Below, in pieces: positions 1 to 64,000 of a stretch of 64,000 nucleotides of DNA. The stretch lies in NCBI GenBank assembly GCA_019633425.1, contig WSUB01000038.1, positions 186,001 to 250,000 of the forward strand. Direction: 5' to 3'. Position 1 is the stretch's first letter. Every line of letters begins with the position of its first letter. A program made the translations under genes and the position numbers. The stretch is from Tulasnella sp. 424. Lineage: Eukaryota > Basidiomycota > Agaricomycetes > Cantharellales > Tulasnellaceae. Below the pieces are notes generated by a model. That model had not been told where the DNA came from, ran no database searches, and worked only from the letters and a program-made list of their open reading frames with translations.

Positions 1-39
1 TATAATAGGGCTAATGCCCTCAAGGTCTGTTGTCATTAG

Positions 40-959
40 CCCGGTGACGAATCCGAGGACGAAACAACGCCTTCCGGCGATATGCATTCCCAGGAGCCTC
101 GCTTCTCGAAGAAGGGAGCAAAGTGGCGTCGGGAGAAGCTCCGGACTCGATCCCATTGCGTCCTTCTCAAGCTCTATGCACTCGAAGAAGGATTAGCAGA
201 TCGAGCCCGAAAATGTTCCACGTGCCTTGGCATCAAAGAAACGTACCAATGTTCCGACTGTACTCACGCCCCAATGCTCTGTGCATCCTGTATCACTGAT
301 GTCCATCGTTACATGCCATTTCACCGCCTCCGATTCTGGTCTGTAGAGGAAGGTCGCGGGGCATGGGGGTTTACATCGCTCTCCACTCTCGGGTTCGTTC
401 TATATCTGGGTCACAATGGATTTCAATGTCCGCGAGCACCACACAACGGTATTCGGACTCTGCAGATCTTTGACATCAATGGCCAGCATGAAATCCCAAC
501 GCTTTTCTGTCAATGCTCAGAACTCTATCATAACCAAGCTGACCAGTTATTGGCCGTTCACCTGTACCCATCGTCCGACGACATTCCACAGACAGCATTT
601 TCATTCCGATTAATGAAACACTTCCTACTATCGCAGTTGGAAATGTGCTGTAGTGCTGCAAGCTACTATGATATGCTCGCACTGCAGACCGACAATGTCA
701 ACACGCGGGCACTGAAGGTAATGTCACAGCTCTCGAGTATGATCGGCTACCATCAGAGCGAAGTCTGACCCACCTCTACCAGAAATGTTACTCCCAGTTT
801 TTATCCTGCACCCGAGAATGGAAAGTCATTAAGACCCTCATGAGGGCAAACAGTAAAACCGGTACAGACCTCAAAGCTGGCGAGGCAACCGTGAAGTGTG
901 GATTCTGCCCAATCCCTGGGGTCAACATTCCTGAGGATTGGAAGAGCGACCCTGATGCG
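40..959 (+). pseudogene. KDZ transposase, N-terminal CxC2 part
   Basis: The frame is open from 40 to 768. It carries paired cysteines (CSTCLG, then CSDC, then CASC) followed by HRYMPFHRLRFW, STLGFVLYLGHNG and a later F-C-Q-C, the usual layout of the cysteine cluster of KDZ transposases, which is thought to bind DNA. After about 735 the reading moves to another frame (LYQKCYSQFLSCTREWK ... KCGFCPIPGVNIPEDW), matching the conserved C-x-x-C-P-x-P-G-x-N-x-P motif of the family. A donor-like GTGAGT lies at about 958. No normal intron explains the frame change, so this part is broken. The upstream end is probably an intron acceptor at 38-39. Confidence 0.8.
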
Positions 960-1017
960 TGAGTCTAGACGTGATTTTACTCTCTGTTATTCTCTAAATT
1001 ATTCTCTAAAAACAATT

Positions 1018-1247
1018 CATAGAGACCTTCTCTTCCGGGTTTTTGAATCGTTTGATGGCAACTTCAGCTTACAACTGAACAATAAAGGCGTACCGGAGAC
1101 TGTCGATCCATCGATTATCGGCGATGCGGGCTACTGGGTCGTGGAGCAGGAGGGGGCGAGTTACTTGGCGGCGTTGACTGAAAGTCACACGCGAGTGGAT
1201 GCTGGAAGAGACAGTCAGGTCAGAAAAATATTCGCTCGCACCTCCCA
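1018..1247 (+). pseudogene. KDZ transposase, D-G-N-F segment
   Basis: After a likely intron (about 958 to an AG near 1019-1020) the frame reads LLFRVFESFDGNFSLQLNNK and then DPSIIGDAGYWVVEQEGASYLAAL. The D-G-N-F-x-L motif followed by a glycine-rich turn and Y-W-V-x-E is characteristic of the start of the KDZ catalytic core. Homology fades after about 1247, where unrelated sequence begins. The expected C-x-x-H segment that should follow is missing. Confidence 0.7.
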
Positions 1248-1261
1248 TTCATGCATGGATC

Positions 1262-1860
1262 AGTGTTAAACTTGAAAGGGATGGCCAACTGGGCCATGCC
1301 ATCGACGCTGAATGCTTCGTCATTAGAACTCCCGTCCATTTTGCGTGCGCCGTTTGCCTGCATTTATCGCATGATGCTGCGTGGCATTGCGGCGAATTGA
1401 GCCGGCGGCATGGGCTGGCTGTATTCTGCCCTGATTGCTGCTGGAGATCTAACCCTGCTTGCCGCATTTGACTGCATTGTTTGGCTGCATTCTAACCCGG
1501 AATTGACCTCGTCAGGGTATTCGCCCCTTTCCCCTTGTTATTCTGCTTTGCATTTCAGGCAGAATACTGACCTCTCTTAAATTAGAATACGCCTTGCCAT
1601 CACATTCGTGCAGGCAATGCCTCGAAAAGTGCGAAGGCCGCAAATAAGCTAGCCCGAGGGGTTATTCTCGGATCCTGCGGGCGACACAATTTTTCACGTC
1701 CAAACGCCATAATGGATCTTGAGGTGGGAGAGAAGTGCGAACATTTTTATTGATACATGTGCTATTGCTGCTCCATCCGCTGACATCAATTTTGTTTGTG
1801 TGCATGAAGGTACTCCAACACAGATTGCTGCGTTATTTCCGTTTTAAAAGCAGCTCAAGG
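1262..1860. other. Non-coding stretch inside the KDZ relic
   Basis: About 600 bases interrupt the transposase between the D-G-N-F block and the central core. No frame gives KDZ-like protein. The stretch is rich in words resembling TGCATT, CATTCT and GCATTT (for example near 1350-1400 and 1470-1490), which also dominate 3830-4760 just after the transposon. It may be an insertion of a non-autonomous element, or decayed KDZ sequence. No terminal repeats were found. Confidence 0.4.
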
Positions 1861-2455
1861 CCTTAACACTGCTTTTTTGACATACGATATCTGGTGCAAA
1901 TACTCCATTAACCTGGAAAAGAGACTCGAAGCTGGGGGTGCACCATCATTCTCCGATTTAGAGCTCTACGTGTTGGGGGGCATCCCAAAGTTCCACATCG
2001 GAGCCCATGGGGCGGGATGTTTTCCAAAATACTCTCTGGATTTCATGCCGAATGTGGGTCGGACCCACGGTGAGCGTATTGAGCAAGCCTGGGCTGACCT
2101 CGGACGAGCAAAATACATCACACGGGAAATGACTCCGGGACACCGGAAGGATACGCTGCACGTATTTTTCAGCAATCGTAATTGGAAAATGCTTTGCAAT
2201 GATGGTAAGTATATTGAAACCTTAGTATGGGTCGCAGATCCAGGTGATTCACTTACAACAAATGTCCAGACATGCGACTTCAACGCGAGACAATCCGAGC
2301 ACGGAAGCAGATTCAAGAACGGCAAGCTGACCTATCGGAACTTGAAGAATCTCTTGGTCCAGTTCGCCTTAAGGAATTTCAAGATTGGGATCAAGATCAT
2401 CCTGAAATCGAGAAGTTCTGCAGCAATTACTCGGATCTTAAACGTTAGTACCACA
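1860..2455 (+). pseudogene. KDZ transposase, central core
   Basis: The frame from about 1877 reads YDIWCKYSINLEKR, then IPKFHIGAHGAGC, YSLDFMPNVGRTHGERIEQ, AWADLGRAKYITREMTPG and HRKDTLHVFF. These are the strongest KDZ signatures: Y-D-I-x-C-x-Y, H-x-x-A-H, G-R-T-x-G-E-x-I-E-x-x-W and T-R-E-M-x-P-G. A plausible intron follows (donor GTAAGT near 2205, acceptor CAG near 2270). A second segment with many Gln, Glu and Arg then resembles the coiled region after the core; it stops at a TAG near 2455. Confidence 0.85.
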
Positions 2456-2699
2456 CCTGTCCCCCGTGTTCCGTTTCTGGAAAGCCTTATGGTTTAGCGC
2501 CTTCAAGGGCTGAAACACTACGACGCTTGTATGCAAAGGAGACTGGGACCCAAGTCGAATCCGCCAATAGTGACTTGGCGGACTCAGCATCTTCCCCTTC
2601 CCTCTTATTGTCCGCAGCGATTGACCTGGAAACCCAAAGGTAGTGCCCTCTCGTTACGTTTCATGGCCTCACTCTGATCCCTTGGGCTTAGGGCACGTT

Positions 2700-3759
2700 T
2701 AGAAGAAAAAGCGAAGCTCGCCAGTGACGGGGGCAATAAAGAGGCTGTTGCGGACTGGATATCAGCTGAGAGTAAATTCAAGTCGGCACTTAGTCGGCAC
2801 TACGCCGAGCTGCCAGTCCATGCACCCCTCCTCGTCGATCTTGATCTCACCCTTCCGTCACCCCGATTGTTGCACACGGCATCGCTCTATTTCCCATCTG
2901 ACTTTACAACCGATGAACGATCGCGGTTGAAGCTCAACCGGCTGGCCGAATTAGAAGCATCCCTCCGCATCCCTCTCGCTCAGGAGGAAATCGTCCATCT
3001 CAGAAACGCGCTCGGAGTAAAGGCCTTCCTTATCCGCGATGGCAGGCAAATGGGAAAATCCGGCGATTCCGGGGTTGCAGTTTTGACTAGAAAGCAAGGG
3101 CGCGTGAAACAGGCCCAAGTGCGGATCGACCAGATTGCTAATCGCTATCGGCGCCACTATTCAGCTCTCAAAGATCTGGACACGCAATTTGGGATTGGCA
3201 CAGAGGCCGGGGACTTGAAAGAACTTTCTGCTAAGGACCTTGATATTATTACCACCTGGACAGAACAAGATATACAATACAAGCGCGGCGAAAAGCGACC
3301 CACCATTGGGAAGAGTTTTGTTGCAGTGCCGTGGATTTGGAAAGGGTTTGGGCCTGGTCTGGTCTCCAAGGAGGATAGCGAGGATGTGGTTGCCGAGAAG
3401 ATCAAAAAATTCAACTATCAAGGTGGGTAAAATTATTTTAATTCAAACATCGACGGATTGCCGTTTGCGCGGTGTTAATGGACAATTCACTAGCTATGCG
3501 AGTGGAGTGGCTTATCTCCAAAGCGCTCCTTCAACGATGGATAGAGGAGGAGAAACTTTTGCGCGAGGAGGCTCGACGCATTGTGGCCTATTTTTTCTGG
3601 AAAGAAAAGGAGTTGAAAGATTGTCACGATACAACAGATTCTGGGACGGGGTATCGGAGTTGGTTGGAGCGAAAGCGGAGAATGTGGCGAGATATGGCAA
3701 GACGAGCAGATAAAACCCGTGCCAAAACCGAGGAGATGATTGCCGCGGGCCGATGGTGA
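2700..3759 (+). pseudogene. KDZ transposase, C-terminal part
   Basis: The frame at 2867-3430 encodes a charged helical region (SLYFPSDFTTDERSRLKLNR, then LRNALGVKAFLIRDGRQM). A likely intron beginning with GTGGGT near 3424 precedes the end of the protein at 3472-3759. That last part reads RVEWLISKALLQRWIEEEKL and then ARRIVAYFFWKEKEL, a close match to the R-V-E-W-x-x-x-x-A-x-x-x-R-W-x-E-E motif that ends KDZ transposases. It stops with TGA at 3757-3759. Confidence 0.75.
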
Positions 3760-4780
3760 GCGGAAAGAGGGGTAGTGTGGCGTTTGGAGAAGCAACGGTT
3801 GTTGTCGAGAATCTTTATCCTAGCGAGCATTTCGTGCAAAATGCGGTGCTGCATGTTTGTCCACATGGCGATTGCGCCTGACGACCGCAGCAAATGAAGA
3901 GAGAATGCAGCTGAGAATGTATGCTCCTGTTGTGGAAAGCTAACCTGCATTCTGCACGAATGCAGCGGTCTGGGCACGCCGCCTCTTCGCATTGAATGCC
4001 TTGGTGCACTGCGCCCCAGAATGCAGAGTACCCGACACTCCCCTTCTCGCTCAGAATTCATCATCTCTCTCAGTCTCTTCTACTCCTTATCAAAAAAGGA
4101 AATTTAAAAAGCGAAAGAGGGTTTGTCAGGATCATGGAACCTTATTGACGATTGTCCAAAAGCTAATGTGCAATTTGCACGAAATGCAAGGGACGCTTCA
4201 CCACGCCAATAAGATCGCAATTGGATTGGAATGCTACGCTGCAGGGTGTGCTGGAAAGCCCAATCCGTTCGCGCGCACGTCAGCGACAGTCAACTTATAA
4301 TGTATGTACAGCATTCCGTCGTTCGGATGCCGAACATTTCGCTGGGAGAAATTGCGGTGTGATGCTGCAGAAATCGCCCTTCTGTTAGAAGGCATTTGCG
4401 ACATATTGCAGTGATGGATTCTTCCGGCATCCAGGGGCGGACGCCTGACGGTAACTGATCGGGTGCAATCGAGGCAGAAATACAGTGATATTACTTGGAC
4501 GTGGGGGCGGGTTCTTGGGCCACCGCAGTGCCGGTCCTTGTTCATATGCCAAGCCGTATTTGGCGCAAATGTGCATCGCTTGAACAAATTTCTGGACGAA
4601 ATGCTAGGCTGTAGAGAAGGGTGTTCAATATATGCCATCCACAATCCGACATTCTGCCCGCCTTCCGTTCATGGCATATCGTCACAATGCTGCTTTCCTT
4701 TCTTCACGGTCACGTAGAATGCAGCGGATGTGTCCTTCACGGCGTTGCATTCTACAGGACGATCACGTAGGGCTGTTGGT
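3760..4780. other. Non-coding region rich in GAATGCA words
   Basis: No convincing gene. The words GAATGCA, TGCATTC and GCATTTCG recur on both strands (near 3830, 3905, 3950, 3960, 3990, 4020, 4175, 4395, 4720 and 4746). The same flavour is seen in the insert at 1262-1860. The region lies between the KDZ relic and the first duplicated spacer block of the kinase array, so it may hold the transposon's 3' end or a separate non-autonomous element. Confidence 0.4.
4714..4755. repeat. 10-bp inverted repeat (hairpin)
   Basis: GTAGAATGCA at 4714-4723 is the exact reverse complement of TGCATTCTAC at 4746-4755, separated by 22 bases. It sits at the right edge of the GAATGCA-rich region, immediately before the duplicated spacer block starts near 4790. 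Confidence 0.6.
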
Positions 4781-4789
4781 GGCGGTGTT

Positions 4790-7204
4790 AGGAGGGCATA
4801 GCGGACCTGAGGTTGAGAGCAAGATCTCGTAGCGGACGGTCTAAATCCGTTTCCCGACTTTGGAAGTTTCAGGAATCAGGCCGCAGCGCTTTCGATGGAT
4901 TCCATGCGGAGCTCGCGTCCAAAAAGAAGATCACGAAGATTACGGCGGAGGAGCATTCTTCCCGCAACCCGAAAGCCTATAATCCTCCACGTGGTTTATC
5001 CCATCTCAGCTTGGGCGATTCTCGAAGCTCGAGGGCTGGGGGGGTTCTCTCTCGGATGGAAGCTGGGTTCCGTGGAAGCTTGTAGACGAACAATCCCATT
5101 CGACCAAACCCCCGTGCCACTTCTTTGTCGATCGGTGGGGCTATTGCAAATCGTCCACAGGGCAGTCAGGTCGGCTCCCTAGATCCGTAGATGGATTTTA
5201 CTGCTTCGCCTCCCCGCTCAACGGAGAAAGGATTCTGCGCATTGCGCCTTCCGGTGCTATCGAAGAATCAACAGCTGGAGCCATACCTTCGGTGGAATAT
5301 TAACGTAGCATGCCGCACGAAGGGACCCGCTTCTGCCGGTTGGGACAAGGGTGTAGAACTGCTCGGGTCGAGGAAGAATTGGCGGCAGCATAGTGCGAAC
5401 GGCGGAGGTGGTTGTGGATCCAGTTTGGGAGATGTTTGGTCCGCGCACGATCAAGAACGTCGGATATATGGATTCCTTTGGAAGGTTATGGGCCTTTTCG
5501 CGGTTGAACGCCTCACTCCAATTACGAATACTCACGTCGTCCAGACACCGGTAATGTGAATGATGAATCCTTGTTGCATGAATTCTTGTAGTCACCAGAT
5601 CGTTGACTTGCTACTCTAGGATTTATAGTGACCAGTGTATACTCCTGTTCGCCGTCAATCTGATCTCCATCCCTCGGAGGGTTCGCTTTCAACATCCTCA
5701 CTCCAAGCAATCCTACGGTGTAGCGGTCTCCTAGTCGAGTCTGACTCTCCGATTCTATCGAAATATCACATCCGCTCGGCTTACTGCAAGGTTTTTGACC
5801 TCATCGCCGGACTCCGGCGCCAATGTCCGCTCCACCCTGCTCCGAACGAATCACCCGAAGGGACTTTCGCCCGCTAATGGGAATGTTTTTGGAGGCATTC
5901 AGTTGCGCAGGAGGGTAGCCTCGCTTTGGCTCCCCGCGAAGGGCGTGAAGACGAACATTGGGGTTTACAGTAACTCGTAAGACCTGCACGTCTATAAACC
6001 AAAGCGGGTCATGCATGCCCAACTCAGCTACCGATGGAGAATCGAAGGATGAGTCAAACATGTGGTGTAGAATGGTAGAGCAAGCAGGAGCATCTACGGC
6101 TTTAGGCTAGATTGTAGGGCGGAGTCGAGCAGATAGGAGGAATGGCGATTGGGTTTGTGGACGTGTGCATGGAAGGTTCCAGTGTGATTCATTGCTCTTG
6201 GTGCTCTTAGCCCTCGAGGTTCATACCAAACGGCACCGATCTCCGTGCTGCCGAATGTGCTGCCTTTTAGTGGAAGTTGGTCGCGTTGGCGGTGGAGCGG
6301 AGTTGGAATCAGTCATTGAGACTCGTCAAGTGGACACCTTTCCTATTACGTTATGAGCGGCGATATCGTGTGTAGATATTTCTTTTTCACTTCGTAACCG
6401 GGAACTGTCTTGGCATGCTTACCCCGAATAGAGAGTCATTTATTGCCGCGGGTCACCCAAAGGTCTACCACTTCCTTCCGTGAACAACAACCACCATCAT
6501 CGACCCATCGAAATGCACTTCAGAGCTGGTTCTTAACCACCTTATGTCATTGGAGCAGCAGTGGACGTCGAAACCCCGAACACGATGGACCGTTTTTTTT
6601 CCAGGATACATAGTTCTAGCTGCACCAGAGGCCACGCTCCTGAGCCCATCTGGCCGCCCATCTCTCACTAACTAGGGCACGTCGCCCGAAAATTTACATT
6701 AGCCAGTCGAACGAAACGTCGTGGTTCTAATCGTGAATGTGGTTGACTTTCCACACCCAGCGAATGTTAATGGCGCACTGCGATGGTAGCGTATCCTGTC
6801 ATTGAGGATCAGGACGGAGAAGCCACTAACGTTTGAACGGAGCTCGGAAATATCCTTTGAAGCTAAACGATCAGGGAACCGGGGATTAAAATGGCTCTCC
6901 ACTAGGATCACGCGATTATGGCTTCGTGGCCACTTTAGGGGGTTGCAGTGCATCTTGCGCCGAGGATTCGAGATAGAAACTCCTGATCCGATAAGACAGC
7001 AGGACTTGCACATTCGGATGGGCTGACAATTGCCCGAGCGGCTAAGCGAGTACCGAAAATATTTGAAATACTTAGTTCAACGTAGCTCAAGTAAAGTGGA
7101 TGGAAGTACCGCTTTGGAAAGGTCTCTAAGGTCCCTCCTGTGAGAGAGCAACGCCGAACAAACTTGAACCAGTGCACCCACTCGAAAACGAACATCGAAG
7201 TTTT
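4790..7204. repeat. Distal upstream spacer of gene A
   Basis: No intact gene. Long parts match the spacer upstream of gene D (30590-32820), and in patches those upstream of B (16300-17775) and C (22600-24380). Landmarks are the GAGGTTGAGAGCAAGATC word near 4812, a segment at 5340-5460 found again near 16590 and 23115, CTCCCCGCGAAGG near 5930, and TGTGGTTGACTTTCCACA-like sequence near 6740. Short frames such as GVELL-x-x-RK and LPAK-x-x-x-TN-x-GVY are shared between copies but are interrupted here. This could be a decayed gene duplicated with the array, or simply the non-coding part of the unit. Confidence 0.6.
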
Positions 7205-7641
7205 CTATCTCATGGAGACCCTCCCTTGCACGAACCATGATATTACCTCCGCTCTGGACAAGAAGCACTCATATTCCTCTCAGAAAAGAAGCCTCCCGGG
7301 TTTTTGGTATTGACAGGCTGTATGCCTAATGAGGCACAAACGGCCGTTCAAACCGATTCCGGAGTAAATCCCTCACCGATCGAACGTGGAATTCCATGAT
7401 CGAGGCATATTATTGTGATTTTATGCGTGTTTTGTGCGGACACTTGTGGAGGTGAGGTTTGTGGATACCCTGCGCTCGTGCCCTTTATTTTAAAAGCGAA
7501 GCTGGAGCTGAGGTTGGCCCTCAGAGCTCATTTGTCCCTCGGTAACACTCTGCCTCGCACTCTCAGCTATCCCACTCTGCTCCCTCACCCCACTTCAAAT
7601 TTCTGAGCCTCCACAACTTCCCCTCAACCAAACCTCATTGA
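7205..7641 (+). promoter_or_regulatory. Conserved upstream block of gene A
   Basis: About 430 bp directly before the start codon is conserved in genes A-F. It begins with a GAGACCCTCCCTTGCACGAA-like word (near 7214), then TCCGGGTTTTTGGTATTGAC-like sequence, then GGAGGTGAGG-TTTGTGGA near 7450. A TATA-like TTTATTTTAAAAG lies at 7484-7496, about 150 bp before the ATG. Conservation of this block above the surrounding spacer suggests a shared promoter and 5' leader. Confidence 0.55.
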
Positions 7642-10600
7642 ATGGGGGAGTCCGACTCGACGGGGTCCCAGCTCATGGGAGACGCCGACCAAAAGCTAAA
7701 AAATGCTGTAAGGCTATTTCACCACTTGAGAGAACAGTTATTGAAATAGTATCTTCAAGCGAGAGATCCTTAGAGGAATGTCTTCCCGTCGAATCGATCC
7801 CGCCAGAATCAAAACGACAGAAACCCAACCTGGCATAAAAGGCGGCCAAGGCGTTGTCGTCATTGGAACACTTAGTCCCCCCGAAACAACAAAAGAAGGG
7901 GAACCCGACACGAAAGTGGCTGTGAAGAAGCTTGAATGGAACAGGGAGGATGTGGACGAGTCTGCAAAGTTTTTCAAGGTATCGTCGGCTGCGTCGACTG
8001 TGTTCATTGGTCTAACTGCTCGTTCTTAGTCTTTCGTCAACGAACTCAGTCTAATGGAATCACTTTCACACCCGAATATTATTATGCTCGTCGGATTCTT
8101 CGAAGACATGCAGAAAGGAGACGCTTGGATGATTTTGCCCTGGGAAGGGAATGGCAACATTCGAGAATTTTTGCAGTCGGGGGAGTGGGATATTCCAGAA
8201 CGTATATCTCTGGTGAGTGCGATCTACAATGTTACGGAATATTTTAGTCACTGAGTTTGTGGTATCTGCAGATTCAAGATACAGCGAAGGGATTGGAGTA
8301 CTTGCATAGCCGACAACCCCCGATTTGTCACGGTGACCTCAAATCCGTGAGTTCTTTGAGTCCTTTTCTCAGAGACTTCGACCTAACGTGATTGTTCTTC
8401 AGTTTAACATCCTTGTCAACTCCTCCTACCATGCGGTTATCACCGACTTTGGGTCGGCCCGTATTAGACGAGACCTCGCACCAGCGAAAATGGACGATGG
8501 GTCGGCCTGGGCTGCGGCCTTTGGGGACACAGCCGCAGAGTCGATATCCCCAAAGGTCCAGCTCAACCCTTCCACTTTGGAGCTGACCTTGACTGGGCCG
8601 AAGTTCTCTCTACGGTGGACAGCTCCCGAGGTGCTGAATAACGGGACCCAGGATTTACCCAGCGACATGTGGGCTTTGGCGTGGGTTGCCTGGGAAGTGA
8701 GTCGTGTACGGTTCAGCTTCTTGCTACCTTCCGTGAACTGACAACTGTGGCGAACCGTCAGGTTGTAACTGGGAAGATCCCCTTTAACGATCTCAATGTT
8801 GAGTCCGTCATTATAGTACATGCCATTAAGGGAAAATTGCCCGAGATTCGGAAGGAAGCCGACCTGTCCGAGGTTCTCAAGCTCTGCAGTCTGATGACGG
8901 ATTGTTGGCTCTCGGATCCTGCGAAAAGGATCCAGGCTTCCACCTTTCAGCGAAGCGTTTACATGATGGTGAGCGCTTTGGTACCGAGTGGGTTGATCGA
9001 TTCTGAAATGAATCTTTTCAAGCCTTCCGAGACTCCTTCGGGTCATTCCAACGGTGGTCAGAAAGTTCGGTCTGCGAGCCTGCTCCTCGAGCTCGGGAGA
9101 ACATACAACCTTCAAGACGATGTAGCGATGGCCGAGTCTCACTTCCGGCCAGCCCTTGACGTTGCGAGTCGAACGAAAGATAGTTTCACGATGGCGAACG
9201 CGTTGAACAGCCTGGGGAACATTTATCGCACTCAGTCGAGGAATCAGGAGGCGGAGAAGGCTTTCACGGAAGCGTACGACATCCACTCTCGCATCGGGAA
9301 TGGCACGGGTACCGCAAACGCGTTGGAGGGCCTGGGAGAAATCCATCGCGCTCAGTCGAAGTATCAGGAGGCGGAGAAGGCTTTCACGGAAGCGCACGAC
9401 ATCCACTCTCGCATCGGGAATGACATCGGTACCGCAAACGCGTTGGTCGGCCTGGGGAATATTTATCGCGTTCAGTCGAGGAATCAGGAGGCGGAGATGG
9501 CTCTCACGGAAGCGTACGACATCCACTCTCGCATCGGGAATGACATCGGTACCGCAAACGGGTTGCAGAGCCTGGGGGATATTTATCACGCTCAGTCGAG
9601 ATATCAGGAGGCGGAGAAGGCTTTCATGGAAGCGCACGACATCCACTCTCGCATCGGGAATGGCATGGGTACCGCAAACGCTTTGCACGGCTTGGGAGAA
9701 ATCTATCACGCTCAGTCGAGGAATCAGGAGGCGGAGAAGGCTTTCACGGAAGCGCACAACATCCACTCTCGCATCGGGAATGGCATGGGTACCGCAAACG
9801 CGTTGCACGGCCTGGGAGAAATGTATCACGCTCAGTCGAGGAATCAGGAGGCGGAGAAGGCTTTCACAGAAGCGCACGAGATCCACTCCCGCATCGGCAA
9901 CGACAACGGTACTGCAAACGCGTTAGTCGGCTTAGGCAATACCTATCGCGCTCAGTCGAGGAATCAGGAGGCGGAGAAGGCTTTCACGGAAGCGCACGAT
10001 ATCCACTCTCGCCTCGGGAATGACCTGGGTTCCGCAAACGCGTTAGGCGGCCTGGGACAAATCTATCGCGCTCAGTCGAGGAATCAGGAGGCGGAGAAAG
10101 CTTTCACAGAAGCGCACGAGATCCACTCCCGCATCGGCAACGACAACGGCACTGCAAACGCGTTACTCGGCTTAGGCAATACCTATCGCGCTCAGTCGAG
10201 GAATCAGGAAGCGGAGAAGGCTTTCACGGAAGCGCACGACATCTGCTCTCGCATCGGGAATGACATCGGTACCGCAAACGCGTTGCAGGGCCTGGGACAA
10301 ATCTATCGCGCTCAGTCGAGGAATGAGGAGGCGGAGAAGGCTTTCACAGAAGCGCACGAGATCCACTCTCGCATCGGCAACGACAACGGTACTGCAAACG
10401 CGTTAGTCGGCTTAGGCAATACCTATCGCGCTCAGTCGAGGAATCAGGAGGCGGAGAAGGCTTTCACGGAAGCGCACGATATCCACTCTCGCCTCGGGAA
10501 TGACCTGGGTTCCGCAAACGCGTTAGGCGGCCTGGGACAAATCTATCGCGCTCAGTCGAGGAATCAGGAGGCGGAGAAAGCTTTCACAGAAGCGCACGAG

Positions 10601-12256
10601 ATCCACTCCCGCATCGGCAACGACAACGGCACTGCAAACGCGTTACTCGGCTTAGGCAATACCTATCGCGCTCAGTCGAGGAATCAGGAAGCGGAGAAGG
10701 CTTTCACGGAAGCGCACGACATCTGCTCTCGCATCGGGAATGACATCGGTACCGCAAACGCGTTGCAGGGCCTGGGACAAATCTATCGCGCTCAGTCGAG
10801 GAATGAGGAGGCGGAGAAGGCTTTCACAGAAGCGCACGAGATCCACTCACGCATCGGCAACGACAACGGTACTGCAAACGCGTTAGTCGGCTTAGGCAAT
10901 ACCTATCGCGCTCAGTCGAGGACTCAGGAGGCGGAGAAGGCTTTCACGGAAGCGCACGACATCCACTCTCGCATCGGCAACGACAACGGTACTGCAAACG
11001 CGTTAATCGGCTTAGGCAATACCTATCGCGCTCAGTCGAGGAATCAGGAGGCGGAGAAGGCTTTCACGGAAGCGCACGACATCCACTCTCGCATCGGCAA
11101 CGACAACGGTACTGCAAACGCGTTAATCGGCTTAGGCAATACCTATCGCGCTCAGTCGAGGAATCAGGAGGCGGAGAAGGCTTTCACGGAAGCGCACGAC
11201 ATCCACTCTCGCATCGGGGATGACATTGGTACCGCCAACGCGTTGGACGGCCTGGGAGAAATCTATCACGCTCAGTCGAGGAGTCAGGAGGCGGAGAAGG
11301 CTTTCACGGAAGCGCACGAGATTCACTCCCGCATCGGCAACGACAACGGCACTGCAAACGCGTTACTCGGCTTAGGCGATACCTATCGCAATCAGTCGAG
11401 GACTAGCGAGGCTGAAAAGGCTTTCAACCACGCCCACAACCTCTACTCTCGAATCGGAGACATCCAGGGCTCCGGGAACGCGTTACGCCTCCTCGGAATG
11501 CTTTATAGTGACCAGTGCAGATACGCCGATGCGGAGGCGTCCTACCGCCTAGCAGCCGCTTCTTATGAGGATGCTGAGGATGGTGACAGCAAAGCCCAAA
11601 CACTCCTAGCCCTCGGGCGAGATCATCATACTCAGCGCAGATATCCTGAGGCAGAGGAGGCAGTCATCGAAGCCCTTGCTATTCGGATCAGCATTGGCAA
11701 CGAAAACGGTCAAGCAGTCGCTTTGTCGCTCTTGGCACGGATTTTCGAATCTCAATCAAGGGTGGAGGAAGAAAAGGATGCGCTCATTCAAGCTGAAGTT
11801 ATATATGCCCGAATCGGCCGTGATGCATCTCGCGCTGCGACATTGGACCGGCTCGGCGATATCCACTTTGCTCAGGGCACGTACGACGAAGCTGAGGAGT
11901 GTTACCGCCTTGTTCAAGCTATCTTCTCAAACATGAACGACGTTCGCAGTGAAGCTACCGCGTCGCTCAGTCTTGGGAGGATGTACGTCCTCCAGGATCG
12001 ACACGACGAGGCGGAGGAGTGCTTCGCCGACGCGCGTGTTGCATACGCTAGCATTGGAGACGTGGAGGGTGAAGCCAAGGCGTTGGATGGATTGATGGGG
12101 GCAAAAGCTTTGCAAGGCAAATTTGTCGATGCGAAAGCTGCTTGTGTGGAGGCTCGCGAAATGTACGCGCAAATGGGGTGGCCGATGAGTGAGATGTGTG
12201 CCGACGTCTGGGAAATTCTCCAAGCTCAGGAGCAACCAAGCGGATCGATGTTATAA
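7642..12256 (+). CDS. Kinase-TPR protein A (26 TPRs)
   Basis: Exons 7642-7707, 7760-7978, 8030-8212, 8272-8346, 8403-8696, 8762-8968 and 9023-12256 join, all in phase 0, to about 1425 residues. The kinase-like domain (about 45-345) shows K-G-G-Q-G-V-V for the glycine loop, VAVKK (Lys78), C-helix Glu100, CHGDLK (Asp178), DFG (Asp196) and APE (255-257). HGD instead of HRD makes it a non-RD, TKL-like kinase, probably active. The 62-residue activation segment is unusually long. About 26 TPRs follow: one N-terminal, 19 nearly identical 40-residue units and six divergent C-terminal ones. The start is chosen because the 22-residue first exon is conserved in paralogs. No signal peptide or membrane helix is seen, so it is probably cytosolic. 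The ligand and target are unknown. Confidence 0.85.
9193..11470 (+). repeat. 120-bp coding minisatellite (TPR units of A)
   Basis: Nineteen tandem 120-bp units each encode 40 residues of the form A-N-A-L-x-G-L-G-x-x-Y-x-A-Q-S-R, then EAEKAFTEAH-x-IHSRIGN. Many neighbours differ at only a few bases; 10981-11100 and 11101-11220 differ only at the very end. The frame never breaks because the period is a multiple of three. Long antisense and alternative-frame openings over this stretch are by-products of the repeat. Confidence 0.95.
9901..10860 (+). repeat. 480-bp higher-order duplication in TPR array
   Basis: Four TPR units at 9901-10380 are repeated at 10381-10860 with, by eye, a single base difference (CTCTCGC near 10367 against CTCACGC near 10847). 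A fifth unit start (10861-10920) again matches 9901-9960. This points to a very recent unequal exchange or gene conversion of a four-unit block. Confidence 0.9.
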
Positions 12257-12297
12257 GCGGGTCTTTTCCAGTCACGGCGACCCACCGCCTTGATGAG

Positions 12298-12361
12298 GTA
12301 GGTATTCATGGGTCCATAGGTTATACCCCTTTTCACGTGGTTAATGCCTCTCGTTTTCCAG
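12298..12361 (+). other. Predicted intron in the 3' UTR of A
   Basis: A donor GTAGGT lies 41 bases after the stop codon and an acceptor TTTTCCAG ends at 12361. The equivalent pair is kept after genes B, C and F, although the flanking sequence is otherwise more diverged. A 3' UTR intron is therefore likely. No transcript evidence is available. Confidence 0.5.
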
Positions 12362-12802
12362 ACGATCTCCGTATTCCTCAACATCCCTTCCGATCACGTC
12401 CCATGTCACCCATTGTACATATTGCAAACGCCTCCCCTCATATGTTGCCGTTATGTCTTGTAGATCCATCGTTTTCGCAGCACGCGTACCCTCGTCTTCT
12501 CTTCGCCAAATGACACTTCTTCTTTTCGACCTTCGTCCAAGGGTCCTAGCCGGGCGACGTCCAACACCTCTCAAGTAAGGGTGCGAGCCTGCTGGAACGA
12601 TAGCCTCTGCACTCAAACGTAGTCCCTCAGGTGGTGGACGCTGCTCATTCCATAACTAAGATCCGAACAACCCTTTGTGGAAGACATTTGTGGGGTGTCA
12701 TGCCATCCCCTCCAGAGTGCTTCGCAAAGCTGGGGATGATTGCCTTTCGCAGCTGGTCCTAGGGATCCACGCGTCATATAAAATATTGAGATATCGTACC
12801 TA

Positions 12803-13430
12803 CTTGACTCAATTTCAGTACTGTCATACTGGCTCCGTGTAACTTATCGTCGAAAGAGTTACTCCGTTGATGGGGTTATATTCCTCCACCTGCCTGCCAC
12901 TTTTCCAGCCGCTTTTGACATCTCGACTACCCTCCGCAACGATTCTTTCCTATGTCCACTCGAAGCTAGTCACCGCAGAGGTCAAGAATTGGAACCACCA
13001 AGATTCCTTTCCTGGAATGTTCTCTCAGACGCCATTATGCAGGTATCAATTGCCGACCCAAATATATACTGTGCACGGTCCTCGATCCGTTGAGAATTTG
13101 GCATCCTTGTACTCGAACTCAGATGTCAGTGTGCGGCGGCCTTCTCGCGGCTCAGCGGACATCGCAGCGCGCTGGGGTGCTGGTCACAGGGACTCGGATC
13201 TTTGTCGCGGTCGACTTGGACCGGTTGGAGTTCGACCTTCAATGGGGCTGTGACGGGGGCTCAAGGTGATTGGTCGAATGCTGACGATCAGGGGAACCTT
13301 CCCAACTCCGAGCGAGACTCGTCAATCCGTGGGGTTATGGTCCCTTCGATTTCTTTCCTTCCCTTTGAGTTCAAATCGGATGTGGAGTGACGTAATCGCA
13401 CTCGTCACATAAAATGAACACAACACGTCT
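12803..13430. repeat. Spacer block shared downstream of A and D
   Basis: The segment starting TTGACTCAATTTCAGTACTG is found again from about 36473 to 37090 after gene D with only scattered differences, and a weaker version lies at 29110-29330 after gene C. It shows no long conserved open frame. It marks the downstream part of the duplicated unit. Confidence 0.75.
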
Positions 13431-13439
13431 TCAGCGTCA

Positions 13440-14880
13440 GGGGACAACTTGAATATTGGCATGTGGTGTTCCAACTGGAGGCGTTGTTTGCTCCTCTTCG
13501 TGGACCCTGAATCTCAATGTCAACTGCTCCCCAAGGATAGTGTTCCTTCCCTGCTTATACGGAGCCTCTTCCTTATTACATTCGCCCCCATCACCCTTTT
13601 GCCCGACTGCAGTCTCTGATGCGTCCTGAATCAAACACCCTCTGTCTCAGTTTCTAGAGACAAAAGCTCAGCTCTCCCCACCCAGTTCACATCGCACCCG
13701 CACCACCGTGCAGGAGCAGCCTTCAAGCTACACACGCTACAGCCTTTCAGCGACGCACGCGTAGATGTAACCAGTGAAACGGGCAAATGGAGACGGCCAT
13801 GGTTAACTTTGCCGATTCTTCATCTCGCCAGTCGGCGCATCTCACGGAGAGATTGTAGTTACTACGTCGCTATCGTCGATGGCCGCGGCGGTGCGGCATC
13901 CAGGTAGGTGGATGTATCACGTTGAATTTCTTTGCACCGAAGACTTGCTGACAATTTACACCGCGGCTTTTAGTTCTCTTGAACTATGTAAGAAATTAGT
14001 ACGATCGACTACTCCGTGCGTGTTCGCTGTCCGCGCTGTCGACGGCAACCAGGGTTCTCGATTCGTCGGGCCCCTCCACCATCGAGTCGCGCGGACTGAA
14101 TGCTGATTGAACTTCCAGGACTATTTTGCGGCCTCTCTCGGGTGGTGGATGGTTCTGGTGGTCCATTCTTCCTCAGCACTGAACTTCTCGTCAACCGTGA
14201 CGGCTTTCAGTGACGAGACGGCTCGCGGATGTTTCTGTAATCTCGACCAAGGAAGGTTGCTCCCAATTTTCTAGCACAAGCATCTACATTCTCCTCCAAG
14301 CGTAGCGTCTTGGCAAATCTCGCCGACAAGCGGAGCCAGAAGTTAACCTCTGAAGCAAGGCGACTTGAGGTTGTGGCTGCATAATATCAAGAGGACTTGG
14401 GTTCAGGAGCTTCTCGAAGGGAATTGGGAGGAGAGGAACGGTGACGACGACGAGGTAGAAAGAGAACGTATAAGGTCGAAGACCATCTTGAGGCCGCCAG
14501 GTAAAGATTCCGATGTCCTCGTCCTTCTCTTAAAACTTCGTTTGATGATATCGCCTTATAGCCGTCCAGTACTCGCCGACAGGGGATGCGATCTAGCAGC
14601 GCAACAACATTGGTTCCCTAGCATCAAACATACTACCAAGTTCACGAATGCTGGAACTCGCTGACTGTTCTTCCTCTCCGCAATTCGGCCGGACTCTGGG
14701 AAACCTTTCGCCGAACCTCGCTTCCTTTGCGACCCATGCTGTGACCTGCGCTTTCGTGTTCGATCCTAGGCACCGGTGTGTAATGCATACCACCTATCAC
14801 TTGACTCTATGCCGACACATTATTAATCCAGGTTCGGAAACCGGCCACGTCAGAGCAGCCGCTCTGCCCAAACCATAACA
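13440..14880 (+). pseudogene. Relic of co-duplicated gene Y, copy 1
   Basis: This region is paralogous to the spacers after C, D and E. Shared landmarks are CTGAATCTCAATGTCAACTG near 13508; a short opening from ATG 13787 reading METAMVNFADSSSRQSAH, stopped by TAG after 23 codons; an intron-like GTAGGT...TTTTAG at about 13903-13972; and a downstream frame with PPGKDSD and QQHWFP that ends early. The gene product is unknown. Frames differ between copies, so this copy looks dead. Confidence 0.45.
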
Positions 14881-15160
14881 TCCTCGTTCGCCCGTCGTCT
14901 TGACCACTCTCATCAACAAACCATCTCAACATCGGCCTGCCACCTGTCGATTATGCTGGGACGACGGTTCAAGATAACTACGTATCGGCGCCAGTCGCCG
15001 ACCGGCAAGCATTTCGCTCTTCCTACCGGACGGCGGGGGTAGCGGCTCGACTCGAGGAAGGTCTGTTCCAAGGGAGCGATCGGGTATGGGGGGTTGAAGG
15101 TGGCGTTAGGAGTGGGCGGAGAAATCTGAGGTTGAGGGGAAGATCTCGTTGCGGACGGTA
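14830..15160. repeat. Spacer block X, copy 1
   Basis: It matches 15980-16350 and, with deletions, 30330-30640. Landmarks are ATCGGCCTGCCACCTGTCGA, CGGCAAGCATTTCGCTC, GGGAGCGATCG and the GAGGTTGAGG-GGAAGATCTC end. On the minus strand both left copies read through with APLEQTF, SSR-x-PRRP-x-GRAKCLPV and WRRY. That frame is open but has no recognised family, and the third copy does not keep it. Confidence 0.65.
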
Positions 15161-15470
15161 ACGGGGACTGTCCCCCCTGTTCCAAGCGTTGATACCAACG
15201 TATTTGATCGGTGTGGGGTTCGTCGCCGAGTTCGCCAGCTGGCATCTGGAGGGAGGGCCTACCTAACTCACGATTGACGGCCTCACAACTACACCGCGGA
15301 AAGGATGAGGTCACTCCGTCGTCGGTCAGGAAACGTTGTATCGATTGGGAGAAAGAAGGACCATTATCCGGTGAGTCCTTGTGGGCGTGAAACAAGGTCC
15401 ATTGCTCTCGTTGCTAAGTTTTGCGTCCCACCACGGTTCGACAGAAGGAAAAAGCCCAAATTCCCGGGAG
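15161..15470. other. Junction sequence, no gene seen
   Basis: This stretch lies between block X copy 1 and the second gene-Y relic and has no counterpart in the other spacers that I could recognise. It contains a donor-like CCGGTGAGTC near 15370 but no supported exon. It may mark the breakpoint where a kinase-TPR unit was removed. Confidence 0.3.
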
Positions 15471-15979
15471 CTCCAAAAGCCACGCCAAAAGTACCCATCA
15501 AAAGCCAGACGACTTGAGCTCATGATCGCATATGACGCCAGGAGGGTCCGGGTTCGGGAAACCGGTCGAAGGGAATTGGGGAAGGGGAGAAGCTTCACGC
15601 TAAAACGATGAGGCAGAACGGAGGACAGGGAACGAGTAAGGTCTGAGTCCACTTTAAGTTCGCTTAGCCAAGATTTCGACTTCCACCTCTCCCTTCACCC
15701 TTCATCGGACCATCTCACCTTTGTGGCTTTCCGGTACTCTCCAGCAAACACCAGAGCTAATAATGCAACCAAAGTTGGTTTCCCGGCATCAAGTGTACTA
15801 TCAGGTAACAAATGCTAGGACTAGCTGGACTGTTCTTGCTCTCTGCGATCCGGCAACAGTCCGGGGAACCTTTCGTCGAGCTTCCCTTCCCTCGCGACCG
15901 ATGCTGTGGGCCAACTGCTCAGCTTCGATCTTACGAAAGTGGTGAGTAGGATCGGTTCTGTCAATACCGCCTATCACTT
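15471..15979 (+). pseudogene. Relic of gene Y, copy 2 (3' part)
   Basis: Only the 3' half is present. It aligns with 14390-14830 and 29850-30280: GGGTTCGGGAAACC, then GGAATTGGG, a CAAGATTTCGAC word, GGTTTCCCGGCATCAA, and the TTTCGTCGAGC...CTTCCCTCGCGACC end followed by a GTGAGTAGG donor near 15941. Stops and frame changes interrupt every frame. Confidence 0.4.
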
Positions 15980-16350
15980 GACTTGGTGCTGACGCTTGGT
16001 TGATCCAGGTTCAGCAGCGGCTTCGTCCGAGCAGACGCTCTGCCAAACTATCACATCCGCTTTAGCCCCATCTCCTTAACCACCCTCACCAACGATCCAT
16101 CTCCACATCGGCCTGCCACCTGTCGATTCTGCTGGACGACCTTTCAAGATAACTCCGTATCGGCGCCAGTTGCTGACTGGCAAGCATTTCGCTCGTCCTG
16201 CCGGACGACGGGGGCAGCGGCTCGACTTGATGAAGGTCTGTTCCAAGGGAGCGATCGCGTGTGGGGGGTTGAAGGCGGCGTTAGGAGGGTGCAGAGAATC
16301 CGAGGTTGAGGGGAAGATCTCGTTGCGGGAGATGGTTATCCCAAATTCCG
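15980..16350. repeat. Spacer block X, copy 2
   Basis: Second copy of the block at 14830-15160, with the same order of landmarks ending in GGTTGAGGGGAAGATCTCGT. Two copies between one pair of genes is unusual here; elsewhere only one is found (30330-30640). Confidence 0.65.
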
Positions 16351-17775
16351 TTTCCAGAACCTGGAAGTTTCGGGAGTCAGGTTGCAGCAGCGGTTTCGAT
16401 AGATCCCATTGCGGAGCTCGCATTCAAAGAAGCCGATGATGCTTACCACCGAGGAGCAGTTTCTCCCTGCAAACCTGAATGCCATCATCCTCCACGTTGG
16501 TTCATTCGTCCCAGCTTGGCGATTTTCGAGCTCGAGGCTGGAGGTTTTCTTGGACGGAACCGGGTTTCGGGAAGCTCGTAGGCGACATCGTAGAACTGCT
16601 TCAGGGGAGGAAGAGTTGGCGAAAGCATGGCGCAAACAGCGGAGGCAGTCGTAGATCTAGTTTGTGATCGGATGTTTGGCCAGTTCATCGTCGAGAACGG
16701 GGTCGGATAATATGAATTTCATTGGACGCGTTGTGCTCGTCTCAGTCGCCTTACCCCAGCTCCGGACACATACGTCGTCCGGTACACTGGTAATGTGAAT
16801 GATGAAACCCTGTTACATGACCTACTTCTCAGATCGTTGACCCGCAGATATCGGATTTATGTCGACCAGTATGCATTAAGGTTCACCGTCGATCTGATCT
16901 TCACCATTCGGAGGACTCCCTGTAACATTTCCTCTCCATATCCATCCCGGGGAACAGCGGGCTCCTGGTCGAATTTGACTCCCTAATTAATCTAAATATG
17001 GCATCCGCTCATTTTACTGCAAGTTTTCGACTTCGATGCCTTGCTTCGGCGGCGACCTCCGTCCTACCTTGCTCCGGATGGATTGGCAACGAATCCAAAG
17101 GAACCTTCGTCGGTCAATCGGATCGTCTTCGGAAGCGTGCCGTTCGCGTGGACGGTAGCCTTGCGTTGGCTCCCCGCGAAGGACTTGAACACGAACACTG
17201 GGGTTTATCGAACGGATTTAAAAGGGTACTGGGACGATCTATTGGTACAATGGCGCATCCACAGCTTTGAACCTGTCATCGCGGTGAGGGGCGAGAGGGC
17301 CACCCTCCTCGCTCCTCGCTTCGGCGACTGCAAAATCCATAGGAGGGGAGATGATTGGCGTCACGCGAGCCTGTGGCTTATCTCAATTCGGAAGGGCCGT
17401 GGAAGGAACAGCCTGCCCAGCGAAAAGAAATCCTTCTTTAAAGCAATAGAAACCGGGGACGGGGAATTAAAAGCGACTGCCTGGCTAGATTGGGCGATTA
17501 CAATCTCGGAGCTACTTTGGGGGCTTGCAGGGCACCTTTCCGCTGGGGATTCGAAATAGAAGCTGTTGGTTCAGGACGGCAGCAGGACACAAATGTTCGG
17601 ATGTGCTTACGATTGCACAAGCGGTTATGCAAGTGGCAGAATATTCTACAAAAGCTGCTTAAGTCTAACTTGGTTGAAGTGGGTAAAAGCATTACTATGA
17701 GAAGGTCTCCGAAGGGGGTTCACGCCGTGAGACGAACAAAGCTAAACAAAGCGGTGCATAGAACATCGGAAGTTT
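16351..17775. repeat. Distal upstream spacer of gene B
   Basis: Paralogous to the upstream spacers of A and D. The longest open frame is 17041-17559 (172 codons). It contains LPAKDLNTNTGVY and FEPVIAVRGERATLL, which recurs upstream of D as LPAKDVKTNIGVY and FEPAIAIRGREG. The match at protein level between copies hints at an old coding exon. No start, splice signals or known family support a gene today. Confidence 0.5.
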
Positions 17776-18211
17776 CTATCTCATGAGACCCTCCCTTGCA
17801 CGAACCATGACATTACCTCCGCTCTGGACAAGAGCACCCATGTTTCTCTCCGAAAAGAAGTCTTCCGGGTTTTTGGTATTGACCGGCTGTGTGCCGAATA
17901 ATGAGGCACGAGCCGCCGTTCAAACGTAAATCCCTCACCGGGATTGTTGCTTCGAACGGGGAATTCCATGATCGAAGGATATTGTGACTTTATGCATGTT
18001 TTGTGCGGACAATTGTGGAGGTGAGGTTTGTGGAACCCTGCGTTCGTGCCCTTTATTTTGAAAGCTAAGCTGGAGCTGAGGTTGGTCCTCAGAGCTCATT
18101 CGTCCCTCAGTTTCACTCTGCCTCTCACTCTGAGCTATCCCACTCTGCTCCCTCGCCCCACTTCAAATTTTCCGAGCCCACCGCATCTTCCCCTCACCGA
18201 AACCTCATTAA
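17776..18211 (+). promoter_or_regulatory. Conserved upstream block of gene B
   Basis: Same layout as the block upstream of A: GAGACCCTCCCTTGCACGAA near 17783, the CTTCCGGGTTTTTGGTATTG word, GGAGGTGAGGTTTGTGGA near 18015, and an AT-rich CTTTATTTTGAAAG at about 18051, some 160 bp before the ATG. Confidence 0.55.
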
Positions 18212-21200
18212 ATGGTGGAGTCTGACTCGACGACGTCCCAGCTCGCCGGAGACGGCGACCAAAAGCTAAAACATGCTGTAAGGGTATTTCACGACTTGAG
18301 AGAACGAATGCTGACATAGTATCTTCAAGCGAGATATCCTTAGTGGGATGTCCTCCCGTCGAATCGATCCGGCCAGAATCAAAACGACAGAAACCCAACC
18401 GGGCATAAAAAGCGGTCAAGGTGTTGTTGTCATTGGAACACTTAGTCCCCCCAGAGCAAGGAAGGAAGGGGAACCTGAAACTAAAGTGGCCTTGAAGAAG
18501 CTTGAATGGAAGCGGGAGGATGCGGAAGAGTCTGCAAAGTTTTTCAAGGTATCGTCGGCTGTGTTGACTGGGCTCATTGTTCTAACTGCTCGTTCTTAGT
18601 CTTTCGTCAACGAACTCAGTCTGATGGAATCACTTTCGCACCCGAATATTATTATGCTCATTGGATTCGTTGAAGACATGCAGAAAGGCGACGCTTGGAT
18701 GATTTTGCCCTGGGAAGGGAATGGCAACGTTCGAGAATTTTTGCAGTCAGGGGAGTGGGAGATTCCAGAACGTATATCTCTGGTGAGTGCGATCTACAAT
18801 GCTACGGAATATTTTGGTCACTGAGTTTTTGGTATATGTAGATTCAAGATACAGCGAAGGGATTGGAGTACTTGCATAGCCGACAACCCCCAATTTGTCA
18901 CGGTGACCTCAAATCTGTGCGTTCTCTGAGTTTTTCTCAGAGACTTTGACCTAACATAATAGTCCTTCAGTTTAACATCCTAGTCAACTCCTCCTACCAT
19001 GCTGTTATCACCGACTTTGGGTCGGCCCGTATTAGACGAGACCTCGCACCAGAGAAAATGGACAATAGGTCGGCTTGGGCCGCGGGCTTTGGGGACACAG
19101 CCACTGAGCCGATATCCCCAAAGGTCCAGTTCAACCCTTCCACTCTGGAGCTCACCTTGACCGGGCCGAAGTTCTCTCTACGTTGGACAGCTCCCGAGGT
19201 GCTGAATAACGGGACCCAAGATTTACCTAGCGACATGTGGGCTTTGGGGTGGGTTGCCTGGGAGGTGAGTCGGGCACGGTTCAGTTTCTGGCCATCTTCC
19301 GTTAACTTACAACTGTGGCGACATGTCAGGTTGTAACTGGGAAGATCCCCTTTGACGGTCTCAATCTCGAGTCGGTCATTATAGTACATGCCATTAAGGG
19401 GAAATTGCCGGAGATTCGGAAGGACGCCAACCTGTCCCTTGTTCTCAAGCTCTGCAGTCTGATGACGGATTGTTGGCTCTCAAATCCTGCGAAAAGGATC
19501 CAGGCTTTGACCTTTCAGCGAAAGGTTGACAAGATGGTGAGCTCTTCGGTATAGAGTGAGGGAATCGATTTCTGAAATGAATCTCTTCAAGCCTTCTGTG
19601 ACTCCTTCGGGTTATTCCGCCGGTGGTCAGAAAGTTCGGTCTGCTCACCTGCTCCTCGAGCTCGGCAGAACATACAACCTTCAGGACGACCTAGAAAAGG
19701 CCGAGTTCCATTTCCGGTCATCCCTTGATGTTGCGAGGCGAACGAAAAATAGTTTGGCGATGGCGAACGCCTTGCATTGCCTTGGGGGTGTTCACCACGC
19801 TCAATCAAGGCATTCGGAGGCGGAGAAGGCTTTCACGGAAGCGCACAAAATACAATCTCGCATCGGGAATGACGTGGGTACCGCAAACGAGTTGCAGGGC
19901 TTGGGGAATGTTTATCGCGCTCAGTCGAGGAGTCAGGAGGCGGAGAAGGCTTTCACGGAAGCGCACGAAATACAATCTCGCATCGGAAATGACGTGGGTA
20001 CCGCAAATGCGTTGCAGGGCCTGGGGAATGTGTATTGCGATCAGTCGAGGAACCGGGAGGCGGAGAAGGCTTTAAAGGAAGCGCACGAGATTCACTCCCG
20101 CACCGGGAATGACCTGGGTACTGCCAACACGTTGTTGGGCCTGGGGAATATTTATCGCGCTCAGTCAAGGGGTCAGGAGGCGGAGAAGGCTTTCACGGAA
20201 GCGCGCGACATCTACTCCCGCATTGGGAATGACGTGGGTGCCGCAAACGCGTTGTACGGCCTGGGGGAAATCTATCGCACTCAGTCGAGGAATCAGCAGG
20301 CTGAGAAGGCTTTCATGGAAGCGTATGACATCCACTCTCGTATCGGGAACGACATGGGTGCCGCAAGCGCGTTGGACGGTCTGGGAGAAGTGTATCACAT
20401 TCAGTCGAGGAATCAGGAGGCGGAGAAGGCTTTGACGGAAGCGCACGAAATCCACTCTCGCATCGGGAGTGACACGGGTACCGCAAACGCGTTGGACGGT
20501 CTGGGAGAAATCTATCGCGCTCAGTCGAGGTATTCAGAGGCGGAGAAGGCTTTCACGCAAGCGCACGACATCCACTCTCGCATTGGGAATGGCATGGGGG
20601 CCGCAAACGCGTTGCAGGGCCTGGGAGAAATCTATCGCGATCAGTCGAGAAATCGGGAGGCGGAGAAGGCTTTCACGGAAGCGCGCGAGATTCACTCCCG
20701 CATCGGCAACGACCAGGGCACTGCAAACGCGTTAGTCGGCTTAGGCAATACCTATCGCACTCAGTCGAGGACTAGCGAGGCTGAGAAGGCGTTCAGCGAC
20801 GCACACAACATCCACTCTCGAATCGGAGACATCCAGGGCACCGGGAACGCGTTACGCTGTCTCGCAATACTTTATAGTAACCAGTGCAGATACGACGATG
20901 CGGAGGCGTCCTACCGTCTAGCAGCAGCTTCCTATGATGATGCTGGGGACGTTGACAGCAAAGCCCAAACACTCCTAGCCCTCGCCGAAGATTATCATAC
21001 CCAGCGCAGGTATCCCGAGGCGGAGGAAGCTGCCACTGAAGCCCTTGCCATTTGGATCAGAATTGGCGACGAGGAATTTCAAGCGGGCGCTTTGTCGCTT
21101 TTGGCACGGATCTTCCAATCTCAATCAAGGAGTAACGAAGAAAATGATGCGCTCATTCAAGCTGAAGTTCTATATGCCCGAATCGGCCATGATTCATCTC

Positions 21201-21625
21201 GCGCAAAGACATTGGACCGGCTCGGCGATATCCACTTCGCTCAGGGCACGTACGACGAAGCAGAGGAGTGCTACCGCCTTGCTCAAGCTTTATTCTCAAG
21301 CATGGACGACGCTCGTGGTGAAGCCATCGAGTTGCTTGGTCTCGGAGGGTTATACGTTCTCCAGGATCGACACAAGGAGGCGGAGGAGTGCTTCGCCGAC
21401 GCGCGTGCAGCATATGCTAAGATTGTCGACGTGGAGGGTGAAGCCAAGGCGTTGGATGGCTTGATATGGGTACACGCCCTGCAAGGCAAATGTTTGGATG
21501 CGAAGGCTGCTTGTGTGGAGGCTCGAGAAATGTACGCGCAAATGGGCAGGCCGATGAGTGAGATGTGCGCAGACGTTTGGACATTTCTCCAAAGTCAGGG
21601 GCAACCAAGCGGATCGATGTTATAA
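18212..21625 (+). CDS. Kinase-TPR protein B (16 TPRs)
   Basis: Exons 18212-18277, 18330-18548, 18600-18782, 18842-18916, 18971-19264, 19330-19536 and 19592-21625 give about 1025 residues. The kinase residues are intact: VALKK (Lys78), Glu100, HGD (Asp178), DFG (Asp196) and APE. Intron 4 starts with GTGCGT, a weaker donor. Intron 6 is 55 nt with an in-frame stop, so it must be spliced here, which fixes the same intron in the paralogs where it could be read through. Sixteen TPRs follow: one N-terminal, nine consensus and six divergent C-terminal units. The closest relatives are A and D. The protein ends in the shared tail P-S-G-S-M-L. Confidence 0.85.
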
Positions 21626-21668
21626 AGCGGGTCTTTTGCAGTCATGGCGACCCACCGTCTTTGATGAG

Positions 21669-21732
21669 GTAGGTATTAATGGGTCCGTAGGCTATCGCAC
21701 TTTTCACATGGTTGGTGACTCTCGTTTTCCAG
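21669..21732 (+). other. Predicted intron in the 3' UTR of B
   Basis: Donor GTAGGTATTAATGGG and acceptor CGTTTTCCAG correspond exactly to the predicted 3' UTR intron after gene A (same 64-nt length, 43 bases after the stop). Confidence 0.5.
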
Positions 21733-22599
21733 AAGATCGCCGGATTCTTCATACGTCCTGTCGACATATTCCCGGCTTCCTCTCGCGAACATCTCTTTCG
21801 ATTGCGTCTCATGTCGTTCATTGTATTGCAGACATTTCCCCTCATATGCTCCCGTTTATGTTCTGGAGATCCATCGTTTTCAGCACGCGTACCCTCGTCT
21901 TCTCCTCGTTAAATGACACTTCTTTTCGACGTTCGACCACGGGTCCTAGCCGGGCGACGTCCAAACTCTCAAGTAGGGGTGCGAGCCAGCTGGAACGATA
22001 GTCTCCGCGCTCAAACGTAGTCCCTCACGTGGTGCGCGCTGCTCATTAACTAGCATACGGACAACCTATCGGGGAAGAGATTTCCAAAGTGTAATGCCAT
22101 CCCCTCCAGCGTGTTTCGCAAAGCTGGGCTTGATCCCTTTCGCAGCTGGTCCTAGGGATCTATGCGTCATACTCCCATACCGGTAGGGTGGTGGGTCTTC
22201 TCAGCAGTAATCTTTATGGGCTATATTCCGTCCGTAAACCCCGACACACACACACTCGCTGGACCTCCCCACACACCATTCACCAACCCAATCCAAAGTC
22301 CAAAAAGTCAATATAAGTAATACAATGGCATGGCTGCTGACTTGGTCACTTTTGTTGGTCTTTTTCCCCTCCGCCTCCACGAGTAGTTCTACCTTTTGCA
22401 ATCTTCTTTCTTTGTCAGCACTGTGTATATTTGTCTGTAAGAGTTTCGATGGCTTTCGAGGTGCCATTCTTGGGGGAAGAATTTAGAGGGTTGTGCAGGG
22501 ATGGGGGTGGGGAGCAGCCGTTGAGATTGCGATTTTCTGGTGCCCGACTGCCCAGAAAAGACGCGAATTTCACCTTCAAAACCGTGTAAATTCGTGTCA
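21733..22599. other. Downstream region of B, no gene seen
   Basis: Positions up to about 22180 match the region after gene A (12362-12780), ending with GCAAAGCTGGGCTTGATCCC and CAGCTGGTCCTAGGGATCTA. After that, 22200-22600 is not recognised elsewhere in the window. It holds a short ACACACACAC run near 22250. No supported coding frame. Confidence 0.5.
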
Positions 22600-24379
22600 A
22601 ATCGTAACCGGAGACTGCCTTGGCATACCATGCCGTCTGGCGTATGGCATGCTTATCCCGAATAGAGTCCCTTATTACCGCTGGCCAACCAAAGGCCTAC
22701 CACTTCCTTCCGTCAACAACCACAACAACCATGATCGACCCGTCGAAATGCACTTCCAAGCTGACTTAGCCACCTATGTCATTGGAACGTCGTGGGACAG
22801 CGGTCAACGTCGAAATCCCGAACACGATGGACCCCTTTTTTTCCAGGATAGTCCAAGCTCCACCATGGAGAGGCCACGCTCCTGAACTGACCGCTCTTCT
22901 ATTACTAACCAAGGCGCGTTGCCCGAACATTTACATTAGCCAGCCGAACGAAACGTCGTGGCTCTAATCATGAATGTGGTTGACTTTCCACATCCAGCGA
23001 GTGTTGATGGCGCACTGCGATGGTGGTATATCCTGTCTTTGAAGGTCAAGACGGAACAGCCACTAACGTTCGAACGCGCTCGGAAATATCCTTTGAAGCA
23101 GAACGAACTGCACCACAACGGTGTAGAACTGCTCTGGTGGAGGAAGAATAAGGGGAAGCATAGCGCGAACAGCGGACTCGGAGGTAGTTGTGGTTCCAGT
23201 TTGGGAAATGTTTGGTCAGTGGATCGTCAAGAACGTCATTTCCTTTCAAGGTTTTGGGCCCTTTAGCGGTTCCCTCGATCACCTTCCCCACAGACATCGT
23301 TCAGGCGAGGGTAACTGATGAATGCCTCGAGCATAAATTCTTTCAGGGCTATATGAGGGATATATTAACAGGATTACTTTGCTAGGTTAGATATTCTCGC
23401 CACCGCTTTTTCCAAGGCCGAAGATTTGTGCGTAGAGAAGAGGGGAGTGGTTCGAAGAGTGCCGTCAGACACCTTGGGGGGTCTTGATATTCGGGTCATG
23501 CAGGCGAATGCTTTGTTTATGATAAATGATGGGACCGAGGGCTTCAATTAATCTAACTTGACCTCTTAAACTAACTTGGGAGACATTCAGGAAGCGCGTT
23601 CAACTCGGACCCCTACATGGCGGTGACCGTGGGCAAGTAACTGATCCATCAACACAAACTTCAGAGCCAATAAATCATCTCCCGTTCGGGTTATCGATAT
23701 CCGCACAGCCTTCGCTTCGTTGAGCCGATTTCGAAATTAATATAAAAGGGGTCCTATTTCCTCGAGTGATCTCAAAGCGGACTTGAATTCACAACGAACA
23801 AGTCGACTGACACGATTAACGCTGGAGGGCTCCTCTCATCTCGATCGTTCACATGTGTTTTTCTGCAAGAATGTCATGTATGAGGAGCTGGGGTATGGTA
23901 GCTACCGCCAGGATGGAAAGGCCACTAACGTTCGAACAGCCAGCTCAGGCGCTAAGAGCCGAGAACCGGGAACTAAACAAGACTCCTTGCATTGATCACG
24001 CGATATGACTAAAGGGCTATCTTTGGGGTTTGCAGGGCTCCTTTCCACGTGCAATGGAAATTCGAAATAGAAACTGCCGATCCGATAAGACCCAGCACGT
24101 ACATTGATATCCGGTTGGGCTGACGATTACACGAAAGGTTAAGCGAGTTGCAAAATTAGTTGATAATAGCTACTTGGATGTAGCTCGGTTGGAATGGATG
24201 GAAGCATCGTGTTGAAAGTTTCTGCACGCTTCAACACGCGAGAGCAACAACGCCAAACAAACCGACACGCATTTAGGCTCACGGATGTAAGCCCCTTAGC
24301 TCCGGCGCGAGCTCCTCCGTGCTCCGCCTCCGTAGCAGGGGCTTACGCGTGAACCTAGCGAACATTGAACTTTTGATCT
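22600..24379. repeat. Distal upstream spacer of gene C
   Basis: The left part (22600-23110) matches 6380-6900 and 32030-32510, including CATGCTTATCCCGAATAGAG and GTTGACTTTCCACATCCAGC. The segment 23115-23240 matches 5340-5460 and 16590-16690. The part 23740-23950 resembles 45950-46150 upstream of F (GAACAAGT, then GGGTATGGT and GGAAAGGCC). Near 24265-24350 is a short imperfect inverted repeat around TAAGCCCCTTAGCTCCGGCG. No gene is supported. Confidence 0.5.
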
Positions 24380-24809
24380 CATCGGGACCCTCCCTTGCAC
24401 AAACCACGACCCTACCTTCTATCCCTCTCGGATAGAAGCCTCTCTGATCTCTGGTACCGATAAGCAGGGCTCCTAGTAAAGGACACGAACGACGGTTCAT
24501 GATCAAACTGATTGCGGGGAACATCCTGCACCCAAGGCATCACTTCGGACGGGAATCCCATGATCGAGGAAACTGTGAAGGTCACAAGGGGTATCTTGGG
24601 CTCGCGCCTGACTTGCAAGGATATTTACGGAGGTGAGGCTTGTGCACACCCTGCGGGTGTGCCTTTGATTTTAAAAGCTAACGTTGGAGCAAGTTGGTCC
24701 CCCGAACTCATCCGACTCCCTCTCATCCTCAGCCATTCCTCTCTAATCCCTTATCATCCCAAATTTTTTCCTCCCCCCGAATTTTCACGTCAAATAAACG
24801 CTACATTGA
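24380..24809 (+). promoter_or_regulatory. Conserved upstream block of gene C
   Basis: It keeps GGGACCCTCCCTTGCACAAA near 24385, the GGAGGTGAGGCTTGTGCAC word near 24630 and a TATA-like TTGATTTTAAAAGC near 24665, in the same order and spacing as in A, B and D but more diverged. Confidence 0.5.
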
Positions 24810-27800
24810 ATGCCCGACCCAGACTTGACTTTGCTCAAGCTCGCGGAAGACGCGGCGCTAAAAATGGCTGTAAGGACATTTCATGACTTAAGAGAACGAT
24901 TACTGATATATTATCCTCAAGCGAGAGATCCTTAACGAACTATCTTACCGTCGAATTAATCCCGCCGGAATCAAAATGAAGGACACCCAGACGGGCAAAA
25001 AGGGCGGTCAAGGAGTCGTTGTCATTGGAACGCTCAGTCCCACCGGAACATCAAAGAAGGGAGAACCTGAAACGAAGGTGGCAGTGAAGAAGCTCGAATG
25101 GAGGCGAGATGATGTAGAGGAGTCTGTAAAGTTTTTCAAGGTAGCGTCGGTTGCAATGACTGTTTTGATCGTTCTGACTGCCCTATTTCAGTCTTTCGTT
25201 AACGAGCTCGGTCTGATGGCATCACTTTCTCACCCCAACATTATTGTGCTCGTTGGGTTTGTTGAAGACCTGCAGAAAGGAGATGCCTGGATGATTTTAC
25301 CTTGGGAAGGGAATGGCAACGTCCGAGAATTTTTGCAGTCAGGCGAGTGGGATATTCCAGAGCGTATCTCCCTGGTGAGTGCACTCTATGATGCTTGAAA
25401 GTCTTGTTAATGACCTTTTGGCATCTGTAGATTCAAGATATAGCAGAGGGACTGGAGTACTTGCATAGCCGACAACCCCCCATCTGTCATGGTGACCTCA
25501 AGTCTGTAAGTCCCTCGAGATTCGAGAACCTTCCTCAAACGCTTCAACCTAATCCAATCTTTGTTCAGGGTAACATCCTTGTCAACTCCTCCTACCGTGC
25601 GGTTATCACCGACTTCGGGTCAGCTCGTATTCAACGAAGCCTTGCACTAGAAACAAAAGACAATGAGTCTAATGCAGGTTGGGTTCCTAATGACGAAGCC
25701 GCAGGGGCAATCTCCCCAAAGGTCCAATTCGACCCATCCGCCATGGAGCTTACCTTGACCGGGCCGGGGTTTTCTCTACGATGGACAGCTCCCGAGGTGC
25801 TGAACAACGGGACCCAGGATTTACCCAGCGACATGTGGGCTTTGGGGTGGGTTTCTTGGGAAGTGAGTCTAGCAAGGTTCATTTCTTTGCCATCATCCGA
25901 TACCTTACAGCTACTGCTGCATGTCAGACTGTAACTGGGAAGATTCCCTTTGACGGTCTCGATATCGAGTCGGTCATTATAGTACACGCCATAAGGGGGA
26001 AATTGCCCGCGATTCGGGAGGACGCCGATCTGTCGCTTGTTCTCTTCCTCTGCAGCCTAATGTCGGATTGCTGGCTCTTAGACCCCGCCAAAAGAATCCA
26101 TGCTTCCACTTTTCAGCGAAAAGTGAGCACGATGGTGAGTGATTTGGTAGAGAGCGACTACAACGACTCTGAAATGGCCTTCTGTAAGCCTTCCGAGACT
26201 CCGTCGGGCGATAGTGCCAGTGGTCAGAAAGTGCGGTCGGCGAACCTGCTGCTCGAGCTCGGGCGAACATACGAGCTTCAGGACGATCGGGCGATGGCCG
26301 AGTCCTACTTCCGGTCCGCCCTAGATGTTGCGATTCGAACGAAAGATTACACGGTGAAGGCGAATTCCTGGGATTGCCTCGGGAATCTCCTCCGCGCTCA
26401 GTCGAGGATTCTGGAGGCGGAGAAGGCGTTCACGGAAGCGCACGAGATACACTGTCACATCGGCTACGACATGGGTGCCGCAAACGCGTTGGACGGCCTG
26501 GGGAGCATTTATCGCACTCAGTCAAGGTACCAGGAGGCGGAGGAAGCTTTCAGGAAATCGTACGGGATTCACTCTCGCATTGGCGAAGACCAGGGTGCCG
26601 CAAACGTATTGAACGGTCTTGGGCATCTCTATCGCTCCCAGTCGAGGAATTTGGAGGCGGAGAAAGCATTCGCGGAGGCGCAAAAGACTCACTCTCGCAT
26701 CGGCAATGACATAGGGCTCGCAAGTGCGTTGGACGGCCTAGGAGAAATATATCGCGCTCAGTCGAGGTATCAGGAGGCGGAGGAGGCATTCACGGAGGCG
26801 CACGAGATCCACTCTCGGATCGGCGACGGCTTGGGTGCCGCAAATGCGTTGGGCGGCCTGGGAGAAGTATATCGCGCTCAGTCGAGGTATCCGGAGGCGG
26901 AGAAGGCATTCACGGAAGCGCACGAAATACACTCTCGGATCGGCGAGGACCTCGGCGCCGCAAACACGTTGGATGGCCTAGGACATCTCTATCGCTCTCA
27001 GCTGAGAGATTCGGAGGCAGAAAAGGCGTTCAAAGAGGCCCACGGGATCTACTCTCGTATCGGCAACGACATGGGTGCCGCAAACGCTTTGGACGGCCTT
27101 GGAGAGCTATATCACGCTCAGTCGAGGTATTCGGAGGCAGAGAAAGCATTCGTGGATGCGCACGAGATCCATTCTCGCATCGCCAATCATACGGGTGCCG
27201 CAAACACGTTGGATGGCCTCGGGCATCTTTATCACTCTCAGTCGAGGAATCCGGAGGCGGAGAAGGCTTTCACGGATGCGCACGCGATCTACTCTCGCAT
27301 CGGCCATGACATGGGTACTGCCAACGCGTTGCACGGCCTGGGGCGCAGCTGTCGGAATCAGTCAAAGTATCGGGAGGCAGAGGAGGCCTTCACGGAGGCG
27401 CACAAGATTTACTCTCGGATCGGCGATGGCAAGGGTTCCGCAAACGCGTTGGATGGCCTGGGGGACATATATCATGCTCAGTCGAAGTATCCGGAGGCGG
27501 AGAAGGCTTTCACAGAAGCGCACGAGATGCACTGTCGCAGTGGCAGTGACTTGGGTGCTGCAAACGCGCTAAACGGCCTGGGGCACCTTTATCACTTTCA
27601 GTCCAGGGACTCGGAGGCGGAGAAGGCATTCACGGAAGCGCATGAGATCCACTCCCGCATCGGCAGTGATTTGGGTGCTGCCAACGCGTTGCTCGGCCTG
27701 GGGACTATCTATCGTGCTCAGTCCAAGTACCAGGAGGCGGAGGACGCTTTCACGAAGGCACACGAGATCCACTCTTGCATCAAGAACGACAAGGGTACCG

Positions 27801-28960
27801 CGAACGCCTTAATCGGCTTGGGGAAAACCTATCGCGCTCAGTCGAGGGAGCAGGAGGCGGAGAAGGCTTTTACGGAAGCGCACGAGATTCACTCCCGCAT
27901 CGGCAGTGATTTGGGTGCTGCCAACGCGTTGCTCGGCCTGGGGAATATGTATAACGCTCAATCGAGGGATCGGGAGGCGGAAAAGGCGTTCACGGAAGCG
28001 CACGAGATCCATTCTCGCATCGGGAACAGCGTGGGTACCGCAAGCGCGTTACTCGGCTTGGGGAATACCTATTGCGCTCAGTCGAGGATTAGTGAGGCGG
28101 AAAAGGCTTTCAACGACGCCCATAGCATATACGCTCGCATCGGGGACCACCTCGGCACCGGCAACGCATTGAACAGTCTCGCAAGGCTTTATAGCGACCA
28201 ATCCAAATACCAGGACGCTGAGGCGTCTTACCGCCTAGCAGCCGCTTCCTATGATCATGCTGGGGATCGTGACAGCAAAGCCCGGACACTCCTAGACCTC
28301 GCGGAAGATCATCTCATCCAGGACGGATATCCCGAAGCCGAGGAGGCTGCCACCGAAGCCCTTGCCCTTTGGACCAGTATTGGCAACGAAAAAGGTCAGG
28401 CTGGTGCATCATTACTTCGTTCAAGGATCTTCAGGTGCCAATTACGGTATGACGAAGAAAAAGAGGCGCTAGCTCAAGCTGAATGTTCACTTGCCCGAAT
28501 TAACGACCACGACACACGCGCAGCGACATTAGATCGGCTTGGCGACATTCACTTCGCGCAGGGCGCGTACGACGAAGCGGAGGAGTGCTACCACCTTGCC
28601 CGAGATATATTCGCGAGCATGAAAAATGTGGACGATGAAGCTGCCGAGTTGATCTCTCTTGCGAGGTTGTACGTCCACCAAAGCCGACATCCCGAAGCCA
28701 AGGAGTGCTACGTCGAAGCACGCATCAGATACTCTCGGATCGGCGATGAAGAGGGCGAAGCAAAGGCGTTGGATGGATTAATAGGAGTACACGTGCTGCG
28801 AGGCGACTTCGTCGATGCGAAGGCTGCTTGTGTGGAAGCTCGTGAAATGTACGCACAAATGGGTCAACCGATGAGTGAAATGTGTGCAAAGGTTTGGAAA
28901 CTTTTCCAAGTTCGGGAGAAGCCCGCCGGGTCGATGGTGGCGGGTCCTTCTCAGCGGTAA
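24810..28960 (+). CDS. Kinase-TPR protein C (22 TPRs)
   Basis: Exons 24810-24869, 24922-25140, 25192-25374, 25431-25505, 25569-25862, 25928-26134 and 26189-28960 give about 1269 residues. The first exon is two codons shorter than in A. The kinase is complete: VAVKK (Lys76), HGD (Asp176), DFG (Asp194) and APE. The residue after the catalytic loop K-S is Gly (GNILVN) where others have Phe or Leu. About 22 TPRs follow: one plus 15 consensus plus six C-terminal. The units are clearly more diverged from each other than those of A, with no near-identical neighbours, so this array is older. The tail differs from the others, ending in AGPSQR. Confidence 0.85.
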
Positions 28961-28982
28961 CTCCACACTGCTTCATGACGAG

Positions 28983-29065
28983 GTAAGTATAAATGAGCCC
29001 GTACGCTCAAGAATTCCTCAAGTGGCTAATTATAATGAGTCTCCATTTCCTCATATTATTCATAG
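28983..29065 (+). other. Predicted intron in the 3' UTR of C
   Basis: A perfect donor GTAAGT starts 22 bases after the stop codon, and an acceptor TATTCATAG ends at 29065 (83 nt). The position corresponds to the 3' UTR introns of A, B and F. Confidence 0.45.
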
Positions 29066-29309
29066 GTCCTGTTGACAGATTTCCGGCTTGTTCTCCTGAA
29101 TGTCTCCTTCGATTACGTCACACCTTAGTCTCCCGTGGGCAGACTAAAGACAACTTGGCGAGGGTGGAGGTTGCCTTTATCCACTCCGGACGTGACTCGT
29201 CCATGTATTGCCCTTACCTTTGAATTGAATTGGGATGTGGAATGACTTGTAATAATAATCGCACATACCACATATATGAAAACACTCAATTGATCTTGTC
29301 CACTGTTTC

Positions 29310-30280
29310 CAAGTCGGAGTCGTTTGAACTGGTGGCGTTGTTTGCTCTTCTTCGTGGACCCTGAAATCTCAATGTCAACTGCTTGCAAAAGACGCCCACT
29401 TCCTTCCCTCCTCATGCAGAGCCTCTTCCTCATCACATCATCCTTCCTTCACTGTTTTGCACAAGCCACCTGATGCGTCTTGGGTCAAACAAGCTCCGTC
29501 TCATCAACCCCATCCACTTCGCGTCGCTCCACCACCGCTGCAATTCAGGTTACATACGCTTAGTCTTCAAGCTACACACGGAACTCATGAAACGCGCAAA
29601 TGGACACAGCCGTGGTTGAATTCATCGATTCTTCATCCCACCAGTTCTCGAATGGTAAGTAATCTTGATGGTTCATTCTTCCTCATCATTGAACCTCCTG
29701 TTAACCGTGAGGGCTTTTTCAGCGACGAGACGCTCGCGGAAGTCTGTCATCTTAACCAAGGATTCTCCTGCCAAGAACTACACCCAACACCAAGGGGGTG
29801 TCTTGAAGAATTTGCCGACAAGCAGAGCCGGAAGTGAAGCTCTAAAGCAAGACGGCCCGAGGATGTTTGGGTTCGGGAGCTTCTCGAATGGATTTGGGAG
29901 GGGAGAGAGTAAGGGCACGCGAGGACGGCGCAGTGGAACGGAAAAAAGAGGACGGATAAATTTGAAGACCACCCTGAGTCGCTGGGTAAAGATTTCGACG
30001 GTTCACCTCTGGCTTCCAGACTTCCGCCCGACGATCCCACCTTCCAGCCGTCCAGGACTCGCCAACAAAGGATCGATCTAATAGTACAGCAACACTGGTT
30101 CCCTGGCGCCAAACCCACTATCAACTTCACGAAGGCTGGAACTTGCCTCTGCGATTCGGGAACCCTCTGGGGAACTTTCGTCGAACCGTTTTCCTTCGCA
30201 ACCCAGGCTGCGACCTGTTCTGCTCCCGTTCGGATCCCAGGAAGCGGTGAGTATGCCCAACTTCTTATAACACCTATCAC
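29310..30280 (+). pseudogene. Relic of gene Y, copy 3 (most complete)
   Basis: The best-preserved copy. A short exon 29600-29654 (MDTAVVEFIDSSSHQFSN) splices by GTAAGT...TTTTTCAG (29655-29722) to a frame continuing ATRRSRKSVILTKDSPAKNY and, further on, a Gly-Arg-rich stretch. Near 29985 the frame must shift by one base compared with copy 1; the second frame then reads LGKDFDGS, QQRIDLIVQQHWFPG and INFTKAGTCLCDSG up to a GTGAGT donor at about 30248. It is probably a pseudogene, but it is the best template for finding the intact family. The family is not recognised. Confidence 0.45.
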
Positions 30281-30329
30281 TTGCCTTTTGCGCTGATACT
30301 GACCCTTCTTTTCCCTTGGCCCACCGTTA

Positions 30330-30640
30330 TTGACTCAGAGTCGAAAGCCGGCCATGTTCGAACCATCGCTCTGCCAAACCATTACATCCGTAGCCTTCGT
30401 GCTCCTCAAACACTCTCACCAACGATTCATTTCAAATTCTGCGTGCCACCCGTCGATCATGCTGGACAACTATTCAAGATAACTCCATGTCGGGACCGGG
30501 CGAGCGCCTCGACTTGAGGAAGGTCCACTCCAAGGGAGCCCGGGTGTTGGGGGGAGGTTGGTGGTGGCGTTGGGATTGCATAGAGAACCTGAGGTTGAGA
30601 GCAAGATCCCGTTGCGGACGGTCGGTCTAAATCCGTTTCC
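30330..30640. repeat. Spacer block X, copy 3
   Basis: A shortened version of 14830-15160 and 15980-16350: TGCGTGCCACCCGTCGATCA, ATTCAAGATAACTCC, CTCGACTTGAGGAAGGTC and GAGGTTGAGAGCAAGATC. It joins the relic of gene Y to the upstream spacer of D, showing the normal order within one unit. Confidence 0.6.
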
Positions 30641-32824
30641 CGGCTTTGGAAGTTTCAGGAATCAGGCCGCAGCGCTTTCGATGGACTCCATGCGGAGCTC
30701 GCGTCAAAAAGAAGATCACGAAGATTACGGCGGAGGAGCATTCTTTCCGCAACCCGAAACGCCATAAATCCTCCACGTGGTTTATCCCATCTCAGCTTGG
30801 GCGATTTTCGAGCTCGAGGACTGGGGTGTTCTCTCTCGGATGGAAGCCGGGTCCCGTGAGGCTTCGTAGACGAACAATCCCATTCGACAGACCCCCGTGC
30901 CACTTCTTTGTCGATCGGTGGGGCTATTGCAAATCGTCCACAGGGCAGGCAGGTCGGCCCCCTAGGTCCGCAGATGGATTTCACTGCTTCGCCCCCCCGC
31001 CCCTGCTCAACGGAGAAAGGGTCCTGTGCATTGCACCTTCCGGTGCTATCGAAGAATCAAAAGCTGGAGCCATACCCTTTGGCTCCCCGCGAAGGACGTG
31101 AAGACGAACATTGGAGTTTACGGAGCGATTCGAGCGGAGTGGAACAACATATTGGCACCAAGGAGCATCCGCAACTTCGAACCTGCCATCGCGATCAGGG
31201 GAAGAGAGGGCCACTCGCCTTGCTTCCCACTTCTGCGGTTGCAAATCGATAAGTGGGGAAAGGATTGACGTCGGGGAACATTATATGTTGTTCATGCGAA
31301 CCTCTCAAGCTTCTTTCCACGTTAGTCGAGCGTTCTTCCCCCTGTTACAAGGTGCTTCCTCTGCCTTCTTGCCGACCTCGAGCCTCTCGTTATCCCACCA
31401 AAGCTCTAAAACGAAGTCCGTTTGCTCTTGGGAGAGGGATCATTCGAAAAAAGAAGTTGTCGACATAGACGAGTTGGTAAGTCCTTTTGTTCCTGCGCCC
31501 AACTCTGCTACCGCCAACGTCACTATCGATGCAGTAGCGACAGCCCATGACCGCCATTTAATGATTGTAGCGATGTCCCCGCTCCATCCTTTTGGGAAAG
31601 CAGCCATAGTGTGTCTTCAGTAACTCGTAAGACCTGCACGTCTATAAACCAAAGCGGTCTTGCGTGCCCAACTCAGCTACCGACGGAGAATCGAAGGATG
31701 AGTCAAACTTGTGGTGCAGAATGGTAGAGCAAGCAGGAGCATCTACGGCTTTAGGCTAGATTGTAGGGCGGAGTCGAGCAGATAGTAGGAATGGCGATTG
31801 GGTTTGTGGACGTGTGCATGGAAGGTTCCAGTGTGGTTCTTGCTCTTTGTGCTCTTAGCCTCGAGGTTTATACCAAACGGCACCGATCTCCGTGGTGCCG
31901 AATGCGCTGCCCTTTAGTGGAAGGTGGTGGTGCGGTGTTGGAAGCAGTCATCAGTCTCGTCAAGTGGACACCTTTCTATCACATCTACATTATTATTAGC
32001 GGCGATATTGTGTGTTGACATTTTCCTTTCACTTGGTAACCGGAAACTGTCCTGGCATACCATGCCGTCATGGCATGCTTATCCTCGCGAATAGAGTTCT
32101 TTATGACCGCCGGTCAATCAAAGGTCTACCACTCCCTTCCGTCAGCAGCAACCACCATCATCGATCCATCTAAATGCACTTCCATGCTGACTCTTAACCA
32201 CCCTGCGTCATTGGAACGTTGTGGGGCAGCAGTCCACGCCGAAATCCCGAACAAGCAGAGGACACGCTCCTGAGCCCAGCTGGCCGCCCTTCTCTCGCTA
32301 ACCAAGGCACGTTGCCCGAACCTTTGCATCAGCAAGCCAAACAAAAGGTGTGGTTGACTTTCCACATCCAGGAAATGTTGATGGCGCACTGCGATGGTAG
32401 TATATCCTGTCATTGAAGGTCAAGACGGAAAGGCCACTAACGGTCGAACGCAGCTCGGAAATCTCCTTTGAAGCAGAACGAGCGTGGAACCGGAAATTAA
32501 AAATGACTCTCCACTAGGATCACGCCATTATGGCTTCGTAGCTACCTTTTGGGGGTTTGCAGGGCACCTTTCGCCGGGGATGCGAAATAGAAACTCATTA
32601 GCGCATAAGACAGCAGTTGCATCTTCGGATGGGCCGAATTGCACGAGCGGCTAAGCGAGTACCAAAAATATTTGAAAATAGTTAGTTAAATGTAGCTCAG
32701 GTAAAGTGGATGGAAGCACCGCTTTGAAAAGGTCTCTAAGGACGGTTCCTGCTGCGAGAGAAGGATCGCCGAATTATACCGAACAAACGTGCCCACACGA
32801 AAACAAACATCGAACTTTTCTATC
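30641..32824. repeat. Distal upstream spacer of gene D
   Basis: Near copy of the spacer upstream of A. Positions 30590-31080 match 4810-5290, and 31620-31980 match 5970-6330 (CTCGTAAGACCTGCACGTCT, then GAGCAAGCAGGAGCATCTAC). The part at 32030-32510 matches 6380-6900. A segment near 31260-31600 has no match. An open frame at 31026-31268 holds LPAKDVKTNIGVY and FEPAIAIRG, the same peptide as upstream of B. Confidence 0.6.
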
Positions 32825-33220
32825 TCATGGAGACCCTCCCTTCCACGAACCATGACATTACCTCCGCTCTAGACAAGAAGCACTCATATTCCTCTCAGAA
32901 AAGAAGCCTCCCGGGTTTTTGGTATTGACAGTGTGCCTAATGAGCCACGAGCGGGCGATCAAACCAATTCCGGAGTAAATCGCTCACGGAGATTGTTGCT
33001 TCGAACGGGGGATTCCATGATCGAGGGATAATGTGACGTTATGCGTGTTCTGCGCGGACAATTGTGGAGGTGAGGTTTGTAGATACCCTGCGTTCGTGCC
33101 ATTTATGTTGAAAGCGAAGCTGGAACTGAGGTTGGCCCTCAGAGCTCTCCCACTCTGCTCCCTCACCCCACTTCAAATTTCTGAGCCCTCCACAACTTCC
33201 CCTCAACCGAACCTCATTGA
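32825..33220 (+). promoter_or_regulatory. Conserved upstream block of gene D
   Basis: It contains GGAGACCCTCCCTTCCACGAA, TCCCGGGTTTTTGGTATTGA and GGAGGTGAGGTTTGTAGA in the conserved order. The AT-rich element is ATTTATGTTGAAAG near 33100. The CT-rich leader before the ATG has a short deletion compared with A. Confidence 0.55.
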
Positions 33221-36200
33221 ATGGAGGAGTCTGACTCGACGGGGCCCCAGCTCGCGGGAGATGCCGACCAAAAGCTAAAAATTGCTGTGAGGGTATTTCA
33301 CCACTTGAGAGAACAATTACTGAAATAGTATCTTTAAGCGAGATATCCTTAGAGGAATTTCCTCCTGTCGAATTGATTCCGCCAGAATCAAAATGGAAGA
33401 TACCCTAGCAGGCATAAAAGGCGGTCAAGGCGTTGTTGTCATTGGAACACTTAGTCCCCCCGGAGCAACGAAGGAAGGGGAACCTGAAACTAAAGTGGCT
33501 GTGAAGAAGCTTGAATGGAACAGGGAGGATGTGGACGAGTCTGCAAAGTTTTTCAAGGTATCGTCGGCTGCGTCGACTGTGTTCATTGGTCTAACTGCTC
33601 GTCCTTAGTCCTTCGTCAACGAACTCAGTCTAATGGAATCACTTTCACACCCAAATATTATTATGCTCGTCGGATTCGTGGAAGACATGCAGAAAGGAGA
33701 CGCTTGGATGATTTTGCCCTGGGAAGGGAATGGCAACGTTCGAGAATTTTTGCAGTTTGGCGAGTGGGATATTCCAGAGCGTATATCTCTGGTGAGTGCG
33801 ATCTACAATGCTACAAAATATCTTAGTCACTGACTTTGTGGTATCTGCAGATTCAAGATACAGCAAAGGGACTGGAGTACTTGCATACTCGACAACTCCC
33901 TATTTGTCACGGTGACCTTAAATCTGTGAGTCCCCTGCGCTACTTTCTTAAATACTGCAACCTAATCCAATTGTTATCGCTCAAGCTCAACATCCTGGTC
34001 AACTCCTCCTACCATGCGGTTATCACCGACTTTGGGTCAGCCCGTATTAGACGAGACGCCGCCCCAGAGAAAACGGACAACACGTCGCCTGGAGCTCCGG
34101 TCTGCGAGGATGCAGCCGCAAAGTCAATGTCCCCAAAGGTCCAGCTCAACGCTTCCACCATGGAGCTCACCTTGACCGGACCGAAGTGGTCCCTACGGTG
34201 GACAGCTCCTGAGGTGTTGAATAACGGGTGCCAGGATTTACCCAGCGACATGTGGGCTTTGGGGTGGGTTGGCTGGGAGGTGGGTTCAACTCGGCTCAGT
34301 TGATGTTCTCCGTCTCTTAACTCCGAATCGCGACTATATGTCAGGTTGTAACTGGTAAAATCCCCTTTGAAAATCTCAACCGCGAGTCAATTGTGATATC
34401 ACATGTCATCAAAGGGAAATTCCCCGCGATTCGGGAAGATCCGGGCCTGTCCCATGTTCTCCAGCTCTGCAGCCTGATGACGGATTGTTGGCTCTCAGAT
34501 CCAGTGAAAAGGATCCAAGCTTCAACTTTTCAGCTCAAGGTTGGCACGATGGTGAGCACTTTGGTACATAATGGGATAATCGATTCTAAAATGAAACTCT
34601 TCAAGCCTTCAGCAACTCCTTCGGGTTATTCCGCCGGTGGTCAGAAAGTTCGGTCTGCCAACCTGCTTCTCGAGCTCGGGAGAACTTACGACCGGCAGAG
34701 CAATGGAGCTATGGCCGAGTCCCACCTCCGGTCAGCCTTTGATGTTGCAAGTCGAACGAAAGATAATTTGGCGATGGCGAACGCCTTGTATTGCCTCGGG
34801 AACGTCTTCCGCACTCAGTCGAAGAATTTGGAAGCAGAGGAGGCTTTCGCGGAAGCGCACAACATCTACACGGGTATCAGCAATGACGTGGGCGCTGCAA
34901 ACGCGTTGCTCGGCCTGGGGAATCTTTATCGCGCCCAATCGAGGTATCGGGAGGCGGAGAAGGCTTTCACTGAAGCGCACGAGATCTACTCTCGTATCAG
35001 GAATGACATGGGTGCCGCAAACGCGTTGCAGGGCCTGGGGAATATTTATCGCGCTCAGTCGAGGGATCAGGAGGCGGAGAAGGCTTTCACGGAAGCGCAC
35101 GACATCCACTCTCGCATCGGGAATGACATGGGTGCCGCAAACGCGTTAATCGGCTCGGGAGAAATCTATCGCGCTCAGTCGAGGTATCAGGAGGCGGAGA
35201 AGGCTTTCAGGGAAGCGCACGACATCCACTCTCGCATCGGGAGTGACATGGGTACCGCAAACGCGTTGGACGGCCTGGGACAAATCTATTGCGTTCAGTC
35301 GAGGAATCAGGAGGCGGAGAAGGCTTTCACGGAAGCGCACGACATCCACTCTCGCATCGGAAATGACATTGGTGCCGCAAACGCGTTGGACGGCCTGGGA
35401 GAAATCTATCGCGCTCAGTCGAGGAATCAGGAGGCGGAGAAGGCTTTCACGGAAGCGCACGAGATTCACTCCCGCGTTGGCAACGACAAGGGCACTGCAG
35501 ACGCGTTATTCGGCTTAGGCAATACCTATCGCGCACAGTCGAGGACCAGCGAGGCTGAGAAGGCTTTCAACCACGCCCACAACATCTACTCTCGAATCGG
35601 AGACATCCACGGTACCGGGAACGCGTTACGCAGCCTCGCAATGCTTTATCGTGATCAGTGCAGATACGACGACGCGGAAGCATCCTATCGCCTAGCAGCT
35701 GCTTCTTATGACCGTGCTGAGGACGGTGACAGCAGAGCCAGAACGCTATTCTCCTTCGGTAAAGCCCATCATACCCAGCACAGATATCCTGAGGCGGAGG
35801 AGGCAGTCACCGAGGCCCTTGCCATCTGGGTCAGCATTGGCAATGAACAATGTCAAGCAGGCGCTTTATCGCTTTTGTCACAGATCTTCGAATCTCAATC
35901 GAGGGGCGACGAAGAAAAGGATGCGCTCATTCAAGCCGAGGCCATATATGCCCGAATCGGCCGTGATGCATATCGCGCAAGGACATTGGACCTGCTCGGC
36001 GGTGTCCACTTCGCGCAGAGCGCGTACGACGAAGCGGAGGAGTGTTACCGCCTTGCTCAAGCTGTATTCTCAAGCATGGACGACGTTCGCGGTGAAGCCA
36101 TCGAGTTGCTCCGTCTTGGGGCGCTTTACGTCTGCCAGGATCGACACGACGAGGCGGAGGAATGCCTCGCCGACGCGCGTGTAGCATACGCTAGGATTGG

Positions 36201-36411
36201 AGACATGGAGATTGAAGCCAAAGCGTTGGATCGATTGATGGGAGTACAAGTTCTGCAACACAAATTGGTGGATGCGAAGGCTGCTTGTGTGGAGGCTCGC
36301 GAAATGTACGCGCAAATGGGCCGGCCAATGAGTGAGATGTGTAAAAAGGTTTGGGGGCTTGTCCAGCCCCTGGATAACCCAATTGGATCGATGTTAGCGG
36401 GTCCTTTCTAA
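33221..36411 (+). CDS. Kinase-TPR protein D (14 TPRs)
   Basis: Exons 33221-33286, 33339-33557, 33609-33791, 33851-33925, 33986-34279, 34345-34551 and 34606-36411 give about 949 residues. The kinase is complete, with VAVKK (Lys78), HGD (Asp178), DFG (Asp196) and APE. The internal Met that could serve as an alternative start in the other copies (residue 29) is Ile here, which supports initiation in exon 1. Fourteen TPRs (one, seven consensus, six C-terminal) make it the shortest intact array of the A/B/D group. Intron 2 and exons 2-3 are almost identical to A, while exon 5 is not. Confidence 0.85.
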
Positions 36412-36472
36412 TCACAGAGGCCCACCGCTTTGTGAAGAAGCAGATATTTATGGATCGGTAGGCCGAAAGAGC

Positions 36473-37090
36473 TCTTGACTCAATTTCAGTACTGTCATAC
36501 TGGCTCCGTGTAACTCATCGTCGAAAGAGTTACTCCGTTGATGGGGTTATATTCCTCCGGCTGCCTGCCACCTTTCCATCCGCTAGACTACCCTCCGCAA
36601 CGATTTCTTCCTATATCCAATTGAAGTTAGCTACCGCCGAGGTCAAGAATTGGAACCACCAAGATTCATTTCCTAGAATGTTTTCTCAGACGTCATTATG
36701 CGGGTATCAATTGCCGACCCAAATATTTACTGTGCACGGTCCTCGATCCGTTGAGACTTTGGCATCATCGCACTCGAACTCAGATGTCAGTGTGTGGCGG
36801 CCTTCTAGCGGCTCAGCCGACATCGCGGCGCGCTAGGTTGCTGGTGACAGGGACTCGGATCTTTGTCGTGGTCGACTTGGACCGGACCTTCGAGTGCCCT
36901 TCACTGGGGCTGCGGTGGGGGACGGGGGCTCAAGGTGATTGGTCGATTCCTGACGATCAGGGGAACCTTCCCAACTCCGAGCGAGACTCGTCAATCCGTG
37001 TTTGGTCCCTTCGATTTCTTTCCTTCCCTTTGAGTTGAATTCGGATGTGGAGTGACGTAATCGCACTCGTCACATAAAATGAACACACCC
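36473..37090. repeat. Spacer block shared downstream of D and A
   Basis: Near copy of 12803-13430. It starts only about 60 bases after the D stop codon, so the 3' UTR intron region seen after A and B has been lost here by deletion. Confidence 0.75.
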
Positions 37091-37960
37091 AGTTCATCTT
37101 GTCCACTGTTTCAAAGTAGGAGCAGTTTGGCATGTGCTGGTGTTATGTGAGGCAACGTTTTGCATGTAGGTCAGCTGGAGGAACTTTGTGTTTGCTCTTC
37201 GTCGTGGCCATGGACCCTGGAATCTCAATGTCAACTGCTCCCAAAGGACAATATTGTTCCCTCCTCCTCATTGTAATGCCTCTGACCTATCACATTTCCC
37301 TCTCATCACGACCTTGCACGACTACAGTCTCTAATGTGTTCTGGCCCAAACACGCTCTGTCTCAGCTTCCAGAGACAAAAACTCATATCGACTCCGGCGC
37401 CTACTGTTCCCATCACTCACGGCCCGCCGCCTTGCAGTAACAGCCTTCAAGTGACATACGCTACAGCCCTATGTACGCATAGAGGTAACGCATGGAACGT
37501 GCAAACGGAGGGCGATGTGGTTGAATTTACCCATTCTGCGGCACGCTAGTCGCGCATCTCCCGGAGGAGGGCTAACTTTGGACCACCGCTGGACCACCCT
37601 CGATGGCATTGGTGGACAGGTAAGTGAGTACATACCATTCAATCCCCTTCCCTCGAATCATTTCTAACTATTTGCGCCACGGGTTTCACAGTTCTCCAAG
37701 ACTGCTCAAAACGACGGTAGTTTCGCGTTTTGTCCAGCAAGATGGCGGCATGCGGGACTATTGGCTTGTTGGGCCCGTACAAACCCTCTACCATCTCGCG
37801 AGCTGAACGCTGTTAACACGTTTGCGGTTGTTCTTCTGTCTTACTCGGGTGGTAAGGAGGACTCATGATCTGTTTCATTTTGTTACTGAACCGTATTACG
37901 CCGATGCCGTGATTTTCAGCGACAAGACGCACCGACACACATGGTGACATATTCGCCATT
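37091..37960 (+). pseudogene. Relic of gene Y, copy 4 (5' part)
   Basis: It contains the CTGGAATCTCAATGTCAACT word near 37210, but the start codon of the short first exon is ACG (about 37505). The following peptide (EGDVVEFTHSAAR) ends in TAG. An intron-like GTAAGT...GGTTTCACAG (about 37620-37692) and a TTTTCAGCGACAAGACG acceptor region near 37917 correspond to copies 1 and 3. It is clearly decayed. Confidence 0.4.
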
Positions 37961-40054
37961 GGAACCAAAGACTGCTCTAAACCTGTGATATCAGCAACTG
38001 CACCCTCTATCGAACGTGGCTTCGTCACGGCTTGAGCCTACTTTCGACCCATTCCTCGTCATGGGGCTCGTCAAACCGCTACGTAGGCCCAACATGCTAG
38101 CTACGTCCTCGCCTCACACGAAAATCCCAGCCCACTCCGATATCACACAGTTGATCTGATAGGCAGTAGGGGAGGGGGGCACGAATCAGTGAGTCTTCGC
38201 GTGGTGGAAACAAAGTTCAAGTATCGTGACTGACGTCGTTTCTTTTCCAAGTAGGGTCTGCGTTTTAGGACACCGTTGAAAGGTCACAACTCTCGGCAAA
38301 TATAGGGATTCCCGTCGATTTGGTCAAAGTACCCTACTACGCATATTGCGGATCGGATCGTCGGAGCTGATCTGCTTCTGCCCACTCTCTTGACGGTGTG
38401 TAATACCTTTATTTTCGACTGCATAAAATGATTTACTTCCCACCCGACAGTAGCTCCCCCCGCTGTCGATCTCCTCGGCTGCTACCTTCTCCTCAGACTG
38501 GATCCTCTGTCGACTGACCCCTTGGTCCAAATGGCAACTTGAAGAAGCAAAGCGAAGAACTGGCTCTGCAAGCGGTCGTCGCGGTTTTGGCACAGACTTC
38601 CAGGCCCTCAACCCCCTCAACAGACCTGTTCCGTCTTCTTGATTTTCAATCGTCACTCACTCACCAAAGTCGCTACGCCACAAAGGCGAGGTTCCCTCAA
38701 CGGCTTCAGAGTGTCGTTGACATCTTGGCGCTGGTAAGCGATTGCGTCCACCTCCTTTGAACGCACCCAAGACGACTCACCGATTTGGATCGGCGTAGCC
38801 CATTCATCTGATACCCCGGCTATTGGGGCACGGGCTCTCGTTCACTCCCTCGACGAAAGCCAAGACGAAACTCGACAACAGACATCGCCAAGGCATTCCA
38901 TACTCTCAGTTCGTTGAAAGGTCCATGCACATTCTACCGTTTCCAACGGCCCAAGTTCAGGCGTGCACTGATGCGTTCGGTTCTTTCTAGTGTTGTGAGA
39001 AACGCCCATCTTGTGGGCTCGTCGTCTCTCGGCTTGTCACTCTAAACTCAACAGTGCTCACTCTCTGTAGCTTCAGTAGTCAATATATTTCTGTCTCACA
39101 TGATCTCTTAGCCTAGTGCACCTACTAGCCAAGCACCAGGTTGTTAGAACCGTGTGGCCTTCGATACGCTAATCATCGGCCCTCTCGGACATAGCTTGAT
39201 GTACACCCAGAGCACCCAATGAGCCCCAACTCACCTGTTGGTACGGCTGACTGGTGTATTTAGAACGAAAAAGAGCATAGACGGGAGTAGGTGGAGAGGT
39301 CTACGGGGTCAACTTGTCTGTCTGCCCTCCGCTCTGTCACGAGCTGAAGCACTCTCGAAATTTTGAACCCCTTTCTTCAGTTAGCAGGCATTCGGGGAAG
39401 CGCACCCAAGTCCTGCTCCTGAATAGTGATTTCAGGCAGGAATGTGACCCCCCTCAACGCGACCTCCGGAGCAGCATCCATATGCATGATCGAAAGACCG
39501 AATTCCCCATCCCTCGGTAATCATGATTTCGTCGAGTGAATTTCGAAGGGGGGCAAGATTGCAAGACTTTTCAGAGTGGCCTGAAAGCATATCTCACAGC
39601 GAACAAGTTGCCGAACAAGTTGCCGAACAAGGGTGACGATGCCGAACTTCTTCATTTCACTTGTTCACATGTGATTGCTCCGCAAGTTCTGAGAAGGTGA
39701 GCCGGGGCCGTCTATACCGAATACATACTCCACAAACAGCCTTGTCCACTTCACAGAGGGAATTCTGCTCCGAGGTACGAGGGATCTGAGACCGTAAAGG
39801 GATAACTGTGATGCGATCATGGCCTCATGCTCAGAGTAGTTACGGAGTTTAGAGCACCTCAGTGACTGGTCCTGGACAAAGTGACATGAATGTTTTACGA
39901 GTTGACGATTGCACGGGCCGTTAAGTGGGTGACAACAGCATTCGATGAGAGCTACTAATAATGCAACTCAGGTTGAATTGGGCAAAAGCGCCGCCCTAGA
40001 AAGCCTCGGGTGGAGCCGAGCAAAGCCGAACAAAGTGGTACCCCAAACCGAACG
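37961..40054. other. Spacer upstream of E, no firm gene
   Basis: Mostly not recognised elsewhere in the window. An exon-like open stretch at 38539-38732 (SEELALQAVVAVLAQ ... QRLQSVVDILAL) ends at a GTAAGC donor, but no partner exon is convincing. Near 39600-39640 the word GAACAAGTTGCC is repeated in tandem, and CACAGCGAACAAG is shared with 46004 upstream of F. The right part (39880-40050) resembles the distal spacers of the other units. Confidence 0.35.
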
Positions 40055-40482
40055 TTTCTATCTTGCCGCATTCCTCGCATGAATCACGACGTAATCTCCG
40101 CTCTCGACAGAAATCACTGGCCTATTAATCTCAGAAAAGAAGGCTCCGAGATTTTGGTGCTGACAAGCAGGGCTCGTAATGAGGGGCTGCCCAAAACGAC
40201 TGCGGAGTAAGTCCCGTGTCGAATCATTGCTTCTGCTGCGCGTTTGATGATCAAGAGAACTGTGAGGGTGCAGGTGGAGTCTTTTAGATTGACGCGCTAA
40301 TTATCTCGCCAATTGTGAAGGTAAGAGCCATACACACCCTCCGTTCGTGCCCTTCGCTTTAGGAGCTGTCGCTTCCTCTTAGGAACACCTCACCTCTCAT
40401 CGTCAGCCATTCCCCTTTGCGCTGTTACTGCTTCAAGTTTCTGTTCCTGGGAAATATTCATCTCGAATAAACGTCTTATCGA
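40055..40482 (+). promoter_or_regulatory. Upstream block of gene E
   Basis: A diverged version of the conserved block. TCAGAAAAGAAGGCTCCGAG near 40130, AATTGTGAAGGTAAGAGCCA near 40311 and CACCCTCCGTTCGTGCCCTT near 40335 keep the order. The TATA-like element is weak (CGCTTTAGGAGC). Confidence 0.45.
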
Positions 40483-43400
40483 ATGGCCGACTCGGACTCG
40501 ACGGCAACCCAGCTCGCGGAAGACGCGGGCCAAACGATTAAAAAGGCTGTAAGAGTATTGGATTCCAAATGAACAAAATAGTTGCTGACTTTACAAATCT
40601 CAAGCGAGATATCCTCAGTGGAATGTCTGCTCACCGAATCGATCCCTCCCGAATCACAATGACAGAAACCGAACCATGCGCCAAAGGCGGTCAGGGCGTC
40701 GTTGTCATTGGAACACTCAGTCACCCTGAAGCCCCACAAGAAAGTTTAGCGGAAGTGAAAGTAGCTGTAAAGAAGCTTGAATGGAAGCGGGATGATGCCG
40801 ACGAATCCTCTAAGTTTTTCAAGGTACTTCCAGCCGCATCATATTCACTGTCATCTCAGTTCTGACTGCGGTACATCAGTCCTATGTCAACGAGCTCATT
40901 CTGATGGCATCGCTTTCTCATCCTAATATTATTATGCTTGTCGGATTCGTTGAAGACATGCAAAAAGGAGACGCTTGGATTGTTCTACCTTGGGAAGCGA
41001 ATGGCAACATTCGAGAATTTTTGCAGTCGGGCGAGTGGGATATTCCAGAGTGTATCTCTCTGGTAAGTGCAAGCTAAAGCGTCAGGCAATATTTTAGTCA
41101 CCATGTCTATGATATCTGTAGATTCAAGATACAGCGAAGGGACTGGAGTATTTGCACAGCCAACAACCCCCCATTTGTCATGGCGACCTTAAATCTGTAA
41201 GTTCCCCGAGTGCCCTCTCAGAGACCTCAACCTAACCCATTTGTTGCTCAGTTGAACATTCTGGTCAACTCCTTATATCATGCAGTTATTACCGATTTCG
41301 GATCAGCTCGTATTCGAAGGAGTCTCGACCCGGAGAAACAAGATAGTGGGCGAGCTGGAGCTGCGGCTTGTGATGACCAAGTCGCAGGGTCTACCTCCCC
41401 AAAGGCCCAATTCAACCCATCCACCTTGGAGCTCACGTTAACTGGGCCGAAGTTTTCTCTGCGTTGGACTGCTCCCGAAGTGTTGAATAACGGCATCCAG
41501 GATTTAGCCAGCGACATGTGGGCTTTAGGGTGGGTTTGTTGGGAGGTGAGTAGAGCACGGCTCAGTTGACGTTCGTTTCGTTTTACTTACATCTGCGACT
41601 ACGTGTCAGGTTGTAACTGGCAAAATCCCCTTTGAAGATCTCAACCGCGAGTCGGTCATTATAGTACATGCCATAAAGGGGAAATTGCCTGCGATTCGGG
41701 AGGACGCCAGTCTGTCTCTTGTTCTCATGCTCTGCAGTCTAATGTCGGATTGTTGGCTCTCAGAGCCAGTCAAGAGGATCCATGTTTCCACTTTTCAGCT
41801 AAAAGTTGCTAAGATGGTGAGCCCTTCGATGGAAAATGAAACTATCGACTCCGAAATGACCATCCGTCAGCCTTCCGAGACCCCCTCAGGTCATACGGCC
41901 AGCGGTCAGAAGGTGCGGTCGGCGCGTCTCCTCCTCCAGCTGGGAAGAATGTATGAACTTCACTACGATCTGGCTATGGCCGAGTCCCACTACTCTTCAT
42001 CCCTGGACGTCGCAACACGAACAAACGACGACAGCGTAAAGGCGCATGCCTTGGGCTGCCTTGGAGACCTCTATCGAGCTAGGTCGAACCATCGAGAAGC
42101 CGAAAGTGCATACAAACAAGCGCAGGACATTCATTCCCGCATCGGCAATGACCTCGGTACCGCAAATGCGTTGAATGGCCTGGGGGAGACCTACCGCACT
42201 CAGTTAAGAATTCAAGAGTCGGAGAAAGCTTTCATGATCGCGCACGAGATTTACTCTCGTATCGGCGATGATGTTGGTGCCGCAAATGCATTGAACAATC
42301 TAGGCGAAAGTTACCGCGCTCAGCTTAGAAATCAAGAGGCGGAGAAGGCTTTCAAGGAAGCTCACGAGATCCACTCTCGCATCGGCAGCGATTTAGGTGT
42401 TGCTACGGCGTTGGCTGGTCTGGGAGGGATTTATCGCTTTCAGTTGAGAAATCAAGAGGCGGAGAGGGCATTCGCGGAAGCATATCAAATATACGCTCGC
42501 ATAGGCGACAGTTGCGGCGCAGCGTATGCATTACATGGCCTGGGGAGTACGTATCTCACTCAATCGAGAAATCAGGAGGCGGAGAAGATCTTTATCTTAG
42601 CGCACGAGATCTCCTCTCGCGTCGGCGACGACTTCCATGCTGCAAATACGTTGAACGGTCTGGGCGAAAGCTACCACGCTCAGCTTAGATATCAAGAGGC
42701 GGAGAAGACTTTCTCGGAAGCCTACGAGATCCACTCCCGCATTGGCAACGACTCGGGTTCCGCAATTGCATTGTCCGGCCTCGGAAATACTTATCGGGCT
42801 CAGTCGAGGAATCACGAAGCGGAGAAGGCTCTTATGGAAGCCCGCAAAATTTACCGTTGCATCGGCAACGACTTCAAAACCGGGAGCACTGCACGCAGCC
42901 ATATAATGGCTTACTGCCACCAGAGGAGAAACGACGGGACGGGCCCTCGGGCACAGGCTACTAGCAATAGTTCTGATACCGATGACTCCAGAGCGAGAAC
43001 GCTGATAGCCGTGGGGAAACGCGTTACGCGCAGTGCGAATACCTCGAAGCAGAGGATTCTGTTACCGAAGCACTTGCGATCTGGCTCAGCGTTGGTAACG
43101 AGCCAGGTCAAGCGATTGCATCTTTACTTCTGTCGCAGATATTCAAGTTTCAATCAAAAAGCGTCGAAGAGATGGCTGCACTAATCCAAGCGGAAGCCGC
43201 GCTTTCCCGAATCGGCGATCACGAGCTTCTGGCATGGACTTTGGATCGGCTCGGCGACCTTCACTACGCGCAAGGCACGTACATCAAAGCAGGGGAGCAT
43301 TACCGCAGCGCTCAAGCCATATTCTCAAGCATGGACGACGTTCAGGGTGAAGCCAACGTGTTGCTCAGTCTTGGCAGGATCTCTGTTCTCCAGGATCGAC

Positions 43401-43633
43401 AGGACGAGGCAGAAAAGTACTTCGCTAAGGCGCACGCTGCATTTGTTAGCATTGGCGATGATGGCAATATGGCAAATTCCCTGGATGGGCTGACGGGAGT
43501 ATATACCGGACAAGGCAAATTCACTGAGGCGAAGGCGGCTTGCATGGAAGCTCGCGAGGTTTACAAGCGAATGGGTCGGCCGATGAGTAAGATATGCGCC
43601 TCGGCCTGGGATCTCTATGAGCTCTCGGAGTAA
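40483..43633 (+). pseudogene. Kinase-TPR gene E, frameshifted
   Basis: Exons 40483-40548, 40605-40823, 40880-41062, 41122-41196, 41252-41545, 41610-41816 and 41871 onward. The kinase is intact (Lys78, HGD, DFG, APE) and is followed by one plus seven TPRs. In the ninth the protein loses its pattern (about 42890-43000), and near 43020-43040 the frame shifts. The frame reading RYAQCEYLEAEDS and EALAIWLSVGNE restores homology and stays open to a stop at 43631-43633. Read as it stands, the first frame ends at 43184 with a garbled tail and lacks the last TPRs. No normal intron bridges the gap. It is either a young pseudogene, a truncated but expressed kinase, or an assembly error. Confidence 0.75.
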
Positions 43634-44379
43634 GGGATCAAATTGCTCCCGGAAGGTATTTTCAGCTCGTACGTGTCGGGTACGACCCCGTGCCGACAAA
43701 CGCTCCTGCCCCTAACCGTAGTCATTTCCAGGCGATCTTTCCAAGTCTTACTACCGTCAGTCCAATTCTTCGGTGTTCGTATTTCCTCTTTATACTATGC
43801 CTTATCCCGGATGCTTCTTTACTTGACACGTTGTCTGTTAACGTTGGGAGGTGCCTTCACCTGCGACTAGTCTCCTATCTGACAGCTTCTTTATGGAACA
43901 AACTATATCCCTTGAGTAACATCTGTGGATGCGAAAGTGTCTGCTCCTCTTGGCTTTTATGTTATCCGATACACGGAGTAATACGAATAGGTAATCGTTG
44001 AACGTGGTGCGTTCGTCCTTTTGATGTCCCTATGGACGTCTTTATCAACGAAATCAAATCTATTCAGCTCACAGAATGACGTTGTTTTGCCGCTTAGAGA
44101 GGATGGACGAGTATTGGTTGATGCAAAATTCGACAAGACGCGGTCGAGATCTACGGATGTGGTGCTGGAATGGAGGATTGTTCCGAAGTAGAGGTACCGG
44201 TGCGAGCGTGACCGGGACTAGTACTGTGGCGTCCTGGATTGCAATGACGACTGAAGTTGTCCCTCCTTCGTCCGAAATGGAATGACGTCATATGAATGCG
44301 TGTACCCAATTAACGCTCCGCCATCTCTTTCGGTCAAGGCGAATCAGTCATGCTAAATAGACTCTCTGGTGTTTGAGAT
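43634..44379. other. Downstream region of E, no gene seen
   Basis: A possible 3' UTR intron can be drawn (GTACGT at 43669 to TTTCCAG at 43732), matching the acceptor position of the other genes, but the donor is not conserved. The rest shows no coding frame that I can support. Confidence 0.35.
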
Positions 44380-44935
44380 GTGAAGAGACGTCCATCTGGT
44401 GGCGTGATGGGAATTTGTTTGCTCGTGCCTGAATCTCAATGTCAACTGGTGTTCCTTTCCAACCCGTTCCTTCTTTCTCAGAGCCTCTTCTCGCAATATA
44501 CTCTTCCCACCAGCGTCTGGAATAACATGTGCTCTCTGATGCTCCCTAGTTCAGACACAAAGCCTGTCTCAGTTTGCAGAGGCAAAAAGATCAGACCAAA
44601 TACCTTGTCCTCGTCACTGTGACACCCACGGGCGTTCAGCAGCTTCAAGGTACACGCGGAGTGGCAATGCATGAAACATGCAAATGGAGACAACCACCAT
44701 TGAATATAACGACTCTTCATCCCGCCAGTCGGCGCATCTTCTGGAAGAGAGCTGGTCACTACGTCGCTACCGTTCATGGCAGCGGGGTCCAAGTACATGA
44801 ATCTGTCACATTGAATTTCCTTTCATTGAATACTTGCTAATTATCTACGCCGCTGTTTTAGCCCTCCCGAAAAGATAGTGCTATCGACTGCTCCGGGCAT
44901 GTTCGCTCCAAGTTTCTGAATAACGAAGATGAAGG
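44380..44935 (+). pseudogene. Relic of gene Y, copy 5 (5' part)
   Basis: The CTGAATCTCAATGTCAACTG word is at 44429. The short first exon opens at ATG 44684 with METTTIEYNDSSSRQSAHLL and stays open for 39 codons. The acceptor region GCCGCTGTTTTAG near 44850 matches copy 1. The 3' half is absent. Confidence 0.4.
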
Positions 44936-46539
44936 ATGCCGATAAGCGAAGATCCGCTCGTACCACGCTTCCAAATCTACCTTGACGTCTCATTCCCTCA
45001 TCTCTTCATATCCCAAACGAAGTGGGCGAAGGCGTTTGAGTTCTCCCCTAAAAGGCAGGTTTTGACCTTCTTCCTGTCACCCAAGATTCCGACTTGCCTA
45101 CCCCTTCCGGCCAGCTTGTCACTTCTCAGCGATAACAGGGCTTGCCAATCCGATGACTGAGAGCCTTCCGAGACTCCAGTTTGCGGCAATCCTAAATGCC
45201 GCATGTACTCAGACGGGGTTAGTACCCCCACACCTGATTAAACATTTCAACTTGACGGACGGGCCTTCCGGAATCAGTTTAGCGCTGCTGGTCGGGCAGA
45301 AGGATAAGGACAAGTGAGGGAGAACTGGGCGGATGATCGAGCCGCATGCGATCTCACTTGGTCATGTCTCCGGCAGAACTTTACTGGAAAATGCACACTT
45401 CCTTCTGACTCTTTGAGTTTCTCGACCCTCGCTGTGGTAGTGAGGGATACGGCTATTCTTGAACGCTGAGCGAGCCAAGTCCCAGGTTTTACATTCTATG
45501 CGCAAGCTCTTCTAATCACTAAGGAGCTCTTCTACAGAATTGGACTCCACAGCATGGTAGGAGAGATTAATACAACGTTGCCTGCAAGCTTTGGGTCAGC
45601 GCGGAAGCGATCTACTCGTCGGATATTGCCGTACGGTGGAGCGCGTTAGCCTATCGGCGGGCTGTGCTATGAAAGTACTTCGGCGCTGACAGGACAGAGA
45701 ATTTACAAGGTAGCTTTGGTAGGTCGAACCTTCCTGTCACCGCTGCTTCCCAGGGCGGAGATTTGTGCGCGGAGGAGGGGAGCCAATTACCCTGGACTGA
45801 TATCTTCAGTTAACTCAGGAATCAGCCAGGAAGCAAATTCAACTCGAGTTCCTCACGTCTGGGCAGGCACGTGACCCCATGTCAGAGCAAAATCCATCAC
45901 CGAGCATTTGAGTTACCAATCTTGAGATGACCATTGCTTCGTTGAGTCAGTTTCGAAATAGAAAAAGAGAGTACTGTTTCCTGAAGCGACCTTGGGGCAT
46001 ACTTCACAGCGAACAAGTGGCTAGCACGAGCATCGGCGGTGAACTCCTTCATGTAAATTGTTCAAATGTTGATATCCCGCAAAGCATCATGTACGGGGAA
46101 GTGGGGTATGGTGGCCGATGGGTCGACGGAAAGGCCGCGAACGCACGGCCAAGCGGCGCTCAGGGAAATCCCATTAGCCGAAGATCAGGAAGGAAAAAAA
46201 GAGTTGCTGCCTTGCTCACGCGATTATAACCTCTGAGCCACCTGTTGGGGTTTGTCGGGTAACTTTCCACTGGGGGTTCGAAATAGAAGTCCGAAACGAA
46301 CAACGAGGCAAAGGACGTCCGCGCTCACCGTGGCGCGGGCGGTTACGGAATTAACAGAGATGTTGTATGATAGTTGCTGGGAATAAGACTTTATCTGAAG
46401 GGCACACGTACTGTATGTATTGAAATAGATGGTAAAATCGCTTTGAAAAGTCTCTGAAGTCGGTTCATGCCGTGCGAGGAGCAAGAACGAACAAACATGT
46501 TCACACAGCCCCACGACCGAACACCGAAAGTTTCTATCT
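44936..46539. other. Spacer upstream of F, no firm gene
   Basis: Positions 45950-46150 match 23740-23950 upstream of C, and 46200-46540 resembles the distal spacer of the other units (TTTGAAAAGTCTCTGAAG, then CACGACCGAACACCG). Between 44940 and 45950 nothing was recognised on either strand. Confidence 0.4.
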
Positions 46540-47002
46540 CGTCGAGGCCCTCCTTTGCACGTACCACGACCCTGACCGCCACTTAGACAAGAAGTACTTC
46601 TAATACTCTAAGAGAGAGAAAGTCTCCGAGGTTTTGGCGCTGAGCGCGACTACTGATGAGGGCAACGAACAACCTCTCAAACGACTTGCGCAGCAAATCC
46701 CTCACCGAATTCATTCCTTCGAATGGGAAATCCATGATCGAGCAAACTGAAAAGGTGTAAGAGAGATATTTTGGACTCACGCATTCTTTGTATGGACAAG
46801 TCTGAAGGTGAGGCCTCTGGACACCTCCGATTGTGCGCTCAATATATAAAAAAGCTGATGTTGGAGCTACCGCTGGTCCTCAGAGCTCATTCGACCTTCC
46901 AAAACACCCCGCCTCTCATCCTCAGTTAGTCCGATTTGCTCCCTTGCCACTCCAAATTTCCCGCCCCGTCTGCATCTTGACCTCAACCAAACTTCATACC
47001 GA
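46540..47002 (+). promoter_or_regulatory. Upstream block of gene F with TATA box
   Basis: The conserved order is kept (GAGGCCCTCCTTTGCACGTA near 46543, AGTCTCCGAGGTTTTGGCGC near 46620, GAAGGTGAGGCCTCTGGACA near 46804). A clear TATA box, AATATATAAAAAAG, lies at 46841-46854, about 150 bp before the ATG. This is the best TATA element in the family and supports reading the equivalent AT-rich words in A-D as core promoters. Confidence 0.55.
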
Positions 47003-50000
47003 ATGGCGGACCGTTGCTCGACGGCGCCCGAGCTCGCGGAAGACGCCGACCAAAAGCTAACGAAAGCTGTAAGGGTATTCTACGACCTGAGAGACCGGTT
47101 GCTAATATAGGATTTTTAAGCGAACTACTCTTAGCGGAATGTCCCATCGAATCCATCCTGCCAGAATCAAGGTCACAGGAACAGAACCGGGAAGAGAGGG
47201 TGACTATGGCGTCGTTATCATTGCAACACTCGGTCCCCCCGGAGCATCGAAGAAATGGGACTCTGAAACAAAATTGGCTATGAAGAGGCTTGACGGGAAG
47301 CGGGATGATCCGAAAGAGTCGGCAAAGTTTTTCAAGGTATCGTCGACTGCGTCGATTGTTCTCATCGTTCTAACCGTTCTTTCTTAGCCTTTCGTCAACG
47401 AGCTCATTACCAGGACATCCCTTTCTCTCTCTAACATTGTAATGCTTGTCGGATTTGTTGGAGACACGCAGAAAGGAAACCTTTGGATGATATTGTCTTG
47501 GGAAGGGAACGGCAATGTTCGAGAGTTTTTGCAGTCCGCCGAGTGGGATATCGCAAAGCGTATATCTCTGGTGGGTGCAGTCTGCAATGCAAGGAAATAT
47601 TCTAGTCGCTGAGGTTTTCGTATCTATAGATTCAAGATACAGCAAAGGGACTGGAGTACTTGCATAGCCAACAACCTCCCATCTGTCACGGTAACCTCAA
47701 AGCCGTGAGTTCCCCGAGTCCCTTTCTCAGAGACTTCAACCTGATCTTTTCATTGTCGTTTAGTTCAACATCCTTGTGAACTCTTCATACCGTGCGGTTA
47801 TCACCCACTTCGGGTTAGCTCGTAATCAGCGAAGCCTGGCGCCGGAGGAAAAGCAAAATGAGTCGGCTGGAGCTCAGGCTCGTGAGGACGCAGCTGCCGG
47901 GCCGATCTCCCCAAAAGTTCAGTTCAACGCTTTCACCATGGAGCTCACCTTAACCGGGCCAAAGTTCTCCCCGCAATGGATAGCTCCAGAGGTGTTGAAT
48001 CACGGGATCCTAGATTTACCCGGTGACATGTGGGGTTTGGGGTGGGTTTCTTGGGAGGTGAGCCTAGCACGGTTCAGTTTCGGGCCATCGTCCAATAACT
48101 TACAACTACTGCTCCACGTTAGATTGTAACTGGGAAGATACCTTTTGACGGACCCAATCCCGAGTCCACCACCGTAGTACACGTCATAAATGGAAAATTG
48201 CCCGCGATTCAGAAGGAGATCAATCTCTCCCTCGTTCCCAAGCTGTGCGGTGTGATGTCGGACTGTTGGGTCTTGGATCCAGCCAAGAGGGTTCATGTTG
48301 TAGCTTTCCAGCGGAAAGTCGACAACATGGTGAGTTATTTGATAGAGAGTGAATTCAACGATTCTGAAATGGCCCTCTTTCAGCCTTCCGAGACTCCGTC
48401 GGGCTGCACCTCCAGTGGTCAGAAATTACGGTCGGCAAGCCCACTGCTCGAGCCCGGGAGGACATCCGACCCCCAGGACGATCGCGCAACGGCCGAGTCC
48501 CACTTCAGGTCAACCCCAGATGTTGCGACCAGTAATTTGGCGAAGGCGAATGCCTTGGATTTCCATGGGAACGCCCTCCGCGCTCAGTCGAAGAATTTGG
48601 AGGCGGAGAAAGCTTTCGCGGAGGCGTACGAGATCCACTCCCGGATCGGCAACGACCTGGGCGCCGCAAACGCGTTACTCGGCCTGGGCAATATCTACGA
48701 CGCTCAGTCAAGAAATTCGGAGGCGGAGAAGGCTTTCGCCGACGCGCATGCGATCCACTCTCGCATTGGCAATGACACGGGTGCGGCCAACGCGTTACAG
48801 GGTCTGGGCAATATAAACCGCGCTCAGTCGAGGAATGCGGAGGCGGAGAAAGCTTTCACCGAAGCGCGCGAGATTCAGTCTCGCATCGGCAATGACGTCG
48901 GTGCTGCAAACGCGTTGCAAGGTCTAGGCAATGCTTATCGCGCTCAGTCGAGGTATCGGGAGGCAGAGACGGCTTTCGCGGAAGCGCACGATATCCACTC
49001 TCGTATCAGCAACGACATGGGCGCCGCAAACGCGTTGCAAGGTCTAGGGAATGTTTATCGCGTTCAGTCGAAGTCTCGGAAGGCGGAGAAGGCTTTCAAG
49101 GAAGCACATCAGATCCACTCTCGCATCAACAATGACCTCGGGGCTGCCAACGCGTTGGTCGGTCTGGGCAATACCTATCGCGCTCATTCAAGGAGTGAGG
49201 AGGCGGAGAAGGCCTTCACGGAAGCACACGAAATCCACTCTCGCATCGGCAGTGACAGGGGCACCGCAAACGCGTTAGTCGGTTTGGGGCAAATCTATCG
49301 GGCTCAGTCGAGGAATCAGGAGGCGGAGAAGGCATTCACCGAAGCATATAAGATTCATTCTCGAATCGGCAATAACCTCGGTGCTGCAAACGCGTTGCTC
49401 GGCCTGGGCAAGACTCATCGAGCTCAGCGGAGGTATCAGGAGGCAGAGAAAGCCTTCACGGAAGCGCATAGGATCCAATCTCGCACCGGCAATGGCATGG
49501 GTGTCGCAAACGCGTTGGACGGCCTGGGACAAATTTATCGCGCTCAGTCGAAGAATCGGGATGCGGAGAAGGTTTTCAGAGAAGCACACAAGATCCATTC
49601 TCGCATCGGCAGTGACAGGGGCACCGCAAACGCGTCAGTCGGCTTGGGGTATACCTATCGTGCCCAGTCGAAGACTAGTGAGGCAGAAAAGGCTTTCATC
49701 GACGCCCACATCATCTACTCTCGCATTGAGGACGACCTCGGCACCGGCACCACCTTGCACAGCCTGGCAATGCTCTATAGCGACCAGTGCAGATACGACC
49801 ATGCGGAAGCGTCCTACTGCCTAGAAGCCGCTTCTTATGGTCGTGCCAACGACCGTGAAAGCAGAGCCCGAACACTCCTAGCCCTCGGAAAGGACCGTCA
49901 TACCCAGCGCCTATACCCCGCCGCCGAGGAGGCTGCCAACGAAGCTCTCGCCATGTTTATCAGCACTGGCAATAAAGTAGGTCAAGCGACTGCTTCGTTG

Positions 50001-50459
50001 CTTCTATCACAAATATTCAGGTCCCAGTCAAGATACGACGACGAGAAAAAGGCACTGATTCAAGCTGAAGCCACACTTGCCCAAATCGACGATACTGCCG
50101 CACGTGCTGCGACATTGGACCGGCTTGGGTCTGTTCACCTAGCCCAGGGCATGCATGACGAAGCGGAGGACTGCTTTAGCTTTGCCAAAGCTATATTCTC
50201 AAGCATGGAAAATGTTCGCGGTGAAGCCACCGAGCTGCTCCGTCTTGCAAAGCTGTACATCCTCCAAGGTCGACATAGCGACGCGGAGAAGTGCTTCACC
50301 GAGGCGCGGGCTGGATACGCTAGGATTGGCGACGAGGAGGGCGTGGCAACGGTGTTGGATGGATTGAGGGAGCTATACGCTCTGCAACGCAGGTCTGTCG
50401 ATGTGAAGACTGTTTGTGCGGAAGCTCGCGAATTGTGGGCGCGAATGGCCGGCCGATGA
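47003..50459 (+). CDS. Pseudokinase-TPR protein F (17 TPRs)
   Basis: Exons 47003-47068, 47121-47336, 47388-47570, 47630-47704, 47764-48057, 48123-48329 and 48384-50459 give about 1038 residues with no stop. The fold is recognisable, but both catalytic aspartates are gone: HGD is HGN (Asn177) and DFG is HFG (His195). The glycine loop is also altered (G-R-E-G-D-Y-G) and VAVKK is LAMKR, keeping Lys77. It should not be able to transfer phosphate. Seventeen TPRs follow: one rather decayed N-terminal unit, ten consensus and six C-terminal. A one-base deletion near 50450 makes an early TGA and removes the last 25-30 residues present in A, B and D. An open frame of this length suggests it is still made, as a decoy or scaffold, or died very recently. 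Confidence 0.8.
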
Positions 50460-50554
50460 GTGTTATCGGAAACGCTTGCATTTATTGGAGCAACCAATGG
50501 GATTGATGTTAGTGGGCCCTCTCTAGCCCTTACTGTCCACTGCTTTGGGATGGG

Positions 50555-50619
50555 GTGAGTATTCATGGGTCCGTACGCTAAAGCGCCCCTTCAGATTGTT
50601 AATGACTCTCGTTTTCCAG
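50555..50619 (+). other. Predicted intron in the 3' UTR of F
   Basis: Donor GTGAGTATTCATGGG and acceptor CGTTTTCCAG are equivalent to those after A and B. Because the stop codon of F moved upstream, the donor is now 95 bases beyond it. Confidence 0.45.
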
Positions 50620-52200
50620 GCGATTTCCTGGTTTCTTCATACGTTTTGTTGACATATACCCGGTTTTTCCTCTTCAACAATGTCTTCTTTGATTATGCTT
50701 CGTCTCGCTCATTAGGTTGCGAACACCTCTGCTCGTATATTGCCGCTTATGTTACGTAGATCCCATCGTTTCGCATATGTCGCTGTAACTGCATCCTCTT
50801 AACTTCACCCCAAAACGGGACTTCTTCCTTCCAAACTTTTCTAGGGGTAGCCGCGCAACATCCAGCAAACTCAAATTGGAGTTGTTGCCGAACCAAGATT
50901 CTTACCGGTAAACTGTCCTCGATTTGTTGAGGGTTTTGGTGGAAGTGACGTCATCGTTCCGGGCTCTTGTCACGCTGACCAGCTTGGCTCTCGACGACCA
51001 TTCGAATTCCTTTCTATCGTTTTGCACTTTCATAGTTCCAATAACACCCGCTGGTCCTCATTGGTGTGTATACCCTACGTATTCCCCTTCCGCCAGCTAA
51101 ATCTACCTGACACGCACCTTCCCCGTCCGCCACCACCGCCGACGAAACTTAACCTCCATAATCTTCGACCCTTATGCCACGAACAAAGAGGCTTTGTAGG
51201 TAGCATGGAGCTAAAGTGGGAAGGCCCCGCCCCGGAATCTTCAACGCGTCGTTTTCCGGTTCGCAATTCAATTCCAGTCCAGTCTGCAATACCGACGCGA
51301 CTTCATGCACGCCGCCTCCTTCAACTTTCCTCTGTCGCCATTTTCACCTCATAATGACCAGAAGCTGAGTCGCGCTCCGGCCCTCCGCATCTCTCTCCTA
51401 TGAAGAACAACCACGACGTTTCTGCAATATGGGATCTTCACCAACTACCCCAGACGTGGAACGGCTTACCATTACTTATCCCTCCGTTGAACCCGCTCTT
51501 CAGGTGTACCGCCGACAGCCACCGGTTCACATGTTGCACCAGCTCTGCGGAGACACGCCACCGTGGTTCTGCGTGCTAAATGTTCATGAATGGTAGTGGC
51601 GAGGCTGCAGTTGGAATTGGAATAGCGCCGAGGATCGAAGAATCGTCGAAGCCTTTCCAGACGCGTCCTCCTCATCACTTCTGCGGGGATCGGGGCGTGC
51701 CTTGCACCCACAAGACACCGCGTGGGCACCCTCTTGTTAAGCACCGCGGTAGACTCTTGAAGAGACAAGGAGCAACACTGTGAGGTGAGGTTCGCTCTGC
51801 GACATCTGGGACCCCACCTTGAGGTTTGAATCCTTCGATTATTCAGGGCGGAGTGGGGACAAAATGAACCCCGGGACCCGAAGGACCGGTGATAGCTTCG
51901 GAATCGGGCTCGTCGATTCCATTTGAACGTTTGCGTTGTACCTTGGGAATTGACGCTGATGTGTCTTTTCGAAATATCATACTTATCTTGTGGAACGACA
52001 CGGGTCTGTAATTGTAATTTGCACTAACACTCATGGCAACCCAACTGATCAGACAAAAGTTCCACAACAAAACTAGCTTGCGCCGCGATTCACCGAAGGA
52101 TAGTCCTGCCATGTCTGCTTAGCTTGCTTGGGCGTTGGACGGCAAAGCTGTGCATGTTTGCGTTGCGTCACGACTTGTCCATTCCGTTGCACTGCGTGAG
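50620..52200. other. Spacer between F and G
   Basis: The 3' UTR of F resembles that of B up to about 50760. From 50800 on no paralogous block was recognised, so the duplicated spacer type ends here. A minus-strand frame at 51843-52112 is treated separately. Nothing else is supported. Confidence 0.4.
51843..52112 (-). CDS. Possible small secreted or membrane protein
   Basis: An 89-codon frame starting with ATG has a hydrophobic stretch near residues 13-31 (LVLLWNFCLISWVAMSVSA), which would fit a signal peptide or single membrane helix, followed by a basic, Ser/Pro-containing tail. A donor-like AAGGTAC lies inside, so the protein could be spliced. It has no recognised family, lies in an otherwise empty spacer and could be chance. 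Confidence 0.2.
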   Translation of the reverse strand: MAGLSFGESRRKLVLLWNFCLISWVAMSVSANYNYRPVSFHKISMIFRKDTSASIPKVQRKRSNGIDEPDSEAITGPSGPGVHFVPTPP

Positions 52201-52202
52201 CT

Positions 52203-52571
52203 GATATAAAGTCGATTCTATATAAAGCTAGCGACTCTCTCAGAGCCAAACCGCTGGGTCCGGGGGGCTGAGAGAAAGTGGTTAACCGTGTAGGCAGAAT
52301 CAGATCGAAGTTCCCTTAGACAGCGAACACAGGATCAAAGGAAGGTCTGGGAAGATGTGATGGGAGCTTGCGTTATCGCACATTGCCTTTATTCGATTAC
52401 AAACCCTGACTTCCTGCCTTTAAAGTCCGCCACGGTTGACCTTCGGTGCTCTCCCCCCATTTCACAACGCGCTGTTGTCACTCCCTCCGGACCACACAAG
52501 CCATTTACTCCCCGACCATAACAAGCCATCTAATACCTCCTCGCCATTAACCTAACTCTACCGATTCTGAC
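52203..52571 (+). promoter_or_regulatory. Upstream region of G with TATA box
   Basis: Two TATA-like words, GATATAAAG at 52203-52211 and TATATAAAG at 52219-52227, lie 345-370 bp before the ATG. A CT-rich leader (52430-52560) precedes the start codon. The block conserved upstream of A-F is not recognisable here. Confidence 0.4.
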
Positions 52572-55500
52572 ATGGCGGACGAAACAGTGCCTGAGCTCAC
52601 GGGGGCGCAGGAGCAAAAACGGGCTGTAAGCAGATGCCGTCGCAGCTCCTGATATTGGCCGCTGAGGCGGTTTCCTAAAGCGAGATATCCTCAACGAAAT
52701 GGCTGGTCACCGAATTGATCCAAGTAGAATCAAAACTAATAATACCAAACCATGTGCAAAGGGTGGTCAAGGCGTCGTTATAGTCGCCACCCTTCTACCA
52801 GCTGGAGGAGCGGCAACACCAGAGTCCGAGAAAATGGTGGCAGTCAAGAAACTCGAATGGAAGTCCGAAGACGCGGAGAAGTCGATGAAATTTCTCAAGG
52901 TACTCTTTGCGCTCCATAGCTCATCTTTGCTATTCTGACCGCTGTTCAACAGGGTTTTGTCAACGAGCTGAGCCTCATGGCAAGGCTTTCTCACCCCAAC
53001 ATCATCACCCTCCTCGGTTTTGTGGAGGATATGCAGAAGAGAGACGCATGGATTGTTTTGCCTTGGGAAGGGAATGGGAATGTTCGGGAGTTTTTGCAGT
53101 CGGGAAAGTGGGATGTTCCTGAGCGTGTCTCCTTGGTAAGTGCAAAGCGGGTCTACGTTCATTGGGGGTCCTGAACGAGCGATTACCCTAGATTCAAGAT
53201 GTATTAGATGGCGTGGAGTACTTGCACACTAGGGAACCTCCGATTTGCCATGGCGATCTTAAGTCGGTGCGTCGTGGAGGCGTTGTGTGACTCGCCCGCA
53301 CTAATCGACTCGCCTTTTAGCTCAATATTTTAGTCAACTCGCTCTACCACGCGGTTATTACGGATTTTGGTTCAGCTCGAATTAAACGAAGCGCACATGC
53401 GGCGAAACCGGACAGTGCGTCGGACCAACTTTCCCAGCAAGCGGACAGCATTCCTCAAGAACTGAAAATCAAATTCAACCCGACCACATTGGAGCTCACC
53501 TTAACCGGACCTGGATTCTCTCTGCGATGGACAGCTCCTGAAGTGCTGAATAACGGGGTGCAAGATTTACCCAGCGATATGTGGGCTGTGGGCTGGATCT
53601 GTTGGGAGGTGAGTGCTCTGCCGAACGGACGGTGCTCGAGGTCTCTTGGCTCACGCCCGTGGTCGCGCGTTAGATCATGACGGGAAAAATTCCATTTGAA
53701 GACCTCAAACTCGAGACCGCCATTATCGTGCACGTTATCCAAGGGAGATTACCAGCGATTCGAGAGGATGCCGAATTGTCCCATGTTCTCCAGCTCTGCA
53801 GTCTAATGTCAGACTGTTGGATCTCAAAGCCGGAAGGAAGGATTGATGCCTCCACTTTTCAGCAAAAAGTTCGCTTTATTGTGAGTGCTTTGATGCAGGT
53901 CGACCTTGTCGAGCCTAAAACGAACCATACATACACAGCCATCTGCTAGTCCTTCCGCCGACGCTTCTGAAGGCTCAAAAGTACGGTCAGCCGCATTACT
54001 ACGGGAGCTTGGAGAGATGTATCGCCTTCGGAGCGACCTGAAAATGGCCGAGTCTCACTATCGGTCAGCCATCGAGGTTGCGACTAGGACAAAAAACCAC
54101 GAGGTCGAGGCGGATGCGATCTATGGCCTGGGGAAAATTTACCACGCTCAGTCAAAAAATCAAGAGGCCGAGAAGGCTTTCAGCGAAGCGCACGAGATTC
54201 ACTCTCGCATAGGGAATGACCTGGGCGTAGCCCGTGCCTTGTGGGGTCTAGGAAGCGTCTACCGCACTCAATCAAGAAACTCTGACGCGGAGAAGGCTTT
54301 TGAAGAAGCCTACGAGATCCATTCTCGCCTCGGCGATGACATGGGTACGGCGGAAGTGTTGGAGGGCCTGGGAAATATCTATGTCGCCCGTTCGAAGTAC
54401 GGTGAAGCCGAGAAGGCTTTCAAGGAAGCCCGTGAGGTCTTTTCTCGCAGTGGAAACGACATAGACGTAGCGAATGCACTGGACGGTCTAGGAAGGGTCC
54501 ATCGTGCTCGATCAAATTACCCCGAGGCAGAGAAGGCCTTTATGGACGCCCGCGATATCCATATTCGGCTCGGCAATGACGGAGGCGCGGCGAACGCGTT
54601 GGACGGTCTCGGGGAGACTTACCACGCCCAATCAAAGAACCGCGAAGCCGAAAAGGCTTTGAAAGAAGTTCGCGAAATCCACTCTCGACTTGGCCACAAA
54701 TTGGGTGTTGCGAATGCGCTGGATACCCTGGGACATATTTATCGTGCCCAGTCGAAAAATCTCGAGGCCGAACAGGCATTCAACGAAGCGCACGAGATCC
54801 ACTCTCGCCTTGGGAACGGCCTAGGCGCGGCAAATGCGCTCAATGGCTTAGGTCATGTCTATATCGCTCGCTCGATGTTTCCTGAAGCGGAAAAGGCTTT
54901 GAAAGAAGCCTACGAGATCCATTCTCGCGTCGGTAGCGATGTAGGTGCAGCCCACGCGTTGCAGGGTCTCGGGGACATCTATCGCGTTCATTCAAAGTAT
55001 CCCGAGGCTGAGAAGGCATTCAAAGATGCCCAAAAGATCTATTCCCGCATTGGCAGTAACCTCGGCGTGGCGAATGCGTTGGACAGTCTCGGAGAGATAT
55101 ACTGTGATCAATTTAATTACCCGGAGGCCGAGCAGGCTCTCAAGGAAGCACATAACATGTATTCTCATCTTGGCGACGACTTGGGTGCGGCGAATACGCT
55201 GGTCGTCTTAGGAGAGATCTTCCGCGCTCGTTCAGAGTACCCCGAGGCTGAGAGGGCTTTCAAGGACGCGCATAGGATTTACTCTCGGGTGGGAAACGAC
55301 CTGGGTGTTGGGAATGCGCTGGATTGTCTGGGACAGGTATATCAGACTCAGTCGAACTATACCGAGGCGGAGAAGGTTCTCAAAGAAGCCCACGACATTC
55401 ATTCCCGGCTTGGCGATAACCTGGGTGTTGGCAATGGATGCCGTGGTCTCGGAACACTTTACCACGCTCAACGCCGAGACGAGGAGGCGGAGCTATGGTT

Positions 55501-55738
55501 CAGTAAAGCGCTCGGTGCCTACACTTGCGCTGACGATGATGAGAGCAGAGCAATCACATTGCTCTTGCTGAGCGAGGTCTTGCGCGGTCAAGGCCGGACC
55601 CTCGAGACAATGGATTCCCTCAAGGAAGCCTCCGCCATTTTTACTAGCATCGGTCACGATGAAGGCCAGGCGGCTGCTTCCTTACTTTTGTCGGCTACCG
55701 TTGATTCTCAATCAGAACCAGTAGTATCATCTTCTTGA
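52572..55738 (+). CDS. Kinase-TPR protein G (about 14 TPRs)
   Basis: Exons 52572-52625, 52681-52899, 52953-53135, 53192-53266, 53321-53608, 53674-53880 and 53939-55738 give about 941 residues. The kinase is intact: VAVKK (Lys74), HGD (Asp174), DFG (Asp192) and APE. Intron 6 (58 nt) is required because the kinase and TPR frames differ. About 14 TPRs follow, clearly diverged from one another. The protein stops after ASLLLSATVDSQSEPVVSSS, so the last three to four C-terminal TPRs and the A-K-A-A-C-V-E-A-R-E tail of the other copies are missing. It lies outside the region of duplicated spacers, so it split from A-F earlier. Confidence 0.85.
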
Positions 55739-56916
55739 ACCTTTCATAAAATAAACCATGTTCCTTGTCCTGGAGGGTAGATAGAAAGATATACGTGTGT
55801 TCTCTTGCTTTTTACTACGAAACGTCGCGACAAAGCTTCACATGTAAAGGAGGCTGGGGCTTGAGTAGAGGAAGCGTCGGATTATCGTTCAACTGCAACG
55901 CGAGGATCCAAACAGGGTCCACCGAACGTCGCGAATGTAGGATGCACCCACCTCTCGATCATTTGCACGGACAGAGTTTTCCACATCGATGTCAGTTGTT
56001 GTACTATCTTTGTGCTTTAATCCCATTTGGTCTTTACAGGCTCGGTAATCCCTCGATCATACAAGGATGACGGGGGCTGCAAAGTTTGTTTGTTTGGTCG
56101 CCTCATTCCAACATCTCAATCTCGACTATCATGTTTCCGCCGGAAAACCTTACCCCACGGACTATTTAACCCCAGCCCATTCAGTACTCGTGAATGACTT
56201 TAGGACTCAGGACCCGATGGAAGGGTTGGAGTGCCTTCAATCGCGAGGCGTCCCTGGTCCCACGGCGGCCTTAACCGCTCCTCAGCCTTCCACAGCTGTG
56301 CCATTGGCACAAGGCAAACTTGCCTTTGAGGACTATTAGTGGTTCCTCGAGGGTGTGAATTGTTGCTTATAAGCTTCTTAATACCGATCTGGGTCAAATG
56401 GCTCGCAACTTCTTTTTAGGGTTTCTACGACTGCAATGAACCACTCAAGGTCAGGAAATCACATTTCCACCACTGCTTCCAAAACATCGATAGCTCTTGA
56501 CGAATTCACAACAACTTGATTCCACTGGAATCGTCGAATCAAAATTACCGCACATCATTCCATCCACCGTCCTGTTCTACTGAGTCTGAGGGGGATGTGC
56601 CACCGATCGGGCAATAAAGTTCAATGATGGGAGGTCCAGGCACCGCCTTCACCGCTGTGTATATCCCTCAGGAAGCTGTGAGCCCTCCGAAAAATCTCTT
56701 TTGCGTACGATGGAAAGTGTGGGCTTTAGAGAACACCGCGTCGTGCACACTGCAGCACAGTTCAAAAACCCCCCGGATTCCTACTCTCAGCTTGCCATTG
56801 TAACACAAATCCACTTCCCCTGTACATCCTATTCCCGGGTTTGTCCTCGACCTTCCATTGCCAACTACAGGTTCCCCACCACAAGATTCAAGGTTTTCGC
56901 CTTAATATCATTCGAG
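55739..56916. other. Spacer between G and H, no gene seen
   Basis: No conserved frame or paralogous block found. Short openings at 55765-56070 and 56067-56339 have no recognisable composition or splice partners. Confidence 0.4.
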
Positions 56917-58878
56917 ATGAGTCAACTGAGCTTCGCGCTACGCCCAGTGGCGATGAGTACGAATGAAGCGTTGGCGTTCTGTGGAGGCACGCGTGTGGGA
57001 GAGGGACGAATTTCTACCTTAATGGTAAGCTTTTCCTTGCCGGTTGAGATGTTTCCGACGATCTGAAATTCGAGATTTCTAACGTTTCGGATGCATTTGC
57101 GAACCAAGACCGCCAGCGCTCAGAGTAAAACCACCGGCGAGCAAGATGTGGTTATCCTGTCGACCGACACGCACGAGGATGGATCCACAACGTCGTGCCT
57201 CGAGAGTGGAAGGCAACCTTCCGATGAGCAAATAGAAATGGATTGGGTGGTGAGTGGACACGTGCCCGCGTTGCCTTCGCGAGCTTATGCCTTCTTGTAG
57301 CCCTCCCCCTTACCGTCATCAACCTCAACCTCCTCGTCTGAATCTCCATCAACGATCGACATGGTCGATCTTCTCGAAGAACGCCACTCACAAAATAACT
57401 CGGATGCAGCCGAGTCCCGGCTTCGATCTGCGTTGGCTGTCGCTGGATCGTCAGACGATGACGCAGCACCTGCTACTGCGCTCATCAAAATCGGCCACAT
57501 CCAGCGCTCTCAATCAAAATATGAGGAGGCCGAGGAATCATTTACCCTGGCGCAAGCCACCTACTTCAGCCTGGGTGACGACCAAGGTCAAGCAAACGCC
57601 CTATTTGGTCTTGGGCAGACCCAATATGCCCAGTCCAAGTACACCGAAGCCGAGGAATCCTTTACACAGGCTCTCACAATTCGCCAAAACGGCAATAACG
57701 ACGCGGGTATCGCTTCCACTTTCCGAGCACTGGGTCAAATTCATTTTGCCCAGTCCAAGTACAGCGATGCTGTGAAATTCCTTACCCAAGCCGGAGACCT
57801 GTATGCTTCTCGTGGGGACAACCGAAGACGGGGAGGCATCTTAGAACGGCTCGGAAACGTCCACCGAACCTATTCAAAGTTACGTGAGGCAGAAGAATGC
57901 TACTCCCTCGCAGAGGGCGTCTTCGCCAGTATTGGGGACGACCTGGGCCAGGCAAAATGCCTACTCGCTCTAGGAAATATCCACTCTACCAAGTCCAATC
58001 ACCAGCAACCGTCGTCCTTCTTCACTCGGGGCCTTAGTCTATACACAAGTCCAAGCAAGGCCAAAGGGATGCCAAACACCCTCCGCGCGATTGGAGAGTC
58101 CCTCCTCCTTTTATCAAGGCACACAGAAGCGGAAGAGGCATTCACTCTAGCGCATGGTGTTTACGTCAGTGTCGGTGACAGCCGGGGTCAAGCCAACGTG
58201 CTATGTAGCTTGGGGAAATTATACTGCGCCCTTTCCAATTACGGAGAAGCGGAGAGATCGTACGTCCGTGCCCAAGATATCTATGATAATCTCGGATGCG
58301 AACTGGGAAAAGCAAACACACTCCGTGGCCTTGCCGAGGTTCAACGGAGTCAAGCCCGGTATGACGATGCTGAGGAGTCGTATGACCTCGCGCAAGCTAT
58401 ATATTGCAGCATTCGTAACGACCTCGGTCAGGCCAACGCTCTCCTTGGCCTCGGAGAAATCCACCATTCAAGGTCCAAATATACCGAGGCTACCGACTCG
58501 TTCAGGCGAGCCTCCGAGTTGTACGTTGGAATCCACCACGAGTTGGGGCAAGCAAACGCTCTGGATGGGTTGGGCAAAGTTTACTTCCAGCAAGATAAAT
58601 ACCGCGAATCGAAGGATTCCTACCGTAAAGCTCGGAGCCTATATGCCCGGCTGGGTCGAAAGATCAGCCGAGCCTCCGATGTCAAGTGGAAAGCGCTTCG
58701 AGCGTTGGATGGAGTCTACAAAAAATTGGGTTACGTACCCTCCTCCGTCAAGATAAAACTGACAGGAGGGGCCGAAAGTTGGAGCGTGCGTATAATCGTA
58801 GATTCTGGGAAAGGGAAATCTTCAATAGGAACTCAACCGATGGAAAGACACCTTCGGCCTCCTTCTGGTTTGGCATGA
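56917..58878 (+). CDS. TPR-only protein H (about 10 TPRs)
   Basis: Proposed exons 56917-57024, 57124-57249 and 57301-58878, all phase 0, give about 603 residues. The last intron (57250-57300, GTGAGT...TTGTAG, 51 nt) is convincing because it joins two open frames precisely; the first is less certain and an alternative acceptor exists near 57108. Residues 1-98 are low-complexity with a Ser/Pro/Thr run and show no kinase motif. About ten 40-residue TPRs follow (for example ALFGLGQTQYAQSKYTEAEE), with Q-S-K-Y and L-G-Q-A-N signatures that place it beside the array. The C-terminal 80 residues are not TPR. It could be a kinase-less paralog or partner. A kinase exon further upstream was looked for and not seen. 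Confidence 0.7.
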
Positions 58879-59721
58879 CATGTGGCTTGCTACGCCGGCC
58901 GTTCACGTCCTTTTGACCATAGTTATAGCGCTGCGTAGATGGCCCCACCACGGGTGATTCCCCTTTTTACTTGCTACCTCACTAATGTCCGAATCTATGT
59001 CGGAAACGGACTTAGAAAGCCCATTCCTGTCTCTAGATATGTCTACGTGAACATAGAGCTTCTTTATCGTCTGTATGCCTTGAATGTCCTCCCAGTGCCG
59101 CGTGACCGATGATTAAACGACTCAGTGCGTGAAGATTACTAGAGCTGTAACTCAGATGGTAGTACCTGGAAATCTTCTCGCAGGTCAGACGAATTTCGAA
59201 ACGCCGGGCAGTCGAATTGTCGGACGCGAAACATTCGCTGCTGTTATAGTAATGTTCGAACTGGCGGAATTCTACCCCGGCTATCTTTATCCACAACCTC
59301 TAACCTCGATGGCTATTTCGCCATACCCTTCAGATAGATTTTTGTGGAGTCCCTTTTCACCGTTCCCTCATCAAAACATTGTAGGCGGGAATTTCGGCAC
59401 CAACCCCCATGGACGATACGCAATACTTATTTACTGCCCACGTGTTCGATGGAGTGAGATGCGCGGTCGGTAAATTTCGAACTGTAACTGTCTCACCAAA
59501 ATCTGATCAACCCGTACACAAACCGCTTTTAGAATGATGGTCGGGAATCTCGGTCTACCCACGTATTCTCGGGTTCGTTATGACTCGTTATCCACAGCCT
59601 CCGAGTCCAGTTCTCCACAAACTCCGCATTACCTCGAGAGCTTCTTAGCCCCTGTTCTGATTCTCCAGTCCCACTTAGAATCACTTAGACACCCCCTAGT
59701 CCACACCCCGCGCACACAGCG
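58879..59721. other. Spacer between H and I, no gene seen
   Basis: No supported coding frame on either strand. The 59600-59720 part is CT-rich, like the leaders before the other kinase genes, and probably holds the 5' leader of I. No clear TATA element is seen. Confidence 0.4.
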
Positions 59722-62700
59722 ATGAGCGACAGCGAAGATGACAAGGGCAGCATGCCTCAATTCCAAGGAAGCAAACGGTCGTCGGTAGGTCGTAATACAT
59801 AACGCCCACAAGGTCGCAGACTCATAGAATCGCTTCAGAGAGCGATCCTGGATGGAATGGGCAAGTATCGAATTCTACCAAGTCGAATCAAACCTTTTGG
59901 GAGCGGTCCAATTGGGCGCGGCGGAAAAGGCGACGTAAGGCTATCAAAACTCGTAGCGCCAGAGGACGAAGAAGATCCGTTCGCAGCCGAAGTTGAAGTC
60001 AACGTTGCGGTCAAGGCACTGAGATTCACCGATAGCGAGAACAAAAATCGAATGCTTGGGGTGTGTTCAGAATATGTATACTTGATTATAAGGGCACCTC
60101 TCTCTAACCATCAATCCTTCTAAGCCTTTCGTACACGAGTTCAAGATGATGACTGAACACTCTCACCCTAATATTGTTGATGCCATTGGGTTCGTCGAAG
60201 ACATCGAGAATGGAATTGCGTGGGTGGTCTTGCCTTGGGAGGCCAACGGCAATGTTCGAGAGTTTCTGTCATCTGGCAATTGGGAGATCCCTGAAAGGAT
60301 ATCTCTGGTGAGTGCGGTAAATGTGCTTTACGCGAGGTTACTTAAACTCTCCATACGATAGATCCAAGATGTTGCGGACGGTCTGAACTACCTCCATTCT
60401 CGCGATCCTCCTATTTGTCACGGGGATCTCAAATCCGTATGTCGTTTCCTCGACCCTTTTAGCGCTTCTCATTAATTTCCCCTCTGTTCTAGTTGAACAT
60501 TCTTGTAAACTCTATCAATCGTGCTGTGATCACCGATTTTGGCTCGGCTCGAACTATGAGGCCGTCCAAAAAGAACGATCTGACCAGACCAAACGCTGAA
60601 ACCCCTCTACTCGACCTGGCAACAATAAAGAGTTCTGAGGCTCTCAAAATCGAGATCACTACGTCCCACACAGAGCTTACTTTGAGTGGCCCAGCTTGGT
60701 CGCTCCGCTGGGCAGCGCCCGAAGTCCTTGCTGGAGGCGACCCGGACTTGCCCAGTGATATCTGGGCTTTTGGGTGGGTCTGCTGGGAGGTGAGTGTTGC
60801 CTGCAGTGCTGGTGAACCATCCCTGAAGCTCATTCTCACGATACGTCAGATCATCACTGGCAAATTGCCATTTCAGGAGTCCAATCATGAGCCGGCCATT
60901 GTGTTCAAGGTCATTCGGGGTCAATTGCCTTCGGCTCTTGATGATGACCAAGCATCTCAGATCGCCAGGTTGAGTTATTTGATGACCGCCTGTTGGGTAT
61001 CCGACGCTTTGAAGAGACCTAGTTCTCGGTACTGCAGAGAAGAGATCTACTCCATGGTACGTTGTCCTTCGAGATTAGAGAACCGAGGTTTGACTTGGCG
61101 TTTCGTAGCCGACGGTTGTCCCGTCCAGTTCTAAAAGTACAAGCGGTGGAAAAATTCGCTCAATCGAGCTTCTCACTACGATGGCCAGCATGGAGAAACG
61201 GCAGGGCAACGAGCAAGAAGCTGCTTCCCTCTATAAACAGGCCTTGGCCATCGCCCGATCTACCGCCGAGGAGTCCACGATAAGTAATATTTTACTTGGA
61301 CTCGGGGACGTCTACCATGGTGCATCCAAGCATGACCTGGCGATGGAGGCGTACGATGAAGCGCACAGTATCTCCTACCGGATCGGAGACCAGCTCGGAG
61401 TTGGAAACGCTTCAAGGAAGCTTGGGGATGTGTACGCCAGTCGCTTCGAACTTTCCAAGGCGCAGGAGTTGTATGTCAAATCGGCCGATATCTTCGCCCA
61501 GCTGCAGACGGCAGCTCAGCCAAGTCAACCCGACGTGCTCAGTGCTTTACTGGGCCAAGGCCTCCTCTACATGAACCAGCATCGCCTCTCTCAAGCAGAA
61601 TCATGCTACTCCCGAGCACGAGATATGTCTGTCGAGCAGGGGAACGAAGATAACCGATCGAACGCTTTACGAGGGTTGGGAGATGTTTTCTGCCGTCGAC
61701 AGGAGTTCCAGAGCGCAGCTCAGCACTACCGCGAGGCCTTAGATGTCTCTACTCGAGTTGGCAACCATTTGGGGCGCTTGTCCGCTCTAGATGGACTTGG
61801 GAGCGTGTACATAGCGTGGAACGAGATTTCCCAGGCGGCCACCTACTTCAGCGAGGCTCGAGATCTCGCCTCATCGCTTAACGCAAGCGGTCCGCGGGTG
61901 AATGCCATCGCCAGGCTAGGAGATTGCTTCACTGCCCAATCCGACTACGGCTCTGCTGGACCATGTTTCAATGAAGCAATGAGGTTCTACACCGAAAGTG
62001 ACGACCATGTTGGTAGAGGCCACACGCTCTGCAGTATCGCGGTGGCACATTCCTACCAGTCCCAGTACGACGAAGCCTTAACTGCGTACGAAGAAGCCTG
62101 GGCCATCTTCACTAGCATCGGATACGATTTGGGAGCAGCCAATGCATACTTCGGGCTCGGAGACGTGTACAAACGGCAGTCAAATATCGGGCAGGCATTA
62201 AAAGCGTTCAACGAAGCCGCTATGATGTACGCGACTATTGGTAGTCATTTGAACGCGGCCGGGACATTCCAAGAGCTAGGACGGCTTCATGCCGTTCAGC
62301 TTGAGCGGTTCTATTCCGAAAACGTAGACGAGGAGGAGGAGGAGCAGCGTACCACCGAAATCGCGGCCGAAGATGCTGCATCCCATCTAGCTCAAGCTGT
62401 AATTGCGTACGACAAGGCGAATAAGCACTGTGTCGCCGGTGGTTATCACTCCCTCAGAACCAGTGCTTTGCTGGGACTCGGATCAATGTACGAGCGATTG
62501 AAAGAACACGCGGAGGCAGAGAAATGTTACAGCGAAGCAAGGGGGGTGTTCGCAAAGCTCGGAGAGGACGTTGGGGAGGCGGCGACGTTACTGCTCCTTG
62601 GACAAGTCCACGCAGCCCGTTCTCAATATGCTGAGGCAGAGAGATACTATGCGGAGGCCCTGGAGTTCTATGCCAGAATCGGCGGCGACGACGAGAAAGC

Positions 62701-63373
62701 AGCTGCCCTGAAGGGACTCGCCACTGCTTACCTTCATCAATCGGAATGTGAAAAGGCCCAAGCTGCGTTCATCGAGTACGGAAACCTCAACGTCCGCTTG
62801 AAGAGGGAGGACGAAAAAGCAACTGCTCTGATCGGACTGGCGAATGCGTTTGCCGTCCAAGGGCAGTTCGACAAGGCAGAAGCTGCTTTTGTCCGTGCAC
62901 GGCGGATATTGTCGACACTGAACAGCAAGCGAGGTGTTGCGGTAACGATAGCTGGGCTGGCCCAGATTTACGCGGCTCAGTCAAAGTACTTCAAAGCAGA
63001 AAACTTCTACATTCAAGCCGAAAACCTTTACATCCAGTTCGGAGATGAGTTGGGAGTGGCAAATTGTCGGGCGGGACGGGGAGATATCTGCGTCAAGATG
63101 TCGTGCTTCTCCACGGCAGAAAAGCTATACACGATGGCACGGGCTCTCTATGCAAAGCTGGGAGTGGAGGATGAAGTCCGGAAAACCACTGCCAAAATGG
63201 CACATGCCGAAGCGGTTCTCAAGGCTAGGCGGGAAGCGCTACCAACAGGAATCTTCGCGTGGCTACTGGAGCGGGAGAAGGAGTCGGAGGAGCAAGCGGA
63301 AAAGGACACAGAAGAGAAGGATGACAGCGACTCGGGGGAAAAGGACGAGGACAAATTAGAAGAGGAGGAATAG
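59722..63373 (+). CDS. Kinase-TPR protein I (about 16 TPRs)
   Basis: Exons 59722-59784, 59839-60060, 60125-60307, 60362-60436, 60493-60789, 60850-61056 and 61109-63373 give about 1103 residues. All six introns sit where they do in A-G; the last acceptor (CGTAG at 61108) is chosen because it continues as S-T-S-G-G-K-I-R-S, equal to S-A-G-G-Q-K-V-R-S of the paralogs. The kinase keeps the canonical G-R-G-G-K-G-D-V loop, Lys80, HGD (Asp178), DFG (Asp196) and APE. About 16 TPRs are individually diverse. One carries an acidic insert (NVDEEEEEQRTTEIAAEDAA), and the protein ends in a strongly acidic Glu/Asp/Lys tail that the others lack. It may be closest to the ancestral gene. Confidence 0.85.
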
Positions 63374-63611
63374 AAGAGCGAAATGTATGATGCAACTTGT
63401 ACTCGCGATTGGACATCGATCTTCGTCAGAATCCCACGAAATGCGTCGGATTTACCTGAGTTTGACATACGAAAGATTATGAATACTGCTTATATAAGCT
63501 GAAGACAGGTACCAAATGCGACGAGGAGATAGAGTGGGTTGTGGAGCCTCCATCTTACTCTGATCCTGCCGACGAAATGTTATTGACCCCGAAGTATGGA
63601 CGCTTCTTCTT
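63374..63611. other. Short convergent 3' spacer
   Basis: Lies between the stop of I and the stop of the minus-strand gene, so it holds both 3' UTRs. It contains a TATATAAG word at 63491-63498, which in this convergent setting is unlikely to be a promoter. Confidence 0.4.
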
Positions 63612-64000
63612 TTACTTGTTTACGTTGGGAGAAGAAACTAAGTCGAGAGAAGGTGTCAGCCACGATTCGTGCTTGGCGCAGATGTGAACTACGGCGTACC
63701 AAATAGCGACGGTGAGCGAAGCGCAAGCCACACCGACTCCGATATGCCTAATGTCTTCTAGACCAAGGCCCTTCCATCCGCTTCCTCTTAAGCCCCCATA
63801 GGGTGGGGAGGCCGCTCGTAAGACGTATCCGCAAACGAGACAGGCTAGCCAGACGGCTAGAGACGGAAGAGCACGATTCCAGCTTCGTCCTGCCAAGTGG
63901 TTTCTCCTGAACCAGTCCCAAGCCCACCATCCTGCCCACCCTGCTCTCAAGAGAAGATTAAAGGAGTTGGCCCACACGAGGCCTGTGTTTTTCCAGCCAA
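63612..64000 (-). CDS. Membrane protein, C-terminal part
   Basis: An open frame runs on the minus strand from the window edge to a stop at 63612-63614 (about 128 codons visible). The frame continues upstream past the apparent start, so the N-terminus lies outside the window. Two hydrophobic helices are visible (SLAVWLACLVCGYVL and HIGVGVACASLTVAIWYAVV), separated by a Gly-rich loop, and a Trp-rich stretch (WAGWWAWDWF) precedes them. It is probably an integral membrane protein, not related to the kinase array. The family is not recognised. Confidence 0.55.
   Translation of the reverse strand, partial: GWKNTGLVWANSFNLLLRAGWAGWWAWDWFRRNHLAGRSWNRALPSLAVWLACLVCGYVLRAASPPYGGLRGSGWKGLGLEDIRHIGVGVACASLTVAIWYAVVHICAKHESWLTPSLDLVSSPNVNK

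Follow-up and report, generated by a model that had tools for sequence, protein, structure and literature searches.

In this study, we show that a 64,000-nucleotide stretch of the Tulasnella sp. 424 genome (the window; contig WSUB01000038.1, positions 186,001 to 250,000) carries nine genes in one orientation, eight of which encode a kinase-like domain followed by a long array of TPRs. We read these kinase-TPR proteins as intracellular recognition receptors without a NACHT or NB-ARC step, in which a ligand in the groove of the repeats would switch the kinase, and put the probability of this reading at roughly 60%. Fungal immunity is discussed mostly in terms of NLRs, whose switch is a NACHT or NB-ARC domain, and the inner groove of TPR proteins usually holds peptides. 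Since the signature motif of the kinase is present some 400 times in the genome and the fastest-changing repeat residues are predicted to face this groove, a role in recognition is likely. In the mechanism that we propose, a peptide or protein would be bound as ligand inside the inner groove predicted for the TPR superhelix, and this would activate or inactivate the adjoining non-RD kinase without any NACHT or NB-ARC domain in between. The ligands would be foreign or non-self, and the output a response in defence, incompatibility or symbiont recognition. The original prediction, a defence or allorecognition locus in which such a kinase takes the place of the NLR switch, is thus supported in part. 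Gene 6, with a dead kinase, and gene 8, with none, may be decoys, regulators or dying copies.

The nine same-strand loci of the original prediction extend from a first ATG at 7642 to a last stop at 63373, all on the + strand, as are all features below. Eight hold a kinase with a TPR exon behind it, in head-to-tail order, and the kinase-less member that had been proposed is gene 8, which encodes TPRs only (57361..58878, or possibly from 57091 or 57238 on, via a predicted intron at 57250-57300). Each of the eight kinase genes comprises seven exons and six predicted introns, the latter at the same positions in 8/8, as had been claimed. The sixth predicted intron follows ...M, precedes PSxTPSG and maintains the frame of genes 2, 7 and 9. 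Genes 2 and 7 appear broken if this intron is left in; their reading as pseudogenes was rejected, as removal of the common intron takes away the apparent frame breaks.

Exons 1-6 of gene 1 (7642..8968; exons 7642-7707, 7760-7978, 8030-8212, 8272-8346, 8403-8696 and 8762-8968) encode a non-RD TKL-type kinase, and exon 7 (9023..12256) a TPR array of 1077 aa with 19 regular 40-aa units. Within this array a block of four repeats (480 nt) has been doubled, apparently recently, at 9866..10825, the copies differing at 1/480 positions, which bears out the repeat turnover suggested earlier. The kinase exons 1-6 and the TPR exon lie at 18212..19536 and 19592..21625 in gene 2, where the predicted intron 19537-19591 removes an apparent stop and frameshift, at 24810..26134 and 26189..28960 (15 regular units) in gene 3, and at 33221..34551 and 34606..36411 in gene 4, whose best AlphaFold2 model shows helix pairs at a spacing of 40 residues. 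In gene 5 they lie at 40483..41816 and 41871..43184; a frame break late in the TPR region, with TPR code continuing to 43633 in a different frame, means that the end of this gene is truncated as read. Gene 6 combines pseudokinase exons 1-6 (47003..48329) with a TPR exon of 10 regular units (48384..50459). Gene 7 (52572..53880 and 53939..55738) has its frame restored by the predicted intron 53881-53938. Gene 9 (59722..61056 and 61109..63373) belongs to a different kinase subfamily and has a full-length match, at 99.2%, in the Tulasnella sp. 424 protein P0093 of NCBI. In the eight genes with a kinase, the last exon encodes 437 to 1077 aa, and TPR_12 was matched in 9/9 large ORFs among the Pfam families (E 1.3e-252 to 7.1e-49). 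The range of 14-26 TPRs given earlier is approximate: we count about 11-27 units of 40 aa in the kinase genes, gene 8 having about 12.

Kinase identity to gene 1 is 46-89% among the window genes. Three pieces of the spacer upstream of gene 1 (4775..7529) are 83-91% matches to the stretch before gene 4 at 30557-33147, and the spacer downstream of gene 1 (12803..13422) has a 90% match after gene 4 at 36474-37087. Judged by these kinase identities and by spacers that appear to have been copied along with the genes, the array is more than a product of chance. Weak tblastn matches at 56208 and 57100 had raised a kinase remnant before gene 8 as a candidate, which was dropped; a profile search of all window spacers gave 0 kinase remnants, as did shuffled spacers. 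Ten flank and spacer ORFs were scanned for a partner gene and yielded none, two being transposon-related and eight without match.

The kinase is non-RD, as originally stated, Gly replacing the Arg of the HxD motif in 109/111 alignment rows. The catalytic residues K78, D178 and D196 are unsubstituted in 110/111 kinase rows (one gapped at D178); the exception is window gene 6, the proposed pseudokinase, which indeed has HGN for HGD and HFG for DFG. Kinase dN/dS is 0.10-0.38, and on these counts the domain is conserved and under purifying selection. PF07714 ranks ahead of PF00069 in gene 1 (E 7.6e-39), gene 6 (1.2e-31) and gene 9 (4e-39), and CTR1 is the best solved relative by sequence. The domain thus has the TKL-type (PK_Tyr_Ser-Thr) sequence together with a kinase fold, the latter predicted in a relative. 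By crude hydropathy, none of the eight kinase genes has a transmembrane segment between kinase and repeats. Windows of 19 residues reaching 1.6 or more occur in genes 3 (two) and 5 (one) only, with their peak at residues 99-101; as they are confined to the kinase, ligands probably must reach the cytosol.

The claim that a NACHT or NB-ARC domain is missing was upheld in the parts of the window scanned: none is listed for the nine large ORFs (for gene 1, among the best 25 of 27 families), for three of the eight kinase regions or for gene 8. Genome-wide, at least 91 NACHT matches, a lower bound, and 2 NB-ARC matches were obtained, none of them on the contig of the window (C312). Modelling of a relative places the end of the kinase near residue 314 and the start of the TPRs at 335, which leaves a predicted linker of about 20 residues. 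The model predicts a kinase fold, a short linker and an unbroken TPR superhelix in which one face of helix A bears most of the fast positions. Among solved folds, LGN and further groove-binding TPRs come nearest to its TPR part; in a second structural comparison (VIA-align 2) the model past residue 348 was little covered, save by LGN-type rows reaching 667. A search of solved structures with the gene 1 TPR exon gave 0 matches at 1e-20, and with the gene 4 TPRs at 0.001 a designed TPR protein and kinesin light chain came first.

Selection on the repeats was examined in 426 TPR units from 34 ORFs, 31 of which have recent pairs, defined as at least 75% identical. Overall, pN/pS within the window genes is 0.41 and the TPR units are under purifying selection. 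Among recent pairs, dN/dS is 2.34 [1.66-3.22] at position 5, 1.71 [1.34-2.19] at position 38, 1.62 [1.12-2.32] at position 13 and 1.45 [1.04-1.97] at position 9; these values are pairwise counts and not a codon model, the pairs are non-independent and gene conversion might bias the estimates. Positive selection on the concave face is thus indicated by counting at these four positions among recent pairs, while among all repeat pairs of the 34 ORFs the interval lies above 1 at positions 5 and 38 only and most positions are at or below 1. By prediction, all four positions share the same side of helix A, and along the predicted helix high dN/dS values concentrate on a single face (P 0.0045). Positions 2, 5, 9, 12 and 13, which we take to be the ligand set, exceed random sets in the window (P 0.0049-0.0055) and in 27 other ORFs (P 0.00003-0.0005), and the position profiles of the two groups correlate with r 0.82. 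Synonymous diversity at the fast positions is ordinary (0.28 vs 0.26), and exposed helix B positions have a mean dN/dS of 0.58. Position 13 is above 1 in the other loci and 0.56-0.59 in the window genes, position 10 is near 1, helix B position 18 is at 1.08 [0.77-1.46] in an ORF-weighted count, and position 36, in a loop off the helix A face, is also above 1 in two counts (1.52 and 1.17). Mean internal repeat identity is 0.81 in gene 1, with near-identical blocks, and 0.55-0.69 in genes 2-7; these are mean aa identities, whereas the published measure of high internal conservation is about 85% identity over at least 100 aa via T-reks. Change that looks diversifying, at positions predicted to form the groove, is new support beyond what the original prediction offered.

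The family reaches far beyond the window. The code for the catalytic loop ICHGDLK has 401 exact copies in the genome, its reversed pattern 0 and HRDLKxxN, a pattern of different stringency, 33. TPRs follow the kinase at 31/31 family loci examined outside the window. Of the 100 ICHGDLK places listed, 59 have a neighbour within 12 kb, 57 of these on the same strand. The array is one cluster of a genome-wide family, on a scale that could not be known from the window by itself. Protein searches returned 426 and 402 matches, with named relatives all from Tulasnella among the best 120 of each. In a tree of kinase copies, those of Tulasnella sp. 424 group mainly together, across contigs and without one-to-one partners in other species, so that the strict one-to-one conservation that would have spoken against the original prediction is not seen between Tulasnella species. 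Gene turnover is visible in the copied spacer pieces around genes 1 and 4. With few other copies of the genome included, genes 1-6 form one clade (SH-aLRT 99). When 29 exon-5 pieces located on further contigs of this genome are added, the window genes interleave with these (7 changes for 8 window rows; 99 columns only and weak support), gene 4 being nearest to copies on contigs C435 and C127. The idea of genes 1-6 as a purely local family was dropped, and the array is more than a local tandem family. Two Kinase-WD40 proteins of Tulasnella sp. 403 (P0105, P0113) were not used as proof of sensor swapping, since each has three kinase stretches and may thus be a fused annotation.

The clients of a TPR groove can equally be endogenous, and the proteins might be substrate-adaptor kinases, each groove bringing its own endogenous partner protein to a kinase common to all and the expansion diversifying internal signalling in development, nutrition or host status. 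The nearest TPR folds, LGN and kinesin light chain, do bind internal partners, and the purifying selection on the kinase suits this explanation as well. Internal clients, however, should stay conserved from species to species and favour one-to-one orthologues, whereas copies of the own genome group together, and dN/dS above 1 in the groove among recent repeats is unexpected for a fixed client; we consider such adaptors unlikely. Neutral tandem growth is harder still to uphold. Slippage and unequal crossing-over would multiply repeats and genes, and positions 5, 9, 12, 13 and 38 would merely tolerate change. Arrays, copied spacers and the block duplication can all arise without selection, most positions are at or below 1 among all pairs, and the loop position 36 is high too. 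Yet the intervals exceed 1 at four positions among recent pairs, the same profile recurs in independent loci, exposed helix B positions average well below 1 and the catalytic K, D and D are kept in all rows but one, so that we regard this explanation as very improbable.

It is also rather improbable that the grooves serve to detect proteins of plants, bacteria or viruses that an orchid-associated fungus encounters, and take no part in fungal self/non-self recognition. The restriction of named relatives to Tulasnella, among the best 120 of either search, would fit such symbiosis or environment receptors, as might, if related to the kinase-TPR family, a TPR-like transcript reported among the top 20 up-regulated at the pre-symbiotic stage of Tulasnella sp. 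SV6 (PMC11965168). However, the sequence points to no ligand class, and with strongly hydrophobic windows only inside the kinase such ligands would probably need entry to the cytosol. We thus prefer intracellular recognition receptors whose groove ligand switches the kinase. A bolder version, to which we give slightly less than even odds, is that Tulasnella replaced or greatly outgrew NLRs with hundreds of cytosolic, NOD-less non-RD sensor kinases, their TPR grooves diversifying by positive selection and repeat shuffling and ligand capture switching the kinase directly. If true, this would add a third large repertoire for innate recognition to NLRs and membrane receptor kinases, and a fungus could build an NLR-scale repertoire around a kinase (about 400 motif copies against at least 91 NACHT matches). 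It makes testable what fungal receptor repeat domains bind, and whether a repeat domain gates a kinase without a nucleotide-driven oligomer. Moreover, provided that kinases elsewhere bear sensors of this kind, it could explain part of the puzzling TKL expansions in mushroom-forming fungi.

Literature searches, with most subscription journals outside their reach, returned no description of a fungal kinase-TPR family among the papers listed. Plant BSK kinases share the kinase-TPR order, are myristoylated and have few TPRs; the comparison drawn with them earlier fails on the N-terminal myristoylation site, as Gly2 is present in gene 1 only (1/8 kinase genes). Fungal NLR-type receptors with TPRs (PLP-1, PNT1 and the Podospora sesB-like/NB-ARC/TPR proteins) are described as having an N-terminal signalling domain and C-terminal superstructure-forming repeats, with diversifying selection on the concave side, changing repeat number and clusters, all of which recall the window genes (PMC4986451, PMC12258605, PMC12881547); for Podospora, the concave-side selection is reported for the NLR TPR motifs themselves (PMC4986451). 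The C-terminal repeats of fungal NLRs (ANK, TPR or WD40) have their counterpart in the window proteins, whereas the central NACHT or NB-ARC has no match in the parts scanned. In Sordariales, by the account given, NLR clusters hold 2-5 genes and 16/272 clusters are made up of paralogous copies (PMC12258605), against nine same-strand genes here. In the same genome, the Kinase-NACHT-WD40 loci L036-L038 likewise place a kinase before a repeat receptor (by Pfam, kinase pieces in 3/3, NACHT in 3/3 and WD40 in L037 and L038; WD40 of L036 by eye), but differ in kinase subfamily (an ICHADIKPEN loop in L036 and L038), in the presence of NACHT and in WD40 instead of TPR. Fungal gasdermin-controlling proteases fused to WD40, TPR or ANK are reported to combine an enzyme with repeats without a NOD (PMC12881547), as kinase-TPR proteins do, the enzyme being a protease and not a kinase. 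TKL-like kinases are strongly expanded in mushroom-forming fungi, as in the TKL and FslK expansions of Laccaria and other Agaricomycetes, but additional domains are given for 16/241 FslK members only and the term TPR is absent from the main text of the paper (PMC2838846, PMC3937382). Finally, some bacteria (Uabimicrobium, Myxobacteria) possess Ser/Thr kinases whose C-terminal part is an array of TPR or WD40 repeats; although described as mostly membrane-spanning with periplasmic repeats, these have the same kinase-then-repeat order and a massive lineage-specific expansion (PMC11032199).

The array consists of nine loci on the plus strand, spanning positions 7642-63373. As first observed, eight of them (genes 1-7 and 9) encode a kinase with TPRs and one, gene 8, encodes TPRs without a kinase; eight kinase copies were found by tblastn using the exons of the first kinase as query. 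Each kinase gene is built of six short exons and a single long TPR exon, and the predicted intron positions are common to all eight, which agrees with the shared positions noted before. The sixth intron lies between the kinase and a PSxTPSG motif. In genes 1 and 3-6 it measures 54 nt, is open and, judged from the sequence, could be retained or removed; the frame of genes 2, 7 and 9 depends on its removal. With this predicted intron taken out, genes 2 and 7 read as intact genes and not as pseudogenes. Gene 5 carries a frame break late in the TPR exon which no obvious intron removes. The eight kinase-TPR proteins comprise 785-1425 amino acids, with kinase identities to gene 1 of 46-89%. Spacers were duplicated together with genes, and a kinase remnant was not detectable in any spacer of the window.

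A transposon region 5' of the array (40-2497) contains a CxC2/CxC1 cysteine cluster (40-765) and a KDZ transposase piece (PF18758, E 3.5e-25, 1808-2494), and may have helped rearrangement. Another family kinase is located on the minus strand of the same contig (C312:279236-279541), about 29 kb past the window. Gene 9 (59722-63373) matches the Tulasnella sp. 424 database protein P0093 with 99.2% over its length; the public name of this protein, 'copper transport protein ctr1', is misleading and perhaps transferred from the plant kinase CTR1. Genes 1-7 are absent as full-length Tulasnella sp. 424 proteins among the matches listed (best 120 of 426 and best 120 of 402), which suggests that the public annotation splits them into pieces. 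Given these same best 120 of 426 and 120 of 402 matches, family members beyond Tulasnella are possible.

All nine large ORFs gave Pfam matches to TPR families; of the kinase regions, those of genes 1, 6 and 9 were scanned, and all three matched PK_Tyr_Ser-Thr/Pkinase. Neither NACHT nor NB-ARC was listed for these ORFs and kinase regions, so that the claimed lack of both domains holds for the parts scanned. The genome contains at least 91 NACHT matches and two marginal NB-ARC matches; none of them is on the window's contig. The kinase is non-RD as claimed, with the HxD arginine replaced by glycine in 109 of 111 aligned rows (the others show one serine and one gap). Of these rows only gene 6 carries any substitution at K78, D178 or D196, one row being gapped at D178; gene 6 reads HGN and HFG, bearing out the single pseudokinase. 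N183 and the DFG glycine are substituted in two rows each. Kinase dN/dS ranges from 0.10 to 0.38 for the 26 computable of 28 gene pairs, several of them with high dS. In genes 1-7 and 9 the activation segment is long (DFG to APE, 57-60 residues) and possibly represents a regulatory site. It has low confidence in an AlphaFold2 model of the Tulasnella relative P0014 (860 aa, 28-row alignment, first residues of low confidence). A conserved ELTL(T/S)GP motif is found in this segment of genes 1-7 and 9. In the P0014 model the kinase fold extends to about residue 314 and is connected by a short linker to an uninterrupted TPR superhelix that begins at residue 335. Among solved structures, the kinase part is closest in fold to tyrosine and TKL kinases and the TPR part to LGN. 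By crude hydropathy, strongly hydrophobic windows occur only inside the kinase.

The TPR exon of gene 4 was modelled by AlphaFold2 with no alignment, yielding two good and three poor models. In the best model block confidence is at least 90 over residues 21-290 and low in the C-terminal third. Foldseek retrieved LGN complexes as best solved matches, then OGT and kinesin light chain; proteins of these types hold a peptide in the TPR groove. In the gene 4 model helix A covers positions -3 to 13 of the repeat unit, which puts position 38 at the start of the following helix A, within its first turn. Synonymous and non-synonymous differences were counted codon by codon within genes for repeat units sharing a 40-aa register, 77 of them in the window and 349 in 27 other ORFs. 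The overall ratio was low, with an uncorrected value of 0.41 in the window TPRs. Positions 2, 5, 9, 12 and 13, the ligand positions of TPRs, outscored random five-position sets in each of the four tests (P 0.0055, 0.0049, 0.0005 and 0.00003). Positions -2, 5, 9, 12 and 13 fall on one predicted face of helix A (P 0.0045); helix B reached at most 0.75 in the helix-face count, its own moment giving P 0.017. Profiles of the window and the other loci correlate (r 0.82), although position 13 is high in the other loci only. Among pairs at least 75% identical, bootstrapping over ORFs placed the interval above 1 at positions 5, 38, 13 and 9. All pairs of the 34 ORFs gave the weaker result of positions 5 and 38 only; such weakening at 9 and 13 would be expected if old pairs are saturated. 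Synonymous diversity at the helix A face positions (-2, 5, 9, 12 and 13) is ordinary (0.28 vs 0.26); for this set, chosen post hoc after the data were seen, the true register ranked first of 40 rotations. Several values count against a groove reading: loop position 36 exceeds 1 in two counts (1.52 and 1.17) and position 10 comes close to 1; in the ORF-weighted count helix B position 18 attains 1.08 [0.77-1.46]; and position 2, despite belonging to the ligand set, shows 0.77. Asparagine occupies position 2 in 242 of 426 units. For the TPRs of Podospora NLRs, PMC4986451 reports that every positively selected site lies on the concave side.

Within the 46.85 Mb genome (448 contigs) the ICHGDLK code occurs at 401 places, a motif count and not a gene count, and its backward pattern at none. 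HRDLKxxN occurs at 33 places (control 1), and since the two patterns differ in stringency the ratio of 401 to 33 is rough. Thirty-one family loci were read outside the window. All 22 taken from the best kinase matches (L014-L035) have an ORF with at least six matches to the window TPR profile. The remaining nine (L039-L047) were picked non-randomly from listed ICHGDLK places; five of the first six reach three profile matches at 0.01, and all nine have at least five at 0.05, L043 being split over two frames. In nine outside-window family ORFs Pfam (1e-9) found TPRs and not NACHT. Among the 100 listed of the 401 ICHGDLK places, 59 have another listed place within 12 kb, as compared to about 18.5% expected under uniform spread, and for 57 of the 59 the nearest neighbour is on the same strand. 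The window array is one among many such clusters.

A tree of 111 kinase domains (eight from the window, 89 belonging to six named Tulasnella sets, sp. 424 among them, and 14 metagenome rows; 17 of 120 listed proteins had no usable span and were omitted) contained few other same-genome copies. Genes 1-6 formed a single clade (SH-aLRT 99), gene 7 belonged to a mixed clade, and gene 9 to a different subfamily. The tree was then extended by exon-5 pieces from 29 family genes on other contigs. With 99 columns and weak support, same-genome copies cluster together (13 changes vs 26.4 in shuffles) and window genes interleave with copies on other contigs (7 changes for 8 rows), so that the window does not form a separate unit. 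Because of this grouping and interleaving, the sequences suggest that the family probably grew within this species' lineage and dispersed over several clusters. The five nearest rows were all same-genome for each of the four window genes with neighbours printed, and a one-to-one partner in another species did not appear. Repeats also turn over, as predicted: gene 1 carries a doubled four-repeat block with 1 difference in 480 bases, and regular repeats number 6 to 19 across genes 1-7. Of the 77 repeat units, 50 have their closest counterpart in a different gene, a pattern that would fit old shared repeats or exchange. Gene and repeat turnover and the missing one-to-one partners agree with the proposed birth-and-death family, which is not confined to the window.

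This anatomy is a constant enzyme with a variable grip, and a sensor kinase is its most economical reading. A ligand would occupy the TPR groove, its binding would alter the TPR superhelix, and the altered superhelix would in turn change the kinase state. Non-RD catalytic loops are widespread among plant immune receptor kinases. Kinases heading repeat receptors already exist in this fungus, since at L036-L038 kinases of another subfamily precede NACHT and WD40 domains. These kinase-NACHT-WD40 loci are on contigs C268, C26 and C364. Six places have a kinase and a NACHT match separated by 1-2 kb on one strand: C268 has four of these places, C26 and C392 have one each. Two proteins of Tulasnella sp. 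403, P0105 and P0113, have related kinases in three stretches and C-terminal WD40 repeats, with no NACHT at 1e-5; they represent a kinase-WD40 version of this design, or else their annotations are fused.

Compared with NLRs, the kinase-TPR family lacks the defining NOD and so falls outside this class, yet its repeats evolve in a manner resembling that of NLRs. Direct joining of an enzyme to repeats without a NOD is mentioned in PMC12881547 for fungal proteases controlling gasdermins. PMC2838846 mentions TKL expansions in Laccaria, and PMC3937382 describes the majority of Agaricomycetes FslK kinases as having no extra domains. No description of a fungal kinase-TPR receptor family was found in the literature searched.
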